A stretch of 64,000 bases of DNA from Nostocales cyanobacterium HT-58-2 (GCA_002163975.1 CP019636.1:3731001-3795000), one strand, 5' to 3'; positions 1 to 64,000 are shown, counted from the stretch's first letter. A program made the numbers and translations. Notes: generated by a model not told the origin, from the letters alone.

Positions 1-1
1 T

Positions 2-304
2 CGACCTTTACAAAAACCTGAACAAGCCTTGCTAGAAAAAGTCATTAAGGAAAGTACCAATACATTGTTTGGAATAGATTCAAACAGTACAAAGATTAGT
101 TTATTTCCTCGTGAAGATGATCCAAAGGGAGTTCGTGCTAGGGTGAGTTTCTTTATCCTAGGTTCAAATGAAAATTCAATTGAATTCCGCAAGCGTTTAT
201 TAGAGTTAGCAAATGAATCTATATCGAACAAGCTTCAGACTCATGGCATAGAATTTACCATACAAGAACCAACACTTTATCTAGAATCCCCCGTAGCAAT
301 TTAG
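2..304 (+). CDS. C-terminal fragment of a probable MscS-type mechanosensitive channel (5' end outside window)
   Basis: The reading frame is open from the window edge to a TAG at 302-304, so this is the last ~100 residues of a longer protein. A TTG at 29 could start translation, but it lies inside a continuous frame and has no convincing ribosome binding site. The visible part is soluble and alternates beta and helix: a VRARVSFFILG strand, a helix around EFRKRLLELANESISNKLQ, and a final EFTIQEPTLYLESP strand. A cytoplasmic alpha/beta domain ending in a short beta strand is what the C-terminus of cyanobacterial MscS-like channels looks like. The family call is made from memory and is tentative. 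No transmembrane segment is visible here. Confidence 0.5.
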   Translation, partial: RPLQKPEQALLEKVIKESTNTLFGIDSNSTKISLFPREDDPKGVRARVSFFILGSNENSIEFRKRLLELANESISNKLQTHGIEFTIQEPTLYLESPVAI

Positions 305-323
305 TGATTCTTTAAAAAATTGA

Positions 324-419
324 TTGCTTGAACAGCAAGGTTGTGAATCCATTTTAGTTCGTGGGAACGTGACTGAAGAAAAAGACGTGGCAGCCATTTA
401 TAAAGCGATCGCCACATAA
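324..419 (+). pseudogene. Remnant of a short-chain dehydrogenase/reductase
   Basis: A 31-codon open stretch between two stops reads LLEQQGCESILVRGNV followed by TEEKDVAAIYKAIAT. This matches the region after the second helix of classical SDR enzymes, where the pattern is roughly QGG-x-A-x-x-V-x-x-DVT-x-x-DV. The Rossmann N-terminus (TGxxxGIG) and the YxxxK active site are absent on both sides. The fragment is therefore a decayed piece, not a gene. It ends inside a HIP1-type GCGATCGC octamer. Confidence 0.45.
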
Positions 420-519
420 TTTAGTGCCGTGAATATTCTCTTGTTGAATGCAACAGGATTGTTTTTGCGCTAACTTTCAGTAGAAGAATAAGATAAGACA
501 AGGCTTATCCCTTGCTTTC

Positions 520-3183
520 TCAAAGCCAGTTACCAACTAATACATAAGGTGCCCAATAGCCAGGACGACTGTAATTAGGATAATATCTTAACAACTTTAC
601 TTGAGCTCGACGCAAGGCTTCAGCCTTTGTCACCTTAGTTTTCACTAACTCACGATAAAATTCACCAATTAAGATAGCAGTAGATTTATCACTGATATGC
701 CACAGTGAAGCCAAGGTACTACGGGCACCAGCTTTCACTGATGCTCCTGCTAGACCTAGGGTGGCGCGATTGTCACCAACCGCAGTTTGGCAAGCGCTTA
801 AAACCAGCATTTCCAAGTCTTGTGAGCCAGTCTCATCTCGACGACGAAGCAGGCTATCAAATTGCGTCACGTTGATGGGACCATCAGCAGCAAGTATAAA
901 AGTTTTCTCAGCACGTGAGCTAAATTGACCGTGGGTTGCCAAATGCAACACATTAAATGGTGCAGCATTTACCTTACTCTCTAGGTTTTTGCTGTTGAAG
1001 TCCCGGTCTAGTAACTGTATGGTAGACGCGATCGCTTGGGAAATGGAGTTGAATTCTGATTTAATTTCCGGTAACGGTGGAAATTGCTGTCGAAAGTCTT
1101 GTGGTGGCTGCACTAACCCGGCAGCTAGTACGTTGAGTTTTGTTTGTGTCAAGGGTTTGGGTGCAAGTAACTGAAGTCCTAAGCTGAGTGCTACAGCGTA
1201 TTTTTCTATCAGATATTGCTCACCATCATACAGTATAGCCATTGGCACATTTCGCAATACTCCATCCAGTACAAATACAAGAGTTTTGACTCCACTGGCT
1301 TTTAAATCTGACTCAATTTCTTTGATTAACCAACCATAAACTTCCTGTGACAGTGCCTGTACTTCCTCAGTTCTGTCGGGTTCTAATAGATCCTCTTTGA
1401 GTTGTCTCAGAATACTTTCTACTTCGTTCTGAGGTTTATTCACTGTATAATTACGCAGTGGCTGTTTAGGAATTTTGACAATCACTTGGAGTTGAGAAGG
1501 CAGAATAATTGGATAAATGATTGCGGCTGTTGGATTATCTTTATCTACCACTGTGTCAAGTAAAACAGTTTTGGCATTAATGCAAGCTTCCCGGAAAAAG
1601 TCGTCCAATTCTGCCAGTTGCAGTGCTTCAATTCTCTGTCTAGCTTTGTCTAAGGTTATTTCGTTTGGATTGGTTTGCTGAGACTGCAACAGTAACTCTA
1701 CGGATTCTCGATATACTGGCTCTACACTTTCTTTAAAGGAAAATTGCACATCTCGATTGACAACGACTAAATCACTACGGAGAATCTTCAGCTCACTGAC
1801 CGCAGTATCATAGGCAGCAATAGCGCTCTTAATCTCTCCTTGCTGTTTTAACAAACGTCCTAACTGCCAATGCCAGCGATAAGCGATATCTGGGGCATTA
1901 ATTGTTTGGGCTATAATCAGTGCTTGTTGAGTGAGTTTCTGGGCAATAGACCATTGTTTCGTTTGTTCGTATACACTACCCAAAGTACCAAGGGCAAAAC
2001 TCTCAGCTCGCTTATCTGTTAAATCTTTGGCTTGTTGCAAAGCTGTGGCGCAGATTTGAGCGATCGCTTGGGGTGTCGTCCCCAATTTCAACAAGCTTTG
2101 AGCTAGATGAACACGGGCATAGATAGTTGTCTGAGAAGGTGGTAAACTGGCAAGTTGAGTTTGGATTTGTAGCAATAGTGTCTGCGCAGCTGCTGTTTGT
2201 TCTGTGCTAATTAGCAAGCTCAACTGATTAATTTGAGCCTGGACTTTAGTAATCGGGTTAGGAGCGATCGCTGCAGCTTGCTGATAAAATTCTAGAGCCC
2301 CTTTAAAGTCTTGCTGTACCCGTGCAGTGTTGCCTAAGCTAAACAAAGCGGCACTCACATTCTCTGGAGAATCCAATTTTTGAGCGATTTCCAGGCTTTG
2401 TTGTAATACCTGGCGAGATTTATTCAAATCTCCTGCCAATTGCAAAGCATCACCCAGAGACCGTAATTCTACTGCTTTTATGACTGAATGAGGTTTTGAT
2501 TGTAACTCCTGCTGCAATTCAGCCAAGATTGTCAAACCCCGACGGTAAAACCCCAAAACTTGCCATGCTTGTGCTTGGTTGATGCGATCACGGATAATGC
2601 CATTTTTATCACCTAATTTTTTATAGATCGCTTCCGCACGTTGCCAGGTGTTAAGTGCTTGTTCAGCTTGTCCCAAATCTAGTTGAATACTACCTTGGAT
2701 ATCGAGGATTGGAGCCAGAACCTGAAGATTTTGGGCAGTAGAGGATTTTTCAAGCAACTTCAAGCTATCTATAATTGCCTGTTGCGCTTGTGTCAAATGA
2801 CCTAGTTTTTGATATGCCAATGCCAAATTACTTAATGCCACAGCTTGCTTCAATTCATTGCCTTGGCTGCTATAACTTTTCACTGCTTGTTGCAAAACTT
2901 TAACCGCTTCTGCAAACTGTTCAGCCCTGTACAGTACTTTACCCTGTTGCAGCAAGTCTTGTGTTTGTGCAGTAGGATTTTGGATTGACATTCGTAGAGA
3001 AGCGATATGTTGTGTCTCTACAGTTGCAGCAACAGGAAAAGCAATAACGCATAACAAAGCTGTCACTAGAACCAAGAGAATGAAAACAAGCAAGTCATGA
3101 ATTTTAGAGGAACGAATGTACCATATGTTATATGTGTTATGCGTCGGTTGCCACTTATTGTTCTTATGACTCTTGAGTTTCAT
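520..3183 (-). CDS. Membrane-anchored TPR-CHAT domain protein (caspase-like peptidase)
   Basis: An 887-aa protein. A hydrophobic segment at about residues 30-52 (LLVFILLVLVTALLCVIAF) acts as signal or anchor. Residues about 75-470 are tetratricopeptide repeats with recurrent A-x-x-x-Y/F and LG patterns. Residues about 560-887 are a CHAT domain. The expected catalytic dyad is visible: His751 in HLATHGQF and Cys798 in VLSACQTA, followed by the typical GLAGASVKAGARSTLASLW stretch. CHAT domains are caspase/separase-fold peptidases, and TPRs usually bind a partner or substrate. The ATG is preceded by a strong AGGAGG. The gene lies 33 bp downstream of the hemagglutinin-like gene on the same strand, so the two are probably cotranscribed and the secreted protein or its system is a plausible substrate. 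The target itself is not visible. Confidence 0.92.
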   Translation of the reverse strand: MKLKSHKNNKWQPTHNTYNIWYIRSSKIHDLLVFILLVLVTALLCVIAFPVAATVETQHIASLRMSIQNPTAQTQDLLQQGKVLYRAEQFAEAVKVLQQAVKSYSSQGNELKQAVALSNLALAYQKLGHLTQAQQAIIDSLKLLEKSSTAQNLQVLAPILDIQGSIQLDLGQAEQALNTWQRAEAIYKKLGDKNGIIRDRINQAQAWQVLGFYRRGLTILAELQQELQSKPHSVIKAVELRSLGDALQLAGDLNKSRQVLQQSLEIAQKLDSPENVSAALFSLGNTARVQQDFKGALEFYQQAAAIAPNPITKVQAQINQLSLLISTEQTAAAQTLLLQIQTQLASLPPSQTTIYARVHLAQSLLKLGTTPQAIAQICATALQQAKDLTDKRAESFALGTLGSVYEQTKQWSIAQKLTQQALIIAQTINAPDIAYRWHWQLGRLLKQQGEIKSAIAAYDTAVSELKILRSDLVVVNRDVQFSFKESVEPVYRESVELLLQSQQTNPNEITLDKARQRIEALQLAELDDFFREACINAKTVLLDTVVDKDNPTAAIIYPIILPSQLQVIVKIPKQPLRNYTVNKPQNEVESILRQLKEDLLEPDRTEEVQALSQEVYGWLIKEIESDLKASGVKTLVFVLDGVLRNVPMAILYDGEQYLIEKYAVALSLGLQLLAPKPLTQTKLNVLAAGLVQPPQDFRQQFPPLPEIKSEFNSISQAIASTIQLLDRDFNSKNLESKVNAAPFNVLHLATHGQFSSRAEKTFILAADGPINVTQFDSLLRRRDETGSQDLEMLVLSACQTAVGDNRATLGLAGASVKAGARSTLASLWHISDKSTAILIGEFYRELVKTKVTKAEALRRAQVKLLRYYPNYSRPGYWAPYVLVGNWL

Positions 3184-3216
3184 AGAAATTCCTCCTGCTA
3201 GTCTTGAGGTAACGAA

Positions 3217-6200
3217 CTATTGACAGGACATAGCAGAGGGAACAGAAGAACTTTGCTCAGATTGAGTTGCGTTCATAGGTGTCACCTCACCCCCGCCCCT
3301 CTCCTTGCTAAGGAGAGGGGTGCCCGGAGGGCGGGGTGAGGTTCTTGAATGCAACTTAGTATCAGATTGAGCCACAAGCATGACATCACCTTTAGCATCG
3401 ACAATCCATCCTTGAGCCTCCACAATCTGATGAGTAGATTTGGTCATAGATGCAGTTGATAATTTATCCGTTACTCCCTCTGTGACTTGTGGGGGCAAAT
3501 CTACCCAATCTGTAATCACTGCTCGTCCCCGCAACGGTTCATTTGGACTGAGAGGTAATCCACCGCGTCCTGTGGCTATAAACCTACTGGCGGTTTGTCT
3601 TCCTCTGGGTGTGCAGCCAGAGGCAATTTGTTGTGATGCATCGACGAGGTTAGAGGGTAATTGAATTAAGCCGCGACTAGGGTCAGTATCCGGAGTGTTG
3701 ATAGTTATCTCCCCACTCACTCCCAATTCAGAACTCGCTGTAATGTCGCTCTTTTCGGTTGGGTTTTTTTGCGGGACAATACCGAAAATACCGTTAGCTG
3801 TAATGTCAACTCTACCACCTTTACCTGTAAAGGCATTGGCGGTGATGTCACTATTTTCTCTGGGGACGGCGACGATGAAGGGGGTATTTATGGTGATGTT
3901 ACCGCCATCGCCACCGAACTCGTTATTGCCAGCAGTAGTGGAGATTTGACTGCCATTGCGTAGTAATAATAGTTCTTGCAGATTCAAAGTAATATTACCG
4001 CCAGTGTTGCTGCGAGTTTCGGCAGAGATGATTCCCTTATCTAGGGTGAGGGCGCCTGCTGCTAGTTCAATATTGCCGCCAATTCCTGTACCTTGGCTAT
4101 CGACAGCTATTTTCGCGCCATCTCGGATGGTTAAAGTTCTGGGGTCGATAGAGATATTACCACCGTTGCCAGTGGAACTGAGAGTGGTGTTGGCAAATAT
4201 TCCTGTGTCTGAGCCAGAGAGGGTGAAGTTATCACGTACTTTTAGAGTTATGTCTCCTGCATCAAAATTGCTTGAGGTGCTGGTGCTGAGTTGCCCGCCA
4301 TCGGTGGCTTCTAAGATATTTGCTCTCACTTTGATGTTGCCCGCCTCACCCTGTCCAACAGTACTAGCACGCAGTTGAGCGCCATTGGTAACGGTTAGTA
4401 ACCCAGTTGTGATATCGATATCATTGGCATTGCCAATTGCTTCAGGTTCCACAGAGGTTACTATCTCACTACGGAATCCATTGCTCGCTATGCCATCTAA
4501 AGAAACTTTTTCTTGTGCTACGATTGTTACCTTGCCAGCATTTCCTCGACCCAAAGTGGCAGCAGCTACCGCAGCACCATTCTTGAGTGAAAGGGACTCT
4601 GCGACGATTTGGATATCGCCCCCCTGTCCCTCACCCACAGCTCCTAATGAATCTCTGCCAACCGCGCTAAATACACCTGTATTTTTATTTCTGGGACTGT
4701 TTGCTCCATCGAAGAAAACATGATCGCGTGCTTCAATCATCACACTACCTGAGTTACCCCGCCCAAATGTGTTGGCAGTTAATTGACCTCCATTGTTTAA
4801 CGAAAGGGAACCTGTTTTAATCTTAATGTTCCCCCCTTGTTGGAAAGTTGCGGTTTCTACAGTGGTAAAGATGCCAGTTAAGTGATCGACTGCTGGATTT
4901 GGATTTTTCTCTGTTCCATCAAAAAAGATGCGATCGCGAGCTTCAACCGTTACATTACCTGTGTCTCCCTGTCCCTCACTCTTAGTTTGGATGCGAGCAC
5001 CATCAGTGATGGAGAGGGAGCCAGTTTTGAGCGTGATATCGCCTCCCCTACCAACGCCGCTGGGAAAAACGGTAGCGAATAAGCCACTGGCAAATCCATC
5101 GTCACCGATTCCATCGAAAGAAGCAAGATCGCGAACCTCAAGCTCCATAGTGCCTGCATTGCCTTGTCCCTCAGTGACAGCTACGAGTTCAGCTCCCTCA
5201 ATTAGGAAAAGTGAGCCAGTTCTAAGTGTGATCCCGCCCACGCTACCAGCAGCTTCAGGAAAAATGGAGTTGTAAATTGTGCTCTCACCGGAGAGAGAGA
5301 CAAGCCCATTTGCTTGTACCAAAATCTTTCCGGCGTTGCCTATTCCTCCAGGAGCTACAGAATTGTATATGTTACTGGCATCAATTGAGATTCTTTCTCG
5401 GGCATTGAGCCTTAAATCTCCCGCTTGACTATCAACACTTCCCAAATTGCGTCTGATTCCAGACACAATTGAACTATCCGAAATTTCTATATTTTGAGCA
5501 TCAATATTTATACTCCCGCCGCCACTGGAAGCCACAAAAATTTCAGCCTTATTGATGGACACATCTCCACCACCGATCAGCCTGACATCACCGCCCAATG
5601 CATCTGATGCATCACCCGGAAAGCGTATTAACGCATTAGCAAAGATTCTAGAACCAGGATCGAGTTTAATGTTGCCAGTTGCTAATAAGGTAATATCTCC
5701 AGCTCGAGTTGAGCCAGAATAAGTGTCAATATAGCTGTTTGCCAGTGTAATGTTACCTCTTGAGTCAAAAATAACGGAGCCACCATCACCTTCAACGCTA
5801 CCTGCTCCCATCCCACCAATATTTGATGTTCCTTGCCCAGTTAGAGTAATATCTCCACCTGCCAGGGATAGATTAGGTTTGTAATGATTCGTTAACAAGA
5901 TAAGTCCACTAGGAGGATTAATCTGGACACTGCCAATGGTGATATCTGCACTCGTTGCTACGGGATTGTTAGCGGAAGGTGGAAATAACAGGGTAAAGTT
6001 ATTACCACTGATTCCTAAAGGATTGGCGATCGCTTCTGCTTTCACTCCTGCTCGCACATCAAGAGTCGGTCGCTGACTGCCATCAATGACAACGGGAGTT
6101 CCATCCGATAAATTAACATTGGCTAAGGTCGGGGTTGATGTTGGATTGATCGTATCACCAGTCGTATCTGTCCCCGTAATAATCGCCGTACCGAGCTTTA

Positions 6201-7215
6201 CACTTCCACCAGCTAAAATATGCAAGGATGCTCCGGTGTAATTGTCAAAACTCACATCACCACTAGCACGAATCACGGGGTCGTAGGGACTAAACAAATT
6301 CCCCAAGCTGCCATTTAATTTTTCAATCCGAAAACTACCACCACTCCAGAAATGAGCATCACCACCCACAGTGTTAGCACTTTGCAACACCATATCTCCA
6401 CCAGAAAACAAACCACTGTTGGGGTGATTCAAGGCAAAAATATCTATGCTTTCATAACCTTGAATGAATAACTTACCCCCAGCCGCAGCAATGAAAGGAT
6501 GAGTCACACTATCTCGTACCTTGACAGTATCGCCTTGCAAGCTCAAATTTCTACCAGCTTGAAGTTGTCCCTGTAAATCCAAATTTCCTGCAAACAGCTT
6601 TAAATCTTGACCTGCTGCTAAATTGCCAGTATTTTGAATGGTTCTAGAAGGGTCATTTTGACCATACTGTAACCCCGGTGTCAGAGTAATTTTTAACAAT
6701 GGAGGTGCTTGTGGTTCAGTTGCACTAAATTCCAACTTATCACCAAACACAAATGAGTTCGCCGTACTCGCTACAAACGAACCCGCCACATCCAGTCGTG
6801 CATTGTTGCCAAATAAAATGCCATTGGGATTGAGAAAAAACAAATTTGCACCACCATCCACCCCCAGTGTGCCGAGAATTTTCGAGATATGACTTCCCGT
6901 CACCCTTGTGAGGATATTTTCAATTCCTGTGGGATTAGCAAAATAAACACGCTGCAACTCACGTACATTGAAATCCTGGAAACTATGGAACAGGTTAGCG
7001 CCGCGAATGACTCCGCCATCAATGCGGTCAGCAGCACTACCTTTAATGTTGATATTGGGTGTTATTGTTGAAGGGCGATCGCCCAATGTGTTATCAGGGA
7101 TAATCTGAGCAAAGGCGTGGTTTCCAGAGCAGAATATGGCAGGGGCAAACACTCCAGCAAGGCTGAAAAACCCTAGTAACCACGAGCGCCAATTCTTATC
7201 TTCATAGGTTGCCAT
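3217..7215 (-). CDS. Filamentous hemagglutinin-type two-partner secretion (TpsA-like) exoprotein
   Basis: A 1332-aa protein with an N-terminal signal region (hydrophobic LLGFFSLAGVFAPAIF, then HAFAQ). The TPS secretion domain covers about residues 37-170 and has the hallmark phrases NPTGIENILTRVTG, FLNPNGILFG and LDVAGSFVAST. The rest consists of long beta-helix repeats rich in GGNI/GGDI, ARD and LSITDGARI-type units, as in surface adhesins. Such proteins need an outer-membrane TpsB (ShlB/FhaC-type) partner, which is not in this window. The ATG follows GAGGT at 11 bp. The C-terminal 45 residues contain an in-frame 35-codon insertion from a small repeat element (see 3267-3361). Downstream is the TPR-CHAT gene; upstream lie tiny ORFs and the peptide export genes. 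Many plus-strand open frames within this gene are shadows. Confidence 0.92.
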   Translation of the reverse strand: MATYEDKNWRSWLLGFFSLAGVFAPAIFCSGNHAFAQIIPDNTLGDRPSTITPNINIKGSAADRIDGGVIRGANLFHSFQDFNVRELQRVYFANPTGIENILTRVTGSHISKILGTLGVDGGANLFFLNPNGILFGNNARLDVAGSFVASTANSFVFGDKLEFSATEPQAPPLLKITLTPGLQYGQNDPSRTIQNTGNLAAGQDLKLFAGNLDLQGQLQAGRNLSLQGDTVKVRDSVTHPFIAAAGGKLFIQGYESIDIFALNHPNSGLFSGGDMVLQSANTVGGDAHFWSGGSFRIEKLNGSLGNLFSPYDPVIRASGDVSFDNYTGASLHILAGGSVKLGTAIITGTDTTGDTINPTSTPTLANVNLSDGTPVVIDGSQRPTLDVRAGVKAEAIANPLGISGNNFTLLFPPSANNPVATSADITIGSVQINPPSGLILLTNHYKPNLSLAGGDITLTGQGTSNIGGMGAGSVEGDGGSVIFDSRGNITLANSYIDTYSGSTRAGDITLLATGNIKLDPGSRIFANALIRFPGDASDALGGDVRLIGGGDVSINKAEIFVASSGGGSINIDAQNIEISDSSIVSGIRRNLGSVDSQAGDLRLNARERISIDASNIYNSVAPGGIGNAGKILVQANGLVSLSGESTIYNSIFPEAAGSVGGITLRTGSLFLIEGAELVAVTEGQGNAGTMELEVRDLASFDGIGDDGFASGLFATVFPSGVGRGGDITLKTGSLSITDGARIQTKSEGQGDTGNVTVEARDRIFFDGTEKNPNPAVDHLTGIFTTVETATFQQGGNIKIKTGSLSLNNGGQLTANTFGRGNSGSVMIEARDHVFFDGANSPRNKNTGVFSAVGRDSLGAVGEGQGGDIQIVAESLSLKNGAAVAAATLGRGNAGKVTIVAQEKVSLDGIASNGFRSEIVTSVEPEAIGNANDIDITTGLLTVTNGAQLRASTVGQGEAGNIKVRANILEATDGGQLSTSTSSNFDAGDITLKVRDNFTLSGSDTGIFANTTLSSTGNGGNISIDPRTLTIRDGAKIAVDSQGTGIGGNIELAAGALTLDKGIISAETRSNTGGNITLNLQELLLLRNGSQISTTAGNNEFGGDGGNITINTPFIVAVPRENSDITANAFTGKGGRVDITANGIFGIVPQKNPTEKSDITASSELGVSGEITINTPDTDPSRGLIQLPSNLVDASQQIASGCTPRGRQTASRFIATGRGGLPLSPNEPLRGRAVITDWVDLPPQVTEGVTDKLSTASMTKSTHQIVEAQGWIVDAKGDVMLVAQSDTKLHSRTSPRPPGTPLLSKERGGGEVTPMNATQSEQSSSVPSAMSCQ
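3267..3361. repeat. MITE-like palindromic element inserted in frame in the hemagglutinin gene
   Basis: A 95-bp insert is flanked by a perfect 10-bp direct repeat, TCAGATTGAG, at 3257-3266 and 3362-3371. Its ends form an inverted pair (TTGCGTTCA and TGAATGCAA). The core is a hairpin made of CCCCTCTCCTT-GCT-AAGGAGAGGGG within a longer GC-rich inverted pair (CACCTCACCCCCGCCC and GGGCGGGGTGAGG). Insert plus duplicated target is 105 bp, exactly 35 codons, so the host frame is kept. The outer right-end motif ATACTAAGTTGC (reverse strand) recurs at 23643-23654. Confidence 0.7.
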
Positions 7216-7231
7216 ATCAAAATTGACCTCA

Positions 7232-7294
7232 CTAGTGTCTTTCTTTCACGCCTAGCAATTTTGCAACAGTTGAGAGATTAATTTCTTGACTCAT
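7232..7294 (-). CDS. Candidate 20-aa micropeptide upstream of the hemagglutinin gene
   Basis: The frame reads MSQEINLSTVAKLLGVKERH, then TAG. An AGAGGTG sequence sits about 9 bp before the ATG, as good as the signals of the known genes around it. The stop lies 16 bp before the hemagglutinin ATG, and the next gene's GAGGT motif falls in that gap. It could be a translated leader peptide, a small regulator, or the N-terminal stub of a decayed helix-turn-helix protein (STVAKLLGV resembles such a helix). Nothing proves translation. Confidence 0.4.
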   Translation of the reverse strand: MSQEINLSTVAKLLGVKERH

Positions 7295-7465
7295 ATCTTG
7301 CACCTCTGAGTATAACCCAGGACCTAGTTAAAAGCAGCGCAATAAAGTTACATCACTTTTCTGAGCTTTTCTTTGTTTAATAAGCGTTTCAGGCTTAGTA
7401 CTGAGTTTTCAAATAACATCAATTTTTCTTAGTGCAAGATGTCAGTTGATAAAATTTTCTAGTGT

Positions 7466-7540
7466 TTATTTATTTTCAGCAAATATTCTGGCTACATTGA
7501 TTACGGCTTGAGTAATCTTGTCAAGAGTCATTTTTTTCAT
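7466..7540 (-). CDS. Candidate 24-aa micropeptide
   Basis: A 24-codon frame starts with MKKMTLDKITQAV and ends RIFAENK before TAA. It is preceded by AAAAGGAGTT, a strong Shine-Dalgarno sequence, 5-7 bp upstream of the ATG. The peptide is predicted to be one amphipathic helix with a basic N-terminus. It lies between the 65-aa microprotein gene and the 20-aa micropeptide on the same strand, in a locus that also encodes a C39 peptide exporter, although the peptide itself has no double-glycine motif. Function unknown; a leader peptide or secreted or signalling peptide are possibilities. Confidence 0.45.
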   Translation of the reverse strand: MKKMTLDKITQAVINVARIFAENK

Positions 7541-7638
7541 GGCTTAACTCCTTTTTAGTTGTTAATACTGCTAACAAATCACTGTGTAATTAGAGGCAAA
7601 GACAATGTCAACAGGGAAGGGAGAATTTGCTTTTTATT

Positions 7639-7836
7639 TCATGTAGCTTCGAGTTGAGAGATACTCGTTTCGAGCAATTTGGGTGATGCGCTTAGCTCCT
7701 GAGTCGTCCACTTGCAAACCAACTCACCATTGACTGTGAGCCACTGAGCAATTAAGCTGTTTTTTCTAGAAGCTGTCGATACAACAGTCACTGGAGTAGG
7801 TTGAACTTGAGATTTGTCAACGATTGCACAAGCCAT
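7639..7836 (-). CDS. Microprotein B (65 aa), paralogue of the upstream gene
   Basis: I do not recognise this family. The 65-aa product shares an ordered pattern with the 58-aa product of the gene just upstream: KSQ-x-x-x-TP-x-TV-x-ST, then a hairpin-like L-x-A-x-W-x-x-x-x-G-x-LV-x-x-W core. Its ATG follows directly on the stop of the upstream gene (TAGATG), which suggests translational coupling and explains why it lacks its own ribosome binding site. It has no signal peptide or double-glycine leader. The conserved W-x4-G-x-LV-x2-W core suggests a small beta hairpin with two exposed tryptophans. It sits between the hlyD/ABC exporter genes and the hemagglutinin gene. Confidence 0.6.
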   Translation of the reverse strand: MACAIVDKSQVQPTPVTVVSTASRKNSLIAQWLTVNGELVCKWTTQELSASPKLLETSISQLEAT

Positions 7837-8013
7837 CTAACTGATTTCAACTGACTTGGATGATTCGTGACTATTTGAAACGCTCCAAGTGGAAACCAAC
7901 TTGCCATCAATATTTATCCATGTAGCTACTAGTCCTCTTTTGCAAGGAATTGTAGATATTACCGTATTAGGAGTAGAGTTCAACTGTGATTTTTGTCTAA
8001 TTGTGGAATTCAT
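7837..8013 (-). CDS. Microprotein A (58 aa), paralogue of the downstream gene
   Basis: The reverse-strand frame starts with ATG at 8011-8013 after a good AGAGG sequence (7-8 bp) and ends in TAG at 7837-7839. It begins MNSTIRQKSQLNSTPNTVIST and contains LVATWINIDGKLVSTW, which aligns with LIAQWLTVNGELVCKW of the next gene. The shared pattern across two tandem ORFs, one with a strong ribosome binding site and the other coupled to it, argues that both are real. The pair probably arose by duplication and then diverged. Function unknown; its position suggests a role in the peptide export/adhesin locus. Confidence 0.6.
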   Translation of the reverse strand: MNSTIRQKSQLNSTPNTVISTIPCKRGLVATWINIDGKLVSTWSVSNSHESSKSVEIS

Positions 8014-8325
8014 AGTGATACCTCTTGGAGTTGTAGAAAGCAGAATATAAACAGTTGAGAAAACTTGGAGTTATTCAACTGAGTTCATAATTTATAAGGC
8101 AAACGCTACGTAGCGTTGGGAATATGAGCTAGCTCATACTTGAAAGATATTTTTCGTACGGCATTGCTGAATAGAAGTATGATTTTCACGCTTGAGCCTT
8201 TCGCAACCATCACCCTAGACCAAAGGAGAGGGAACAAGAATTCTAACTCCCTTCTCCTGGGGATAAGGGCAATTCATACCTACGTTTAGCAACGCCATTT
8301 TTTTTACTCTTAACGCTATCTTGTG

Positions 8326-8507
8326 CATTGCGATTGCATAGGCTGACATTGCGATTGCATAGGCTGACATTGTGATTGCATAGGCTGACATTGCCATTGC
8401 ATGAGCTGACATTGTGATTGCATAGGCTGACATTGCCATTGCATAGGCTGACATTGTGATTGCATAGGCTTGCATTGCGATTGCATAGGCTGACATTGCC
8501 ATTGCAT
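8326..8507. repeat. 21-bp tandem repeat, about 8.7 copies, abutting the end of hlyD
   Basis: The unit CATTGCGATTGCATAGGCTGA repeats at 8326, 8347, 8368, 8389, 8410, 8431, 8452 and 8473, with a partial copy to 8507. Variation is mainly GCG/GTG/GCC at one position. The array stops 3 bp before the hlyD stop codon on the reverse strand. Since 21 is a multiple of 3, all frames stay open, so the array generates long but probably meaningless reverse-strand ORFs (for example 8215-8502, repeating MSAYAIA). Confidence 0.9.
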
Positions 8508-8510
8508 CGA

Positions 8511-10016
8511 TTACAAATCAGTAATCAACCTTGCTTTACGAAGAAAGAATTGCAGTACTGTTTCTTCACGGGAAATAATATCAGCCCTACCCTCCATGCC
8601 CAATTGAATGTGACACTGGTTTTTACCTTTACCTAAAACCAGAGTTTCCGGTTCAATAGTCACTTCATAGAAGGCAGCAGGCGCAGCTGCTTTTGGACTA
8701 GCAGTCGCGTTAGGCATGGATGCATTTGTCCCATTCTTTTGAGGAGCAATTGTATCTGGAGAAATTGCTTGCACTTTGCCATTGAGAGTACCATAATCCG
8801 GGTAAGGGCAAGCGCTCACTCGCATTTGGACTTTTTGACCAATTTTTAACTTACTCTTATCTTCAGATGCCACTGCAGCTTTCAAAACCTGAGGTGCATT
8901 AGTGGGGACAATTTGCACTAGTTCTTCTCCAGGACGCACAGTTTGACCTGGGTTTCGTAAATTGAGTTGAGAAATGATACCATCGGCGGTAGCTGCGATC
9001 GCGGTTTGAGCTAAATCTATCTCCACTTGTTTTAGTTCGCTGGTATCACGCTCTAGCTGTTTTTCAATTTCAATCTGTTGCTTAATTAAAGCTTGGAGTT
9101 CTTTTTCTAATGTTGCTTTGGCACTTAGCCCTGCGGCTTTTTCTTGAGCAATTCGTTGAGTAGCAATTTCTACTTCGGCATGACTAGGATTTAGAGCAGC
9201 TTGGGCACGTTGTCTTCTAGCAATGGCAGCAGATACTGCTTGTTGTAACCGTTCAATTGTCTGTTTTTGCCCCTCAACAACTGCTTTTTGACCCTTCACT
9301 GCTTGTTGTTGCTGTTTCACAGCTAATTGTGCTTCTTCCAATTGATCTTTAGAGAGTGCCCCTTGGTTGGCTACGCTCTCATATCGGTTCTGTTTTGACT
9401 GGGCTGCACCCAAGGCAGCTTCGGTAGCATGAAAATTTGCTTGTGCTGTTTTTAACTGTGCCTCTCCAGCCTGCAATTCTTCCTGAGCAATTCTGACGTT
9501 AGCATCAGCTTCTTTAAGTTCGGAAACTGTAGTAATATTTTTATCTCGATATTCTCGACGGCGACCATTCAATTCGGCTTCCGCGCCAGTAATAATACGG
9601 TTGATCCGGTCAGTTTCAGCTCTCATTTGACTGTTGAGAGCATGAATCTGGGCATTGATTTGCACTGCTTGTAACTTAGCTTGTTGAATATTAGTGTGCA
9701 ATTGGCTCTTTTTGGTTTGCAGACGGGAATCATCGATAGTTGCAATAGCATCTCCTTCTTTGACAACTTGATTTTCTTTCACGTAAATATGCATTATTTG
9801 ACCTTCAGTCGTCGCCTGCACAATTCGCAATTCACCTGCCGGACGGACAACCGCCTGTCCTTTGACTGTAAGCTTATACTTAGTAACAGCAGCAACTGGA
9901 ACAGCGAGTCCTAAAACGCAGAGGATAGCCATTCCGCCAAAGGTTGTCCAACGATTAATTGGTGGAAGAAATTCGTTTGTTTGAATTGGTGGTAGAAAAT
10001 TTGTGTTACTAACCAT
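8511..10016 (-). CDS. HlyD-family periplasmic adaptor (membrane fusion protein) of a peptide exporter
   Basis: About 500 aa. One transmembrane segment near the N-terminus (MAILCVLGLAVPVAAVTKY) is followed by a split biotinyl-lipoyl-like domain (KGQAVVRPAGELRIVQATTEG and later ADGIISQLNLRNPGQTV). A long coiled-coil hairpin rich in Q, A and E covers about residues 90-330, and a C-terminal beta-barrel region is present. This is the adaptor that links an inner-membrane ABC exporter to an outer-membrane channel. The chosen start is ATG at 10014-10016; a GTG seven codons upstream is also possible, and neither has a clear ribosome binding site. The C39-ABC gene lies 190 bp upstream on the same strand, so the two very likely form one export complex. 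No TolC-type partner is encoded in the window. Confidence 0.92.
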   Translation of the reverse strand: MVSNTNFLPPIQTNEFLPPINRWTTFGGMAILCVLGLAVPVAAVTKYKLTVKGQAVVRPAGELRIVQATTEGQIMHIYVKENQVVKEGDAIATIDDSRLQTKKSQLHTNIQQAKLQAVQINAQIHALNSQMRAETDRINRIITGAEAELNGRRREYRDKNITTVSELKEADANVRIAQEELQAGEAQLKTAQANFHATEAALGAAQSKQNRYESVANQGALSKDQLEEAQLAVKQQQQAVKGQKAVVEGQKQTIERLQQAVSAAIARRQRAQAALNPSHAEVEIATQRIAQEKAAGLSAKATLEKELQALIKQQIEIEKQLERDTSELKQVEIDLAQTAIAATADGIISQLNLRNPGQTVRPGEELVQIVPTNAPQVLKAAVASEDKSKLKIGQKVQMRVSACPYPDYGTLNGKVQAISPDTIAPQKNGTNASMPNATASPKAAAPAAFYEVTIEPETLVLGKGKNQCHIQLGMEGRADIISREETVLQFFLRKARLITDL

Positions 10017-10206
10017 GATGTTATGTAAATAAACCACACTAGATGAAGAGAAAGAGAAAACGGATATTTTTACAACTGATATTTAGGATTGCTATAAGTA
10101 GAAAGGCGCAAATAAACAGAAGTATGTAACGAAAAGTAAACTTAGCTAAAACCCTCTTCCCTTCTGCCTTGTCTCAACAATAAATATTCACACCAACCTA
10201 CTTATC

Positions 10207-12426
10207 TTAATTAATGACAGCAGATTTGCCGTTACGATGACTAGATGAAGATGTTAGCATCAACGCATTTTCAGAGGTGACAAAATCATCTAGGAAGTCT
10301 AAATGTTCACCAGGCAATTTCCGCAAATCTTCTGGTCTACCTTGGATTTTTAAACGTCCTTGTTCTAGCAATACAATCCAATCTGCCCGTTGTATGACCT
10401 TGGGACGGTGACTAATCAGAATAGTCGTTTTATTATGACGGTGGTATAAAAGTCTATCTAGTACTTGTGCTTCGCTGACTGGGTCGAGTGCGCCAGTGGA
10501 TTCATCTAGAATTAGGATAGGTGGGTCAGTCACTATTGCTCTCGCTATGGCTAATCTTTGCCGTTGTCCACCGGAAAGATTTGCACCAAATTCTCCTAAA
10601 ACAGTTTGATATTTATCAGGAAGTTTGCTGATAAATTCATCTGCACCAGCAATTTGACAAGCTCTGACAATTTCTTCAAAACTAATGTGAGGATAGCTAA
10701 AGCGGAAGTTATCAATAATCGAACGACTCCAAAAGTGGGGTTCTTGAGGAACTAAGACCACCTGTTGTCGCAGACATTCTAAAGATAGGTCTTGCTGATT
10801 GTAGAAATCATAACAAATATTGCCAGACTGAAGTTTATATAAACCAGTAATCAATTTGGCAAGGGTACTTTTACCACAGCCAGATTTACCAATCAGAGCA
10901 GTAACTTGACCGCCAGGAATAGTTACGCAAAAATCTTGTAATAGGTCCACTCTACCTGCGTGGTGAAAGTTAAGTTCGGTGCAAGTGATATCTGCATCAC
11001 CAGGAATTTGTGCCCACGGCTTTTTAAAATCATTTTCGTCTTCTGGGGTCGCATCAATAACTTCTGTGAGGCGTTGAATAACTATTTGGGCAGTGATAAA
11101 CTCATCTACTAAGCTGATCGCACTACCAAGAAAGCCCAGAAAATTCCCACTCATGCCGTTATACGCCATCAATTGACCTATTGTTAAGGTACGATTAATG
11201 ACTAAATAGCTACCTATCCAGAGGATGCCAATACTAATGAAAGTGGAAAGAATGCCAGTGACTGTACTGCTATAAAGCCCCAGCTTCATCATACTCCAGC
11301 CCAGATTGGCAAGACGACCATAATTCCCTTGGTATTCTTCCCATGCTTGCGGAGTGGCTTGGGTAGTTTTTAACACCTGGACACCGCGAAATGTTTCTAC
11401 AAGAAAGCCTTGATTTTCTGTACCAGAAACAATCATATTACGGGTTTTCTGGCGCATTGCTGGTAAGAAAAGCAAGTTAACACCCGTGACAATGATAAAG
11501 GCAACTATAGAAGCTAGAGTTAATTCCCAACTGTAAAAGAGCATAAAGCCCAAGGAGGCTACAGCGATAAAAAATTGGCTAGGTAAACCAAGGACGATTT
11601 GGGAAACTAACTTATTGATGGCGTTGACATCAGCAATGCGACTGACGACTTCCCCGCTGCGTCGTCCTTCAAAGTAGGATAGAGGTAAGTGTAAAAGTTT
11701 GCGCCCGTATTCTAGAATGAGTCCTAATTGCAATCTTTGACCAAAATGACCGATGAGGTGAGATTGTACTAAACCAATAGTACTTCTAATCAAGTTCATG
11801 GCTATCACGCCAATTGCCACGGTGGTTAGTAATTGGGTATCTCCCCGCACTAAGACATCATCGGTAAGCAGTTGCATCATAAAGGGAGATGTCAGAGAAA
11901 GCAATCCAATGGCTATGTTAATGGCGATCGCTTGAGTGAGAAGATGACGATACGGCCAAACTCGTTGCAGGTATCTTCCCAAACCGCCGATTTTATCTGA
12001 TTCTTGTTGATAAAAACGGCTGTCATCCGGGGTTAACAACAACATCACCCCATTACCCCAACCCGTCATTAACTCTTGGCGAGTCAGATAACGTACACCA
12101 ACGCCGGGGTCAGCAATGACATATTTTTTGCCTTTTTGTCCGTATAATACTACCCAGTGGTAGCCTTTCCAGTGGATAATGGCTGGTAAAAAGACTTGGT
12201 GTAACTCGTCGATGAATTGGGAGTTAGCTTTAACTTGACGGGCATTGAATCCGAGGACTTCTGCACCCCGGCTTAATCCCAATAGGGAGGTTCCCCTAGA
12301 ACCTGTGCCTACGCATTCCCGGACGCGATTGAGGGTAAATGTGCGTCCGTAATATTTGGCAATGGTGGCTAGGCAGGCGGCTCCACAATCTTCTTCACTA
12401 TGTTGTTGGATAATTGGGTATTTCAT
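10207..12426 (-). CDS. Peptidase-containing ABC transporter (C39 peptidase, ABC-C39/PCAT type)
   Basis: A 739-aa protein with three parts. Residues 1-130 are a C39 cysteine peptidase with Cys14 in EEDCGAAC, His90 in GYHWVV and Asp106 in IADPG; this domain cuts after double-glycine leaders during export. Residues about 160-460 are a six-helix ABC membrane domain. Residues about 490-720 are the ATPase, with Walker A GKSGCGKST, signature LSGGQRQR and Walker B ILILDESTGALD. All catalytic motifs look intact. The obvious cargo is the pair of double-glycine proteins encoded immediately upstream, and HlyD is encoded downstream. A 7-bp-stem hairpin at 12464-12482 lies between the cargo and this gene, which may lower exporter expression relative to cargo. 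Confidence 0.95.
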   Translation of the reverse strand: MKYPIIQQHSEEDCGAACLATIAKYYGRTFTLNRVRECVGTGSRGTSLLGLSRGAEVLGFNARQVKANSQFIDELHQVFLPAIIHWKGYHWVVLYGQKGKKYVIADPGVGVRYLTRQELMTGWGNGVMLLLTPDDSRFYQQESDKIGGLGRYLQRVWPYRHLLTQAIAINIAIGLLSLTSPFMMQLLTDDVLVRGDTQLLTTVAIGVIAMNLIRSTIGLVQSHLIGHFGQRLQLGLILEYGRKLLHLPLSYFEGRRSGEVVSRIADVNAINKLVSQIVLGLPSQFFIAVASLGFMLFYSWELTLASIVAFIIVTGVNLLFLPAMRQKTRNMIVSGTENQGFLVETFRGVQVLKTTQATPQAWEEYQGNYGRLANLGWSMMKLGLYSSTVTGILSTFISIGILWIGSYLVINRTLTIGQLMAYNGMSGNFLGFLGSAISLVDEFITAQIVIQRLTEVIDATPEDENDFKKPWAQIPGDADITCTELNFHHAGRVDLLQDFCVTIPGGQVTALIGKSGCGKSTLAKLITGLYKLQSGNICYDFYNQQDLSLECLRQQVVLVPQEPHFWSRSIIDNFRFSYPHISFEEIVRACQIAGADEFISKLPDKYQTVLGEFGANLSGGQRQRLAIARAIVTDPPILILDESTGALDPVSEAQVLDRLLYHRHNKTTILISHRPKVIQRADWIVLLEQGRLKIQGRPEDLRKLPGEHLDFLDDFVTSENALMLTSSSSHRNGKSAVIN

Positions 12427-12463
12427 AATTTGTATATGGAATCTTTCATCATCTGCAAGATAA

Positions 12464-12482
12464 TCGGGGCAGAAAGCCCCGA
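12464..12482 (-). promoter_or_regulatory. Small hairpin between cargo genes and exporter gene
   Basis: TCGGGGC and GCCCCGA are separated by 5 nt, giving a perfect 7-bp stem. On the reverse strand it is not followed by a U-run (TTATCTTGC comes next), so it is more likely a processing or attenuation structure than a full terminator. It lies 38 bp upstream of the exporter ATG. Confidence 0.4.
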
Positions 12483-12499
12483 CAATGTTGAATATTTAA

Positions 12500-12557
12500 C
12501 TCCTGAGAACCAAAAGTTTGACCCTAGAGTTATTGACGATGCCAAAGTTTTCAGGAG
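12500..12557 (-). terminator. Long hairpin after cargo gene copy 2 (duplicated at 13054-13111)
   Basis: CTCCTGAGAAC pairs with GTTTTCAGGAG across a 36-nt loop, directly after the stop codon on the reverse strand. The same structure follows the other cargo gene at 13054-13111. It lacks a classical U-run, so it may be a 3' stabilising structure rather than a factor-independent terminator. Confidence 0.35.
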
Positions 12558-12563
12558 TGCTTT

Positions 12564-12989
12564 TTAAGCATAGACCGCGTAGGTTACGTCATAAATAGAG
12601 CCACTTTTACCAATGCGTGTTGTTACGTAACCGTTTGTAGGAGTACTTCCAACAGTAAAACCGCCTAGAGAGTCATCGTCACCAGCCAAACCGCCGTCGG
12701 AATCAAACAGATTAATGCTTGCAGTCCCACTAAATTGCTTCCATGTGAAGAAATTGGCGGTTTCACCAGTATCTACGTCGTTAGTTGTACTGGTTTTGTC
12801 TCCATTTATCCTGGCATATACGTCGTCTCCGTTACTCCAACCGAAGTCTGCACCTGCTTTAATTGCAGTGGCTTTATACAAGTAAAGCCAAGCACCACCT
12901 TCGATGACAGCTCCTTGTTCGGGAGTTAAGTCAGTAAATAATTGTTCTTGCTCGACAACAAAATTACTAGAGGTAGAAATATTTGACAT
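12564..12989 (-). CDS. Double-glycine secreted cargo protein, copy 2 (CTB/bacteriocin-like leader, C2-like mature domain)
   Basis: A 141-aa protein. Residues 1-32 form an acidic leader ending LTPEQGAVIEGG, the double-glycine site recognised by C39 peptidases. The mature part (from Ala33) has no cysteines and is rich in G, D, S and T. It contains INLFDSDGGLAGDDDSLGGF, which resembles the acidic Ca2+-loop pattern D-x-D...DD-x-LG of C2-like beta sandwiches. That would make it a folded protein of about 109 residues, large for a bacteriocin. It differs from copy 1 at only a handful of residues (for example F10 for S10, FFTWK for FSKWK, IGKSGSI for ISGSGST). It is encoded just upstream of the exporter on the same strand. 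The family name is an inference from leader and context; activity as a toxin is unproven. Confidence 0.82.
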   Translation of the reverse strand: MSNISTSSNFVVEQEQLFTDLTPEQGAVIEGGAWLYLYKATAIKAGADFGWSNGDDVYARINGDKTSTTNDVDTGETANFFTWKQFSGTASINLFDSDGGLAGDDDSLGGFTVGSTPTNGYVTTRIGKSGSIYDVTYAVYA

Positions 12990-13117
12990 GATTTGTTTCC
13001 TTGCTTGTGATTGATTTAATTTGCTAGAAATAGATTCGGGGTTGAATATTTAACTTCTGAGAACCAAAAGTTTGACCCTGGAGTTATTGACGATGCCAAA
13101 GTTTTCAGGAGTGCTTT

Positions 13118-13543
13118 TTAAGCATAGACCGCGTAGGTTACGTCATAAGTAGAGCCACTTCCACTAATGCGTGTTGTTACGTAACCGTTTGTAGGAGTGC
13201 TTCCAACAGTAAAACCGCCTAGAGAGTCATCGTCACCAGCCAAACCGCCGTCGGAATCAAACAGATTAATGCTTGCAGTCCCACTAAATTGCTTCCATTT
13301 GGAGAAATTGGCGGTTTCACCAGTATCTACGTCGTTAGTTGTACTGGTTTTGTCTCCATTTATCCTGGCATATACGTCGTCTCCGTTACTCCAACCGAAG
13401 TCTGCACCTGCTTTAATTGCAGTGGCTTTATACAAGTAAAGCCAAGCACCACCTTCGATGACAGCTCCTTGTTCGGGAGTTAAGTCAGTAAATAATTGTT
13501 CTTGCTCGACAACAGAATTGCTAGAGGTAGAAATATTTGACAT
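13118..13543 (-). CDS. Double-glycine secreted cargo protein, copy 1
   Basis: The 141-aa near-twin of the protein encoded at 12564-12989, first in the leftward series. The N-terminal MSNISTSSNSVVEQEQ leader and the VIEGG cleavage motif are conserved, as are the FGWSNGDDVYARING and DDDSLGGF motifs of the mature domain. The 5' flank, shared with the other copy, contains a purine-rich AAGCAAGGAAACAAATC sequence just before the ATG that includes an AGGAAA ribosome binding site. Two almost identical cargo genes suggest selection for dose, or recent duplication. No separate immunity gene is evident next to either copy. Confidence 0.82.
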   Translation of the reverse strand: MSNISTSSNSVVEQEQLFTDLTPEQGAVIEGGAWLYLYKATAIKAGADFGWSNGDDVYARINGDKTSTTNDVDTGETANFSKWKQFSGTASINLFDSDGGLAGDDDSLGGFTVGSTPTNGYVTTRISGSGSTYDVTYAVYA

Positions 13544-13593
13544 GATTTGTTTCCTTGCTTGTGATTGATTTAATTTGCTAGAAATAGATTCGG

Positions 13594-13877
13594 CTTAGGA
13601 AAATCAGCAGGAAAGCATTTATTCCTGCCTCAATGCAGAGGTAAGGTATTTAAGTAAGTTTTAATTCACTTCATTAGCACCTTTTTTGTAGTACTTAGTT
13701 ATGTGAACTTCTCTGCATACCACTCTTTACGATGACTTTTAGTTTTTATGCACTGAGATCAGAAAATTTTTTGAAAAATCTGTAAAATCCTTATGCCACA
13801 AGGAATAGGCTCTTTGGTTTTAGCTCCAAAGCTGTATAATTGAAAGCACCTATGATTCAAACAGCGGCGAGTATTCC
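13594..13877. promoter_or_regulatory. Divergent promoter region between the cargo/exporter genes and the sigma-factor operon
   Basis: The two halves of the locus are transcribed away from this AT-rich gap. A TATAAT at 13835-13840, with TTGGTT at 13815-13820 about 14 bp upstream, is a plausible rightward promoter ending 37 bp before the sigma-like gene. No clear leftward promoter stands out. The sigma-like factor encoded next door could act on this region, but no repeated binding motif was seen. Confidence 0.4.
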
Positions 13878-15068
13878 ATGCAACCCCGACAGGGCATTAT
13901 TGAAATCTTTTCCACTTTTGTACAATTTGATCTAGACCAATTTAGTGGTTGGGTAACTGACCCTAAACTACGACGCAGTATGAAAGTTTGCCTGGAACAG
14001 TCGTCAACTGAGGAATCAGATAGGTTTTGGGCGCTTTACTGGTATAAAATTTGGCAAACTCAATCCAGTACTGTGGCACTGACACATATTTCTGCTTATT
14101 TACAAGAGGTTTGCTATTGGACTGCAAGAAAATTAGCCCTGAACTTTTCCACGCACTCATCTGTAGCAGACTATTTTCAGATTGCGATCGCTCATCTTGG
14201 CAAAATCCTCAAGACTTTCAATCCTCAATACAGTTCGCATTTAAAAAGCTATGCAGAATTAGCTTTTGACAGGATTATCAAGGATGAATTGCGCTTACGT
14301 CGGGAAACAGAGATTTGCTCGGACTGGGCTTTATTGCATAAACTGAGCCGTAAAAGACTGGTAAAATCATTACAAAATATAGGCTTTAACACTCAAATCA
14401 TCGAGAGTTATGTTTTGGCTTGGGAATGCTTTAAGGAACTCTACACAGGTGACGATACAAAAATTCGCTCGCTTACCAAACCAGATGCTGCGAGTTTGGA
14501 AGCTATTACTAATCTCTACAATGCAGAACGTTTAAGTCGATTGAGTTCACCCACTCCCGTAGTTAACCAGCAAACCCTAGAAAAGTGGTTGTTATCTTGT
14601 GCTAAAGCTGCTCGTACCTTTCTCTATCCTAAGGTTGTTTCCGCAGACACTCCCCTCAAAGAAGAAGAGGATAGTACTTTATTAGATATATTGCCTGCGG
14701 TGCAAACATCTTTATTAGCGGAAATCCTTGAGCAGGAAGAAGCTAGGAATATACGAAATCAGCAAGCTCAGTTAAACCAAGTTTTACAGCAAGCAATAAC
14801 TGCTTTGGATGCTGAGTCACAAAAACTGCTGCAAGTCTACTACGCTCAGAAACTGACTCAAACAGAAATTGCTGCGCAGTTAGAAATCAAACAATACACA
14901 GTTTCCCGTCGGCTCACTAGCATTAAAAAATCATTGCTACTGACTCTAACGCAGTGGAGTCAAAACACCTTGCATATTTCCCCTAAATCCGACGTAATAG
15001 ATGCCATAAACACAAGCTTAGAGGAATGGCTCACATTCCACTACAGCCATGCCACATGGAATGAGTAG
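13878..15068 (+). CDS. Sigma-70-family RNA polymerase sigma factor-like protein
   Basis: A 396-aa protein. The C-terminal ~75 residues look like sigma region 4: ALDAESQKLLQVYY followed by LTQTEIAAQLEIKQYTVSRR, a helix-turn-helix that would contact the -35 element. The middle (about 120-150, SYAELAFDRIIKDELRLRR) resembles region 2. The N-terminal half is poorly conserved and the protein is longer than a simple ECF factor, so binding to core polymerase is inferred. It is the first gene of the rightward set (DUF1822, CHAT-CHASE2, DUF928), a combination that recurs in cyanobacteria. The likely role is to switch on the surrounding locus. A GGCGAG sequence lies near the ATG. Confidence 0.75.
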   Translation: MQPRQGIIEIFSTFVQFDLDQFSGWVTDPKLRRSMKVCLEQSSTEESDRFWALYWYKIWQTQSSTVALTHISAYLQEVCYWTARKLALNFSTHSSVADYFQIAIAHLGKILKTFNPQYSSHLKSYAELAFDRIIKDELRLRRETEICSDWALLHKLSRKRLVKSLQNIGFNTQIIESYVLAWECFKELYTGDDTKIRSLTKPDAASLEAITNLYNAERLSRLSSPTPVVNQQTLEKWLLSCAKAARTFLYPKVVSADTPLKEEEDSTLLDILPAVQTSLLAEILEQEEARNIRNQQAQLNQVLQQAITALDAESQKLLQVYYAQKLTQTEIAAQLEIKQYTVSRRLTSIKKSLLLTLTQWSQNTLHISPKSDVIDAINTSLEEWLTFHYSHATWNE

Positions 15069-15154
15069 ACAAGAAAATAAAGGAAAATTTCTTTCCAATT
15101 TTGCCTGTCTCCCCCACCTCCCCTAACTCTTCAAACATGGAGCCATTCTAATTT

Positions 15155-16306
15155 ATGTCTAACGCACCTTCCCTATTTACCATTGACTCACAGCAGTTGT
15201 ACCTGGAAATTCCCCAATCTCCACAGGTGCAAGAACAACTATACTCAACGGCTGGTGCTTGTCAACGTGCGTGGATTAATCAAATTTGTCTGCAAGCATT
15301 TTTACCTTGGTTCAAAGAAGAAATTGCCTCCAGCGCGAGAGGCTATCCCAATACTGCAGCGTTGCCGAGTTTTTGGGAAGTTGTTAATGGCACAGCTATT
15401 ACTTTTGATACATCTCGCCTTGTATTGATTCCCACCCTCGCTATGGATGGGGATGAGTTGCGCGTACCACAGGAATGGGTAGATATTCCAGAGTGGGTTG
15501 CTGATTACTACGTTGCAGTACAGGTCAATCCCGATGACGGCTGGATAAAACTTTTTGGCTACACAACCCACCAAAAGCTGAAAACAAAAGGGGTTTATGA
15601 TGCTGTTGACCGTACTTACAGCTTGGAGAGTGAAGATTTCATTCAAGATATCAATGTACTGTGGGTGACACGCCAACTAAATTCTTCAGAAGTTTTACGC
15701 GCCGAGATTGCACCTCTACCCGCCATTTCCCAAATCCAAGCAGAAAACCTCCTAGAAAGGTTAGGTCATCCCGATGTGAAATTTCCCCGTTTGGCAGTTC
15801 CATTTTCACTGTGGGGGGCATTGCTAGCACATAGCGGTTGGCGAAAAAAATTATACGAACTGCGTCAGGGCTTACCCCAGCAGTGGTCAATTCCCCAATG
15901 GTTGCAGACAGGAGTAGCGAATTTCGCTCAACAGTGGGGATGGGAAACAAGAGAATTTGTGGTGGTGCCTGCGGGAATGCGGAGTGCAGAATCAGTTCTA
16001 GGCTTCTCTCGACAAATAATAGTTGCAGGTCATACATACGAGTTACGTATTTTTCCAAAAGGAGTTTCTGAAGACCATGTTTGGCGCTTTGAATTGCGAA
16101 GTACAACTCCTGGTGGTCAAATTCCCGTTGGGTTGAAGTTGCGACTGTTAACGGAAGACTTACAAGCTTTTGAGAATAATGAAGATACAGCAATGACTCC
16201 CGTAGATATGTTGTATTTGGAAGTCATTTTGGAACCAGGAGAAGGATTAGTTTGGGAAACAGAACCCGTACCTGAAGACTACGAGCGAGAAATTTTGCGA
16301 TTTTAA
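15155..16306 (+). CDS. DUF1822 family protein
   Basis: A 383-aa soluble protein. The N-terminus (LYLEIPQSPQVQEQLYS, then RAWINQICLQAFLPWFKEE) and the PTLAMDGDELRVPQEWVDIPEWVADYYVAVQVN segment are the hallmark of the cyanobacterial DUF1822 family. No catalytic motif, signal peptide or transmembrane helix is visible. The gene follows the sigma-like gene by 86 bp and precedes the CHAT-CHASE2 gene. This order is typical for the family, but its molecular function is unknown. It may couple the sigma-like factor to the membrane sensor, which is only inferred from context. Confidence 0.85.
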   Translation: MSNAPSLFTIDSQQLYLEIPQSPQVQEQLYSTAGACQRAWINQICLQAFLPWFKEEIASSARGYPNTAALPSFWEVVNGTAITFDTSRLVLIPTLAMDGDELRVPQEWVDIPEWVADYYVAVQVNPDDGWIKLFGYTTHQKLKTKGVYDAVDRTYSLESEDFIQDINVLWVTRQLNSSEVLRAEIAPLPAISQIQAENLLERLGHPDVKFPRLAVPFSLWGALLAHSGWRKKLYELRQGLPQQWSIPQWLQTGVANFAQQWGWETREFVVVPAGMRSAESVLGFSRQIIVAGHTYELRIFPKGVSEDHVWRFELRSTTPGGQIPVGLKLRLLTEDLQAFENNEDTAMTPVDMLYLEVILEPGEGLVWETEPVPEDYEREILRF

Positions 16307-16489
16307 GCACAAAAATAGGATTGCTATAAGAAGTGATTCACAAAGAAAACCTTTTTGTAGGAGGATAGGAAACGCGATGGTGTAACTTTTGCTGCTTAAG
16401 GAATTGATATCCAGAGGCTACGCCTAACACATCCTGCGTTTAATTATGTCCGTTTACTGAATATTTACTTTATCTTTGGAGAACTAGCT

Positions 16490-18865
16490 GTGGGCAAGTT
16501 AGTCATCTTAAAATTAGGAGAGGGAACCTTTGAACAAGGGTTTCCCGTGACTCTACAGATTGGTGATGAAAATGTCCGCCCTAGTGTGGAAATCACGGGT
16601 GAGCTTCCCCCCAACCCGGAAATTCTCCGCGATTATTACCGTTGGCAATCTCTTTATCGTAATTTAAGGTTACCATCTCGTCCTATCGGTTTACCAAAGC
16701 AACTTAACCAACCCTCCAGCCTAGAAGACTGTCAGCAGGTGAGTGAGGAATTTAAAGTACGTTTTAATACTTGGCTTGCTTCTGATTCCTTTCGTCCTAT
16801 CCGCGAGAAATGGCTGGAAAAACTCGTGCTTGCGGATAATATACGTGTGCTCATACAAACTAAGGACCTACGATTACAAAAACTCCCCTGGCATCTTTGG
16901 GATTTGTTGGAACGCTATCCCCGCGCAGAAATAGCCTTGAGTGCTCCCGCCTACGAACAGGTCAACCGAATAGTAACCACATACGATAAAGTAAAAATCT
17001 TAGCAATTTTGGGTAACAGTCAAGGAATTGATACCCAAGCAGACAAGGCGCTGCTTAATTTGTTACCCAATGCAGACATCAATTTTTTAGTTGAACCACG
17101 ATGCCAAGACCTTACTGATCAGCTATGGGAGCAACATTGGCAGATTCTATTTTTCGCCGGACACAGTTCTACTCAGGAAACGAATGAAACAGGAAAAATC
17201 TATATCAACCAAACTGAAAGTCTAACAATTGGTCAGTTAAAATATGCCTTGAGAAAGGCAGTAGAACGAGGTTTACAACTGGCAATTTTCAATTCCTGTG
17301 ATGGCTTGGGATTGGCACGGGAGTTTGCTCCTTTGCATATTCCCCAAATCATTGTTATGCGAGAACCTGTACCTGATCAGGTGGCGCAGCAATTTTTAAA
17401 GTATTTTTTGGAAGCCTTCGCGCGGGGAGACTCGTTATATTTAGCCGTAAGGCAAGCAAGAGAAAGGTTACAGGGGCTAGAAAATCAATTTCCATGCGCT
17501 ACATGGTTGCCTGTCATCTGTCAAAACCCTGCAGAGTTGCCGTTGAATTGGGGGGACTTGTGTAGAAATACAAGTAATATTCCTACATCTTTGGCTAAAA
17601 CCACCCCTGTTACAAGAATCGCAAATCGGCTTGGCTTCTCATTGCTCCTTCTAACCAGTATGGCAATGACTGGAATATTAACGGGAGTACGGTATTTGGG
17701 TGTACTGCAACCATTAGAGCTAAGTGCGTTTGACCAACTGTTACGCTTGCGTCCTCCTGAGAAACCAGACTCACGCTTACTGATTATCACTGTGACTGAA
17801 GAAGATGTGCAGGCGCAACAACAGGAAAAACCCCAGGGTTCCTTGTCAGACAAATCACTTGCCCAACTGTTAGAAAAATTAGAGACATATCAACCACAAG
17901 TTATTGGTTTGGATATATACCGAGATTATCCAGTCGGTAAGGATTATCCAGCATTGGCAGAACGGATACGAAAAAGCGATCGCTTTGTGGCGGTGTGTCA
18001 AGTCAGCGATTCCCAAGCAGAAAAACCAGGTGTGAAACCACCACCAGAAGTTTCTCCAGAGGGTCTAGGTTTTAGCGATATTGCCATAGATTCAGATAAT
18101 GTCGTTCGTCGCCATCTGTTAGCATTAACTCCCCCACCCTCATCTGCTTGTACTGCTTCCTATGCCCTGAGTGTTCAACTTGTGCTGCGTTACCTGTATG
18201 CGAAGGGAATTCAGTTGCAATTTACCCCTGATGGTGCTTGGCAATTAGGGAAGCTGACATTTAAATCGGTAGAAGCTCATACCGGAGGTTATCAAGGAGT
18301 TGACGCTTTTGGACACCAAATTTTGTTAAATTATCGTTCCTCTCCTTCCCCAGAAGCGATCGCACCACGCATTACCTTAGGACAAGTGCTAGCGGGTCAG
18401 CTAAACACCAATGCAGTCAAAGACAAAATAGTTATTATTGGCACAACAGCAGAAAGTTTTCGTGATTACTGGTTAACTCCCTACATTACTCCCCAAGGGA
18501 AATTACAGACAATACCAGGAGTATTTTTACAAGCCCAGATGGTTAGTCAACTACTCAGTGCTGCTTTGGATGGACGACCTTTGTTGTGGACTTGGTCACT
18601 TTGGGGTGAAGTGATTTGGATTTGGTGCTGGTCTTTTTTAGGCGGTTTGCTTGCTGCTTATCTGCACCGATTCACTTACTTAAGCTTGGCAGCTGGGATA
18701 GCTATTACTAGTTTATACGGTACTTGTTTTGTATTATTTGTTGTATCGAGTTGTTGGGTTCCCCTTATTCCTGCTGTGTTGGCTTTAGGAGGTAATAGTT
18801 CATTAACCGCAGCTTTCTTAAATATAAAATTCAAAATTCATAACAACACCAGGGGCGAAAAATGA
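16490..18865 (+). CDS. CHAT domain fused to a CHASE2 sensor membrane protein
   Basis: A 791-aa protein starting at GTG, with GGAG 8 bp upstream. The cytoplasmic N-terminal half is a CHAT caspase-like domain with the dyad His225 (ILFFAGHSS) and Cys270 (IFNSCDG). A transmembrane helix follows at about 385-405 (LLLLTSMAMTGILTGVRYLG). A CHASE2 extracytoplasmic sensor domain comes next, with typical phrases FDQLLRLRPPEKPDSRLLIITVTEEDV, VIGLDIYRD and GKLQTIPGVFLQAQMVSQLL. Three C-terminal transmembrane helices close the protein. CHASE2 domains sense unknown extracellular ligands and usually control kinases or cyclases; here the output would be proteolysis. It is encoded between DUF1822 and DUF928 genes and is the second CHAT protein of the locus. 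Confidence 0.9.
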   Translation: MGKLVILKLGEGTFEQGFPVTLQIGDENVRPSVEITGELPPNPEILRDYYRWQSLYRNLRLPSRPIGLPKQLNQPSSLEDCQQVSEEFKVRFNTWLASDSFRPIREKWLEKLVLADNIRVLIQTKDLRLQKLPWHLWDLLERYPRAEIALSAPAYEQVNRIVTTYDKVKILAILGNSQGIDTQADKALLNLLPNADINFLVEPRCQDLTDQLWEQHWQILFFAGHSSTQETNETGKIYINQTESLTIGQLKYALRKAVERGLQLAIFNSCDGLGLAREFAPLHIPQIIVMREPVPDQVAQQFLKYFLEAFARGDSLYLAVRQARERLQGLENQFPCATWLPVICQNPAELPLNWGDLCRNTSNIPTSLAKTTPVTRIANRLGFSLLLLTSMAMTGILTGVRYLGVLQPLELSAFDQLLRLRPPEKPDSRLLIITVTEEDVQAQQQEKPQGSLSDKSLAQLLEKLETYQPQVIGLDIYRDYPVGKDYPALAERIRKSDRFVAVCQVSDSQAEKPGVKPPPEVSPEGLGFSDIAIDSDNVVRRHLLALTPPPSSACTASYALSVQLVLRYLYAKGIQLQFTPDGAWQLGKLTFKSVEAHTGGYQGVDAFGHQILLNYRSSPSPEAIAPRITLGQVLAGQLNTNAVKDKIVIIGTTAESFRDYWLTPYITPQGKLQTIPGVFLQAQMVSQLLSAALDGRPLLWTWSLWGEVIWIWCWSFLGGLLAAYLHRFTYLSLAAGIAITSLYGTCFVLFVVSSCWVPLIPAVLALGGNSSLTAAFLNIKFKIHNNTRGEK

Positions 18866-18955
18866 ATGTAACAGATAGATTTTGAAAAGTATTGCTGCAT
18901 AAGGCTTGTATAATCTCAAATCTATAATCCAAAATTCTTTAACTTCTAATTCTCT

Positions 18956-19771
18956 ATGAAAAGCTATTGGCAAAAAATACAATTAATCACTGCATTCGGG
19001 ATGGCTTTGTTAGGAATTTTCACCTATGCTCCAATAATTGGCATGACACCAGTTTCCGCCATTCCTGTTGCATTTACGCCTCCTCCACCTCCTCCAGACA
19101 GGGGAGCAGCAGGCGATCGCGGAGGAGCTGCAAGTCGTGGTTGTGGCGTTGGTAATCAGTCTGTTGTTGCACTTATACCTATATACGAACAGACACTCAA
19201 GCAAGGAGAAACAGAAGCAGTTTCTGTGACTAAAGTTTGGGGTTTGACCACTCAAGAACATCCAACTTTTTGGTTTTTTGTCCCTTATAAAAAATCTACA
19301 ATTCATTCCATTGAGTTTGTGCTCAAAGATGAGTCAAGTAAACCAAGTCAAACTCTTTACCGAACACCAGTGACAATACCAGAAGTACCAGGAATTATTA
19401 GTATTCGCTTAAGCGCAACGACCCCCCCATTGCAAGTAGACAAAATGTATCACTGGTTTCTCAAGATGAAACTCATTTGCAATCCACAACAACCTGCAGA
19501 AGGGGAGTCTGTGGAAGGATGGGTGCAACGGGTTAATCCAAATCCTAAATTAGCAGATAGCCTGAAACAGGCAACTTCTCAGCAACGAGTAGGGCTTTAT
19601 GCTGAGAATGGTATTTGGTACGATGCTTTGACGAGTTTGGCTCAATTACGTCTTGCTAAACCTCAAGATCCAACTCTGGCAGAGGAGTGGATGAATTTGC
19701 TGAAGTCAGTAAATCTGGAGCATTTAGCCAAACAACCTCTTCTTAAATGTTGTCAAGCTAACCCTCTTTGA
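18956..19771 (+). CDS. DUF928 secreted protein
   Basis: A 271-aa protein. A signal peptide is visible (FGMALLGIFTYAPIIG, with a possible AIPVA cleavage zone), followed by a proline/glycine/arginine linker PPPPPPDRGAAGDRGGAASR. The body has the DUF928 pattern: LIPIYEQTLKQGETEAVSVTKVWGLTTQEHPTFWFFVPY and KMYHWFLKMKLICNP, then a helical C-terminus with LAEEWMNLLKSVNL. It probably works in the periplasm. It is the last gene of the rightward set and, given the consistent clustering of these families, may contact the CHASE2 sensor or the TPS substrate. No enzymatic motif is seen. Confidence 0.85.
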   Translation: MKSYWQKIQLITAFGMALLGIFTYAPIIGMTPVSAIPVAFTPPPPPPDRGAAGDRGGAASRGCGVGNQSVVALIPIYEQTLKQGETEAVSVTKVWGLTTQEHPTFWFFVPYKKSTIHSIEFVLKDESSKPSQTLYRTPVTIPEVPGIISIRLSATTPPLQVDKMYHWFLKMKLICNPQQPAEGESVEGWVQRVNPNPKLADSLKQATSQQRVGLYAENGIWYDALTSLAQLRLAKPQDPTLAEEWMNLLKSVNLEHLAKQPLLKCCQANPL

Positions 19772-19949
19772 TCTAATATTTTGGGTCACATTTGGACTTA
19801 ATTTTTGTCTAAGTCCCGTTAGGATTGATTGGGACTATTACTGACATCAAAGTTGAGCCTGTACTATGCCTAAAGATACAAGCTTTTGATCAGTGGTTTA
19901 TGGGAATGTCATTTGGGTAGAAAAATCATTATCTTCATCATCAGGGATT

Positions 19950-22343
19950 ATGCCGCAATACTTCGGACAACTGCACACAATTGAGCAAACTTGGTCAACC
20001 CTTGGAGCAGTACAAGCAATACAGCAGGATGAGCGTCATATCCTCTTCAACTGCGGTGTTCCCTGTCTGAGCATTGGTGTGCTAGCACCTAACTTAATTC
20101 GGGTACGGATGACTCCAAAGAGCGAATTTTTACCTCGTCGGTCATGGGCGGTGGCGCAGGCGGATGAAGAATGGTCTACTATACCATTTGAGGTGCGAGA
20201 AACAGCAGATGCTGTAGAAATTCAGACAGAACAGCTTCGCATCCTTGTTAACCGCAATCCCTGTCGTATCCAATGCTTCGATAAATCTGGACAACCCTTT
20301 GCTCAAGATGCAGATCCAGCGATGGGTTGGCGGACTGGTGCTGTTGCTGGGTGGAAACAAATTGAAGCCGACGAACATTTCTATGGCTTTGGTGAACCCA
20401 CTGGTTTGCTTGATCAGATCTCCAAAGTGAGAACTAACTGGACAACAGATGCAGTAGATTTCGGCATCCTCACAGACAATATGTATCAAGCGATTCCGTT
20501 TTTTATCGCTTTGCGTCCAAAAGTGGGGTACGGGATCTTCTTCAATACCACTTTTTGGAGCCAGTTCGATCTTGGTGCAAAGCAACCTGGTGTTTGGCGC
20601 ATGGAGACACGAGGAGAAGAACTAGATTATTACATTATTTATGGTCCTGAACCCGCAAAAATTATCGATACCTACACCCAGCTAACCGGACGGATGCCAA
20701 TGCCGCCCCGATGGTCGCTAGGATACCAGCAGTGTCGCTGGAGTTACCTGTCACAAGATGTAGTACGCAAATTGGCTTGGGAATTTCGTCAGCGCCGCAT
20801 TCCCTGCGATGCTATTTATCTGGATATTGACTATATGAACGGGTATCGGATTTTTACCTGGAGTCCCAAGCGCTTCGCTAATCCCAAAGAATTGATCCAA
20901 GACCTCAAACAGGATGGCTTCAAGGTCGTGCCAATTTCTGAGCCTGGGGTCAAGTACGATCCTGAAGCAGATTATCAAACCTTCGACGAGGGAGTCAAAA
21001 ACGACTATTTTATCCGCAAAAGTAACGGTCAATTGTTTCATGGCTACGCTTGGCCAGAGAAAGCAGTTTTTCCCGACTTTATGCGCCCTGAAGTCAGAGA
21101 TTGGTGGGGAAATTTGCAAAAAAACCTAACCGATGTTGGTGTTGCTGGTATCTGGAACGATATGAATGAACCTGCACTTGATGACCGACCATTCGGCGAC
21201 CCCGGCAACAAGATTTCGTTTCCTCTCGACGCCCCCCAGGGACCTGCTGATGACAAAACAAACCATGCGGAAACTCATAACATTTACGGGTTGATGATGG
21301 CACAAGCATCTTATCAAGGGGTAGAAAAGTCACGCCCAACAGAGCGTTGTTTCTTCTTGACTCGTGCTGGTTTCGCTGGTATTCAACGCTGGTCAGCTGT
21401 GTGGACGGGTGATAATCAATCTCTGTGGGAACACTTGGAAATGTCCATACCGATGCTCTGTAACTTGGGTCTATCAGGCATCGCCTTTGTAGGTGCAGAT
21501 ATTGGGGGGTTTGCAGGTAATGCAACGGCTGAACTATTTGCTCGTTGGATGCAATTAGGAATACTTTACCCTTTGATGCGGGGACACTCGGCACTCACAA
21601 CAGTACAACATGAGCCTTGGGCATTTGGTGACAAGGTCGAGAAAATTTGCCGCGAGTACATCGAACTTCGTTACCAATTACTACCCTACATTTACAGTCT
21701 AGTCTGGGAAGCTGCAACCACTGGCGCACCAATTCTGCGTCCCCTGCTCTATCATTTTCCCCATGACCCGAAGACCTTCACCCTTGCTGATCAGCTCATG
21801 CTTGGTCCTTCATTACTAGCAGCACCAATTTATCGTCCTGGCATTGAACACCGTGCCGTGTACTTGCCAGAAGGTCGTTGGTACGACTGGTGGAGTGGCG
21901 AGGCAATTGATGGTTCAACCCCCATTCTCGCACACGCACCCCTAGAGCGAATGCCGTTATATGTCCGTGCTGGCTCGATAATTCCCATGGCACCAGTCAT
22001 GCAATACGTAGATGAATGTCCTTTAGACCAACTGAGGCTGAGGGTTTGGATGGGTACAGGTGAGTTTACTTTTTATGAAGATGACGGTCATTCCTTAGAC
22101 TACAAAACTGGAGCTTTTTGCACAACAACTTACCGCGTTTCTTCACAAGACCAACAAATCATTGTTGAAATTGGCGCACGAGAAGGTAACTTTTCACCTG
22201 CGGCGCGTGAAACCATTGTAGAATTGGTTGGCGTTGGTGAAGAGCGCTTTGTTGATGATGGTACAGCACGTCAGTTCACGTTTTCAACTGACGGGGTGAC
22301 AAGTACCCCAAAAGGTGTGCTGGGTCAACAGGAGACCAAATGA
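19950..22343 (+). CDS. Glycoside hydrolase family 31 alpha-glucosidase
   Basis: About 797 aa from ATG 19950 (MPQYFGQLHT). An in-frame GTG at 19893 would add 19 poorly conserved residues; neither start has a strong ribosome binding site. The N-terminal beta sandwich runs to about residue 240 and the (beta/alpha)8 barrel covers about 240-590. The barrel holds the GH31 nucleophile motif GIWNDMNEP and an acid/base region FVGADIGGF; DIDYMNGYRIFTW is also typical. These enzymes release glucose or related sugars from non-reducing alpha-linked ends. No signal peptide is seen, so it is probably cytoplasmic. A glycogen-debranching gene lies 1.5 kb downstream, which suggests a role in turnover of alpha-glucans. 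Confidence 0.93.
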   Translation: MPQYFGQLHTIEQTWSTLGAVQAIQQDERHILFNCGVPCLSIGVLAPNLIRVRMTPKSEFLPRRSWAVAQADEEWSTIPFEVRETADAVEIQTEQLRILVNRNPCRIQCFDKSGQPFAQDADPAMGWRTGAVAGWKQIEADEHFYGFGEPTGLLDQISKVRTNWTTDAVDFGILTDNMYQAIPFFIALRPKVGYGIFFNTTFWSQFDLGAKQPGVWRMETRGEELDYYIIYGPEPAKIIDTYTQLTGRMPMPPRWSLGYQQCRWSYLSQDVVRKLAWEFRQRRIPCDAIYLDIDYMNGYRIFTWSPKRFANPKELIQDLKQDGFKVVPISEPGVKYDPEADYQTFDEGVKNDYFIRKSNGQLFHGYAWPEKAVFPDFMRPEVRDWWGNLQKNLTDVGVAGIWNDMNEPALDDRPFGDPGNKISFPLDAPQGPADDKTNHAETHNIYGLMMAQASYQGVEKSRPTERCFFLTRAGFAGIQRWSAVWTGDNQSLWEHLEMSIPMLCNLGLSGIAFVGADIGGFAGNATAELFARWMQLGILYPLMRGHSALTTVQHEPWAFGDKVEKICREYIELRYQLLPYIYSLVWEAATTGAPILRPLLYHFPHDPKTFTLADQLMLGPSLLAAPIYRPGIEHRAVYLPEGRWYDWWSGEAIDGSTPILAHAPLERMPLYVRAGSIIPMAPVMQYVDECPLDQLRLRVWMGTGEFTFYEDDGHSLDYKTGAFCTTTYRVSSQDQQIIVEIGAREGNFSPAARETIVELVGVGEERFVDDGTARQFTFSTDGVTSTPKGVLGQQETK

Positions 22344-22515
22344 TGGTAAAAAAAAGATAGCTCAAGTGCAATTTGATGTCGCACATGGAGAAAGTCGCAT
22401 TTGATGACTATAAAAATATTTAGATTCTTGAAAATTGGTCGTTTCTGCAAGCCACAGGCAGTAATTTGGAAGCTAATTGCAGCTAATTAGCTTTACAAAA
22501 CCTGGGAAGTCTCAA

Positions 22516-23145
22516 ATGTTATACAAACAATTTATTTGTTGGTGCCAACATTGGTGCCAACAATGGTTACGTTCTATCGTGGTAAGTATTGCTCCCAAAG
22601 TCCTGGTAACGATTTGTCTAACGGCTGGCGTGTTAGGCATCTTGGGAAGCAATGCTCCTATGAGTCATGCTCAAGTTGTTTCTCCAACTTCTGTTGTCCT
22701 CAATACTCAAGTGGTCAGCATTAACAGGCACATCCAAAATCACCACACAGCATTAAAAGCAACAGTACCAAATGTCACTGTGTATCGCAGTCCCGACTGT
22801 CGCTGTTGTGGTGGGTGGATTAACCATTTAAAGGCACATGGTTTTGAAATCAAAGACTTTCCCACACCTGACATCGAAGCAGTAAAACAAAAGTACAACG
22901 TACCGGATAACTTGGCATCTTGCCATACAGCAATTATTGATGGATATGTTGTGGAAGGACACGTGCCAGCACTAGATGTTAAACGACTGCTTCAAGAAAA
23001 GCCACATTGGGTTGGTTTATCTGTTCCCCAAATGCCTGTGGGCACTCCTGGGATGGAGATGGGCAATCAAAAAGACCCATTTACTGTGTTTTCCTTTGAT
23101 AACAAAAGCACAGTTGGGGTATTTAATAGGTACCCGTCCTCTTGA
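22516..23145 (+). CDS. DUF411 metal-binding periplasmic protein
   Basis: About 209 aa from ATG 22516, with GGAAG 7 bp upstream. A hydrophobic stretch at about 30-50 (ICLTAGVLGILGSNAPMSHAQ) looks like an export signal. The mature part has the DUF411 core: VTVYRSPDCRCCGGWINHLKAHGF, with a C-x-CC metal-binding cysteine cluster. This continues to SCHTAIIDGYVVEGHVPALDVKRLL and GLSVPQMPVGTPGME. DUF411 proteins are linked to copper and other metals. The multicopper oxidase 3.6 kb downstream fits a metal-handling neighbourhood, but they are not in one operon. Confidence 0.85.
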   Translation: MLYKQFICWCQHWCQQWLRSIVVSIAPKVLVTICLTAGVLGILGSNAPMSHAQVVSPTSVVLNTQVVSINRHIQNHHTALKATVPNVTVYRSPDCRCCGGWINHLKAHGFEIKDFPTPDIEAVKQKYNVPDNLASCHTAIIDGYVVEGHVPALDVKRLLQEKPHWVGLSVPQMPVGTPGMEMGNQKDPFTVFSFDNKSTVGVFNRYPSS

Positions 23146-23297
23146 TATCTGAGCAATACTTCTCGGTTAAAGGAGAAAGAGAAAAAGGGTGCATATTTGA
23201 ATTTACCTCCAGAAGCCGTGGGCTTTCTGCTTTAATTGCTGTAAGTTTTACCGATGCGATCGCGATACACCAGCTCAGTGGCGACAACGTCTTGATC

Positions 23298-23507
23298 TTA
23301 AAAATTGTTCAACTCAACCTCAAAGGTTTGTCCTCCAATCATCACCTTGTCGCCCAATACTAATTTCCGTCCTCGTCGGGTTTCAATTGCACCATTAACT
23401 TTGACATCACCTCCTTGAATGAGAAGCTTAGCTTGTCCACCAGTGGGTGCTACACCCACTAATTTCAAAAACTGGTCGAGTTTAATCGTGTTGCCACTTG
23501 TCTCCAT
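23298..23507 (-). CDS. S4-domain RNA-binding protein (YbcJ-like)
   Basis: A 69-aa protein from ATG at 23505-23507 (METSGNTIKLDQFLK). A longer frame from a TTG at 23618 would add 37 unrelated residues and is not preferred. Almost the whole protein is an S4 RNA-binding fold: IKLDQFLKLVGVAPTGGQAKLLIQGGDVKVNG, then ETRRGRKLVLGDKV. Small S4 proteins of this type bind structured RNA and are linked to ribosome or tRNA biology. It is single and transcribed against its neighbours. The upstream 340 bp hold no other gene. Confidence 0.85.
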   Translation of the reverse strand: METSGNTIKLDQFLKLVGVAPTGGQAKLLIQGGDVKVNGAIETRRGRKLVLGDKVMIGGQTFEVELNNF

Positions 23508-23847
23508 AACTTTTGTTGCACGAAAACTTAATTGTATGCTTGCTAGCCTGAGCCATACATCCCTAGCTGGTGTAGGAATAGGAACACCTACTGACTTTTT
23601 TTTCAACAGTCTTTTCAAAAGCTTACAACGGCTTATATAGTGATACTAAGTTGCGTTTAAACACAAGATAAAAAGTATACCAAACCTAAAAGACACAGAG
23701 AAAGAGTAAAAAGAGAAAAAAATCTCTGTTTAATTGTGAGTCATTGAGCAAAGAATCCCACGGCTTTTGACGGGGATGAGCACAAAGTGCAATCTTCACG
23801 TAGCCATGGAAGTCTCAAAAAAATAATACAAAAAGGATGATGGGACT
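23508..23847. other. Intergenic stretch with a MITE-end-like motif
   Basis: No gene recognised. ATACTAAGTTGCGTTT at 23643-23658 matches the outer right end of the repeat inserted in the hemagglutinin gene (reverse complement of 3347-3362) for 12 nt. A matching opposite end was not found, so this may be a solo end. Confidence 0.4.
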
Positions 23848-25854
23848 GTGATCCTCGATTTTGGGCGTGAAATTTGTGGTAATTTTGATGCAGCCGTAGC
23901 CCGGGAATGGTTAGTCACTAATGGTACTGGTAGCTATGCATCTGGCACTGTAGCAGGCGTGTTAACACGTCGGTATCACGGCTTGCTGGTTGCAGCGCTA
24001 AAACCCCCTTTGGGGCGATCGCTACTATTAACTAAGTTGGATGAAACGGCTTTGTATGGCAATCTTGCCTATGCGCTTTATACCAACCACTGGGCAAGTG
24101 GAACAGTCGAGCCCCACGGATATAGATATCTTGAGCGTTTTTATCTTGAGGACACAATTCCAGTATGGCGTTTTGCCTGTGCAGATGCTCTGTTGGAGAA
24201 ACGAGTTTGGATGCAACCAGGAGCCAATACAACCTACATCCGCTACGACTTGTACCGGGCAACTCAACCATTGACGCTCACGGTGAAAGCACTCGTGAAC
24301 TATCGCGATTACCACGGTGATACTCATGCAGAGAATTGGCAGATGGCGATTGCACCGATTGAGCATGGACTTTGTGTCACTGCGTTTTCTGGTGCTGTAC
24401 CTCTGTATCTGTTGATAGATCACGGTGAGGCAGAACCAGCACACGAGTGGTACTCTGACTTTGAGTTAGCAGTTGAGCGTTTCCGGGGGTTGAGCGATCG
24501 CGAGGATCACCTCCATGCTGGAACATTCCATGTCACTCTCCAGCCAGGACAATCCTTCACAGTCGTTGCTAGCACTGAGAGCAATCCAGGATTAGATAGT
24601 ACCGCAGCCCTCAACAAGCGTCGTCACCATGAGCAGGAGCTAATTAACCTTTGGCAAAATACGCGTCCGGTGAATTCCAGTCAAGCACCCCAGTGGATAG
24701 AACACCTGGTTCTAGCAGCAGATCAATTCATCGTGAACCGCCCACTTTCTGATACGCCCAATGGCAAGAGCATCATCGCAGGTTACCCTTGGTTTGGTGA
24801 TTGGGGAAGGGACACGATGATTAGCTTACCGGGTTTAACCCTTTCAACAGGTCGTCCAGAGATAGCGCGTCCAATTCTGCAAACCTTTGCTCGGTTTGTA
24901 GACCAAGGGATGCTGCCCAATCGCTTTCCTGATGCAGGGGAACAACCAGAATACAACACTGTAGATGGCACTTTGTGGTATTTCGAGGCAATTCGAGCAT
25001 ACTATGCGGCAACAAAAGATGATGATTTGCTCAGCGAACTTTTCCCTGTGCTCGCAGACATTGTGGATTGGCATATTCGTGGCACACGTTACAACATTCA
25101 CTTAGACCCTGAAGACGGTTTGTTGTATGCAGGTGAAGCAGGTGTACAACTGACTTGGATGGATGCCAAAGTTGATGATTGGGTTATCACACCTCGCATT
25201 GGCAAACCTATAGAAGTCAATGCTCTGTGGTACAACGCTCTGCAAACAATGGCAAAGTTTGCTCATCAACTGGGTAAACCTCATCAAGAGTACGAAGCAA
25301 TGGCACAGCAAGTACTCACAAGATTCTCGCGGTTTTGGAACGACAACTTGGGCTATTGCTACGACGTACTAGATAGTCCTGATGGTGATGACGATTCGTT
25401 GCGACCAAACCAAATTTTTGCTGTGTCACTGCCCACTGTAGAGTCAAATGGCTATCCGTTTTTACTGACACCTGCGCAACAGCAGGGAGTGGTGAATGCA
25501 TGTTCGCGTCTGTTGTTAACTTCCTATGGATTGCGCTCTCTTACTCCGACTCACCCCCAGTACCAGGGTCATTACGGTGGCAATTCTCTCCAGCGAGATA
25601 GTGCTTATCATCAAGGACCTGTGTGGGCATGGCTGCTTGGTCCTTTTGTTCTCGCTCACTTGCGTGTTTTCAAAAACCCTGCTCTAGCTCGCAGTTTCCT
25701 AGAACCAATCGCAAACCATCTTCACTCTCACGGCTTAGGTAGCATCAGTGAAATTTTTGAGGGCGATGCACCAATAACTCCTCGTGGTTGCATTGCTCAG
25801 GCTTGGTCTGTGGCAGAGGTGTTGAGGGCTTGGGTAGCAGTGGAACATTTTTGA
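23848..25854 (+). CDS. Glycogen-debranching enzyme (amylo-alpha-1,6-glucosidase family)
   Basis: A 668-aa protein starting at GTG after an AAAAGGATGATGGGA purine run. The N-terminal domain (GREICGNFDAAVAREWLVTNGTGSYASGT, then RRYHGLLVAAL) is the glycogen-debranching-enzyme N-terminal module. The C-terminal (alpha/alpha)6-barrel has YPWFGDWGRDTMISLPGL, FPDAGEQPEYNTVDGTLW and QLTWMDAKVDDW, with acidic residues placed as in amylo-1,6-glucosidases. It would hydrolyse alpha-1,6 branch points of glycogen. No signal peptide. Its neighbours include a GH31 alpha-glucosidase, and a GH13-CBM20 enzyme lies at 41.4 kb. Confidence 0.92.
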   Translation: MILDFGREICGNFDAAVAREWLVTNGTGSYASGTVAGVLTRRYHGLLVAALKPPLGRSLLLTKLDETALYGNLAYALYTNHWASGTVEPHGYRYLERFYLEDTIPVWRFACADALLEKRVWMQPGANTTYIRYDLYRATQPLTLTVKALVNYRDYHGDTHAENWQMAIAPIEHGLCVTAFSGAVPLYLLIDHGEAEPAHEWYSDFELAVERFRGLSDREDHLHAGTFHVTLQPGQSFTVVASTESNPGLDSTAALNKRRHHEQELINLWQNTRPVNSSQAPQWIEHLVLAADQFIVNRPLSDTPNGKSIIAGYPWFGDWGRDTMISLPGLTLSTGRPEIARPILQTFARFVDQGMLPNRFPDAGEQPEYNTVDGTLWYFEAIRAYYAATKDDDLLSELFPVLADIVDWHIRGTRYNIHLDPEDGLLYAGEAGVQLTWMDAKVDDWVITPRIGKPIEVNALWYNALQTMAKFAHQLGKPHQEYEAMAQQVLTRFSRFWNDNLGYCYDVLDSPDGDDDSLRPNQIFAVSLPTVESNGYPFLLTPAQQQGVVNACSRLLLTSYGLRSLTPTHPQYQGHYGGNSLQRDSAYHQGPVWAWLLGPFVLAHLRVFKNPALARSFLEPIANHLHSHGLGSISEIFEGDAPITPRGCIAQAWSVAEVLRAWVAVEHF

Positions 25855-25941
25855 GTATTTTAACTGATTGACAAGAAATCCCGTCAATCTTGTCCTAATT
25901 CACCGCAGTATCATAACCTCCAGAACCTCCTCAAGACAAAA

Positions 25942-26241
25942 ATGTCAGCCGGAATGCTTTGCAAACACACACTTGATGCAGGGTTTGGTCAGTTCCTTAA
26001 TATCTTGAATCATGTCTGTTTTAAGCGAGGTGCCTACTTCGCCAAGGTGGATGCTAATGGAACTAGTCAAACTTGTCCAAGATGTCAAACACATACAGGC
26101 AAAAAAGAGCTCTCTGAGCGCGTGCACAAGTGTCCTGAGTGTGGGTATGAAACCAATCGAGATGTAGCAGCCGCGCAAGTTGTGCGGCAACGTGGTTATA
26201 CAGCGGTGGGGCACATCGCAGTGAATTTTGGGGAGGGCTAG
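25942..26241 (+). pseudogene. C-terminal remnant of TnpB (IS200/IS605-type OrfB)
   Basis: About 99 codons remain of a ~400-aa protein. The visible part has KHTLDAGFGQFLNIL, HVCFKRGAYFAKVDANGTSQTCPRC and KCPECGYETNRDVAAAQVV, the zinc-ribbon region (two C-x2-C pairs) plus the last RuvC Asp motif (NRDVAAA). The RuvC I and II regions and the whole N-terminus are gone. The transposon right end with its hairpin survives just downstream (26272-26293). The encoded fragment cannot act as a nuclease. Confidence 0.85.
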
Positions 26242-26271
26242 CTACATGGGTAGTCCCAATGAACCAAGAAT

Positions 26272-26293
26272 CCCCGCGCCTTTAGGCGCGGGG
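26272..26293 (+). mobile_element. IS200/IS605-type right-end hairpin
   Basis: CCCCGCGCC-TTTA-GGCGCGGGG forms a 9-bp stem with a 4-nt loop 30 bp after the TnpB remnant. This position and shape are typical of IS605-family right ends, and the same region gives rise to the guide (omega) RNA in intact TnpB loci. No left end or transposase gene was found. Confidence 0.75.
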
Positions 26294-26718
26294 AGTTGTC
26301 AAGCATCAATTATGCTTATCTTTTATTGCTGATGTACCAGCAACAGCGTTTATTTGTGTCTATCTGTTCAGTATGAGTCTCAATTTCTGCCATAAAAGCA
26401 GTAGTGTAGGACAATTTTCCTGTTTGGACAATAAGTGAGAAGATAAGTGAAATCTAAATTAAAAGTATAGAAAAACTAACTTCGTCCTTAACGTATCAAT
26501 ATTCCCTGGTCAATAACTTTGTGAAGGTAAAAACTTAATCTTAGCTAAAAAATTTTCTTTGTAAATATTTTCTGTCTCTCAAAAAACAATGTGTACAACA
26601 CTTATTTGGTAAACCTTTCTTTTTGAAAGATTTTACACAAAATATACGAAATGAACCAACTTGTGTAAGCTGGTCCTTTTATCTATGCGTTATTTATGCG
26701 GCTAAAAAGAAGGTAGCA
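26294..26718. other. AT-rich intergenic stretch upstream of the multicopper oxidase
   Basis: No gene, hairpin or repeat recognised. A frame from TTG 26623 is continuous with the oxidase but reads through unrelated sequence before the Tat signal. Confidence 0.5.
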
Positions 26719-28461
26719 ATGTTAACAAGAAGGCAATTGATCATGGCAACTGCGGGGGCAGGAGCAGCATTTGTCGGTTCTGCAATGTTTAAGGCAAATA
26801 GAACTAATGCAAACTCCCCACTACTAACGAAATTTACCGAGCCTCTGCCTACCCCGTTCGCAGGTCCGCCACCCACCACCCTGACGATTACAAAGAGTTC
26901 ATACTCATTCCACAGTAATCTAGGAGCAGGAACCACTTTGGGCTACGGCGGTCTTCCATTTCTCGGTCCTACCATCGAGGCTACGAGGGGCGAGTCGGTT
27001 AGCATCAACGTGGTCAATAACATCGTTGGAGAACATCCGTTGCTAGGGGCAATTGACACCCACTTGCACGGTGTACTGGAGTCTGACAAGACTAGTCCGC
27101 GAGTAGCAGTGCACTTACATGGTAGTAACGCTGAAGAACAAAGCGACGGTTACCCATCGGACACGTTTGTGCCAGGGCAATCTCGAGTTTACAACTTTAA
27201 CAACAATCAAGAAGCAGCAACGCTATGGTACCACGACCATGCGCTGGGAATCACTGGCTTAAATGTGTTAGCTGGGCTCGCTGGGTTTTACCTACTTAGG
27301 GATGTAGATGATCCTGTAGGTGGCAATGGGCCACTTGGGCTCCCGGCTGGAGCCCCCTATGAAGTGCCTTTGGTGCTGCAAGATCGTGATCTTAACGCTG
27401 ATGGCTCGGTGTCCCACCCCAACCAGCCGCCATGGGTCATAGAGTATGTTGCTGGCATTGCTACTGTTAATGGCAAGGTGTGGCCAAACCTCAATGTAGA
27501 TCGTACCCTATATCGATTCCGCATCGTCAACGGTTCAAGCGCCCGATTCTACAACCTCAAGCTCTCATCCAAGCAGCCAATTATTCAAATCGGTACTGAT
27601 CAGGGGATGCTCAACGCTCCGGTGTATTTGTCTAGTCTTTTGCTCGCTCCCGGCGAGCGGGCAGATGTGCTGATTGACTTCTCCAACAGCCTGCCGGGAG
27701 ACAAGATCGTCTTGGAAAATAACGCTATTTCACCGTATCCATATGGGAGAGCTAACTCACTTTTAAATAATCCCCTACTGTCCGAAATGATGCAGTTCAC
27801 AGTGAACGCGGGTGCTGCTACCCCCAAGCCAGTTCCGCAAATCTTGCGACTGCATAAACCACTTATAAAGCCGATTGCTGTTGAGCCGATGCGGCAACGA
27901 TTTTTGACATTGGTGGAACTTGCTCCAGTCCCAATGGAGTCGCCAGTTGTATTGCTGCTGAACTATGTCTACTGGGATGAGGCGCTCCAAAACCGGGATC
28001 TTATGGAGCGCCCGAAGGTGGACACTGTGGAGCAATGGAATATCATTAACCTTCAACCAGTCGCCCACCCAATGCACTTGCATTTGGTCCCATTCCAGAT
28101 TCTCAACCGACAAAAGATCAATGGAACCCAGTATTTGAAGGCATACTTTGCCACCGGTCCTCGCACGGTTATCACACATCATGCAGTGGGTGGCTCAACA
28201 GTGCCTGGTGGGTATCCACCTCCTGATCCCACTCCCTTTGCGATCGGTCCAGCAACACCGCCTGCACCAAACGAGTCTGGATGGAAGGATACAGTAGTAC
28301 TTAACCCGTATGAGGTTATCCGCCTCATAGTCCCTTTTGGTGCTCAAGCCGCAGAAAATCTGCCTTTTGGCAACTCGTTCACTGGAACCTACGTATGGCA
28401 CTGCCACATGCTTGGACATGAGGATAATGAGATGATGTTGCCCTTTGAGGTAGTGTTGTAG
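26719..28461 (+). CDS. Tat-exported multicopper oxidase (CotA/bilirubin-oxidase-like)
   Basis: About 580 aa from ATG 26719, with AAGG 7 bp upstream. It starts MLTRRQLIMATAGAGAAF, a twin-arginine-type signal. The four copper-binding motifs of multicopper oxidases are present: HLHG and WYHDHALG in the first cupredoxin domain, then HPMHLHLV and a C-terminal WHCHMLGHEDNEMM. This last motif holds the HCH and the Met axial ligand of the type 1 site. It would oxidise phenols, bilirubin-like compounds or metal ions (Mn2+, Cu+) with reduction of O2 in the periplasm. The insert HGVLESDKTSPRVAVHLHGS resembles CotA-type enzymes. It is monocistronic as far as visible. Confidence 0.93.
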   Translation: MLTRRQLIMATAGAGAAFVGSAMFKANRTNANSPLLTKFTEPLPTPFAGPPPTTLTITKSSYSFHSNLGAGTTLGYGGLPFLGPTIEATRGESVSINVVNNIVGEHPLLGAIDTHLHGVLESDKTSPRVAVHLHGSNAEEQSDGYPSDTFVPGQSRVYNFNNNQEAATLWYHDHALGITGLNVLAGLAGFYLLRDVDDPVGGNGPLGLPAGAPYEVPLVLQDRDLNADGSVSHPNQPPWVIEYVAGIATVNGKVWPNLNVDRTLYRFRIVNGSSARFYNLKLSSKQPIIQIGTDQGMLNAPVYLSSLLLAPGERADVLIDFSNSLPGDKIVLENNAISPYPYGRANSLLNNPLLSEMMQFTVNAGAATPKPVPQILRLHKPLIKPIAVEPMRQRFLTLVELAPVPMESPVVLLLNYVYWDEALQNRDLMERPKVDTVEQWNIINLQPVAHPMHLHLVPFQILNRQKINGTQYLKAYFATGPRTVITHHAVGGSTVPGGYPPPDPTPFAIGPATPPAPNESGWKDTVVLNPYEVIRLIVPFGAQAAENLPFGNSFTGTYVWHCHMLGHEDNEMMLPFEVVL

Positions 28462-28745
28462 TTCCTACCAAAAGCAGGTCAGAGCCACAAAAATCATTAA
28501 ATATTTGGTGTTCCATCGTTGCAGAATGAATTACGGAAAAAGGGAGGGGCACCACTCCATTATTCAGGTAATGTGATTCAAAAACTGGCGTTAGCAGAGC
28601 GGGATGTTAGGGCTTCGCATTGACAAAAATGTAGTTTTTCTTACTGCATTTACCAGAATCTTTACAGATGTGACTAGATGCACAGTAGGAACAATTTATC
28701 TCTGTATTTTGCAACGCCAAATATTTAGTTTTCAAGGTAATTATT

Positions 28746-29840
28746 ATGACAACAGTTTCTGCTCAAGCTTTTAGTATTGATGGTTCAATTTCTCTCAGTT
28801 TCGCTACAGATCAACTTGCTTCGATAGTTACTGAGAGTGAACCTAATAACTCTTTTGCTACTAGACAATTTCTACCATTTGGTACAAGTACTGTAGATGG
28901 AGAACTGAGCAGTGGTGACCTTGACTTTTTAACCTTCTCAGGTCTTGCTCCTGGAAGTTTATTTACCGTACAGGTCAATTCACAGTCATTTGATCCACTT
29001 CTGGGATGGCTTGATGATTCTGGTAATATTCAGGCGATAAATGATGATCAATCTGATAATAATGTTTTACCTACACTAACTGGAATTATACCAGAGAGTG
29101 GAAGTTTAAACTTGGCAGTGTCTGTCACCAGGGATATTGAGCTTACAGGTGAGCACTTTCAATCTGGTGCCTATACACTGTCATTAGAGGAATTTCTTCT
29201 TCCCACACCCTCTATTAATTCGACGTTCATCAACGGTGACTTTGAAACTGGCGATTGGACTGGATGGACAACACTAGGCTCTACCAGTCTTGAGACGGCA
29301 GTGTTTGGTAGTGGTCCAACCAAGGGAACTTTTCAATCTTTATTGTCAACTGGTGGTGCCAAATTTGATGACTCAATTCTAGAAAAATTCCTGGGGTTAA
29401 ATGCTGAGAGCCTAAATAATCTTGGCAAGGGAAATGCGACTGGAGGCTCCGCTATTCAACAAACATTTACAGCCAAAGCTGGAGACATTTTGACTTTCGA
29501 TTGGAACTTGCTCACAAATGAGGTATTACCACCAGTCAGCTATCCTGATTTCGCCTTTGTTTCGATCAATTCCCAGTCAGATGACTCAATCAGTTTCCTG
29601 TCAGAACTAGCTGATGCGAGTACTGCAACATCGACCATTTCCTCAACACAGTTTTTCGGAGAGACTAACTTTCACACTTTTTCCTTCACGATACCGACTA
29701 CGGGAATATACACTTTGGGAGTTGGAGTGACAGATGTAGGGGATACTACTATCAATTCTGGATTATTGGTTGATAATATTACACTCAATTCTGTAGATGT
29801 ATTGCCATTTGGTACTGAAGCAAACACATATTATTTTTGA
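28746..29840 (+). CDS. Secreted-type protein with PPC-like domain and C-terminal beta-sandwich
   Basis: A 364-aa protein. It begins MTTVSAQAFSIDGSISLSF without a clear signal peptide. Residues about 33-140 (ESEPNNSFATRQF, then LDFLTFSGLAPGSLFTVQV and NDDQSDNNVLPTLTGI) look like a bacterial pre-peptidase C-terminal (PPC) domain. Residues about 155-350 start FINGDFETGDWTGWTTLG, typical of carbohydrate-binding-like jelly-roll domains. The protein ends FGTEANTYYF without a PEP-CTERM tail. Many D and N residues suggest calcium binding. A surface or extracellular role is likely but the specific function is unknown. Confidence 0.7.
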   Translation: MTTVSAQAFSIDGSISLSFATDQLASIVTESEPNNSFATRQFLPFGTSTVDGELSSGDLDFLTFSGLAPGSLFTVQVNSQSFDPLLGWLDDSGNIQAINDDQSDNNVLPTLTGIIPESGSLNLAVSVTRDIELTGEHFQSGAYTLSLEEFLLPTPSINSTFINGDFETGDWTGWTTLGSTSLETAVFGSGPTKGTFQSLLSTGGAKFDDSILEKFLGLNAESLNNLGKGNATGGSAIQQTFTAKAGDILTFDWNLLTNEVLPPVSYPDFAFVSINSQSDDSISFLSELADASTATSTISSTQFFGETNFHTFSFTIPTTGIYTLGVGVTDVGDTTINSGLLVDNITLNSVDVLPFGTEANTYYF

Positions 29841-29988
29841 GATATTCACGGGACTTGGCTTTTAGCCGTGAAGAATAATTTAATATGCCGCAAACCTATA
29901 TAGATAGACGTTTCCAACGAAGTGGCATTTTGAACCACTTATCTCGGCTCAATTCCTATTTTCCAAAACCTACGCAGTATTGTGAGCC

Positions 29989-30306
29989 TCATTTGTCTTC
30001 CTGATATTGGAGGGAGTTGAAGGTTTTCTGCTTTTTTCTTGAAGATTGTATCTGTTTTAGCCTCTGTGCCGAACTAAGACTCCACACACCAAAAGCGAAA
30101 ACTCCTATAGTGAAAGATGGTTCAGGGATAGAGTTAATATGACGAAACTGGATTGGCGTGGCGACAAGCAAATTACCTTTAGCATCAAAAATTTGATCGA
30201 ATGCATCCACGCCGTTTTCAAATATAGCTACGTTGGAGGCGCGAAATTGCCAGTTGGGAGAAACAGCGATCAGCAAGAACGAGCAAGTGTGAATTGGCGC
30301 TTTCAA
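29989..30306 (-). pseudogene. C-terminal remnant of a PEP-CTERM sorted protein
   Basis: The reverse-strand frame encodes about 105 residues, of which about 80 lie outside the flanking repeat. It ends with a classical PEP-CTERM signal: SIPEPSFTIGVFAFGVWSLS followed by a basic tail (RLKQIQSSRKKQK). This signal directs exosortase-dependent sorting. The upstream part (NVAIFENGVDAFDQIFDAKGNL) is the end of a mature domain. The frame runs into the 153-bp inverted repeat at 30233, so its 5' part has been lost by insertion or rearrangement there. Confidence 0.75.
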
Positions 30307-30385
30307 ACCACGGATGCGTTCAGAAAGATGGAGCGCTTATACCCAACTGTCTGACAAGCGCAAAGTTGCTTTGGTGGACTACTAG
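30233..30385 (+). mobile_element. IS630-family transposase 3' fragment, left copy
   Basis: Translating two frames gives REIASWEKQRSA and then, after a frame change, ERASVNWRFQTTDAFRKMER followed by LYPTV and a stop. This matches the end of cyanobacterial IS630-type DDE transposases (REI-x-AWE-x-QRN...VNW-x-F-x-T-x-DAR-x-KL-x-RLYP). The fragment ends GTGGACTACTAG, plausibly the element's terminal repeat next to a TA target. The 3' end points toward rph. Confidence 0.65.
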
Positions 30386-30407
30386 CTTTCATCTTTTATT
30401 TAGCTCC

Positions 30408-33131
<2,724 letters not shown>

Positions 33132-33284
33132 CTAGTAGTCCACCAAAGCAACTTTGCGCTTGTCAGACAGTTGGGTATAAGCGCTCCATCTTTCTTGGCG
33201 CATCCGTGGTTTGAAAGCGCCAATTCACACTTGCTCGTTCTTGCCGATCGCTGTTTCTCCCAACTGGCAATTTCGCGCCTCCAA
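33132..33284 (-). mobile_element. IS630-family transposase 3' fragment, right (inverted) copy
   Basis: Reverse complement of the left copy, with the same frameshifted transposase tail and the same two boundaries. Identical decay in both copies suggests one was copied from the other, or that both are ends of a non-autonomous derivative. Confidence 0.65.
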
Positions 33285-33310
33285 AGTTGAGCGCTCACCA
33301 ATCCGTCTCT

Positions 33311-33596
33311 CTAAACACGGAACTCAGAGAGATATTGCTCCAAAACGATGAACTGAGCCAAGTTGAGACTGTAGTAAATCCAGCGTCCTTCCTGACGAGA
33401 GTAAACTAAACCCGCTTCCTTGAGGGTTTTGAGGTGGAAAGACAATTTTGACTGGGTTATCCCCAAAGTATTGCTCAAGTCACACACACATCTCTTGCTT
33501 CTGTAGCAGTTCCAAGACCTTAACACGTAAGGGATCAGAAAGGGCATGAAAGCCATGAACGATAGTATCAGGAGTGAGTGTATAGATAAAAGCCAT
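33311..33596 (-). pseudogene. arsR: arsR-type repressor, copy 1, frameshifted in a TG tract
   Basis: From ATG at 33594-33596 the frame reads MAFIYTLTPDTIVHGFHALS and continues DPLRVKVLELLQKQEMCV, then hits TGA. The +1 or -1 frame continues CDLSNTLGITQSKLSFHLKT and ends LAQFIVLEQYLSEFRV. Together these make a full ~95-aa ArsR winged helix, with a CVCDL metal-site region at the junction. The tract is ATGTGTGTGTGAC (five TG); six TG units would restore ELCVCDL-type coding. It would act as an arsenite-sensing repressor of the ars genes if intact. Confidence 0.8.
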
Positions 33597-34131
33597 CAAG
33601 ATTTCTTGAATTATCTATTCATATTAACTATATTAGATTTAATTTCGATTGATTTCATTTCGGATGTAAGGTAACAGTCTTAACTATAGTTAGTCTGAAC
33701 CGAGCAATTATCATCAGAATTATTGAAAAACATATAATCGACAGGCGTTCAGAGCCGCATTATTGAAGTCCCGTCCTTTAAGACGAGCGTTGTGGGCGGG
33801 GTTTAAATCCTTATCCAAAAACTACTCCGTTCCCCTTCGGGTGACGCTCCTGACGTCGCTACCGCTGCGCTAACGCAGTCGCCTGCGGAGGGAAACCCTC
33901 CTGCAGCGCTGTCTCACCTGTTCTCTGTTCCCTATTGCCTTTTAAAATACCATAACCAATTTCACATCACTTAAAGGATACTGGCGTAATTTTCCAAGAT
34001 TAAACTTACAAAGGGATTGCTTGGTTATTTGGACTGGGAATTTTGCTCCACTGAGTTTAGCACCAAAGAAGACCGCTCGACTTCAGTCAATACTGTATGA
34101 TAAACATGAGAAGATAATTCAAGAAAACTTG
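33597..34131. other. Intergenic stretch with repeat debris between the two arsR copies
   Basis: Two pieces stand out. At about 33769-33799, CCCGTCCTTTAAGACGAG followed by GCGGGG looks like a degraded IS605-type right end. At about 33829-33918 lie GC-rich interspersed repeats of the kind common in Nostocales (CTTCGGGTGACGC, CGCTGCGCTAACGCAGTC, GGAGGGAAACCCTCC). No gene is recognised; a frame starting at 34021 runs into the second arsR copy. Confidence 0.5.
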
Positions 34132-34403
34132 ATGGGTTTTCTCCTCACTCTCTCTTTCACAAGAGTTACTGGCTTTTATGCTCTTTCTGAGCCATTGTGG
34201 CTTCAGGTTTTGGAACTGCCACTCAAGCAAGAGATGTGTGTGACTTGAGCAATACTTTAGGGGTTACTCAATCGAAACTGTCTTTTCACCTGAAAACTCT
34301 GAAAGAAGCTGGCTTAGTCCGCCTACGTCAAAAAGTACGCTGGATTTACAACAGCCTTGATTTGGCTCAATTTGCCGTCCTAGAGCAATATTTAGTGGAA
34401 TAA
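34132..34403 (+). pseudogene. arsR: arsR-type repressor, copy 2, frameshifted at the same TG tract
   Basis: The first frame reads MGFLLTLSFTRVTGFYALSE, then PLWLQVLELPLKQEMCV and a stop. The second frame (open from 34197) carries DLSNTLGVTQSKLSFHLKTL and ends VLEQYLVE. The junction is ATGTGTGTGAC (four TG), two units short of the in-frame version. The N-terminal half also has drifted (PLW for PLR, ELPL for ELLQ). The stop is immediately followed by the ACR3 start, so this was the promoter-proximal gene of the ars operon. Confidence 0.8.
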
Positions 34404-34406
34404 GTG

Positions 34407-35474
34407 ATGACAACCAAAACTATCTCTAAACAACTTTCTTTTCTTGACCGCTTCTTAACCCTATGGATTTTTCTGGCAATGACCGTGGGAGTCGGCTTAG
34501 GCTATTTTCTTCCTGGAGTCGAAGCGTTTATCAATCAGTTTCAGGTGGGGACGACTAATATACCAATTGCTATCGGGTTAATTCTGATGATGTATCCGCC
34601 TCTAGCCAAGGTGCGATACGAGGAGTTAGGAGATGTATTTCGCAACGGGAAAATTCTTGGTCTATCGTTACTTCAAAATTGGATCATCGGACCCGTATTA
34701 ATGTTTGCCCTAGCAATTCTCTTTCTACGTGGTTATCCTGAATACATGACGGGCTTGATTCTAATTGGACTAGCCCGCTGTATTGCAATGGTCGTCGTGT
34801 GGAGTGACCTGGCACGCGGCAACACGGAGTACACTGCTGGATTAGTTGCTTTCAACAGCATCTTTCAAGTCATCTTCTACAGTCCTTATGCGTGGTTCTT
34901 TATTAGCGTGCTGCCTCAGCTGTTTGGGTTACAAGGTAGTGTTATTAACGTGAGCATTGCCGAGATTGCTCAAAGTGTATTCATCTATTTGGGTATTCCC
35001 TTTTTAGCAGGATATTTCACTCGTTACTTTCTAGTGAAGGTGAAAAGCAAGCACTGGTATCATGAGGAATTTATTCCCAAAATTAGCCCTATCACGCTGA
35101 TTGCTCTACTATTTACAATCCTTGTCATGTTCAGCTTGAAAGGGAATTTGATTGTTCAAATTCCCTTCGATGTGGTGAAGATTGCAATCCCGTTAATCGT
35201 CTACTTCATCATGATGTTTTTCATTAGCTTTTATATGGCGTGGCGAATCAAGACTGACTATTCCAGAGCCGCAAGTGTAGCGTTTACAGCAGCAGGAAAT
35301 AATTTTGAGTTGGCGATCGCGGTGGCAATTGCAGTGTTCGGCATTAATTCGGGTGCAGCTTTTGCAGCGGTCGTTGGTCCCCTAGTGGAAGTGCCTGTGC
35401 TAATTAGTTTGGTAAATGTTGCCTTCTGGTTTCAGAAACGTTATTTTGCAGCACCTGAATCGAGAACTTTATAA
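34407..35474 (+). CDS. arsB: ACR3-family arsenite efflux permease
   Basis: About 355 aa with ten hydrophobic segments, no charged domain. The motifs [35 protein letters not shown] and [20 protein letters not shown] are those of the ACR3 (BASS-related) arsenite carriers; the second contains the conserved cysteine of the translocation pathway. It expels arsenite across the inner membrane. The ATG at 34407 follows a GTG at 34404 that directly adjoins the arsR stop. An in-frame downstream pair of arsC and arsH forms the rest of the operon. The gene is commonly named arsB or acr3 in cyanobacteria. Confidence 0.93.
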
Positions 35475-35505
35475 ATTTAGTGACATTAAACAGGGGAATG
35501 AAATT

Positions 35506-35898
35506 ATGAAACGTGTGATGTTTGTCTGCAAAAAGAATTCTGCTCGCTCCCAAATGGCGGAAGGCTTTGCCAAAACCCTCGGTAAGGGAAAAATTGAAGT
35601 CATTAGCTCTGGCTTAGAAGCTAGTCAGGTTAGACCAGAGGCGATCGCTGCGATGAAAGAAGTTGGTATTGACATTAACGATCAACACTCTAAACCCCTT
35701 AGCGACTTCAAAGCGGAAGACTTTGATGTGGTGATTTCTCTGTGTGGCTGTGGGGTGAATTTGCCACCGGAGTGGGTTGTGCGGGAAGTTTTTGAAGACT
35801 GGCAGTTAGATGATCCAGCGGAACAACCTGAAATTTTCCCTAGAGTGCGCGATGAAATCAAAGAACGGGTAGCTCAACTCATTGACTCAGTGAATTGA
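35506..35898 (+). CDS. arsC: Arsenate reductase, low-molecular-weight phosphatase-like (cyanobacterial type)
   Basis: About 130 aa from ATG 35506, with AGGGG 10 bp upstream; the longer frame from 35416 overlaps ACR3 and is not preferred. The P-loop C-x5-R is visible as FVCKKNSARSQMAEG, and two further cysteines lie in SLCGCGVNLP. These three cysteines are placed as in the Synechocystis arsenate reductase, which uses glutathione/glutaredoxin. It reduces arsenate to arsenite, the substrate of the ACR3 pump encoded 31 bp upstream. Confidence 0.93.
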   Translation: MKRVMFVCKKNSARSQMAEGFAKTLGKGKIEVISSGLEASQVRPEAIAAMKEVGIDINDQHSKPLSDFKAEDFDVVISLCGCGVNLPPEWVVREVFEDWQLDDPAEQPEIFPRVRDEIKERVAQLIDSVN

Positions 35899-35991
35899 AG
35901 AATTCACACCTGCTAGATAAAGATTGCAACGTTAAGTCAAGTAGCTCTACGTTTACCTGTCCCAACTATTAATCTGTATCCTCATATCTCT

Positions 35992-36651
35992 ATGACAACA
36001 TTTGACCATCCCCCCAGAATTTTGTTTTTATATGGCTCCCTACGTGAGCGTTCTTATAGCCGCCTCTTGGCAGAGGAAGCAGCACGAATCATTGAAGAGT
36101 TTGGGGCAGAGGTGAAGTTTTTCGAGCCACGAGAACTACCAATTTACGGCAGTGTACCTGACACTCACCCAAAAGTGCAGGAGTTACGCGAATTAAGCCT
36201 GTGGTCAGAAGGGCAGGTCTGGTCTAGCCCGGAACTGCATGGTCAGATTTCTGGCATTATGAAAAACCAAATTGATTGGATTCCTCTCTCAATTGGAGCC
36301 GTTCGTCCAACTCAAGGCAAAACTTTGGCTATCATGCAAGTGAGTGGTGGCTCTCAGTCTTTCAATGCCGTCAATACATTGAGAATTCTTGGGCGCTGGA
36401 TGCGGATGTTCACTATTCCCAATCAATCCTCAGTGGCTAAAGCATATCAGGAGTTTAACGAAGACGGCACTATGAAGGATTCCTCCTACCGCAATCGCCT
36501 CGTGGATGTCATGGAAGAACTTTACAAGTTCACCTTGTTGCTACGAGACAAAGTGGACTACCTAACTGATCGATACAGCGAACGTAAGGAGAAAGCAGCA
36601 AAACAAGTGATTGAGATGGCAAACAAAGCCTTGGAAGCTGATCCTATTTAA
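35992..36651 (+). CDS. arsH: ArsH NADPH-dependent FMN reductase (organoarsenical oxidase)
   Basis: A 219-aa flavodoxin-like protein. [20 protein letters not shown] is the ArsH FMN-binding loop; [19 protein letters not shown] and [20 protein letters not shown] are conserved ArsH stretches. Family members reduce FMN, quinones or azo dyes and oxidise trivalent organoarsenicals. It lies 93 bp after arsC and completes the arsenic block arsR(broken)-ACR3-arsC-arsH. Confidence 0.94.
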
Positions 36652-36799
36652 ACATCTACTGAAGTTCTGCCGCGATCAGTTACTCTTATGGTAGCTGACT
36701 ACGCCATTTCTTTGGATCTTAAGAACAATGGTGGCGATCGCACAGTTTTTCTTGGAATGGCTATTTCGTCCTTTAATTACAATTCATACCCTTCCCTTG

Positions 36800-38539
36800 T
36801 TATGCAGGATAAATTCGCAAGCGTCGGTTAGGTTCTTCCCCAAAGCTGTGAGATTTGAGGTTGTAGCGTTCAACAAGCTCATGTTGCATTGCACGCACTT
36901 TGGAAGAACGGGGAAGCAATTCTGCCGGCTGTCCCTTGGGAATAACAATCTCTTCCACAGCAAGTCTAGCTTCTTCTAAAGCGTCAATCTCATCTTCGCT
37001 TCCACCTCGCACCGAGTGGCTATGTTCTTTGTCATCGTTTGTGCTAGGTTCCTCCATACCCAACACTTGCTGCAAAGTCCGGGTAATTTGCGGGATGGTG
37101 TTTGCCTTCATCGTGTAAATGGGCACTTGATGATCTTGTGCCATACGCTGTAAGTTGGAGTGTTTTCTCGCGTGCGATCGCAGTGCCAAAATTGCATCAG
37201 CATTACCAATATCTTTTATCAACGCGACTGGCAAGTTTCGTTCGCGAATAACCGTTTCTAACTGGTAGCGACTGATACCATAGGGGTATAAGTAGCATGG
37301 CTCCTGTTTGTTATAGAAACTAGAAGCGTCATTAAACTGTAGAGTCTGCTCTGAGGATTGATCTATCGAGTACCTATGAGAGCGTTGGACTTCGAGTGAT
37401 CGCTCCAACTGCTCTCCAAAGATTCTCTCCTGGTCTTGCGCTTGAGAAAAGGGTAATATCTTCCCATTTCTAAGCCGTTCTTTTGATGGTTGAGAAGAGT
37501 GAGCAGATACACCAGAAGCTGCTGTTCGAGTGGGGATATTAGGTAATTCACGTGCGATCATGACCTGACCATTATCATCAATAGTTCTTACTTCTGGGTT
37601 AGGCTGATGCCCTCTTAGGAGACTATCTATCGTATCAGCGACACTTGCGTGTACTACCCAACGTTGCCGTTCTAACATCTCCACAGCAATGTCAAAAGTA
37701 GGCGGAGCTTTGCGTTCTAAAACTGTCTTTTGAGTGCGTCGCCGTCTGGCTTCTTCATCACCTAGTGTTACAGATTGAATCCCACCAACTAAATCAGACA
37801 GTGTTGGGTTTTTAATCAGGTTTTCAATTTCGTTACCATGAGCAGTGCCTACGAGTTGCACGCCACGTTCAGCAATGGTACGGGCAGCGACAGCTTCCAA
37901 TTCTGTGCCAATTTCATCAATTACGATGACTTCTGGCATATGGTTTTCCACTGCCTCAATCATGACCTGATGCTGAAGTTCTGGACGAGCGACTTGCATT
38001 CGCCGTGCGCGACCAATTGCTGGATGAGGAACATCCCCATCGCCAGCGATCTCATTAGAGGTATCGATAATAACCACACGCTTATTGAAATCATCCGCCA
38101 AAACGCGAGCAATTTCACGCAAAGTCGTGGTTTTACCCACACCAGGGCGACCTAACATCAGAATTGATTGACCGCTTTCTACTAAGTCGCGGATCATGTG
38201 AATCGTGCCGTAGACTGCTCGACCGACACGACAGGTCAAACCAATAATCTCAGCTGTCCGGTTTCGGATGGCGCTAATGCGGTGTAGAGTTTGTTCAATC
38301 CCTGCACGATTATCTCCGCCAAACTGTCCTACCCGTTGGATGCAATAGTTTAGCTGTTCGTGGCTCACTGTTGTTTGGGAAAGATACTCGGCTTGATTTG
38401 GAAAGCGTGCTTCTGGAAGGCGTCCCAAATCTAAGACGACTTCAATTAAATCGTTGCGCTGTGGATGCTGTTCTAAAATCTGTTTAATTTCTGGTGGCAA
38501 AATTTCCAGCAGTTGTTGGAGATCATCTGTGATTTGCAT
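36800..38539 (-). CDS. Ycf45-like AAA ATPase with R3H domain
   Basis: About 579 aa from ATG 38537-38539 (MQITDDLQQLLEILPPEIKQ). A 35-codon upstream extension lacks family character. Residues about 130-310 are an AAA/SpoIIIAA-type ATPase: Walker A GRPGVGKTTTLREIA, Walker B VIVIDEIGTELEA and the intervening IIDTSNEIAGDGD. A KH/R3H-type nucleic-acid-binding C-terminus follows (LVERYNLKSHSFGEEPNRRL). Plastid Ycf45 and its cyanobacterial homologues share this layout. Function is not established; binding of single-stranded nucleic acid is inferred from R3H. Confidence 0.88.
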   Translation of the reverse strand: MQITDDLQQLLEILPPEIKQILEQHPQRNDLIEVVLDLGRLPEARFPNQAEYLSQTTVSHEQLNYCIQRVGQFGGDNRAGIEQTLHRISAIRNRTAEIIGLTCRVGRAVYGTIHMIRDLVESGQSILMLGRPGVGKTTTLREIARVLADDFNKRVVIIDTSNEIAGDGDVPHPAIGRARRMQVARPELQHQVMIEAVENHMPEVIVIDEIGTELEAVAARTIAERGVQLVGTAHGNEIENLIKNPTLSDLVGGIQSVTLGDEEARRRRTQKTVLERKAPPTFDIAVEMLERQRWVVHASVADTIDSLLRGHQPNPEVRTIDDNGQVMIARELPNIPTRTAASGVSAHSSQPSKERLRNGKILPFSQAQDQERIFGEQLERSLEVQRSHRYSIDQSSEQTLQFNDASSFYNKQEPCYLYPYGISRYQLETVIRERNLPVALIKDIGNADAILALRSHARKHSNLQRMAQDHQVPIYTMKANTIPQITRTLQQVLGMEEPSTNDDKEHSHSVRGGSEDEIDALEEARLAVEEIVIPKGQPAELLPRSSKVRAMQHELVERYNLKSHSFGEEPNRRLRIYPA

Positions 38540-39434
38540 AAATTTTGTTTGATTGAATAAGAGCGAGAAGAATGAAAGCAAAGAGTGGCTATTATGTCTT
38601 ATTGAAAGGAAATGAGAGAATGGAAAGATAACATGAGCGAGCAAAGCAATTTATTAGTTATTGAAGGGAATTGTTGGTGATATACAGCAATATTATTTAG
38701 GTTGTGAGGGCTGCTTTTGAAATAAACCGCCAAGACATAAAAGACACAAAGGTAAGAAAGAGAAGTGTTCGTTCACAAACTATTTGGGATTGCTATATGA
38801 CATGGGTTTTTGACAGAAAGTTTTTTGAATTTTTAACTTAATGATAGCGGCTTGTTAAAGTAAACTACTTAACTTAAAATTTATTATTAAGTAGGTGGAC
38901 AAAATTACTTGTAGGATGGGTTAGGCGTAACCGTAACGCATCCATTGTTTGAGCAGCATAGATACTCAAAGGCTAACCCATCCTACATTTATTTACGTCG
39001 AGCTACTTAGTACTTTTAGTTATATTGTGGCAGCTGTCAAGATTGACAATACTATGGTGATTACGACTGAATAGGTAGAGATTTCTTTACTAAGAGTTTA
39101 AGTCTTCAACCCAAACCAGAAAAGCGCAACCACTGGGGAAATAAGCTATAAAGAGGGTTGAAGGCAAAAACAAAGTGAAAGAAATCCTCTCCAGGACAAA
39201 TGAGACTACCTTAGGATGATGGAGGGAGCGAACGAACCAAGAAATAGAAAAAGTAGCGTGCAAGTTTGTCTTCGCTAATTGTTATAACCCACAATTTGCC
39301 AGCATCGTACTACAAGCACTTTCAAGTTGGCTCTCTTTGGATTCAGTGCCAGGTAACGGAAACGTAGAAACCGCAATACTTCATGGGAAATGGCTTGTTT
39401 GCGAATCTTTACAATTCTGTGTAAGCCTTATATA
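38540..39434. other. Gene-poor stretch holding a MITE
   Basis: 895 bp without a recognised gene. The MITE at 38888-39009 is the only clear structure. The part 39100-39420 has short open frames on both strands without family character. Confidence 0.5.
38888..39009. repeat. MITE-like element with inner GTAGGATGGGTTA palindrome
   Basis: The ends TAAGTAGGTGGACAAAATTA and (reverse strand) TAAGTAGCTCGACGTAAATA form an imperfect terminal inverted repeat. Inside, GTAGGATGGGTTA (from 38911) pairs with TAACCCATCCTAC (to 38985). There is no coding capacity. This layout is common for miniature transposons in filamentous cyanobacteria. Confidence 0.65.
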
Positions 39435-40469
39435 TTATAGTTTACAAGTCTGGACGCGAGAGAAGAGACAGCTAGCCATCAAAAACATCCCCATCAAGAA
39501 TACACCATAGTTACTGCCCCCATCCTCCACATCATACTCAGTCCCCCGATCATATGTCCCCTCAATGCCAGATTTCTCCAACAACGGCATTGCAGGGAGA
39601 TGCCCATGGGGGGCATTGATGTTGAAGGTGAGGTCTTCGTAATACAACCATCTTTTCCACTTACCACCCCACCATCCCACACGAACGCCAAAGTATTCCA
39701 AGAGCTCGCGCCTGGTTGGGGAGTCTTTACCCACGCTTTCCCAAATACGCTTTTGCACACTCAAACCAAAGCGCCCGTCGCTGTACTTTACCCAAAGTTG
39801 GTCAATAGTGCGTAAGTCAGTACAGGGGAAATTGTTGATGGGGTCGAAATCCCACAGCGATTTTCCGCCAGTTGCCTTGAGCATGACAGCGAAAGTTTCC
39901 TGATCCGCTTCTTTCCACTCTCCTGCTGTTAGTAAATTTCGCAGCCGCCTGTAGTCTACACCGCGTTCAGAAAGGAGTAAATCAACGTGTAAATTTGAAT
40001 CCCTCGGCTTTCCTATTATGGCTCTAATTAGTTCCTTCTCTGGAGCTTTAGATGTACACCAATCTACCACCTGATAATCAAATAACCACGCATATGGTGT
40101 AGTTGAGTACTTATTCCGAATTTCTTTGAATGTTTGTTGGCAGCTAGGTAGTAGAACCAATCCTACACGAAGGGTAGTTTCTTGTTTAGACCAAAAGAAT
40201 TTTCTGTTTTGACGCCGAGATATTTCTTGCTCAATAAGGATTATTTCACGTTGTTGCCAATCTCCAAATCCTGACGAACCAAGAAATACAGCAACAGCAT
40301 TGATTTGAGGAATATTTTCTTTTATCTTTCTGTTCCAATCGTCAAACCCTATGATATCTTTCTCATCCATCCAGGTTGCAATACCTTTCTGGCGTAGCTG
40401 ATCCCTAATTTGTCTTACCTGTGGCTTGTCGTTACTATTGTGGCAAAGAAACACTTTATATTGAGACAT
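39435..40469 (-). CDS. TIR-GUN4 fusion protein
   Basis: About 344 aa from the second ATG (40467-40469), which has GAGGT 6 bp upstream; the first ATG is too close to it. Residues 1-150 are a TIR domain (YKVFLCHNSNDKPQVRQIRD, GIATWMDEKDI, then VAVFLGSSGFGDWQQREIIL with the Trp and Glu typical of TIR NADase active sites). Residues about 165-344 are a GUN4 domain (LRNLLTAGEWKEADQET, NNFPCTDLRTIDQLWVKYSD, GRFGLSVQKRIWESV, SRVQTCKL). GUN4 binds porphyrins and activates Mg-chelatase in chlorophyll synthesis. The fusion could couple tetrapyrrole level to a TIR effector. It follows 40493-40990 by 23 bp. Confidence 0.9.
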   Translation of the reverse strand: MSQYKVFLCHNSNDKPQVRQIRDQLRQKGIATWMDEKDIIGFDDWNRKIKENIPQINAVAVFLGSSGFGDWQQREIILIEQEISRRQNRKFFWSKQETTLRVGLVLLPSCQQTFKEIRNKYSTTPYAWLFDYQVVDWCTSKAPEKELIRAIIGKPRDSNLHVDLLLSERGVDYRRLRNLLTAGEWKEADQETFAVMLKATGGKSLWDFDPINNFPCTDLRTIDQLWVKYSDGRFGLSVQKRIWESVGKDSPTRRELLEYFGVRVGWWGGKWKRWLYYEDLTFNINAPHGHLPAMPLLEKSGIEGTYDRGTEYDVEDGGSNYGVFLMGMFLMASCLFSRVQTCKL

Positions 40470-40492
40470 CGTCATACCTCAGCTTTTTTCTA

Positions 40493-40990
40493 CTACTTGT
40501 CTACACCAGCAATAATTGCCAGCGCATTAGCATATTGTTCCAAATCCCTTCTCAACGCTTCCAACTCATCCCGCAATTTCCCTTCTTGCGACCAATTGCG
40601 CTCATGCTCTTTAGGACTCAGGTGAGGAGGACGCTGTGCTTCCCATGTCTGCAGCAGTGGATGCCATTTGGCAAGAAAAGGACGCAAACCATTATTCAGC
40701 ACGGCTATAGCAATGCCTCCAACTGACTCGCGGGATGCACCAACATCTGGTCCAGCTTGTTTGAGGACTTCCCGTGTTATGCCAAACAGGTTGTATAAAG
40801 ATGTCAGCGCCTCGCGCAACAGTCCTTCGTCAACTTCCAAAGGTTGAACAGCAATACGAGTCACAAGCTCAACATACAACGACCATGCAGCCCGACGCTC
40901 TGTTGGGTCGGCTTCCCATTCAGCGGAACCGATGCCAAAGGGAAGGCTGACTGAGACTTTTTTCAACTTGGCGGGGTCTATTTTAGGCAT
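40493..40990 (-). CDS. Conserved helical protein, partner of the TIR-GUN4 gene
   Basis: About 165 aa from ATG 40988-40990 (MPKIDPAKLKKVSVSLPFGI). A 25-codon extension is possible but its sequence looks random. The product is helical, with GSAEWEADPTERRAAWSLYV, ELVTRIAVQPLEVDEGLLRE, SLYNLFGITREVLK and HERNWSQEGKLRDELEALRR as memorable blocks. I have seen such proteins beside TIR-domain genes but do not know a functional name. The stop lies 23 bp before the TIR-GUN4 start and on the same strand, so the two are almost surely one operon. It might be an inhibitor, scaffold or sensor for the TIR protein. Confidence 0.75.
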   Translation of the reverse strand: MPKIDPAKLKKVSVSLPFGIGSAEWEADPTERRAAWSLYVELVTRIAVQPLEVDEGLLREALTSLYNLFGITREVLKQAGPDVGASRESVGGIAIAVLNNGLRPFLAKWHPLLQTWEAQRPPHLSPKEHERNWSQEGKLRDELEALRRDLEQYANALAIIAGVDK

Positions 40991-41415
40991 GAGTTTGTTG
41001 TCACTACTAGTTATCACTACTATAGAGTCGCAGCTTGTAGGTCTTAACAACCGTCTGCTTTGCATACTTGAGCAGTTCTAGGATATTCTGTCTAATAACT
41101 TAATAATTTCATAATTACATACAGCCTAGTAGGTGTGAATTCCGGGTGATACGCGCGTTGCATTCATACGTATTACCCCGCCTGCGACACCTTCCTTTTT
41201 ACTTTTGTTATTTCTTACTAAACTCTCTCTATTTTGTCGTCTATCTACCGAAATATTACTAAAGGGATATTTATAAACTAGCTAGGGATAGATAGCTCTT
41301 TCTTTAGAAAGACTAGATAATACCGTTGTTTGTAGTGACACATGATCTGGTGATCTGGAAAAGTCTATCATTCATGAGCCTGCAAACTTTAATCTCGTAA
41401 GTTTCTAATCATCCC
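40991..41415. other. Intergenic stretch between the TIR operon and the amylase gene
   Basis: A divergent promoter region. It holds an imperfect palindrome at 41131-41192. No promoter could be assigned with confidence. Confidence 0.5.
41131..41192. repeat. Imperfect palindrome, about 62 bp
   Basis: AGGTGTGAATTCCGGGTGAT (forward) pairs with AGGTGTCGCAGGCGGGGTAA (reverse strand) around a GCGCGTTGCATTCATACG loop. The ends are 6 bp exact and the inner arms match at most sites. Such structures in this phylum are usually dispersed repeats; the role is unknown. Confidence 0.5.
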
Positions 41416-43344
41416 ATGGTAAATACTCCTCCATCACTGTTTTCAGAAGAACAATATAAAGTAGAAGATGCAGAGGCAGAAGTCTCTGCGATTATAGAAA
41501 CACCACCATCAGAAACAGAAATTGACCTAGAGTTCCTTTACACTAGAGATATTGAATTTCGTCAGGAAACGATTTACTTTATTGTGGTAGACCGCTTCTA
41601 TGATGGAGATCCAGAAAACAGCGAAGGTTCCAACGCAGAGTTGTATGACCCAACAAGACAAGATTGGGGTAAATACTGGGGCGGTGATTTGCAAGGTGTC
41701 ATTGATAAGTTAGACTACCTCAAGAACATGGGAGTGACTGCAATTTGGTTAACTCCTCTGTTTGAACAAGTAGAAGACTTGTTTGTTGGCAATGCAGCGA
41801 TGCACGGCTATTGGACGAAGGACTTTAAGCGGATTAATCCTCGCTTCATTGCAACAGGAGAAGATCCTTCGTTAAACAAAACCCAGGAAACAAGAAATAC
41901 GACGTTTGATAAGTTAATTGCTGAACTGCACGATCGCAAAATGAAGCTGGTTCTAGATATTGTCTGCAACCACAGTTCACCTGATATTAGTGGTACTAAG
42001 GGTGAGCTGTACGACGATGGAGTCAAAATTGCTGACTTCAACGATGACGAACAACACTGGTATCACCATTATGGCGAAGTGCAAGATTGGGAAGACGAAT
42101 GGCAAGTGCAAAACTGTGAACTCTCCGGTTTGGCAACTTTTAACGAAAACAATATTGAATATCGCAACTATATTAAATCGGCAATGAAGCAATGGCTAGA
42201 CCGAGGTGTAGATGCATTGCGGGTGGACACTGTCAAACATATGCCCATCTGGTTTTGGCAAGAATTCACGGGTGATATGTACAATCACAAGCCGGATGTG
42301 TTTATTTTTGGTGAATGGATTTTCAGCCATCCCTATGATGACCGGTCTGTAGAATTTGCCAATAACTCTGGCATGACAATTTTAGACTTTGGACTGTGTG
42401 TCGCAATTAGGGAAGCTTTAGCACAAGGTGCAGAAGGCGGGTTTTATCTTATTCAAGACGTTTTTGACCAGGATCATCGCTACAACGGGGCGACGGAATT
42501 AATTACCTTCATTGACAACCACGATATGCCTCGTTTTCAGTCGCTCAACCCTAGTCCAGCGTTGCTGATGTTGGCAGTTGTGCTGATTATGACTTCTCGT
42601 GGTATTCCTTGTATCTACTATGGCACAGAACAATATCTTCATGACGATACCAATGGAGGTAACGACCCATACAACCGCCCAATGATGGAAAATTGGGACA
42701 CAGATACAGAAATTTATCGTTACATTAGGCTACTTTCTGGCTTACGGCGACTGAATCCAGCCGTGTCGATGGGTAGCCAATGGCAAAAATATATTACACC
42801 AGATGTTTACTGTTACATACGTCGCTATCGTGATTCACTATGCTTTGTTGCACTCAATAGGGGCGAAGCAGTCACCATACCAGAAGTCGAAACAGAACTA
42901 CCTGATGGCGAACACACCTGTGTGATGACTCGCAATAAGTATGAAGTGAAGGATGGTAAAATTTATGACTTACAACTTGAAGAGCAAGGAGTCATCGTAT
43001 TAAGCCGTGTTGGAGAACGGGTGAAAGGGCAAACGATTGTGCGAGCCCAACTCAATGGTGTACAGACTCAACCAGGTGAAATCATCGTTGTGATTGGAGA
43101 CTGTCCGGAACTGGGCAATTGGGATATAGGTAAGGCATACCCTCTGGAGTATATTAACACGAATACATGGTTTGCTGAAATTCCCTTTAATGAAAGTGCT
43201 GGTAAACTGATTAGTTATAAATACGCCATGTTGCGAGAAGGGCGATCGCCCCTGCGGGAAAATTTGGTCAATCGTCGCTGGGTCATTGCAAAAGAGGGTA
43301 CCGTCAAATGGCGTGATACCTGGGCTTCTGGACGCGAATCGTAA
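41416..43344 (+). CDS. GH13 alpha-amylase/CGTase-like enzyme with C-terminal starch-binding domain
   Basis: A 642-aa protein. Residues about 50-450 are a GH13 barrel with the four conserved regions: VLDIVCNHS, GVDALRVDTVKH (nucleophile Asp), FIFGEWIF (acid/base Glu) and FIDNHDMPRF. The domain order and the phrases ETIYFIVVDRFYDGDPEN and YWGGDLQGVIDKLDYLK resemble cyclomaltodextrin glucanotransferase and related amylases. Residues about 540-640 are a CBM20-type starch-binding domain (VRAQLNGVQTQPGEIIVVIG, DCPELGNWDIGKAYPL). There is no signal peptide, so it probably acts on intracellular alpha-glucan. Confidence 0.92.
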   Translation: MVNTPPSLFSEEQYKVEDAEAEVSAIIETPPSETEIDLEFLYTRDIEFRQETIYFIVVDRFYDGDPENSEGSNAELYDPTRQDWGKYWGGDLQGVIDKLDYLKNMGVTAIWLTPLFEQVEDLFVGNAAMHGYWTKDFKRINPRFIATGEDPSLNKTQETRNTTFDKLIAELHDRKMKLVLDIVCNHSSPDISGTKGELYDDGVKIADFNDDEQHWYHHYGEVQDWEDEWQVQNCELSGLATFNENNIEYRNYIKSAMKQWLDRGVDALRVDTVKHMPIWFWQEFTGDMYNHKPDVFIFGEWIFSHPYDDRSVEFANNSGMTILDFGLCVAIREALAQGAEGGFYLIQDVFDQDHRYNGATELITFIDNHDMPRFQSLNPSPALLMLAVVLIMTSRGIPCIYYGTEQYLHDDTNGGNDPYNRPMMENWDTDTEIYRYIRLLSGLRRLNPAVSMGSQWQKYITPDVYCYIRRYRDSLCFVALNRGEAVTIPEVETELPDGEHTCVMTRNKYEVKDGKIYDLQLEEQGVIVLSRVGERVKGQTIVRAQLNGVQTQPGEIIVVIGDCPELGNWDIGKAYPLEYINTNTWFAEIPFNESAGKLISYKYAMLREGRSPLRENLVNRRWVIAKEGTVKWRDTWASGRES

Positions 43345-43533
43345 TGAGCGTGGCGAGTTCTGATTTTGAGTTTTCTACAAAACAGGTTTAATGCAAGGTA
43401 ATTATCAGGCGATGGATCTCGCCACAACTGCCTTCTTGTATTTACGTACTAACGCTTAATCAAAAGGTTAATGGCTCCTACTCTTCCAATTTGCTACGGA
43501 AGGGTAGAGTTTTTAGCGTTATTTTGAAGCTGC

Positions 43534-44022
43534 GTGATGTTAGAAAACTTTCTCTTAATCTTGCTCATCGGCTTTTTCCTGGGACAGATCGCCCGACGCC
43601 TGAAAGCCCCTGCACTAGTGAGAATGGTTTTGGTTGGAATTATAATGGGACCTCAAGTTGCTGACTTCATCAGTTCTGATGTACTGGCAGCGTCTGTCTC
43701 TTTGCGAATGATCGCTGTGATGGTAATTTTGATGAAGGCAGGGTTATGTTTAGACTGGGAACAACTGGTACAACAAGGAACGGTAGCACTGCGATTTAGG
43801 TTTCTACCTGCGGCGTGCAAAGCTGTAGTCATTGCCTTAGCTGGTATCTGGATTTTAAAGTTTGACTTTCCCGCAGAGCTATTACTCGGTTGCATTATTG
43901 GGGCGGAGTCGCCTGCGGTGATTATACCGGAGATGCTGCGACTAAAAAGCCTGGGTTGGGGAGTGACTAAACGTTTGAGTTTGAGAGTGAGAAGAGACGC
44001 GATCGTCAATATACAATTTTGA
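43534..44022 (+). pseudogene. Truncated cation:proton antiporter (N-terminal third)
   Basis: The 162-aa frame begins like a CPA-family sodium/proton exchanger: LLILLIGFFLGQIARRLKAP, LVGIIMGPQVADF and AVMVILMKAGLCLDW, then the GCIIGAESPAVIIPEML motif of the transport core. Real family members have about 400 residues and ten or more helices. Here the frame leaves the family after GWGVTKRLS and ends RRDAIVNIQF. The rest is not found downstream, so the gene was cut by deletion and is probably not functional. Confidence 0.75.
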
Positions 44023-44364
44023 TATACAAGACTATATTATAGTACAAATATTCTATATACTAAAGGTTAAATAAGCTCTCAGAGTGTTTGCATGAGTTCA
44101 ACTTGAGCAGAACATAATAGTAGATTATCAAATCTTGAAGATTGGTAGCGTAGTTTTTTTGAAGTATGCGACCATGATCTGAAAGTGATAGTGATTTACA
44201 GCCAGGGATATGTTAAACTAGCAAGCTCACTTTTCCATGTTTTATAGTGTTTTAAGTAATGACAGCAAGCGGAGGTTAGATTTTGACTTTTCGTATCAAT
44301 TTTGTAGGTAGATAAACAAATTGGCTTGGCTAGTAAATGAACTTAGTCGAGGTGAGTAGGGCAT
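44023..44364. other. Intergenic stretch upstream of the ABC-3C operon
   Basis: 342 AT-rich bp without a recognised gene or repeat. It must hold the promoter of the ABC-3C operon, but no clear -35/-10 pair stands out. Confidence 0.4.
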
Positions 44365-45552
44365 ATGAGTACAGGGTTTTCAGCAGGTTCACAGGCGCTT
44401 GGGTATCTTTTCCAAGCACGCTATGCCCTGTATTTAGTTTTAACTAATAAAGAAGAGCTAGAACTTGCAGTCGAGAGTTTAGACGATATTACATTTTTTG
44501 AGAATGAAAATAATCCAACAGAATTGTTGCAGTTGAAGCATCATACAACTCAAGCTTCCTTAACAGACAGTAGTAGCGACCTTTGGAAAACAATTCGTGT
44601 CTGGAGTACTCAACTGCAAGAAAACAAAATTTCTTTACCTGATACCTTGCTAACTCTAGTCACCACTGCTGAGGCTCCTGCAAATTCTGCTGCATTTTTA
44701 TTGCGTCCTGTTAAAGCTAGAGACTCTAAACGTGCTTGCGAAATACTTCTTCAGGTCGCCAATAAATCTGAAAACAAAAATCTCACTAAATCATTTGAAG
44801 CGTTTAAAGCTTTAAATCCTACACAACAACAACAGCTAATTGATTCTATTCAAATTATTGATAGTTCCCTAGATATTATTGACATAACTCCAAAAATTAA
44901 AGAAAAGTTGATAGCAGTCAGAAGAGAACATCGAGATGCTGTTTATGAAAGATTAGAAGGCTGGTGGTTCGCGAAAGTCGTCAAGCACCTTCGTGATAAT
45001 TCTGTTAACTTTATATCAGGTTTTGAAGTACGCGATAAAATTTGTGAAATTAACGACCAATTTAAACCAGATGCTTTGCCTATTGACTTTTTCGATTTAG
45101 AGATTCCCGAACAACCGGAAATTTCACAAGATAATAGACGTTTTGTTGCTCAGCTAAAGGAAATCGCTGTTCAAAATAAGCGAATTGAAAAAGCCATATT
45201 AGATTATTACAGAGCATTTGAACAGCGTTCTCGATGGGCACGCGAAGAACTACTATTTGGAGGTGAAATCGAACAATATGAGAAAAGGTTAATAGATGAA
45301 TGGGAGCGTTATATGCTTGCGCTTCAAGATGAGATGTCAGACAGCGATGAAAGTGAGGTTGAATTAAAAAAATTAGGTAGAAAGGTATTTAATTGGATGG
45401 AGCAAGAGGCGGATATTCGTATTCGTTCTCAAGTTACAGAACCATACGTCATGCGTGGAAGCTACCATATGTTAGCCGACCAAAACCTACCCCGTGTACA
45501 CTGGCATCCAAAATTTGTAGAGAGACTAAGCCAGTTATTAGCGACAACGTAG
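44365..45552 (+). CDS. ABC three-component (ABC-3C) system effector, predicted nuclease N-terminus
   Basis: A 395-aa protein. The N-terminal ~110 residues (SAGSQALGYLFQARYALYLV, then ELAVESLDDITFFENENNPT and ELLQLKHHT) have the feel of a DUF4297/PD-(D/E)xK nuclease: an acidic DD followed by a strand ending Q-x-K. The rest is helical with a conserved C-terminal part (EGWWFAKVVKHLRD, RWAREELLFGGEIEQYEKRL, YHMLADQNLPRVHWHPKF). That C-terminal part is shared by ABC-3C effectors and probably docks on the partner subunits. It is the first gene of a three-gene operon; its stop overlaps the ribosome binding site of the next gene (TAGGAG). Nuclease activity is inferred. Confidence 0.8.
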   Translation: MSTGFSAGSQALGYLFQARYALYLVLTNKEELELAVESLDDITFFENENNPTELLQLKHHTTQASLTDSSSDLWKTIRVWSTQLQENKISLPDTLLTLVTTAEAPANSAAFLLRPVKARDSKRACEILLQVANKSENKNLTKSFEAFKALNPTQQQQLIDSIQIIDSSLDIIDITPKIKEKLIAVRREHRDAVYERLEGWWFAKVVKHLRDNSVNFISGFEVRDKICEINDQFKPDALPIDFFDLEIPEQPEISQDNRRFVAQLKEIAVQNKRIEKAILDYYRAFEQRSRWAREELLFGGEIEQYEKRLIDEWERYMLALQDEMSDSDESEVELKKLGRKVFNWMEQEADIRIRSQVTEPYVMRGSYHMLADQNLPRVHWHPKFVERLSQLLATT

Positions 45553-45563
45553 GAGAGAAGCTT

Positions 45564-46064
45564 GTGCGGTCTTGGCAAGAACGTCCAGTTGAATATGCCA
45601 ACCTTTTTAATCCTGCTTTTTGCTCGATTCTGCTTCAAAATGCTATCAAGGGCTATCAGAAAGAAAAGAAGCAGGGTATGCCATATTCTCTTATTTTCCT
45701 TATTCTACCACTTGTTCTTCATAATTCAACGAGAAACGCCTTACCGAAAAAAATAGTAACGAAGTTACATATTTGGCTACAACGACAACCTGAAGTTCGC
45801 GTTGGATTTGGCGATCGCACAAGTAACTTAGTCCCATATACCAAAGAAGCTTTAGCTTTTGGAATGCAAACTGGTATCATTAACGTCTGTGACGATGGAA
45901 AATTTACTTGGGTAAAAGGTAAGTTAAAACCTATTTCGGCGGTATCATGGTCTAGCGATACGGAACCAGCTATCTGTTGCAAGAAAGCTGAATTTGTTGG
46001 ACGTTGGCTTGCTCAAGCAGGAGAAGTATCAACAATTTATACTATGTGGGGCATTTGTCCGTAA
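45564..46064 (+). CDS. ABC-3C middle component
   Basis: About 166 aa from GTG 45564, with AGGAG 9 bp upstream. The frame extends further 5' but overlaps the effector, so this start is preferred. The pattern ERPVEYANLFNPAFCSILLQ, then GMPYSLIFLILPLVLH and VGRWLAQAGEVSTIYTMWGI is the middle component of ABC-3C systems, a wHTH-like adaptor between effector and ATPase. It lies 11 bp after the effector and 11 bp before the ATPase, the standard order of these systems. Confidence 0.85.
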   Translation: MRSWQERPVEYANLFNPAFCSILLQNAIKGYQKEKKQGMPYSLIFLILPLVLHNSTRNALPKKIVTKLHIWLQRQPEVRVGFGDRTSNLVPYTKEALAFGMQTGIINVCDDGKFTWVKGKLKPISAVSWSSDTEPAICCKKAEFVGRWLAQAGEVSTIYTMWGICP

Positions 46065-46075
46065 AGCTACTCTGT

Positions 46076-48031
46076 ATGCAAATCAAGTCTATAACTCTCT
46101 ACAATTCTGCCGGGGATAAGCGAACCATAAATTTTAAACTAGGACAAGTTAATATAATTACTGGTGAGTCAAGCAGAGGGAAATCTGCACTCTTGGAGAT
46201 AGTGGATTACTGTCTTGGTCGGACAAAATTTCGCGTTCCTGATGGTGTTATACAAGATAAAGTTGCTTGGTATGCAGTTCTTTTTCAAATAAATAGTTTG
46301 CAGGTTTTGATTGCAAAACCGAAACCGTGGGCAAATAGCACTTCACAAAATCAAGTTTATTACGATTTTGGTAATAATATTACCATCCCTGAACTGTCCC
46401 AATTAGAACCAAATTCCAATGATGAAGCAATAATAAGTTTTCTATCAAACTTAATTGGAATTTCTCCTAACGAAACTCTTGCAGAAGAAGGAGCATCAAG
46501 AAGACAATTTGAAGCAAGTATAAGACAAGCAGTTTTTTATATTTTCCAAAAACAGGGTACGGTTGCAAATCAGGATATTTTATTTCATCGTCAACAAGAG
46601 CCGTTTATCCCACAAAGAATAAAAGATACAATTCCATATTTTCTAGGTGCGATTCAAGAAGATAGACTCAAATTGCAAAAAGAACTGCGTCAAGCTCGTC
46701 AGAAATTAGCACAAGCTCAAAGTAGCCTTAAAGAAGCAGAGTCAATAACAAAACAAAGATTTATTATAGGTCAAAATCTTCTGATTGAGGCTCAACAAGT
46801 AGGTTTAATTGATTCTAATTTTATCGCTGAAGATACAACTGATATTTTTGAAGCACTACGGTCTACTTTAGTGTGGAAAGCAATTGAAATTATTATTACT
46901 GGAAATGATAAATTTCCAGAATTACAGACCGAGGTTGAAGAAATTCGCCGAGAGTTCAAACAAATACATGAGAAAATAGTTTCTGCCGAAACTTTTTTAA
47001 AAAAAGAAACAGGATTTTCTAAAGAAGCTAATCAACAGTTATTGAGACTAGAATCTATAAATTTGTTTAAAGCTGATAATAATTATCCAAATCAGTGTCC
47101 TCTCTGTAACTCTATGTTGCCAGAGTATATTCCCAGTCTATCTGCAATGAGAGAATCTTTGGCTAATTTACAACATAGTCTTAAAAATGTAGAGGTTAGC
47201 CAGCCAAGACTACTTGAATATATTCAACAGCTTAAAGAAGAACGTGAAGCAATAAGACAACAGATTCAAGAAAAAGAACTAGCGATTAAAGCTGTGATAG
47301 ATGAGCAAGAAGTAGCTCAAAAAATTCGTGATACTAACGCTCATATTGCTCGCATAGTAGGTCGTATCAGCTTATATCTTGAAACAGTTGAATTAACAGA
47401 TGAAAATTCTCAAATACGTTTAGAAATTGAGAGATTAAAGAAACTAATTGCTAGTTATGAGCAGCGACTAGATATCAGTGAAATCAAAGCAAATCTAGAT
47501 TCTATCCTAAATCGACTTGGGCAGCAGATGACTGAATGGGCTAAACTGCTACAACTTGAACACAGTGATTCTCCCTACCGATTAGATTTAGATAAATTAA
47601 CTGTAGTTGCAGACAGACCTGAACGACCAATTCCCATGGATCGAATGGGCAGTGGTAAAAACTGGCTTGGTTGTCACTTAATTGCACTTCTTGCTTTACA
47701 CAAACATTTTGTTGAACGTGATCGCCCAGTTCCACACTTTTTGATTTTGGATCAACCTACCCAAATTTACTTTCCGTCAGAAGAAGCATATCTTAAGTTA
47801 CAAGGAACGCCATTAGAAGAAATTATGAGTGCTAATGCGGATAAGGCAGCAGTAGAGCGAATGTTTAACTTTTTATTTGATGTATGTGAACAACTATCTC
47901 CTAATTTTCAAATAATTGTTACGGAACACGCAAATCTTGGCAATAATGAGAGGTTTCAAAATGCTTTAGTGGAGGAACCGTGGACTGATGGCAGGGCTTT
48001 AGTACCTGAAAGTTGGATAATTAGAATTTGA
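46076..48031 (+). CDS. ABC-3C SMC-like ATPase with DUF3732 domain
   Basis: About 651 aa from ATG 46076 (MQIKSITLYNSAGDKRTINF). Walker A is at about residues 30-45 (ITGESSRGKSALLEIVDYC). Two coiled-coil arms cover about 200-350 and 380-480 and flank a zinc-hook CPLCNSMLP. The C-terminal DUF3732 half holds RMGSGKNWLGCHLIALLALH and Walker B HFLILDQPTQIYFPSE. This is the Rad50/SMC-like ATPase of ABC-3C conflict systems, thought to sense nucleoprotein structures of invaders and license the effector. All catalytic motifs look intact. Confidence 0.88.
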   Translation: MQIKSITLYNSAGDKRTINFKLGQVNIITGESSRGKSALLEIVDYCLGRTKFRVPDGVIQDKVAWYAVLFQINSLQVLIAKPKPWANSTSQNQVYYDFGNNITIPELSQLEPNSNDEAIISFLSNLIGISPNETLAEEGASRRQFEASIRQAVFYIFQKQGTVANQDILFHRQQEPFIPQRIKDTIPYFLGAIQEDRLKLQKELRQARQKLAQAQSSLKEAESITKQRFIIGQNLLIEAQQVGLIDSNFIAEDTTDIFEALRSTLVWKAIEIIITGNDKFPELQTEVEEIRREFKQIHEKIVSAETFLKKETGFSKEANQQLLRLESINLFKADNNYPNQCPLCNSMLPEYIPSLSAMRESLANLQHSLKNVEVSQPRLLEYIQQLKEEREAIRQQIQEKELAIKAVIDEQEVAQKIRDTNAHIARIVGRISLYLETVELTDENSQIRLEIERLKKLIASYEQRLDISEIKANLDSILNRLGQQMTEWAKLLQLEHSDSPYRLDLDKLTVVADRPERPIPMDRMGSGKNWLGCHLIALLALHKHFVERDRPVPHFLILDQPTQIYFPSEEAYLKLQGTPLEEIMSANADKAAVERMFNFLFDVCEQLSPNFQIIVTEHANLGNNERFQNALVEEPWTDGRALVPESWIIRI

Positions 48032-48310
48032 ACTCTCCTGAAATAACCAATTTTCAGTGCTGCAATTTAAGCTTGGGTTATGTGTTTTTGCAAGTTTTGC
48101 AGTTGACAAGAAGAAATCAAGTAAGGTACAAAATCACACTTTTGACGAAAAAACACCGTAGTTTGAAGTTTTGGAACTGGAGAAATTTAACGATGAGCAA
48201 ATTTGGCAAGCTGTGAAGACAGTGACAAGCAAGAAAAGGTTAAAGTGAAAAGAAACTCTTTTACCTTCCTTCATTGCCAATCTTCCAAATCAGTCAAACG
48301 AGGCGCCATC

Positions 48311-49096
48311 ATGACATTACAAGGTAAGACGGCTCTTATTACTGGCTCTCTGACTGGCATCGGTCGCGGTATTGCTGAGGCAATGGCGCAGTCAGGGGCG
48401 AATATTATTCTCAATGGTATCAATACACAGGAAGAGGCAGAGAATACCCGTCAGGAGTTGGAACAGAAGATGGGTTGTAAAATATTATATTACAAAGCAG
48501 ATGTGGGTAATGTGCAAGAAGTTAGCACCATGATTAGCGATGCACAACAGAAAATGGGTAGCCTTGATATTCTGGTGAATAATGCCGGGATTCAGCATAT
48601 CGAGTCGATAGAGAGTTTCCCAATCGAGAAATGGGATGCGATTATTGCAACTAACTTGTCCTCTGCATTTTATACCATACGTGCGGTGTTGCCCTTTATG
48701 AAGGAGAAGAAATGGGGAAGGATTATCAACATCGCCTCTGTGCATGGTCTGGTAGCATCAGCGTACAAATCAGCCTATGTAGCAGCTAAGCATGGACTGG
48801 TTGGGTTAACTAAAGCGGCGGCGCTGGATGTAGCCTCCTTCGGCATTACTGTAAATGCCATCTGCCCTGGCTATGTTGACACCCCACTGGTGCGTCAGCA
48901 AATTCCTGAACAGGCGAAAGCCCGTAATATGTCAGAAGATGAAGTGATTCCTCAAGTTCTGCTGGCGCATCATGCTATTAAGGAGTTTGTGACTGTAGAA
49001 CAGATTGCTGCTATGACCATTTATCTGTGCAGCGATGCCTGTAAAACTTTGACTGGAACAGCACTGTCACTTGATGCAGGCTGGTCTGCGCAGTAA
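48311..49096 (+). CDS. 3-hydroxybutyrate dehydrogenase-like SDR
   Basis: A 261-aa classical SDR from ATG 48311, with GAGG 8 bp upstream; an upstream extension to 48203 is not family-like. The cofactor motif is TGSLTGIGRGIA, with NNAG at about 90 and catalytic Ser/Tyr/Lys in INIASVHGLVASAYKSAYVAAKHG. FGITVNAICPGYVDTPLVRQQIP and the C-terminal TGTALSLDAGWSAQ are typical of D-3-hydroxybutyrate dehydrogenases, which interconvert 3-hydroxybutyrate and acetoacetate. Substrate is inferred from overall similarity. The upstream 48032-48310 holds no recognised gene. Confidence 0.88.
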   Translation: MTLQGKTALITGSLTGIGRGIAEAMAQSGANIILNGINTQEEAENTRQELEQKMGCKILYYKADVGNVQEVSTMISDAQQKMGSLDILVNNAGIQHIESIESFPIEKWDAIIATNLSSAFYTIRAVLPFMKEKKWGRIINIASVHGLVASAYKSAYVAAKHGLVGLTKAAALDVASFGITVNAICPGYVDTPLVRQQIPEQAKARNMSEDEVIPQVLLAHHAIKEFVTVEQIAAMTIYLCSDACKTLTGTALSLDAGWSAQ

Positions 49097-49114
49097 CATT
49101 AGGTAAATCAGGAG

Positions 49115-49813
49115 TTAAACCGCCAAAAACCTTTGAATCACATCCTGAGTGAGTTCGTCGGTTGAACCAGAAGCGACAATACCGCCTTTTTGCATGGCGT
49201 AATAGTAATTGGCTTGACGGACAAAGTGTAAATGTTGCTCTACCAATAAAACAGAAATGCCTGTGGTTTCAACAATTCGACGGACTGCAGCTTCAATTTC
49301 CAGGATGATAGAGGGTTGAATACCTTCGGTGGGTTCATCTAAGACGAGTAATTGAGGTTGTCCCATTAAAGCACGCGCGATCGCCAGTTGTTGTTGTTGT
49401 CCACCACTCAAATTACCACCCATGCGCGAAAGCATCGTTTTCAACACAGGAAATAAGCTAAAAATCTCTTCTGGAATCTCTGCTTTTTTTCCTTTTTTCT
49501 GCCTAGCTTCTAACCCCAGCAGCAGATTTTCTTTGACTGTCAAACGAGGCATAATCTCTCGTCCTTGGGGAACATAACCAATTCCCATTTTTGCCCTTTG
49601 ATCTGGAGATTTGAAGTTAATGAATTCATCAGCAAAATGAATTGTACCACTGCGAGGTTTGAGTAATCCCATAATTGTTTTGAGTAGAGTTGTTTTCCCT
49701 ACACCATTACGTCCGATCAGGCAGATCATTTGCCCAGATGGTACGCTTAAATCTACATTACGGAGAATATGACTTTCACCGTAGTAAACATTAAGATTAG
49801 AAATTTTTAGCAT
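49115..49813 (-). CDS. urtE: Urea ABC transporter ATP-binding subunit UrtE
   Basis: A 232-aa ATPase of the branched-chain amino acid/urea (HAAT) class: Walker A LIGRNGVGKTTLLKTIMG, signature NLSGGQQQQLAIARAL, Walker B LLVLDEPTEGIQPSI. FINFKSPDQRAKMGIGYVPQGREIMPRLTVKENLL is characteristic of UrtE/LivF. It is the last gene of the leftward urtABCDE operon, 115 bp after urtD. The complex imports urea for nitrogen nutrition. Confidence 0.93.
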   Translation of the reverse strand: MLKISNLNVYYGESHILRNVDLSVPSGQMICLIGRNGVGKTTLLKTIMGLLKPRSGTIHFADEFINFKSPDQRAKMGIGYVPQGREIMPRLTVKENLLLGLEARQKKGKKAEIPEEIFSLFPVLKTMLSRMGGNLSGGQQQQLAIARALMGQPQLLVLDEPTEGIQPSIILEIEAAVRRIVETTGISVLLVEQHLHFVRQANYYYAMQKGGIVASGSTDELTQDVIQRFLAV

Positions 49814-49928
49814 CAGAATTGGTTTTTAAAAATAGTATTTAGAGAAAAGCTTTGCTGAATAAAAGTTTAAAACTCTCCACAGACGCAGGACAGAGAATTC
49901 TTAAATCATTTTTCCTCATCCTCCTCAT

Positions 49929-50675
49929 CTAGTTCTGCTGTTGTCCCAAATATACTTCAATAACACGGGAGTCATTTTGAACTTCCTCAAAACTACCTTC
50001 GCACAGCACAGAACCTTCATGTAGTACTGTGACTTTCCGGGCGATTTGACGCACAAATTCCATATCATGTTCAATGACTAAAATTGAATGACTCTGAGAT
50101 AATGCTAAAAGCAGTTCGCCAATATTGTAAGTTTCTTCATCTGTTAAACCAGCAACTGGTTCATCAACAAGTAATAAGTCAGGCGACTGTGCTACTAACA
50201 TCCCAATTTCTAAACGTTGCTTTTCTCCATGAGAAAGTAAACCGGCTGGAATATTTGATTTAGAAGTTAAACCAATAGTCTCTAATAACCCTTTAATACT
50301 ATTCTTCTCAGCAGCATTAGGACGCCCAAACAAAGTTGAAAAAACATTTTTATTACTGTTGCTGGTAATTTCTAGATTTTCACGGGGCGTTAAGTTTAAG
50401 TAAATTCGAGGCGTTTGGAACTTACGTCCAATTCCCAACCGCGCAATTTGATGTTCAGGTAAAGAACGCAGATTTTTTCCTTTGAACAAAACTCTTCCAA
50501 CAGTTGGTTGCACTTTACCCGTAATCACATCAAGAAACGTTGTTTTTCCCGCACCATTAGGACCAATGACTACCCGTAATTCACCCACATCCATGCTAAA
50601 GTTGAGCTGGTTTAAAGCTTTAAAACCATCAAAACTAACAGTCACATTTTCAGTTTCCAAGATTTTGGCGTTCAT
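49929..50675 (-). CDS. urtD: Urea ABC transporter ATP-binding subunit UrtD
   Basis: About 248 aa from ATG 50673-50675 (MNAKILETENVTVSFDGFKA). It has Walker A VIGPNGAGKTTFLDVITGK, the UrtD/LivG-like RKFQTPRIYLNLTPRENLEI stretch, the signature-equivalent LLSHGEKQRLEIGML, and Walker B LLLVDEPVAGL. Its start overlaps the end of urtC by 26 bp, which suggests translational coupling. A frame start 14 codons earlier exists but overlaps urtC further. Confidence 0.93.
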   Translation of the reverse strand: MNAKILETENVTVSFDGFKALNQLNFSMDVGELRVVIGPNGAGKTTFLDVITGKVQPTVGRVLFKGKNLRSLPEHQIARLGIGRKFQTPRIYLNLTPRENLEITSNSNKNVFSTLFGRPNAAEKNSIKGLLETIGLTSKSNIPAGLLSHGEKQRLEIGMLVAQSPDLLLVDEPVAGLTDEETYNIGELLLALSQSHSILVIEHDMEFVRQIARKVTVLHEGSVLCEGSFEEVQNDSRVIEVYLGQQQN

Positions 50676-51771
50676 GTTGGACTTCAGCGTCTTTTTCCAA
50701 AGAGGGATATGTAGCAATTTTTTGACGATGGTTGAAAAGAGGAATATTCTGACTACGCAACCATCCTACTATGCCGTCAGGAAGCACTGTAACGACTATC
50801 AAAAACAGAGTTCCTTGGAAAAATAACCAGATTTCAGCAAATTGTTCACTTAAAAAAGCCCGGGCATAATTGACTAACAACGTTCCTACAATTGCCCCAA
50901 TTAAAGTAGCACGTCCTCCCACCGCCACCCAAATCACCATCTCAATCGAAAAAGCAATATCCATTGATCTGGGTGAGACAGAACCACTCTGGAGAGTGTA
51001 AAATGCACCTGCTATGCCAGCGATCGCACCAGAAACTGCAAACACCAAAACTTTAAAGCCAGTAGGATCATAGCCAGAAAATCGTACCCGACTTTCATCA
51101 TCACGAATAGCTATCAACAATCTACCAAAGCGTCCACTTGTCAACCAACGACAAACACCATAGGTCAACGCGAGAAAAATTACTGTCAAAATGTAGAAAA
51201 CAAATTGCGTTTTTGCATCACTCACAGTTACCCCAAACAAAGTTGTAAAATCTATCAATCCGTTCGTACCATTGAAAAGTTGTTGTTGACCATTAAAAAA
51301 ATTGAAAAAGACAATAATTGCGGCTTGAGTCAAAATAGAAAAATAAACTCCCTTAATACGATTGCGAAATACTAAATATCCCAACAATCCCGCTAGCAAA
51401 CCAGGAATGATAACCACAGCAGCTACAGCCGCCTCAAAAGAATAAAAAGGTTGCCAAAACCAGGGAAGTTCCGTAACGCCATAAAGTCCCATAAAATCAG
51501 GTAACTCGCCAGGTGGAACTTGCAGCTTCAAATACATAGCGATCGCATATCCACCCAAACCAAAGAAAATTCCATGTCCCAAACTCAGCAACCCAGTGTA
51601 ACCCCAAATCAAATCAATACCCAAAGCCACAATAGCCAGCGACAAAAACCGCCCCAACAAATTCAGGCGAAACTCCGACAGCACCACTGGCATAATCAAT
51701 ATCAGGATGAGTGCGATCGCCACCACCACCCCCACCTCAATTGATATGAATCTTCTCCCCTTCTTCCTCAT
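50650..51771 (-). CDS. urtC: Urea ABC transporter permease UrtC
   Basis: A 373-aa integral membrane protein with about ten helices. IWGYTGLLSLGHGIFFGLGG is the permease motif of LivM/UrtC proteins; RFSGYDPTGFKVLVFAVSGAIAGIAGAFYTLQSGSVSPRSM and VGGRATLIGAIVGTLLVNYA follow. The extended C-terminus past the last helix carries the urtD start. It lies 60 bp after urtB on the same strand; the gap holds a small GACGGC...GCCGAACGCGTC repeat. Confidence 0.94.
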   Translation of the reverse strand: MRKKGRRFISIEVGVVVAIALILILIMPVVLSEFRLNLLGRFLSLAIVALGIDLIWGYTGLLSLGHGIFFGLGGYAIAMYLKLQVPPGELPDFMGLYGVTELPWFWQPFYSFEAAVAAVVIIPGLLAGLLGYLVFRNRIKGVYFSILTQAAIIVFFNFFNGQQQLFNGTNGLIDFTTLFGVTVSDAKTQFVFYILTVIFLALTYGVCRWLTSGRFGRLLIAIRDDESRVRFSGYDPTGFKVLVFAVSGAIAGIAGAFYTLQSGSVSPRSMDIAFSIEMVIWVAVGGRATLIGAIVGTLLVNYARAFLSEQFAEIWLFFQGTLFLIVVTVLPDGIVGWLRSQNIPLFNHRQKIATYPSLEKDAEVQHERQNLGN

Positions 51772-51831
51772 TCTTTCTTCTCTCCGAGACGGCTTTTGCC
51801 GAACGCGTCCTTAGCGTCTTTGTGGTTCGTT

Positions 51832-52992
51832 TTAAACATCAACAGTACGACCTTTTTGCGGAAAAATTCCCGCAGGCTTCCACTGTAAAAACACAATAAT
51901 CAACGCAAACACCATCACCTTAGCCATACTCGTCGTGGCAAAAAAACTAAAGAAATCTGCCAAAGGCTTAACAGGAGTCAACAATAAAGCCAGAGTTCCA
52001 GAACCAATTAAGAAGTTAGCTGTACCAATTCCCAAAGCAGCGACAATAGTACCCACTAAATTACCCACACCACCAACAACAACCACCATAAAAGTATCGA
52101 TAATATAATTTTGTCCTGTGTTTGGTCCTACAGAACCGAGTAAACTAATAGCACATCCAGCCACACCAGCTAAACCTGAACCCAGTGCAAACGTAATAGC
52201 ATCAACTGTTTGAGTTGGGATACCTAAACAAGCACTCATACTACGATTTTGAGTCACAGCCCGAATTCTTAATCCCCAGTTAGAACGTTGTAAAAATAGA
52301 TAAATTCCCGACACACAGATAATCGTTAAAACAATAATAAATAACCTGGCAAAAGGCAATTGCACCCCACCCAAAGATATCCCAGCTTGTAACCAAGTGG
52401 GCGCTGTGACATCCACATTTTGAGCCCCAAACCAAGGTTGAGTCACTGCTTGCTGATAAATTTGACCCAATAAATTACAAGTTGCTATTGTCATTCCCAA
52501 CGATAGCGATAACATCACCACTACAACCCAGTTACGAACTCTCTCTAAATTCGTACGGGAATTTAAAAGCCACAATCCTCCGAAAAACAACACAGAAAAA
52601 AAGGCTATACCAATGACAAATACCAAATTCACACTGCGGACAAACTGCTGAAAAATCAAACTCACTCCCCAAGTTGCCAGGAGAGTTTCTAGAGGGCGTC
52701 CATAGAGATAACGAATCACGCCTCTTTCTAAAATTAATCCCACAGCCGCCGTGAAAATAAAAGCAATAATCAAAGCCAAAAATATATAAACTTCAAACCA
52801 AAGCCCACCCAATTGTTTACAGCCATTTTGTACAACAAATGTTGTATAGGCACCGAACATCATCAATTCACCATGTGCCATATTGATGACGCCCATCAAT
52901 CCAAATATAATGGCTAGACCCAACGCTGCAATTAATAACACAGCGCCAATACTAATACCATTAAATACAGCCTCTAAAAAACCTGTTAACAC
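51832..52992 (-). CDS. urtB: Urea ABC transporter permease UrtB
   Basis: A 386-aa membrane protein starting at GTG with GGGGGGAAT upstream. It has the LivH/UrtB motifs GLAIIFGLMGVINMAHGELMMFGAYT, RYLYGRPLETLLATWGVSLIFQQFVRSVN and GVGNLVGTIVAALGIG. RNRSMSACLGIPTQTVDAITFALGSGLAGVAGC is typical of UrtB. It forms the membrane pore with UrtC and lies 85 bp downstream of urtA. Confidence 0.94.
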   Translation of the reverse strand: MLTGFLEAVFNGISIGAVLLIAALGLAIIFGLMGVINMAHGELMMFGAYTTFVVQNGCKQLGGLWFEVYIFLALIIAFIFTAAVGLILERGVIRYLYGRPLETLLATWGVSLIFQQFVRSVNLVFVIGIAFFSVLFFGGLWLLNSRTNLERVRNWVVVVMLSLSLGMTIATCNLLGQIYQQAVTQPWFGAQNVDVTAPTWLQAGISLGGVQLPFARLFIIVLTIICVSGIYLFLQRSNWGLRIRAVTQNRSMSACLGIPTQTVDAITFALGSGLAGVAGCAISLLGSVGPNTGQNYIIDTFMVVVVGGVGNLVGTIVAALGIGTANFLIGSGTLALLLTPVKPLADFFSFFATTSMAKVMVFALIIVFLQWKPAGIFPQKGRTVDV

Positions 52993-53077
52993 TTATTCCC
53001 CCCCAACAACTATCAGCTTGTTATTAATCATCAGTCATTAACTCATGACTAATAATTAATAACTCATGACCAATAAA

Positions 53078-54394
53078 TTAGACTTTTTTGTACTTACCAC
53101 CTTTGGCTGGATCAGACCAATCACAAGCAAATCCCTTCGTCTCTTTCACATACTGATTCCAGGGAACTGGCTCAACTGGTGCAGGCGTAGCATAGACAAT
53201 ATCAAACAAACCATCTTGCCTGACTTGACCAATCCGCACAACTTTGGATATGTGATGATTGGCATCTACTGTCACTTTTCCTTCAGGTGCATCTATAGTT
53301 TGACCGTATGCTGCAGCACGCACCTTTGCTAAGTCAGTAGTGCCAGCTTTTTCTACTGCTTGCTTCCACAAATAGACTGCAATGTATGCAGCTTCCATTG
53401 GATCATTTGTGACTCGTTCTGCACCATACTCTTTCTTAAAAGCTTCAACAAACTTCTTATTAGCAGGTGTATCTACTGTTTGGAAATAGTTCCAGGCAGC
53501 ATAGTGACCTTTAAGATACTCTACACCAATTGCCTTGACTTCTTCTTCGGCAATACTGACAGACATGGAGGGATATTTTTCTGGGGTTAAGCCAGCTCCT
53601 TTCAATTGTTTGAAAAAAGCGACGTTACTATCACCATTAAGGGTATTATAAATCACACCTCCATTGGGTAAAGCTTGCTTAATCTTAGTAATAATTGGTG
53701 TGACTTCTGTGTTACCTAGCGGTAAGTAATCCTCACCAACTGTTTTCCCACCGAGAGCTTCTAATTGAGCTTTAATAATTGTGTTAGCAGTACGTGGAAA
53801 AACATAGTCAGAGCCAACTAAAAAGAATTGTTTGCCCTTATTTTTCAACAGCCAATCAATAGATGGTTCGATTTGTTGATTTGGAGCAGCGCCAGTGTAA
53901 AAAATATTTTTAGAACACTCTTGACCTTCGTACTGCACTGGATACCAGAGCATATGGTCTTTGCTCTCAAATACTGGCTTAACATTCTTGCGGCTTGCAG
54001 AAGTCCAACAACCAAAAACGACAGCAACTTTATCCTGATCAATGAGCTTGGTTGCTTTTTCTCTAAAAGTATCCCAATTAGAAGCACCATCTTCGATGAT
54101 TGCTTCAACTTGTTTTCCTAAAATACCACCAGCAGCGTTAATTTCTTTGAGGGCTAATTTTTCAGCATCGACAACGCTTTTCTCACTAATAGCCATTGTG
54201 CCGCTGAGTGAGTGTAAAATACCTACTTTGATGGTATCACCACTAGCAGCAGCGACAGAAGAAGCAGTAGGAGAGGATGCTGAACTGTTAGTAGCGGTTG
54301 GTGAATTATTCGCGCAAGCCTTCAGAAAAATGCTGCTTCCAAACGTTATGGAGCCGTAAATTAAAAAATTACGTCGATTAAACCATCTACTCAT
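53078..54394 (-). CDS. urtA: Urea ABC transporter substrate-binding protein UrtA
   Basis: A 438-aa periplasmic binding protein. The N-terminus has [21 protein letters not shown], a Tat/lipoprotein-like signal with a lipobox-style Cys, then a Ser/Thr/Ala linker. The body shows the UrtA pattern [67 protein letters not shown] and [16 protein letters not shown]. It binds urea (or amides) and delivers it to UrtBC. It heads the operon. A clear NtcA site (GTA-N8-TAC) was not found upstream. Confidence 0.95.
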
Positions 54395-55190
54395 CTGTTT
54401 ACGAATTTCCCTCGCGATAAATCAGCTAACTCATAGAAAGCTGACAATGTTAACCTATAGACTGTGATATTAGTTTGATATTTAACTATTAAAAAGTTAA
54501 GTTTTATACGATTTTTTGGTTTGTGTAACAAAAAAACTATTTTGACAATATTAAATTTAATAAAAATTTATACAACAAGTGTTTTGTTAGTTCTTCATTG
54601 TTTAAAATCCCTAACGTCTCCACTCCGCTCGACGTTAGCCCTGAGCCTAATCGAAGGGCTAATACCATTTCACGAAATTCTTGATACAAATCACTTTTCT
54701 TGCTCCCCCTGCTCCTTCTGCTTCCCCTGCTTGCCATCTGTATCAATATTAAGGTGAAACCGTATAAATGGATTTCTGGGGTTTCCCTTCAGCATAGCTA
54801 GCTAGCTGCCTTGTCCTAACAAACACGTTGCTTTGAACGTACTTCTGCCTTTTCATGGCGATCGCTCAGTTTCAGCAGATAGCGCGATGGCACGGAGTGC
54901 CCGCCTTTGTTGCGGAACGCAGGGCGTTGGCGTAGCCTGCGCTTTGCGCTTACGGCTATCGCATAAATCCCTACCATGTCAATGAAATCTCTTTGGACAG
55001 GCTACATAGTGTCTTAAGAAAACTAAAGTTAGCGATAAAGCTCCGAAAAAGCGTTGTGTAGACAAACCACTTTTTTTCAGATAAGCAACTCTTATACGCT
55101 TTATTAACCTTTTTTTGTCAAGCCCTCTTTACCTAGCGTAACAATATTGTTATATTTATTTACATAAGTTAATAAATAAAAAAACGCACT
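54395..55190. other. Long intergenic stretch upstream of urtA and psb34
   Basis: 796 bp with no recognised gene. It must hold divergent promoters for urtA and psb34. At about 54610-54660, ACGTCTCCACTCCGCTCGACGT is a short palindrome, and at about 54895-54965 lie GC-rich interspersed repeats (GGCGTTGGCGTAGCCTGCGC, GCGCTTACGGCTATCGC). A reverse-strand frame at 54537-54746 looks spurious. Confidence 0.5.
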
Positions 55191-55361
55191 ATGTACACCA
55201 CTGTTAATGAAGACGGCATTCTCAACAACTACCCAACTGAACCCAAAATGTACTACTCCGAGTACCCCGCAATTTGGGAACAACGCAGATATGTTGTGCA
55301 AGGTGCAGTTGCAGCTATATTTGTGACCGCTGTAGTTTTGGTTGCTTTGGGCGTTAGTTGA
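55191..55361 (+). CDS. psb34: Photosystem II assembly protein Psb34 (Ssl1498-like)
   Basis: A 56-aa protein: MYTTVNEDGILNNYPTEPKM, then YYSEYPAIWEQRRYVVQG and one transmembrane helix (AVAAIFVTAVVLVALGVS) at the C-terminus. Start, length and the N-terminal MYTTVNEDG-x-LNN-Y block match the cyanobacterial Psb34 family, which binds the CP47/RC47 stage during photosystem II assembly and repair. The gene is too short to be picked up by usual ORF size cuts. A good factor-independent terminator follows at 55422-55448. The ATG is preceded by an AT-rich stretch without Shine-Dalgarno sequence. Confidence 0.9.
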   Translation: MYTTVNEDGILNNYPTEPKMYYSEYPAIWEQRRYVVQGAVAAIFVTAVVLVALGVS

Positions 55362-55421
55362 AATTTTTGATTTCGGTATCGGTATTACTCATCGACATTT
55401 GGCCTTCTCCTAATCTAATCG

Positions 55422-55448
55422 CCTCGGTTATTTGTGCCGAGGTTTTTT
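55422..55448 (+). terminator. Factor-independent terminator of psb34
   Basis: CCTCGG and CCGAGG pair across a 9-nt loop and are followed by TTTTTT. It ends 87 bp after the psb34 stop and lies on the same strand. Confidence 0.8.
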
Positions 55449-55563
55449 GTTGCTCATACCAATTCTCTAAATTAAGGCGACACATTGTTTGTAGTAGCGC
55501 TTAAGCATAATTACGAACATTCTTTTCTTAGGGACTGAACCAAACAGAAAATGTGGGCTTTGA

Positions 55564-55938
55564 TCAACTGAAATTAAGCAATTGAGCCACTTCATCTGCC
55601 AGTCTCAAAGCATCAAAAGGCTTGGCTATCACTCCAGCTACCCCTAATTGAGCAAATTGAGCCTGATCAACAGGTTGCATTTTGGCTGTCAGCAAAATGA
55701 CTGGAATAGATTGAGTTGCAGAGTTTTGCTGTAAATGACGAAATACAGTGATACCATCGATTTCAGGCATCATAACATCCAATAAAATCGCATCCGGATG
55801 TTCTGTTTGGGCTTTGAACAAGCCTTCTTTTGCAGTTGCAGCTGTCAGGACTTCCCAACCTGCCATAATTTCTAAACAAGTTTGAACCACCTCACTGAGA
55901 CGTTCTTCATCATCTATCAGTAAAATTCGCCTTGACAT
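55564..55938 (-). CDS. Single-domain response regulator
   Basis: A 124-aa REC domain without an output domain. ILLIDDEERLSEVVQTCLE holds the acidic Mg2+ site, DAILLDVMMPEIDG the phosphoacceptor Asp (about residue 53), and VILLTAKMQ plus the IAKPFD Lys complete the active site. It lies 53 bp after the histidine kinase on the same strand, so it is its likely partner. Such stand-alone REC proteins usually relay phosphate or act by protein contact. Confidence 0.9.
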   Translation of the reverse strand: MSRRILLIDDEERLSEVVQTCLEIMAGWEVLTAATAKEGLFKAQTEHPDAILLDVMMPEIDGITVFRHLQQNSATQSIPVILLTAKMQPVDQAQFAQLGVAGVIAKPFDALRLADEVAQLLNFS

Positions 55939-55991
55939 GAGTTAAAGTTATTTTTAAGCATTTATAGCTAGTATCATAATCAACTTCTAGT

Positions 55992-57929
55992 CTAGTTTTG
56001 TTGTAATGGCAAGGTAAAGTAGAAAGTACTTCCTTGTCCTAAAACGCTTTCAGTCCAGATTTGCCCGCCGTGCTGGTGCACAATACTGCGGGAAATAGCT
56101 AATCCTAATCCCGTTCCTCCCTTCATTCGAGAATCTGAAGCATCGACTTGCTGGAATCGCCCAAAGATACTTTCTAGTTTATCTGGTGGAATACCCCTTC
56201 CCTGGTCTTTCACTTGAAACAAGATTTGCCGGGTGTTGAGTATCGGGTTTTGGGACAGATTTGCACTTAAGCAAACGGTACTTCCTGGAGGTGAAAATTT
56301 GATAGCGTTACTCAGTAAATTGACTAAAGTCTGAATGATGCGGTCATAATCAACACATATCTGAACTGATAGGGGTGAAACCTTAAGCGTGATGTTGGAT
56401 GGCTCAGCAAGGGTTCGTATAGATTCTACTGCTTGCATCATAAGAGCTGCTGCATCACATAAATCTTTTCCAAGAACAATTTTGCCTGACTCCAGTCGCT
56501 CTAAATCCAAAATGTCATTGACCAAACGTGTTAAGCGTTCAGTTTCAGCGATCGCAATTTCTAACATTCGCTGCGCCTTTTGAGGCTGACTCTCAAGTTT
56601 TCTTGATGAGAGTAACGCTAAAGACCCGCGAATTGCACTCAGTGGTGTTCGCAACTCGTGGCTAACAACCGAGATAAACTCGTTTTTCATTTTTTCCACT
56701 TGCTTGCGTTCGCTAATGTCCCGACCTTCTGGAATCAGTAGAATAACATTTCCCGCTTCATCTAAAACAGGTTTGAGGGAAAAGTCAATTGTTGCGACAG
56801 TGTCTCCTTGTCCTAGTACATCTACTTCGTAGCGCACAAATTCACCTGTCGCAGCACGGGCGATCGCATCTTTTAATTGATTTTGAGTTGCGGTCGAAAT
56901 TCTCCACCATCGCGCTTCCCAAAAGGGGCGACCAACAATATCTGCATGGCTAATGCCACCAAAATCTAAAATTGTCTGATTTGCTTCTAAAAGCGTACCA
57001 TCTGGTTTAAGTAACCCAACAAATTGAAACGTTTGGTCGAAAATAGCTCGGAATCGTCTTTCACTGTCTCGTAAGTCTTGCTCTGCCTGCTTGCGCTTAG
57101 TGATATCTTGAATTTGACCTATGAAGTAAAGTGGCTTGCCCTCTGTATCACGTACCAGGGAGACACTTAACAAAATCCAAACGATGTGTCCTAGTTTATG
57201 CAAATACCGCTTTTCTAGCTCGCAGTAACGAATCTCATCATTAAGCAGTTGGCGCACATAATCCAAGTCGGTATCTAGGTCGTCTGGATGGGTGATTGCT
57301 TGAAAAGTTGTAGCTAGCAATTCAGCTTCTGAGTAGCCCACAATTTCGCATAAAGAGCGATTGACCCGCAACCAACGTCCATCAGGTGCTACCAAAGCCA
57401 TCCCAATAGCTGCATTTTCAAACGCTGCGCGAAAACGCTCTTCACTTTCTAACAGAAGACTTTCTGTCCGTTTGCGCTCTTTGAGTTCAGTTTGTAATTG
57501 TTCGTTTGTTTTGCTTAATTCGGCTGTGCGCTGTGCAACTTCTCTTTCCAGCGTATCATGAGCTTGTTGCAGTTTCTCTTCTGTCTTCTTTCGCTCAATG
57601 GCTGCACTTAACCCATCAGCAAAGGTTTGGAGAAAGTTAATCTCGTCTGCCGACATACCTATCACTTTGTGAGTTAAGAACTCAAACCGTTGTTCACTTT
57701 CCCGTAGGGCACGTTCGGCTTGCTGACGTTTACTTATCTGGTATCTCAAGAGATAGTACATCAAGCACAAAACTACGAGACTTATAGTGAAGCCAACCAA
57801 TGCAGAGATAAAAATGGTCTGAGATTGAAAGAGAGCTACCGCGCACACTTCGTGAACGCCAATGTTCAGGGTAGCTGCTGTATATGATGATATACCCAAC
57901 CCGTACCCAAAAGCGTTGGTAATACTCAC
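55992..57929 (-). CDS. Membrane histidine kinase with two PAS domains and a GAF remnant
   Basis: A 645-aa protein starting at GTG. One transmembrane helix at about 38-62 (ISALVGFTISLVVLCLMYYL). Residues about 90-115 (MSADEINFLQTFADGLSAAI) are only the last helix of a GAF domain, so that domain appears cut down. A coiled coil follows, then two PAS/PAC modules (about 165-285 and 290-410). The HisKA H-box is VVSHELRTPLSAIRGS; the ATPase domain has N-box LVNLLSNAIKFS and G-boxes DQGRGIP and GGTGLGLAI. It would sense an unknown signal and phosphorylate the response regulator encoded next. Confidence 0.9.
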   Translation of the reverse strand: MSITNAFGYGLGISSYTAATLNIGVHEVCAVALFQSQTIFISALVGFTISLVVLCLMYYLLRYQISKRQQAERALRESEQRFEFLTHKVIGMSADEINFLQTFADGLSAAIERKKTEEKLQQAHDTLEREVAQRTAELSKTNEQLQTELKERKRTESLLLESEERFRAAFENAAIGMALVAPDGRWLRVNRSLCEIVGYSEAELLATTFQAITHPDDLDTDLDYVRQLLNDEIRYCELEKRYLHKLGHIVWILLSVSLVRDTEGKPLYFIGQIQDITKRKQAEQDLRDSERRFRAIFDQTFQFVGLLKPDGTLLEANQTILDFGGISHADIVGRPFWEARWWRISTATQNQLKDAIARAATGEFVRYEVDVLGQGDTVATIDFSLKPVLDEAGNVILLIPEGRDISERKQVEKMKNEFISVVSHELRTPLSAIRGSLALLSSRKLESQPQKAQRMLEIAIAETERLTRLVNDILDLERLESGKIVLGKDLCDAAALMMQAVESIRTLAEPSNITLKVSPLSVQICVDYDRIIQTLVNLLSNAIKFSPPGSTVCLSANLSQNPILNTRQILFQVKDQGRGIPPDKLESIFGRFQQVDASDSRMKGGTGLGLAISRSIVHQHGGQIWTESVLGQGSTFYFTLPLQQN

Positions 57930-58053
57930 CCGAATTTAGTGCAAATAAGTTCACATTTTACTACAAGTCATCCAAACTAACAACCCCTCTTCGATACAGA
58001 GAGGGGTTGAGGAGAGGTTCAAGCATCAAAAGTACTTGCAGTTGAGTGAAGTA

Positions 58054-58670
58054 CCCCTTTTTGCTTCGCTGAAAAAGGGGCTTCCAATTTCAGTTCTGCA
58101 ACGACGGTCTTATTCGTCTTTTGGGTTTCCCGTCTCATCCGCCGATGCCTCTTCAAACTTGTGTTTGATTTGGTCTGACTCAGCGTCCACAGGCAGACAC
58201 CCGCCTCCCGCAGGTGTATAACTTTACGTACAACATGGCTTGGCTTGTTTTTCCCGTAGGACGTAACCTTACGAACCAGTGGTCATGTTTTTCCCTGATC
58301 TACCGATTTATCTGCGGCAAGGTTCGTACACCTACTTTGAAGTTAGCCTGTCTGTTCAATACGGTCAGGTGGGTCAACGACCATTGACATACTAGCATAA
58401 ATATGTCCACAACATAGACATATTTATAAAGACAAAAGAAGTACACATCCGTATATCTGACAAACGTTTCAGAAAGCTAAAAAACTATGCCACGCTGAAG
58501 GAGAAGACGGTGACTCAAATAATCGAAGATTACATTGACCGATTACCCAACACGGAGACTGACGACTCCTCAGCCACCCCACTTCCTCTCAATCCTACGG
58601 ATTGAATTGGTCGGGGGTGTTTTCGTCGCCGTCCGGTGTCCATCCCCACCCTCTACGAAGTAGGGTGGGG
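58054..58670. mobile_element. Nested remnants of IS200/IS605-type elements
   Basis: Two right-end-type hairpins face each other. One is on the reverse strand at 58054-58080 (CCCCTTTTT...AAAAAGGGG), beside a decayed reverse-strand frame at about 58100-58220 that looks like a TnpB tail. The other is on the forward strand at 58644-58670 (CCCCACCCT...AGGGTGGGG), after the small RHH gene. Between them AAATATGTC and GACATATTT (58399-58425) form a left-end or operator-like palindrome. Neither element has a transposase or full tnpB. Confidence 0.6.
58414..58605 (+). CDS. Small ribbon-helix-helix protein of an IS605-type element (start codon lost?)
   Basis: The frame reads IKTKEVHIRISDKRFRKLKN, YATLKEKTVTQIIEDYIDRL and a short tail, an RHH DNA-binding fold of the sort often found with cyanobacterial IS605-type transposons. 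The frame is open from 58396 but has no ATG, GTG or TTG before the conserved part; the likely start is ATA at 58414 or a lost ATG. It overlaps the 9-bp-stem palindrome 58399-58425, a possible operator. About 64 codons. Confidence 0.5.
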   Translation: MDIFIKTKEVHIRISDKRFRKLKNYATLKEKTVTQIIEDYIDRLPNTETDDSSATPLPLNPTD

Positions 58671-58708
58671 ACTTTCGCGAATTCGTTAAGCTCTAAAATC
58701 AAAACCTC

Positions 58709-59863
58709 TCAACCAAGTCTTGCTCGATAGTCTTCATAAGAAAACTGCCGCCATATCTTGAATGTACCATCTTTCTTAAGGATACCAATTGATGGATGAA
58801 CGACTCCGTTGAACATGGTGGTTTTCACCATCGTGTAGTGCATCATATCCTCAAAAATAATGCGATCGCCCACCGATAAGTCGTCACAGAAGGCATAATC
58901 ACCAAGAAAATCCCCTGCTAAACAACTTGAGCCACCCATGCGATACGCTTTTTCTCCCTTCTGTGGTTCATGTCCTCCGCGAATCACAGGCTTATAGGGC
59001 ATTTCTAAACAATCAGGCATATGAGCGGTAAACGATACATCCAACATGACATTTGTCAGCTCAGCGGCGGGAATGAGATCTCGAACAGTACTCAGCAAAA
59101 ATCCAGTTTCCCAAGTGATCGCAGAACCCGGTTCTAGGATCAGTTCAAGATGGGGGTAACGACTGTGAAACGCTTTGAGGACTTCAATCGCGTGTGCAAC
59201 ATCATATCCTTTACGAGTCATCAAGTGACCACCGCCAAGATTAAGCCACTTTAGCTGTGGCAGAAACTGCCCGAAAAACTGTTCTATGTGTGAGAGGGTT
59301 TTTTCCAACGCGTAGGAATCGCTCTCACATAAGTTGTGAGATAAAAAACCGTCTATTCCCTCCGGCAATAAATTCCCAAGATGCTCTGGAGAAACACCAA
59401 GACGCGTAGATGGTTGACAAGGATTATAAAGCGGAGTCTCAACTGGTGAATACTGGGGATTAATCCGAAGACCGACTGACGGTGGAGAAGGCGATCGCCT
59501 AATCACTGGGCTAAATCGTTCCCACTGACTCACAGAGTTAAACGTTATATGGGAAGCATAAGTAAGAATCCCAGGGATATCTTCATCACGGTAGGCAGGA
59601 GAATACACATGAAGTTCTCCTCCAAATTCCTCGGCAGCGAGTTGCGCTTCCCAAATCGAGCTGGCGGATGCACCGTGAAGTGTCTTTCGTATCCATGGAA
59701 AGCTATGAAAGAGGGAGAACGCCTTGAGAGCAAGAAGCACTCGTACAGGCGCTTCTTGTTGGACTCGTTCAAAAACAGCGAGGTTTTGCTCAAGACGTGC
59801 TTCTTCTAACACGAAACAAGGCGATGGAATGGTCGCCAAAACAGAGTCTAGAGTCTGCGTCAT
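58709..59863 (-). CDS. nspC: Carboxynorspermidine decarboxylase
   Basis: A 384-aa fold-type III PLP decarboxylase. IPSPCFVLEEARLEQNLAVF starts the barrel; ALKAFSLF holds the PLP lysine, LNLGGGHLMTR the phosphate loop, ILEPGSAI a further site element, and MGGSSCLAGDFLGDY the active-site Cys region. This sequence set is characteristic of NspC, which makes norspermidine from carboxynorspermidine (also acts on carboxyspermidine). It starts 2 bp after the synthase gene stop, with GAGGA inside the upstream gene, so the two are translationally linked. Confidence 0.9.
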   Translation of the reverse strand: MTQTLDSVLATIPSPCFVLEEARLEQNLAVFERVQQEAPVRVLLALKAFSLFHSFPWIRKTLHGASASSIWEAQLAAEEFGGELHVYSPAYRDEDIPGILTYASHITFNSVSQWERFSPVIRRSPSPPSVGLRINPQYSPVETPLYNPCQPSTRLGVSPEHLGNLLPEGIDGFLSHNLCESDSYALEKTLSHIEQFFGQFLPQLKWLNLGGGHLMTRKGYDVAHAIEVLKAFHSRYPHLELILEPGSAITWETGFLLSTVRDLIPAAELTNVMLDVSFTAHMPDCLEMPYKPVIRGGHEPQKGEKAYRMGGSSCLAGDFLGDYAFCDDLSVGDRIIFEDMMHYTMVKTTMFNGVVHPSIGILKKDGTFKIWRQFSYEDYRARLG

Positions 59864-59865
59864 CC

Positions 59866-61065
59866 TTAGTTGTCCTCGAACGGTGTTGGCTGATCAATCA
59901 CTTCATGCCATGGAAGACCAAGAGGTCCTAGAAGTTGCATAAACGGATCGGGATCAAATTGCTCTACATTAAACACTCCTGGCTGTTTCCAGAGTCCATT
60001 AATCACCATTAATGAACCAATCACTGCCGGAACACCTGTGGTGTAAGAGATTGCCTGTGCACCAACTTCTTGATATGCCTTGGCGTGATCACAGTTGTTG
60101 TATACGTAGTACGTGCGCTCTTTTCCATCCTTCAGCCCACGAATATAACAGCCGATGGATGTTTGTCCCGTATAATTCTCTGCTAGAGAAGAGGGTTCTG
60201 GAAGCAGAGCTTTGAGAAACTTCAACGGAACTACCTTGGTTCCTTCATAATCAATTGGATCAATACGCGTTAGACCAAGATTCTGAAGAACTTGAAGATG
60301 ATTAATGTAGTTCTGTGAAAACGTCATCCAAAAACGCGCTCTCTTCAGGGTGGGAATATGTTTGACCAGAGATTCAAGCTCTTCGTGATAGAGAAGATAT
60401 GACTCTCTCGGGCCAATTTCTGGATAAGAGATTGGACGATGAATCGAAAGAGCAGGCACTTCTACCCACGCGCTATTCTCATAATATTTCCCTGGTTGCG
60501 TAATTTCACGGATGTTTATCTCTGGGTTAAAATTCGTCGCAAACGCCTGTCCATGATTTCCAGCGTTGCAATCGACAATATCGAGGTAGTGAATTTCATC
60601 AAAATGATGCTTGAGTGCATAGGCTGTAAAAACTCCTGTCACCCCGGGATCAAAACCACATCCCAGAATAGCGGTAAGCCCTGCATTTTTGTAGCGATCT
60701 TGATATTTCCACTGCCAACTATATTCAAATTTTGCCTCGTTCGGAGGCTCGTAGTTGGCGGTGTCGAGATAATTAACTCCTACCTCAAGACACGCATCCA
60801 TTAGGACTAAATCTTGATAGGGAAGTGCTACATTGATGAGAATATCAGGGCGAAACTCTTTGAGGAGTTTGACAGTATTATTGACATCATCTGCATCTAG
60901 CGCGGCTGTCTTCACTTTTTTTGAGCCAATACGTTCAGCAATGCGATCGCATTTCTCGATTGTTCGACTTGCCAGAAGAATCTCCGAAAACTCTTCTTGC
61001 GCCGCGCATTTGTGTGCAACAACGTTCCCTACCCCACCAGCTCCAACTATGATTACTCGTGCCAT
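59866..61065 (-). CDS. Carboxynorspermidine/carboxyspermidine synthase (saccharopine dehydrogenase family)
   Basis: A 399-aa Rossmann protein: VIIVGAGGVGNVVAHKCAAQ at the N-terminus, then DILINVALPYQDLVLMDACL, GVNYLDTANYEPPNE and ILGCGFDPGVTGVFTAYALK. The family includes saccharopine dehydrogenases, but the pairing with nspC identifies it as the dehydrogenase that joins aspartate semialdehyde to a diamine with NADPH. The operon order is synthase then decarboxylase. It supplies norspermidine or spermidine-type polyamines. Confidence 0.9.
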   Translation of the reverse strand: MARVIIVGAGGVGNVVAHKCAAQEEFSEILLASRTIEKCDRIAERIGSKKVKTAALDADDVNNTVKLLKEFRPDILINVALPYQDLVLMDACLEVGVNYLDTANYEPPNEAKFEYSWQWKYQDRYKNAGLTAILGCGFDPGVTGVFTAYALKHHFDEIHYLDIVDCNAGNHGQAFATNFNPEINIREITQPGKYYENSAWVEVPALSIHRPISYPEIGPRESYLLYHEELESLVKHIPTLKRARFWMTFSQNYINHLQVLQNLGLTRIDPIDYEGTKVVPLKFLKALLPEPSSLAENYTGQTSIGCYIRGLKDGKERTYYVYNNCDHAKAYQEVGAQAISYTTGVPAVIGSLMVINGLWKQPGVFNVEQFDPDPFMQLLGPLGLPWHEVIDQPTPFEDN

Positions 61066-61558
61066 ACTACCTCCTTGTGGAATGTGTCCAATTTGATGCT
61101 GTCTAGATGCAAGAAATTCTTTTTAGCTGTTTCAGATAAGAGATGAATATCCAAAATAAAATAACCGTCCTTATACTTATGTACTTATACTTATTAGGCT
61201 ATTAGTAAGTAGTTAAGCCAGGAGCGATAGGCTACCCACTACCGTAAATGATGACCTCTTTCGTTGTACTGAATGTTATATCAAAACATTAAGTCGTAAT
61301 TTCTAGTAAGACTAAACATAAGCCACGTTTTATTTTACTGCCTACAATCTTTGAATGATGAGAAATAAAGGAAAATTAGTTTTCATCGTACACACCACAT
61401 AGGAGCGCAAAGTTAAATTATATCTTGTACCTGGTAATTTCAACGTCAATTCCATAACCAAGTATCAAAGGACGTATATCTTCAAAATAGAGTAAAAAAT
61501 AATACAAAAGTTGTGAATGTATGAATATCGTTAAAGCATTTTTATCAGAAATTCGGGT
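61066..61558. other. Intergenic stretch between the polyamine operon and the response regulator
   Basis: 493 bp without a recognised gene. CTTATACTTATGTACTTATA at about 61171-61190 is a short direct repeat. The lost GGDEF domain of the next gene is not found here in any frame. Confidence 0.5.
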
Positions 61559-63451
61559 CTAAAACCTCCGCCAATTGGTAAGACCAGTCAGCTGATCTGT
61601 TTGTGTTAGATTCCGGTGGATTTTGCTTCGCTCTAACCGATTGAAAACACGGGCAATCAGTTCTGGTCCCACAATTGGTTTTTGGATATAATCATCAGCA
61701 CCTGCCATAAATACTTGATGCACTGTCTGAGCATCATAACAGGCAGACAAAAACAGGACAGGCAGTTGACTCCACCGAGGATCAGTGCGTACTATCTGAC
61801 AAAGTTCAATCCCGTTGAACTCGGGCAATTTTAAATCTAAGATGAGAAGATCTGGAAGCGACGTTTCCAGTACTTGCCAAAATTGTTGTGGATCAGCAAG
61901 GGTTGTGACATGAAGTCCCCACGCTTCAAGTAATGCAGACAAACTCACTAGCACTGTTGGGTCATCATCGACAATCATAACTTTAGCTTCCGCTGATTGA
62001 GCATGACTGAGTACCTGAGTTACCACCTCAAGTATTCCACTGGGAGAGATTGATTTGTGTACAAAAGCATGACCCCCTAAACACGCAACTTCTAACCTTT
62101 CAGCTAAACTATTTCGCCCAGTTAAAACTATGACTGGAATCTCTGGGTACTGATTTCTCAGTTGAGCGAGGAAAGTCAATCCACTCTCACAAGGTTCAGC
62201 AAACATCAAGTCGAGCAGGATAACATCAGGAGGATTGCTGGCGATCGCCTCACTTGCAGCAGTCAAATTTTGGGCTCCTTCTACCCGAAAACCCCACGCA
62301 TTTGCTTCAAGTCTAATTCGCTCTGTCAACACCACATCATCATCAATCACCAGTACCAAACCGTGTTGTATACCAAAAGCAGAAGCGGTCAAAACCGGAG
62401 GCTTTTCTAGCTCCTGTTGCAATAAATTTCCCAGTTTTGATAATTTTTCTATTTGAATCCGTTCTAAATTTGTTATTGAGAGCAATTGCTCAATTTCCCT
62501 TGCTAAACTTGAACCTTTATAAAAACCGAAAGACCCTAGTGCTCCCACTAATTTGTGGGCTTTCTGCTTGGCTTTTTGCTGTACTTCTGGTTCAAAAACA
62601 CTTGCTTCCAAAGCGATTACCATCTGTGATAGCATCACTACTTCATCAATAAAGCTATCCTTGTATCGTTCCCATAGTTTAGCAAGCGATGCAACGACCT
62701 TAGTTTCCGTTTGCTGCTTTCTGGTTTCTATTGACTGTGAAGATGATGTTGCAAGTGTAGATTGCTGACTTCTAGGTGGGAACTTGAGCCGATACCCCAA
62801 ACCATAGACTGTCTCAATGAAATCTGTGGTCACTCCAGCTACTTTTAACTTCTGCCGGAGTCCTTTGATATGGGTTTTGACAGCATCTTCTGCTGGATAT
62901 TCTGGATAAGACCACAGGTTTTCTAAAATAGCACTTTTGCTAAAAATCCGGTGTGGATTTTGTAGGAAAAGCTCTAGTAACTGATATTCTTTTGCTGTCA
63001 GACGTAGGGGCTGTCCATCACAAGTAACTAAACTTTTGCTAGTGTCAAGTTGCAGGTTTTCCCAACTCAGTACAGAAGCCAGAACACCACTTTTGGGTCG
63101 TCGCAATAAGGCACGGATGCGGGCGATCAATTCTGATATATTGAAGGGTTTGACTATGTAATCATCTGCACCTGCATTTAAGCCTATGATTTTATCAATG
63201 CTGCTGTCTTTTGCAGTCAGTAGCATGATTGGCATATGATATTTGTGAGAACGCAGTTGGCGACAAAGACTAATGCCATCCAGACTGGGCAACATAATAT
63301 CCAAAAGGATGAGGTCATATTCAAAGTTTTGTACGAGTTGTAGACCTGTTTGACCATCAACCACCGTATTTACGACATAGTGATGAGCGGTGAGCGCTTC
63401 TGTCAGAACTGTAGTAGTGAGTTCATCATCCTCTACAACCAGGATCTTCAT
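61559..63451 (-). CDS. Multi-domain response regulator (REC-wHTH-Hpt-REC-REC), truncated at a GGDEF start
   Basis: A 630-aa protein. REC1 (1-117) has Asp51 in DLILLDIMLPSLDG. An OmpR/PhoB-type winged helix covers about 127-225 (LTAKEYQLLELFLQNPHRIF, VKTHIKGLRQKL). A histidine phosphotransfer domain is at about 255-345 (AHKLVGALGSFGFYKGSSLA). REC2 at about 370-490 and REC3 at about 495-612 each hold an acidic pocket and Asp (DVILLDLMFA, DLLILDLKLPEFNG). The last 12 residues, DQLTGLTNWRRF, are the first motif of a diguanylate cyclase GGDEF domain, whose remainder is missing. The gene is therefore 3'-truncated; the DNA-binding and relay parts are intact. Confidence 0.9.
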   Translation of the reverse strand: MKILVVEDDELTTTVLTEALTAHHYVVNTVVDGQTGLQLVQNFEYDLILLDIMLPSLDGISLCRQLRSHKYHMPIMLLTAKDSSIDKIIGLNAGADDYIVKPFNISELIARIRALLRRPKSGVLASVLSWENLQLDTSKSLVTCDGQPLRLTAKEYQLLELFLQNPHRIFSKSAILENLWSYPEYPAEDAVKTHIKGLRQKLKVAGVTTDFIETVYGLGYRLKFPPRSQQSTLATSSSQSIETRKQQTETKVVASLAKLWERYKDSFIDEVVMLSQMVIALEASVFEPEVQQKAKQKAHKLVGALGSFGFYKGSSLAREIEQLLSITNLERIQIEKLSKLGNLLQQELEKPPVLTASAFGIQHGLVLVIDDDVVLTERIRLEANAWGFRVEGAQNLTAASEAIASNPPDVILLDLMFAEPCESGLTFLAQLRNQYPEIPVIVLTGRNSLAERLEVACLGGHAFVHKSISPSGILEVVTQVLSHAQSAEAKVMIVDDDPTVLVSLSALLEAWGLHVTTLADPQQFWQVLETSLPDLLILDLKLPEFNGIELCQIVRTDPRWSQLPVLFLSACYDAQTVHQVFMAGADDYIQKPIVGPELIARVFNRLERSKIHRNLTQTDQLTGLTNWRRF

Positions 63452-63558
63452 TGGGCATTCCCCTACAAAACATCAATGCGTATTTTAAGACTTCATTCTT
63501 GAGGAAGTTGTGGGGAATCGCCAAGATGATACAAACAGTGTGTAATTATGGCTTTTGT

Positions 63559-63580
63559 TGTATCAATATATTGTGATACA
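63559..63580. promoter_or_regulatory. Palindrome upstream of the response regulator gene
   Basis: TGTATCA and TGATACA pair across 8 nt (ATATATTG). It lies about 110 bp upstream of the response-regulator ATG in an AT-rich gap. An operator is possible; no second copy was seen. Confidence 0.35.
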
Positions 63581-63850
63581 TAATATGACATTGTGATGTA
63601 GTTTTTTTAGCTAATACATATGTTCCATAAACTTTCAGAAAATACATCCGGTGGTAACAGGTTGATTAGTAAGTAGAGCAAGTGACATACTCCTAGACTA
63701 ATGCTGACGCATACAGTGTAGGCTTCTCAGTGACTCCTGCTACTGCATTGGACGTTACCTGAGCTTTTTGGTATGTGATCTGCTCCTGATGTCCAAAGAT
63801 GTTAGAAAATATGTACTGATTTATGGGCAGCAGTCATCGTTTTTATCTGT

Positions 63851-64000
63851 TTACAAACTTGTCATCACTTGAGCTAACTCGTTAGATAAATCTTCCCTAG
63901 ATTCTCGTGACTTTTGAAATAAAACCCCAGCTAAAAAGTAATAATCGCCAGAATAAAATGACATTTTCTTTTTCCGTAATTCTTCTATGTGATTTTTCAC
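63851..64000 (-). CDS. C-terminal fragment of an unknown protein (5' part outside window)
   Basis: The reverse-strand frame is open from the window edge to TAA at 63851-63853. It encodes about 49 residues, including KNHIEELRKKKMSFYSGDYY and FLAGVLFQKSRESREDL, with no known motif. The first visible codon is GTG but the real start may be beyond 64000. It is helical and charged; family unknown. Confidence 0.4.
   Translation of the reverse strand: MKNHIEELRKKKMSFYSGDYYFLAGVLFQKSRESREDLSNELAQVMTSL

Follow-up and report, generated by a model that had tools for sequence, protein, structure and literature searches.

A caspase-linked sigma factor module with interchangeable export cassettes and a conserved promoter-like element in Nostocaceae

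The EACC2 systems are bacterial loci organised around a core of a caspase-CHASE2 protein, an ECF sigma factor and DUF1822, as set out by Kaur et al. 2021 (PMC8195603). A CHAT protease is likewise linked to a sigma factor in the type III-E CASP/Craspase system, where the TPR-CHAT protein Csx29 cuts the anti-sigma factor Csx30 and thereby frees the ECF sigma factor CASP-sigma (PMC10028731). On the side of export, the cyanobacterial PCAT and EbfG clusters sometimes carry LanM and SurA/PPIC genes (PMC3140520, PMC4997328). The window analysed here, a stretch of 64,000 nucleotides from the genome of Nostocales cyanobacterium HT-58-2, contains a locus in which a caspase-fold domain is joined to a C-terminal CHASE2 sensor, with an ECF sigma factor and DUF1822 as neighbours, features that it shares with the EACC2 systems. 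The locus had been proposed to form an undescribed module, but its core is already published (PMC8195603).

All ten proteins of the locus were found in the window by Pfam and NCBIfam analysis, and their ORFs, coordinates and domains agree with the original prediction, as does the gap of 33 bp between the TPS gene and the TPR-CHAT gene (Table 1). The pairing of a C39 exporter with double-glycine cargo was also predicted correctly, but the cargo is encoded by two tandem, near-identical genes rather than one, and an HlyD adaptor has to be added. The nearest named loci in the GTDB scan belong to Nostoc sp. JL33, N. punctiforme NIES-2108 and N. desertorum, which places the host organism close to Nostoc; DUF1822 occurs six times in its genome, alongside several paralogous copies of the module. 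The small ORFs between the HlyD and TPS genes have no homologues among the fetched loci, and scans for sigma-70 promoters and terminators gave counts near or under the shuffle means.

Table 1. Features of the locus, with positions counted from the first nucleotide of the window.
Feature	Position	Strand	Evidence and remarks
TPR-CHAT caspase-like protein, 887 aa	520..3183	-	Pfam CHAT 609-885 (E=4.7e-54) and TPR; dyad His751/Cys798
TPS (hemagglutinin-type) exoprotein, 1332 aa	3217..7215	-	Pfam TPS 36-296, 1.5e-48
HlyD-type periplasmic adaptor	8511..10037	-	Pfam HlyD_3; TIGR01843 below cut-off
C39-peptidase ABC exporter (PCAT)	10207..12426	-	Peptidase_C39 5e-36, ABC_membrane, ABC_tran
Cargo 2: double-glycine leader and C2-like domain	12564..12989	-	96% identical to cargo 1
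Cargo 1: double-glycine leader (...AVIEGG) and C2-like beta-sandwich	13118..13543	-	AF2 pLDDT 77.5; Foldseek C2 domains
ECF-like promoter element TGCATAAA-N12-TCGTA, facing cargo 1	13728..13752	-	Only exact-pattern match in the genome
Whole conserved block: element and upstream A/T-rich tract (UP-element-like)	13725..13776	-	Conserved in orthologous intergenic regions; PWM 67.8
ECF-like sigma factor, 396 aa	13878..15068	+	TIGR02937 99 bits against a cut-off of 42.9 (2.1e-28); Sigma70_r4 over cut-off
DUF1822, candidate anti-sigma factor, directly 3' of the sigma gene	15155..16306	+	PF08852 E=2.2e-106
CHAT-CHASE2 sensor-caspase (EACC2-type architecture), His225/Cys270	16490..18865	+	CHAT 8.6e-15, CHASE2 7.2e-68
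DUF928, predicted exported partner of CHAT-CHASE2	18956..19771	+	PF06051 E=3.1e-64

In both cargo proteins the leader ends in ...LTPEQGAVIEGG, and the remaining part of about 109 residues forms a beta-sandwich in the AlphaFold model (pLDDT 77.5), for which the best Foldseek match is the perforin C2 domain 4y1t (E=6.5e-5, TM about 0.5). Because of this model and the matches to C2 domains, the cargo is probably a C2-like protein and not a small bacteriocin, and judging from the fold it may bind calcium or membranes. With a C39-ABC exporter, an HlyD protein and a GG-leader precursor side by side, the locus has the make-up of a PCAT double-glycine export cluster. The arrangement that defines two-partner secretion, a TpsA with its cognate TpsB in one operon, was not found: as anticipated, the module contains no TpsB, and the single full-length ShlB (TpsB) of the genome lies 540 kb away inside a paralogous module, besides one weak partial match. 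The catalytic cysteines of both CHAT proteins had been named correctly in advance. His751/Cys798 of TPR-CHAT is invariant across 42 homologues and His225/Cys270 of CHAT-CHASE2 across the 20 homologues aligned, the active site of the latter being intact as far as the sequence can tell. Pfam places the CHAT domain of CHAT-CHASE2 at residues 188-339 and CHASE2 at 395-720, and the N-terminal region (1-187) is conserved in the homologue alignment as well.

The recurrence of the locus was followed in other genomes from its GTDB family, in stretches of at most 20 kb surrounding homologues, and in an additional sample of 78 named loci from the GTDB scan, with families mapped by profiles built for this analysis. 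The module recurs in about 100 loci, and its core in Nostocaceae consists of the sigma factor, DUF1822, CHAT-CHASE2 and DUF928 in reshuffled order and orientation. Among 28 loci with both CHAT-CHASE2 and the long sigma factor, DUF1822 is present in 27, DUF928 in 28, TPS in 20, TPR-CHAT in 13, RTX in eight and C39 in seven, and at least one export gene is found in 25; in almost every complete locus DUF928 comes after CHAT-CHASE2. Of the 56 DUF928 copies in nine complete genomes, 23 have a TPS gene within 10 kb, where the null mean is 1.87 and none of 2000 rotations reached the observed count, and 5 have a C39 gene within that distance (null 0.99; 4/2000 rotations). Three Nostoc orthologues (L076, L077 and L079) retain the whole series HlyD-C39-cargo-sigma-DUF1822-CHAT-CHASE2-DUF928. 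Gene-neighbourhood analysis had been set beforehand as the test on which the module would stand or fall, and the families co-occur more often than chance: the parts are linked and form a recurring module. Filamentous cyanobacteria carry from several to more than ten copies of the DUF1822 and CHAT-CHASE2 genes per genome. For TPR-CHAT, a TPS gene is found no further than 5 kb away in 21 of 45 cases, and most of these pairs run in one direction with a distance of no more than about 70 bp. A common substrate of both CHAT proteins, as had been proposed, gains no support here, with TPR-CHAT in fewer than half of the 28 core loci.

The variable part of the module is export. Genes adjoining the core in homologous loci encode LanM lanthipeptide synthetases, RTX proteins, PPIC foldases, PPC/calpain proteins and TpsB, and small double-glycine peptides are found beside the core too. 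Two of the neighbouring peptides are RiPP precursors according to NCBIfam, one a lantibiotic of the mersacidin/lichenicidin family (TIGR03898) and the other a Nif11-leader peptide (TIGR03798). The cargo is swapped between strains and comprises double-glycine peptides, lantibiotics, RTX proteins, Sec-exported proteins and TPS proteins.

The long sigma gene and its upstream neighbour, commonly a cargo gene or CHAT-CHASE2, are arranged head-to-head in 40 of 48 loci. Between close orthologues, the intergenic DNA shows poor alignment near the cargo and yet holds one sharply conserved block, the core of which is present in most of 26 distinct upstream regions, including those of loci with unrelated cargo. 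Read toward the cargo, this element has the form TGCATAAA-N12/13-TCGTA and is immediately preceded by an A/T-rich tract; the spacer varies in sequence while the two boxes are constant. The element resembles promoters recognised by ECF sigma factors, for example those of Bacillus sigma-W (TGAAAC-N16-CGTA). A weight matrix built from 16 sigma-adjacent sites gives the element scores of 25-69, with 67.8 for the block in the window, against a maximum of 8.9 in random sequence. In some of these loci (L076, L077, L079, L052 and L078) additional cargo genes are likewise preceded by a site in cargo orientation; in L062 a site precedes a cargo gene, again in cargo orientation, with no sigma gene nearby, and in L163 and L164 the element faces CHAT-CHASE2 itself. 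The exported products that the element faces include the TIGR03898 lantibiotic, the TIGR03798 Nif11-leader peptide, RTX proteins and proteins with a signal peptide.

A genome-wide search with the exact pattern TGCATAAANNNNNAANNNNRTCGTA, run on 99 genomes from the GTDB family of the host, returned 31 matches in 20 genomes, spanning 13 genera, and none for the reversed pattern that served as control. The genome of the window has exactly one such match, at 13728-13752; a pattern with a looser gap yielded three in that genome, the window site being the only credible one among them, and one for the reversed control. The sigma factor is ECF-like by its TIGR02937 match, and the element co-occurs with its clade: it is present in 19 of 20 sigma-clade genomes, defined by a sigma match of at least 500 bits plus one genome with an 81%-identical fragment, as opposed to 1 of 79 others. 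The count was repeated on genomes never used before, since some of the sites had defined the pattern, and in these held-out genomes the element is present in all six that bear the sigma factor versus 1 of 79 others, with a p-value (1.6e-8) that is not literal because the genomes are related. For the 30 matches with context, products were assigned by inspection, and Pfam and NCBIfam bore out part of the assignments: 18 lead to a protein that carries RTX repeats, a PPC domain, an N-terminal export signal or a leader of the GG or RiPP type, one to a PPIC foldase, two to CHAT-CHASE2 and about nine to genes without a clear exported product. Motif discovery upstream of other sigma classes (nine long-sigma and 13 short-sigma loci) yielded no motif that stood out clearly from shuffled sequence. 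To judge from these sequence patterns, the TGCATAAA-N12/13-TCGTA element is probably the promoter from which this sigma factor has the cargo transcribed. The broader proposal that it controls the module is accordingly plausible for the exported cargo and does not extend in the same way to TPS and TPR-CHAT, upstream of which no copy of the element was found within the window; because the window element stands only before the cargo, these two genes, if they belong to the regulon, would need read-through or another promoter.

A constant companion of the sigma factor is DUF1822, which directly follows it in 43 measured pairs with gaps of -61 to +190 bp, many of them overlaps, and the pair is kept where no CHAT-CHASE2 adjoins. 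Such constant pairing fits an anti-sigma factor or an obligate partner, for which DUF1822 is a candidate by gene coupling. The structural model (pLDDT 76.6, pTM 0.63) shows an alpha/beta domain and a beta-sandwich, not a TPR fold, whereas PMC8195603 calls DUF1822 a TPR protein. A Foldseek search of the model against the PDB returned nothing significant, and none of the known anti-sigma folds could be made out in it. VIA-align likened residues 40-173 to a Holliday-junction resolvase (Z 6.9, rmsd 2.7, 109 aligned) and residues 244-379 to a UEV domain (Z 5.8, rmsd 4.1, 101 aligned), but both results are under the informative level of the tool and hence no fold is claimed.

The reading that we favour, with moderate confidence, is that of a signal-to-secretion module in which a membrane-bound sensor-caspase/ECF-sigma switch drives the production of exported cargo. 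The CHASE2 part of the predicted membrane protein CHAT-CHASE2 would sense a cue outside the cytoplasm, with the caspase-fold domain predicted to lie in the cytosol and DUF928 to be an exported partner. CHAT-CHASE2 would control an ECF-like sigma factor, with DUF1822 either holding that factor back or mediating its action; on the cue, the caspase domain would cut DUF1822, or itself, and the liberated sigma factor would bind and fire TGCATAAA-N12/13-TCGTA promoters, one of which diverges from the sigma gene itself. Production and export of the double-glycine C2-like cargo would follow, with its C39-ABC/HlyD exporter perhaps being made as well. Cleavage of DUF1822 by CHAT-CHASE2 upon sensing an outside cue is a tentative step, put forward because, by analogy, a CHAT protease frees a sigma factor in type III-E CASP. 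The complete pathway, with CHAT-CHASE2 cutting an anti-sigma factor DUF1822 and the ECF sigma factor firing cargo cassettes, in parallel paralogous copies within one multicellular cyanobacterium, is on the doubtful side as a whole.

It is conceivable, if rather unlikely, that the sigma factor drives the cargo promoter with DUF1822 as its positive partner, while the caspase processes an effector or itself in conflict or cell death. Kaur et al. 2021 (PMC8195603) place this architecture among conflict systems with autopeptidase activation, the sigma-DUF1822 pair exists without an adjacent CHAT-CHASE2, and RiPP and RTX cargo could be antagonistic; many cargo proteins, however, resemble surface or matrix proteins, and the PADLOC defence models gave no match for DUF1822, CHAT-CHASE2 or DUF928, only generic TPR matches and low-score ones to BovA and Cas3c. 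The element itself might be read otherwise. Since it also lies upstream of the sigma gene, about 65-200 bp from the sigma start in most loci, on position alone it could be a sigma operator, or a site for another regulator that acts divergently on the sigma gene and the cargo. We regard this as unlikely, given the extra copies that precede cargo genes in cargo orientation with no neighbouring sigma gene, the presence of the element in step with the sigma clade, and an organisation of two boxes, a 12-13 nt spacer and an upstream A/T tract as in an ECF promoter.

Its place at the border of core and cargo, repeated before several cargo genes, would also suit an integron-like recombination site between the constant core and the variable cargo, and would explain cargo swapping, but this is the least credible reading by some distance: the element precedes CHAT-CHASE2 in L163 and L164 too, the spacer varies while both boxes are constant, and no site-specific recombinase was recognised among the annotated genes of the loci, a subset of their genes. 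The widely varying gene order and orientation, and the patchy presence of TPS and TPR-CHAT among the core loci, could mean that separate systems merely adjoin in an export-rich region. This appears improbable in view of the linkage of TPS and C39 to DUF928 above the rotation nulls and the intact series in the three Nostoc orthologues, and for the arm of exporter, cargo, sigma factor and CHAT-CHASE2 it is already contradicted. If the signal-to-secretion reading is true, bacterial caspases are tied to the regulated secretion of lantibiotics, RTX proteins and surface proteins; now that a promoter element is defined and exported targets are listed, it can be tested directly what the system turns on and whether the caspase controls it.

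The locus shares with the EACC2 systems (PMC8195603) a caspase-fold domain behind a conserved N-terminal region, a C-terminal CHASE2 domain and the adjoining ECF sigma and DUF1822 genes; the accessible portion of that paper, by contrast, makes no mention of DUF928, of TPS, C39 or RiPP cassettes, or of a promoter. Compared with type III-E CASP (PMC10028731), the input would be a membrane CHASE2 sensor and not Cas7-11/RNA, DUF1822 is a candidate inhibitor only, and the output would be exported cargo. With two-partner secretion (type Vb) the locus has the TPS-domain exoprotein in common, whereas here TPR-CHAT follows in a module that lacks TpsB. A C39-ABC exporter, HlyD and double-glycine precursors are common to the locus, the cyanobacterial bacteriocin/PCAT clusters (Wang et al. 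2011, PMC3140520) and the Synechococcus EbfG biofilm proteins (PMC4997328); those papers mention no sigma factor or CHAT protein, and the cargo here is a predicted C2-like domain protein. Where the claim of an undescribed module does hold, as far as the searched literature and the accessible portion of PMC8195603 show, is in the coupling of the core to interchangeable export cassettes and in the promoter element, both of which appear to be new.

Elsewhere in the GTDB family Nostocaceae, the sigma-DUF1822 pair is widespread without an adjoining CHAT-CHASE2 gene (loci L007-L036), where a 155-aa ORF often comes next after the pair; the one such ORF scanned, that of L009, is DUF4870. The ECF-like promoter element precedes the first cargo gene in the window. 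Genome G058 retains a cargo gene with the element (L062), 1.8 Mb distant; its sigma gene is represented only by a truncated, 81%-identical fragment and its DUF1822 gene carries an internal stop, and it is possible that the sigma/DUF1822 switch is decaying in this genome. One exact copy of the element lies outside the module, upstream of a Peptidase_M50 (site-2-protease-like) gene (L173, G082:C1:765768), and may be there by chance.

Within the window, the two cargo proteins are 96% identical and their flanking DNA matches too; this tandem duplication looks recent. The two small ORFs between HlyD and TPS resemble each other, with a common motif LxAxWxxxxGxLxxxW, and have no homologues among the fetched loci. 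At its C-terminal end the TPS protein continues as a PRPPGTPLLSKERGGGE tail, which has the appearance of an inserted repeat. The LmuA protein of a Lamassu defence system in the window matches ABC-3C CTD7 and the Cap4 nuclease.

Features in the window
Feature	Position	Strand	Remark
TPS C-terminal end	3217-3340	-	
65-aa ORF	7639-7836	-	
56-aa ORF	7846-8013	-	
21-bp tandem repeat	8326-8507		8.7 copies; touches HlyD stop codon
Duplicate cargo genes	12564-13543	-	
Lamassu system	44365-48031	+	LmuA, LmuC, LmuB
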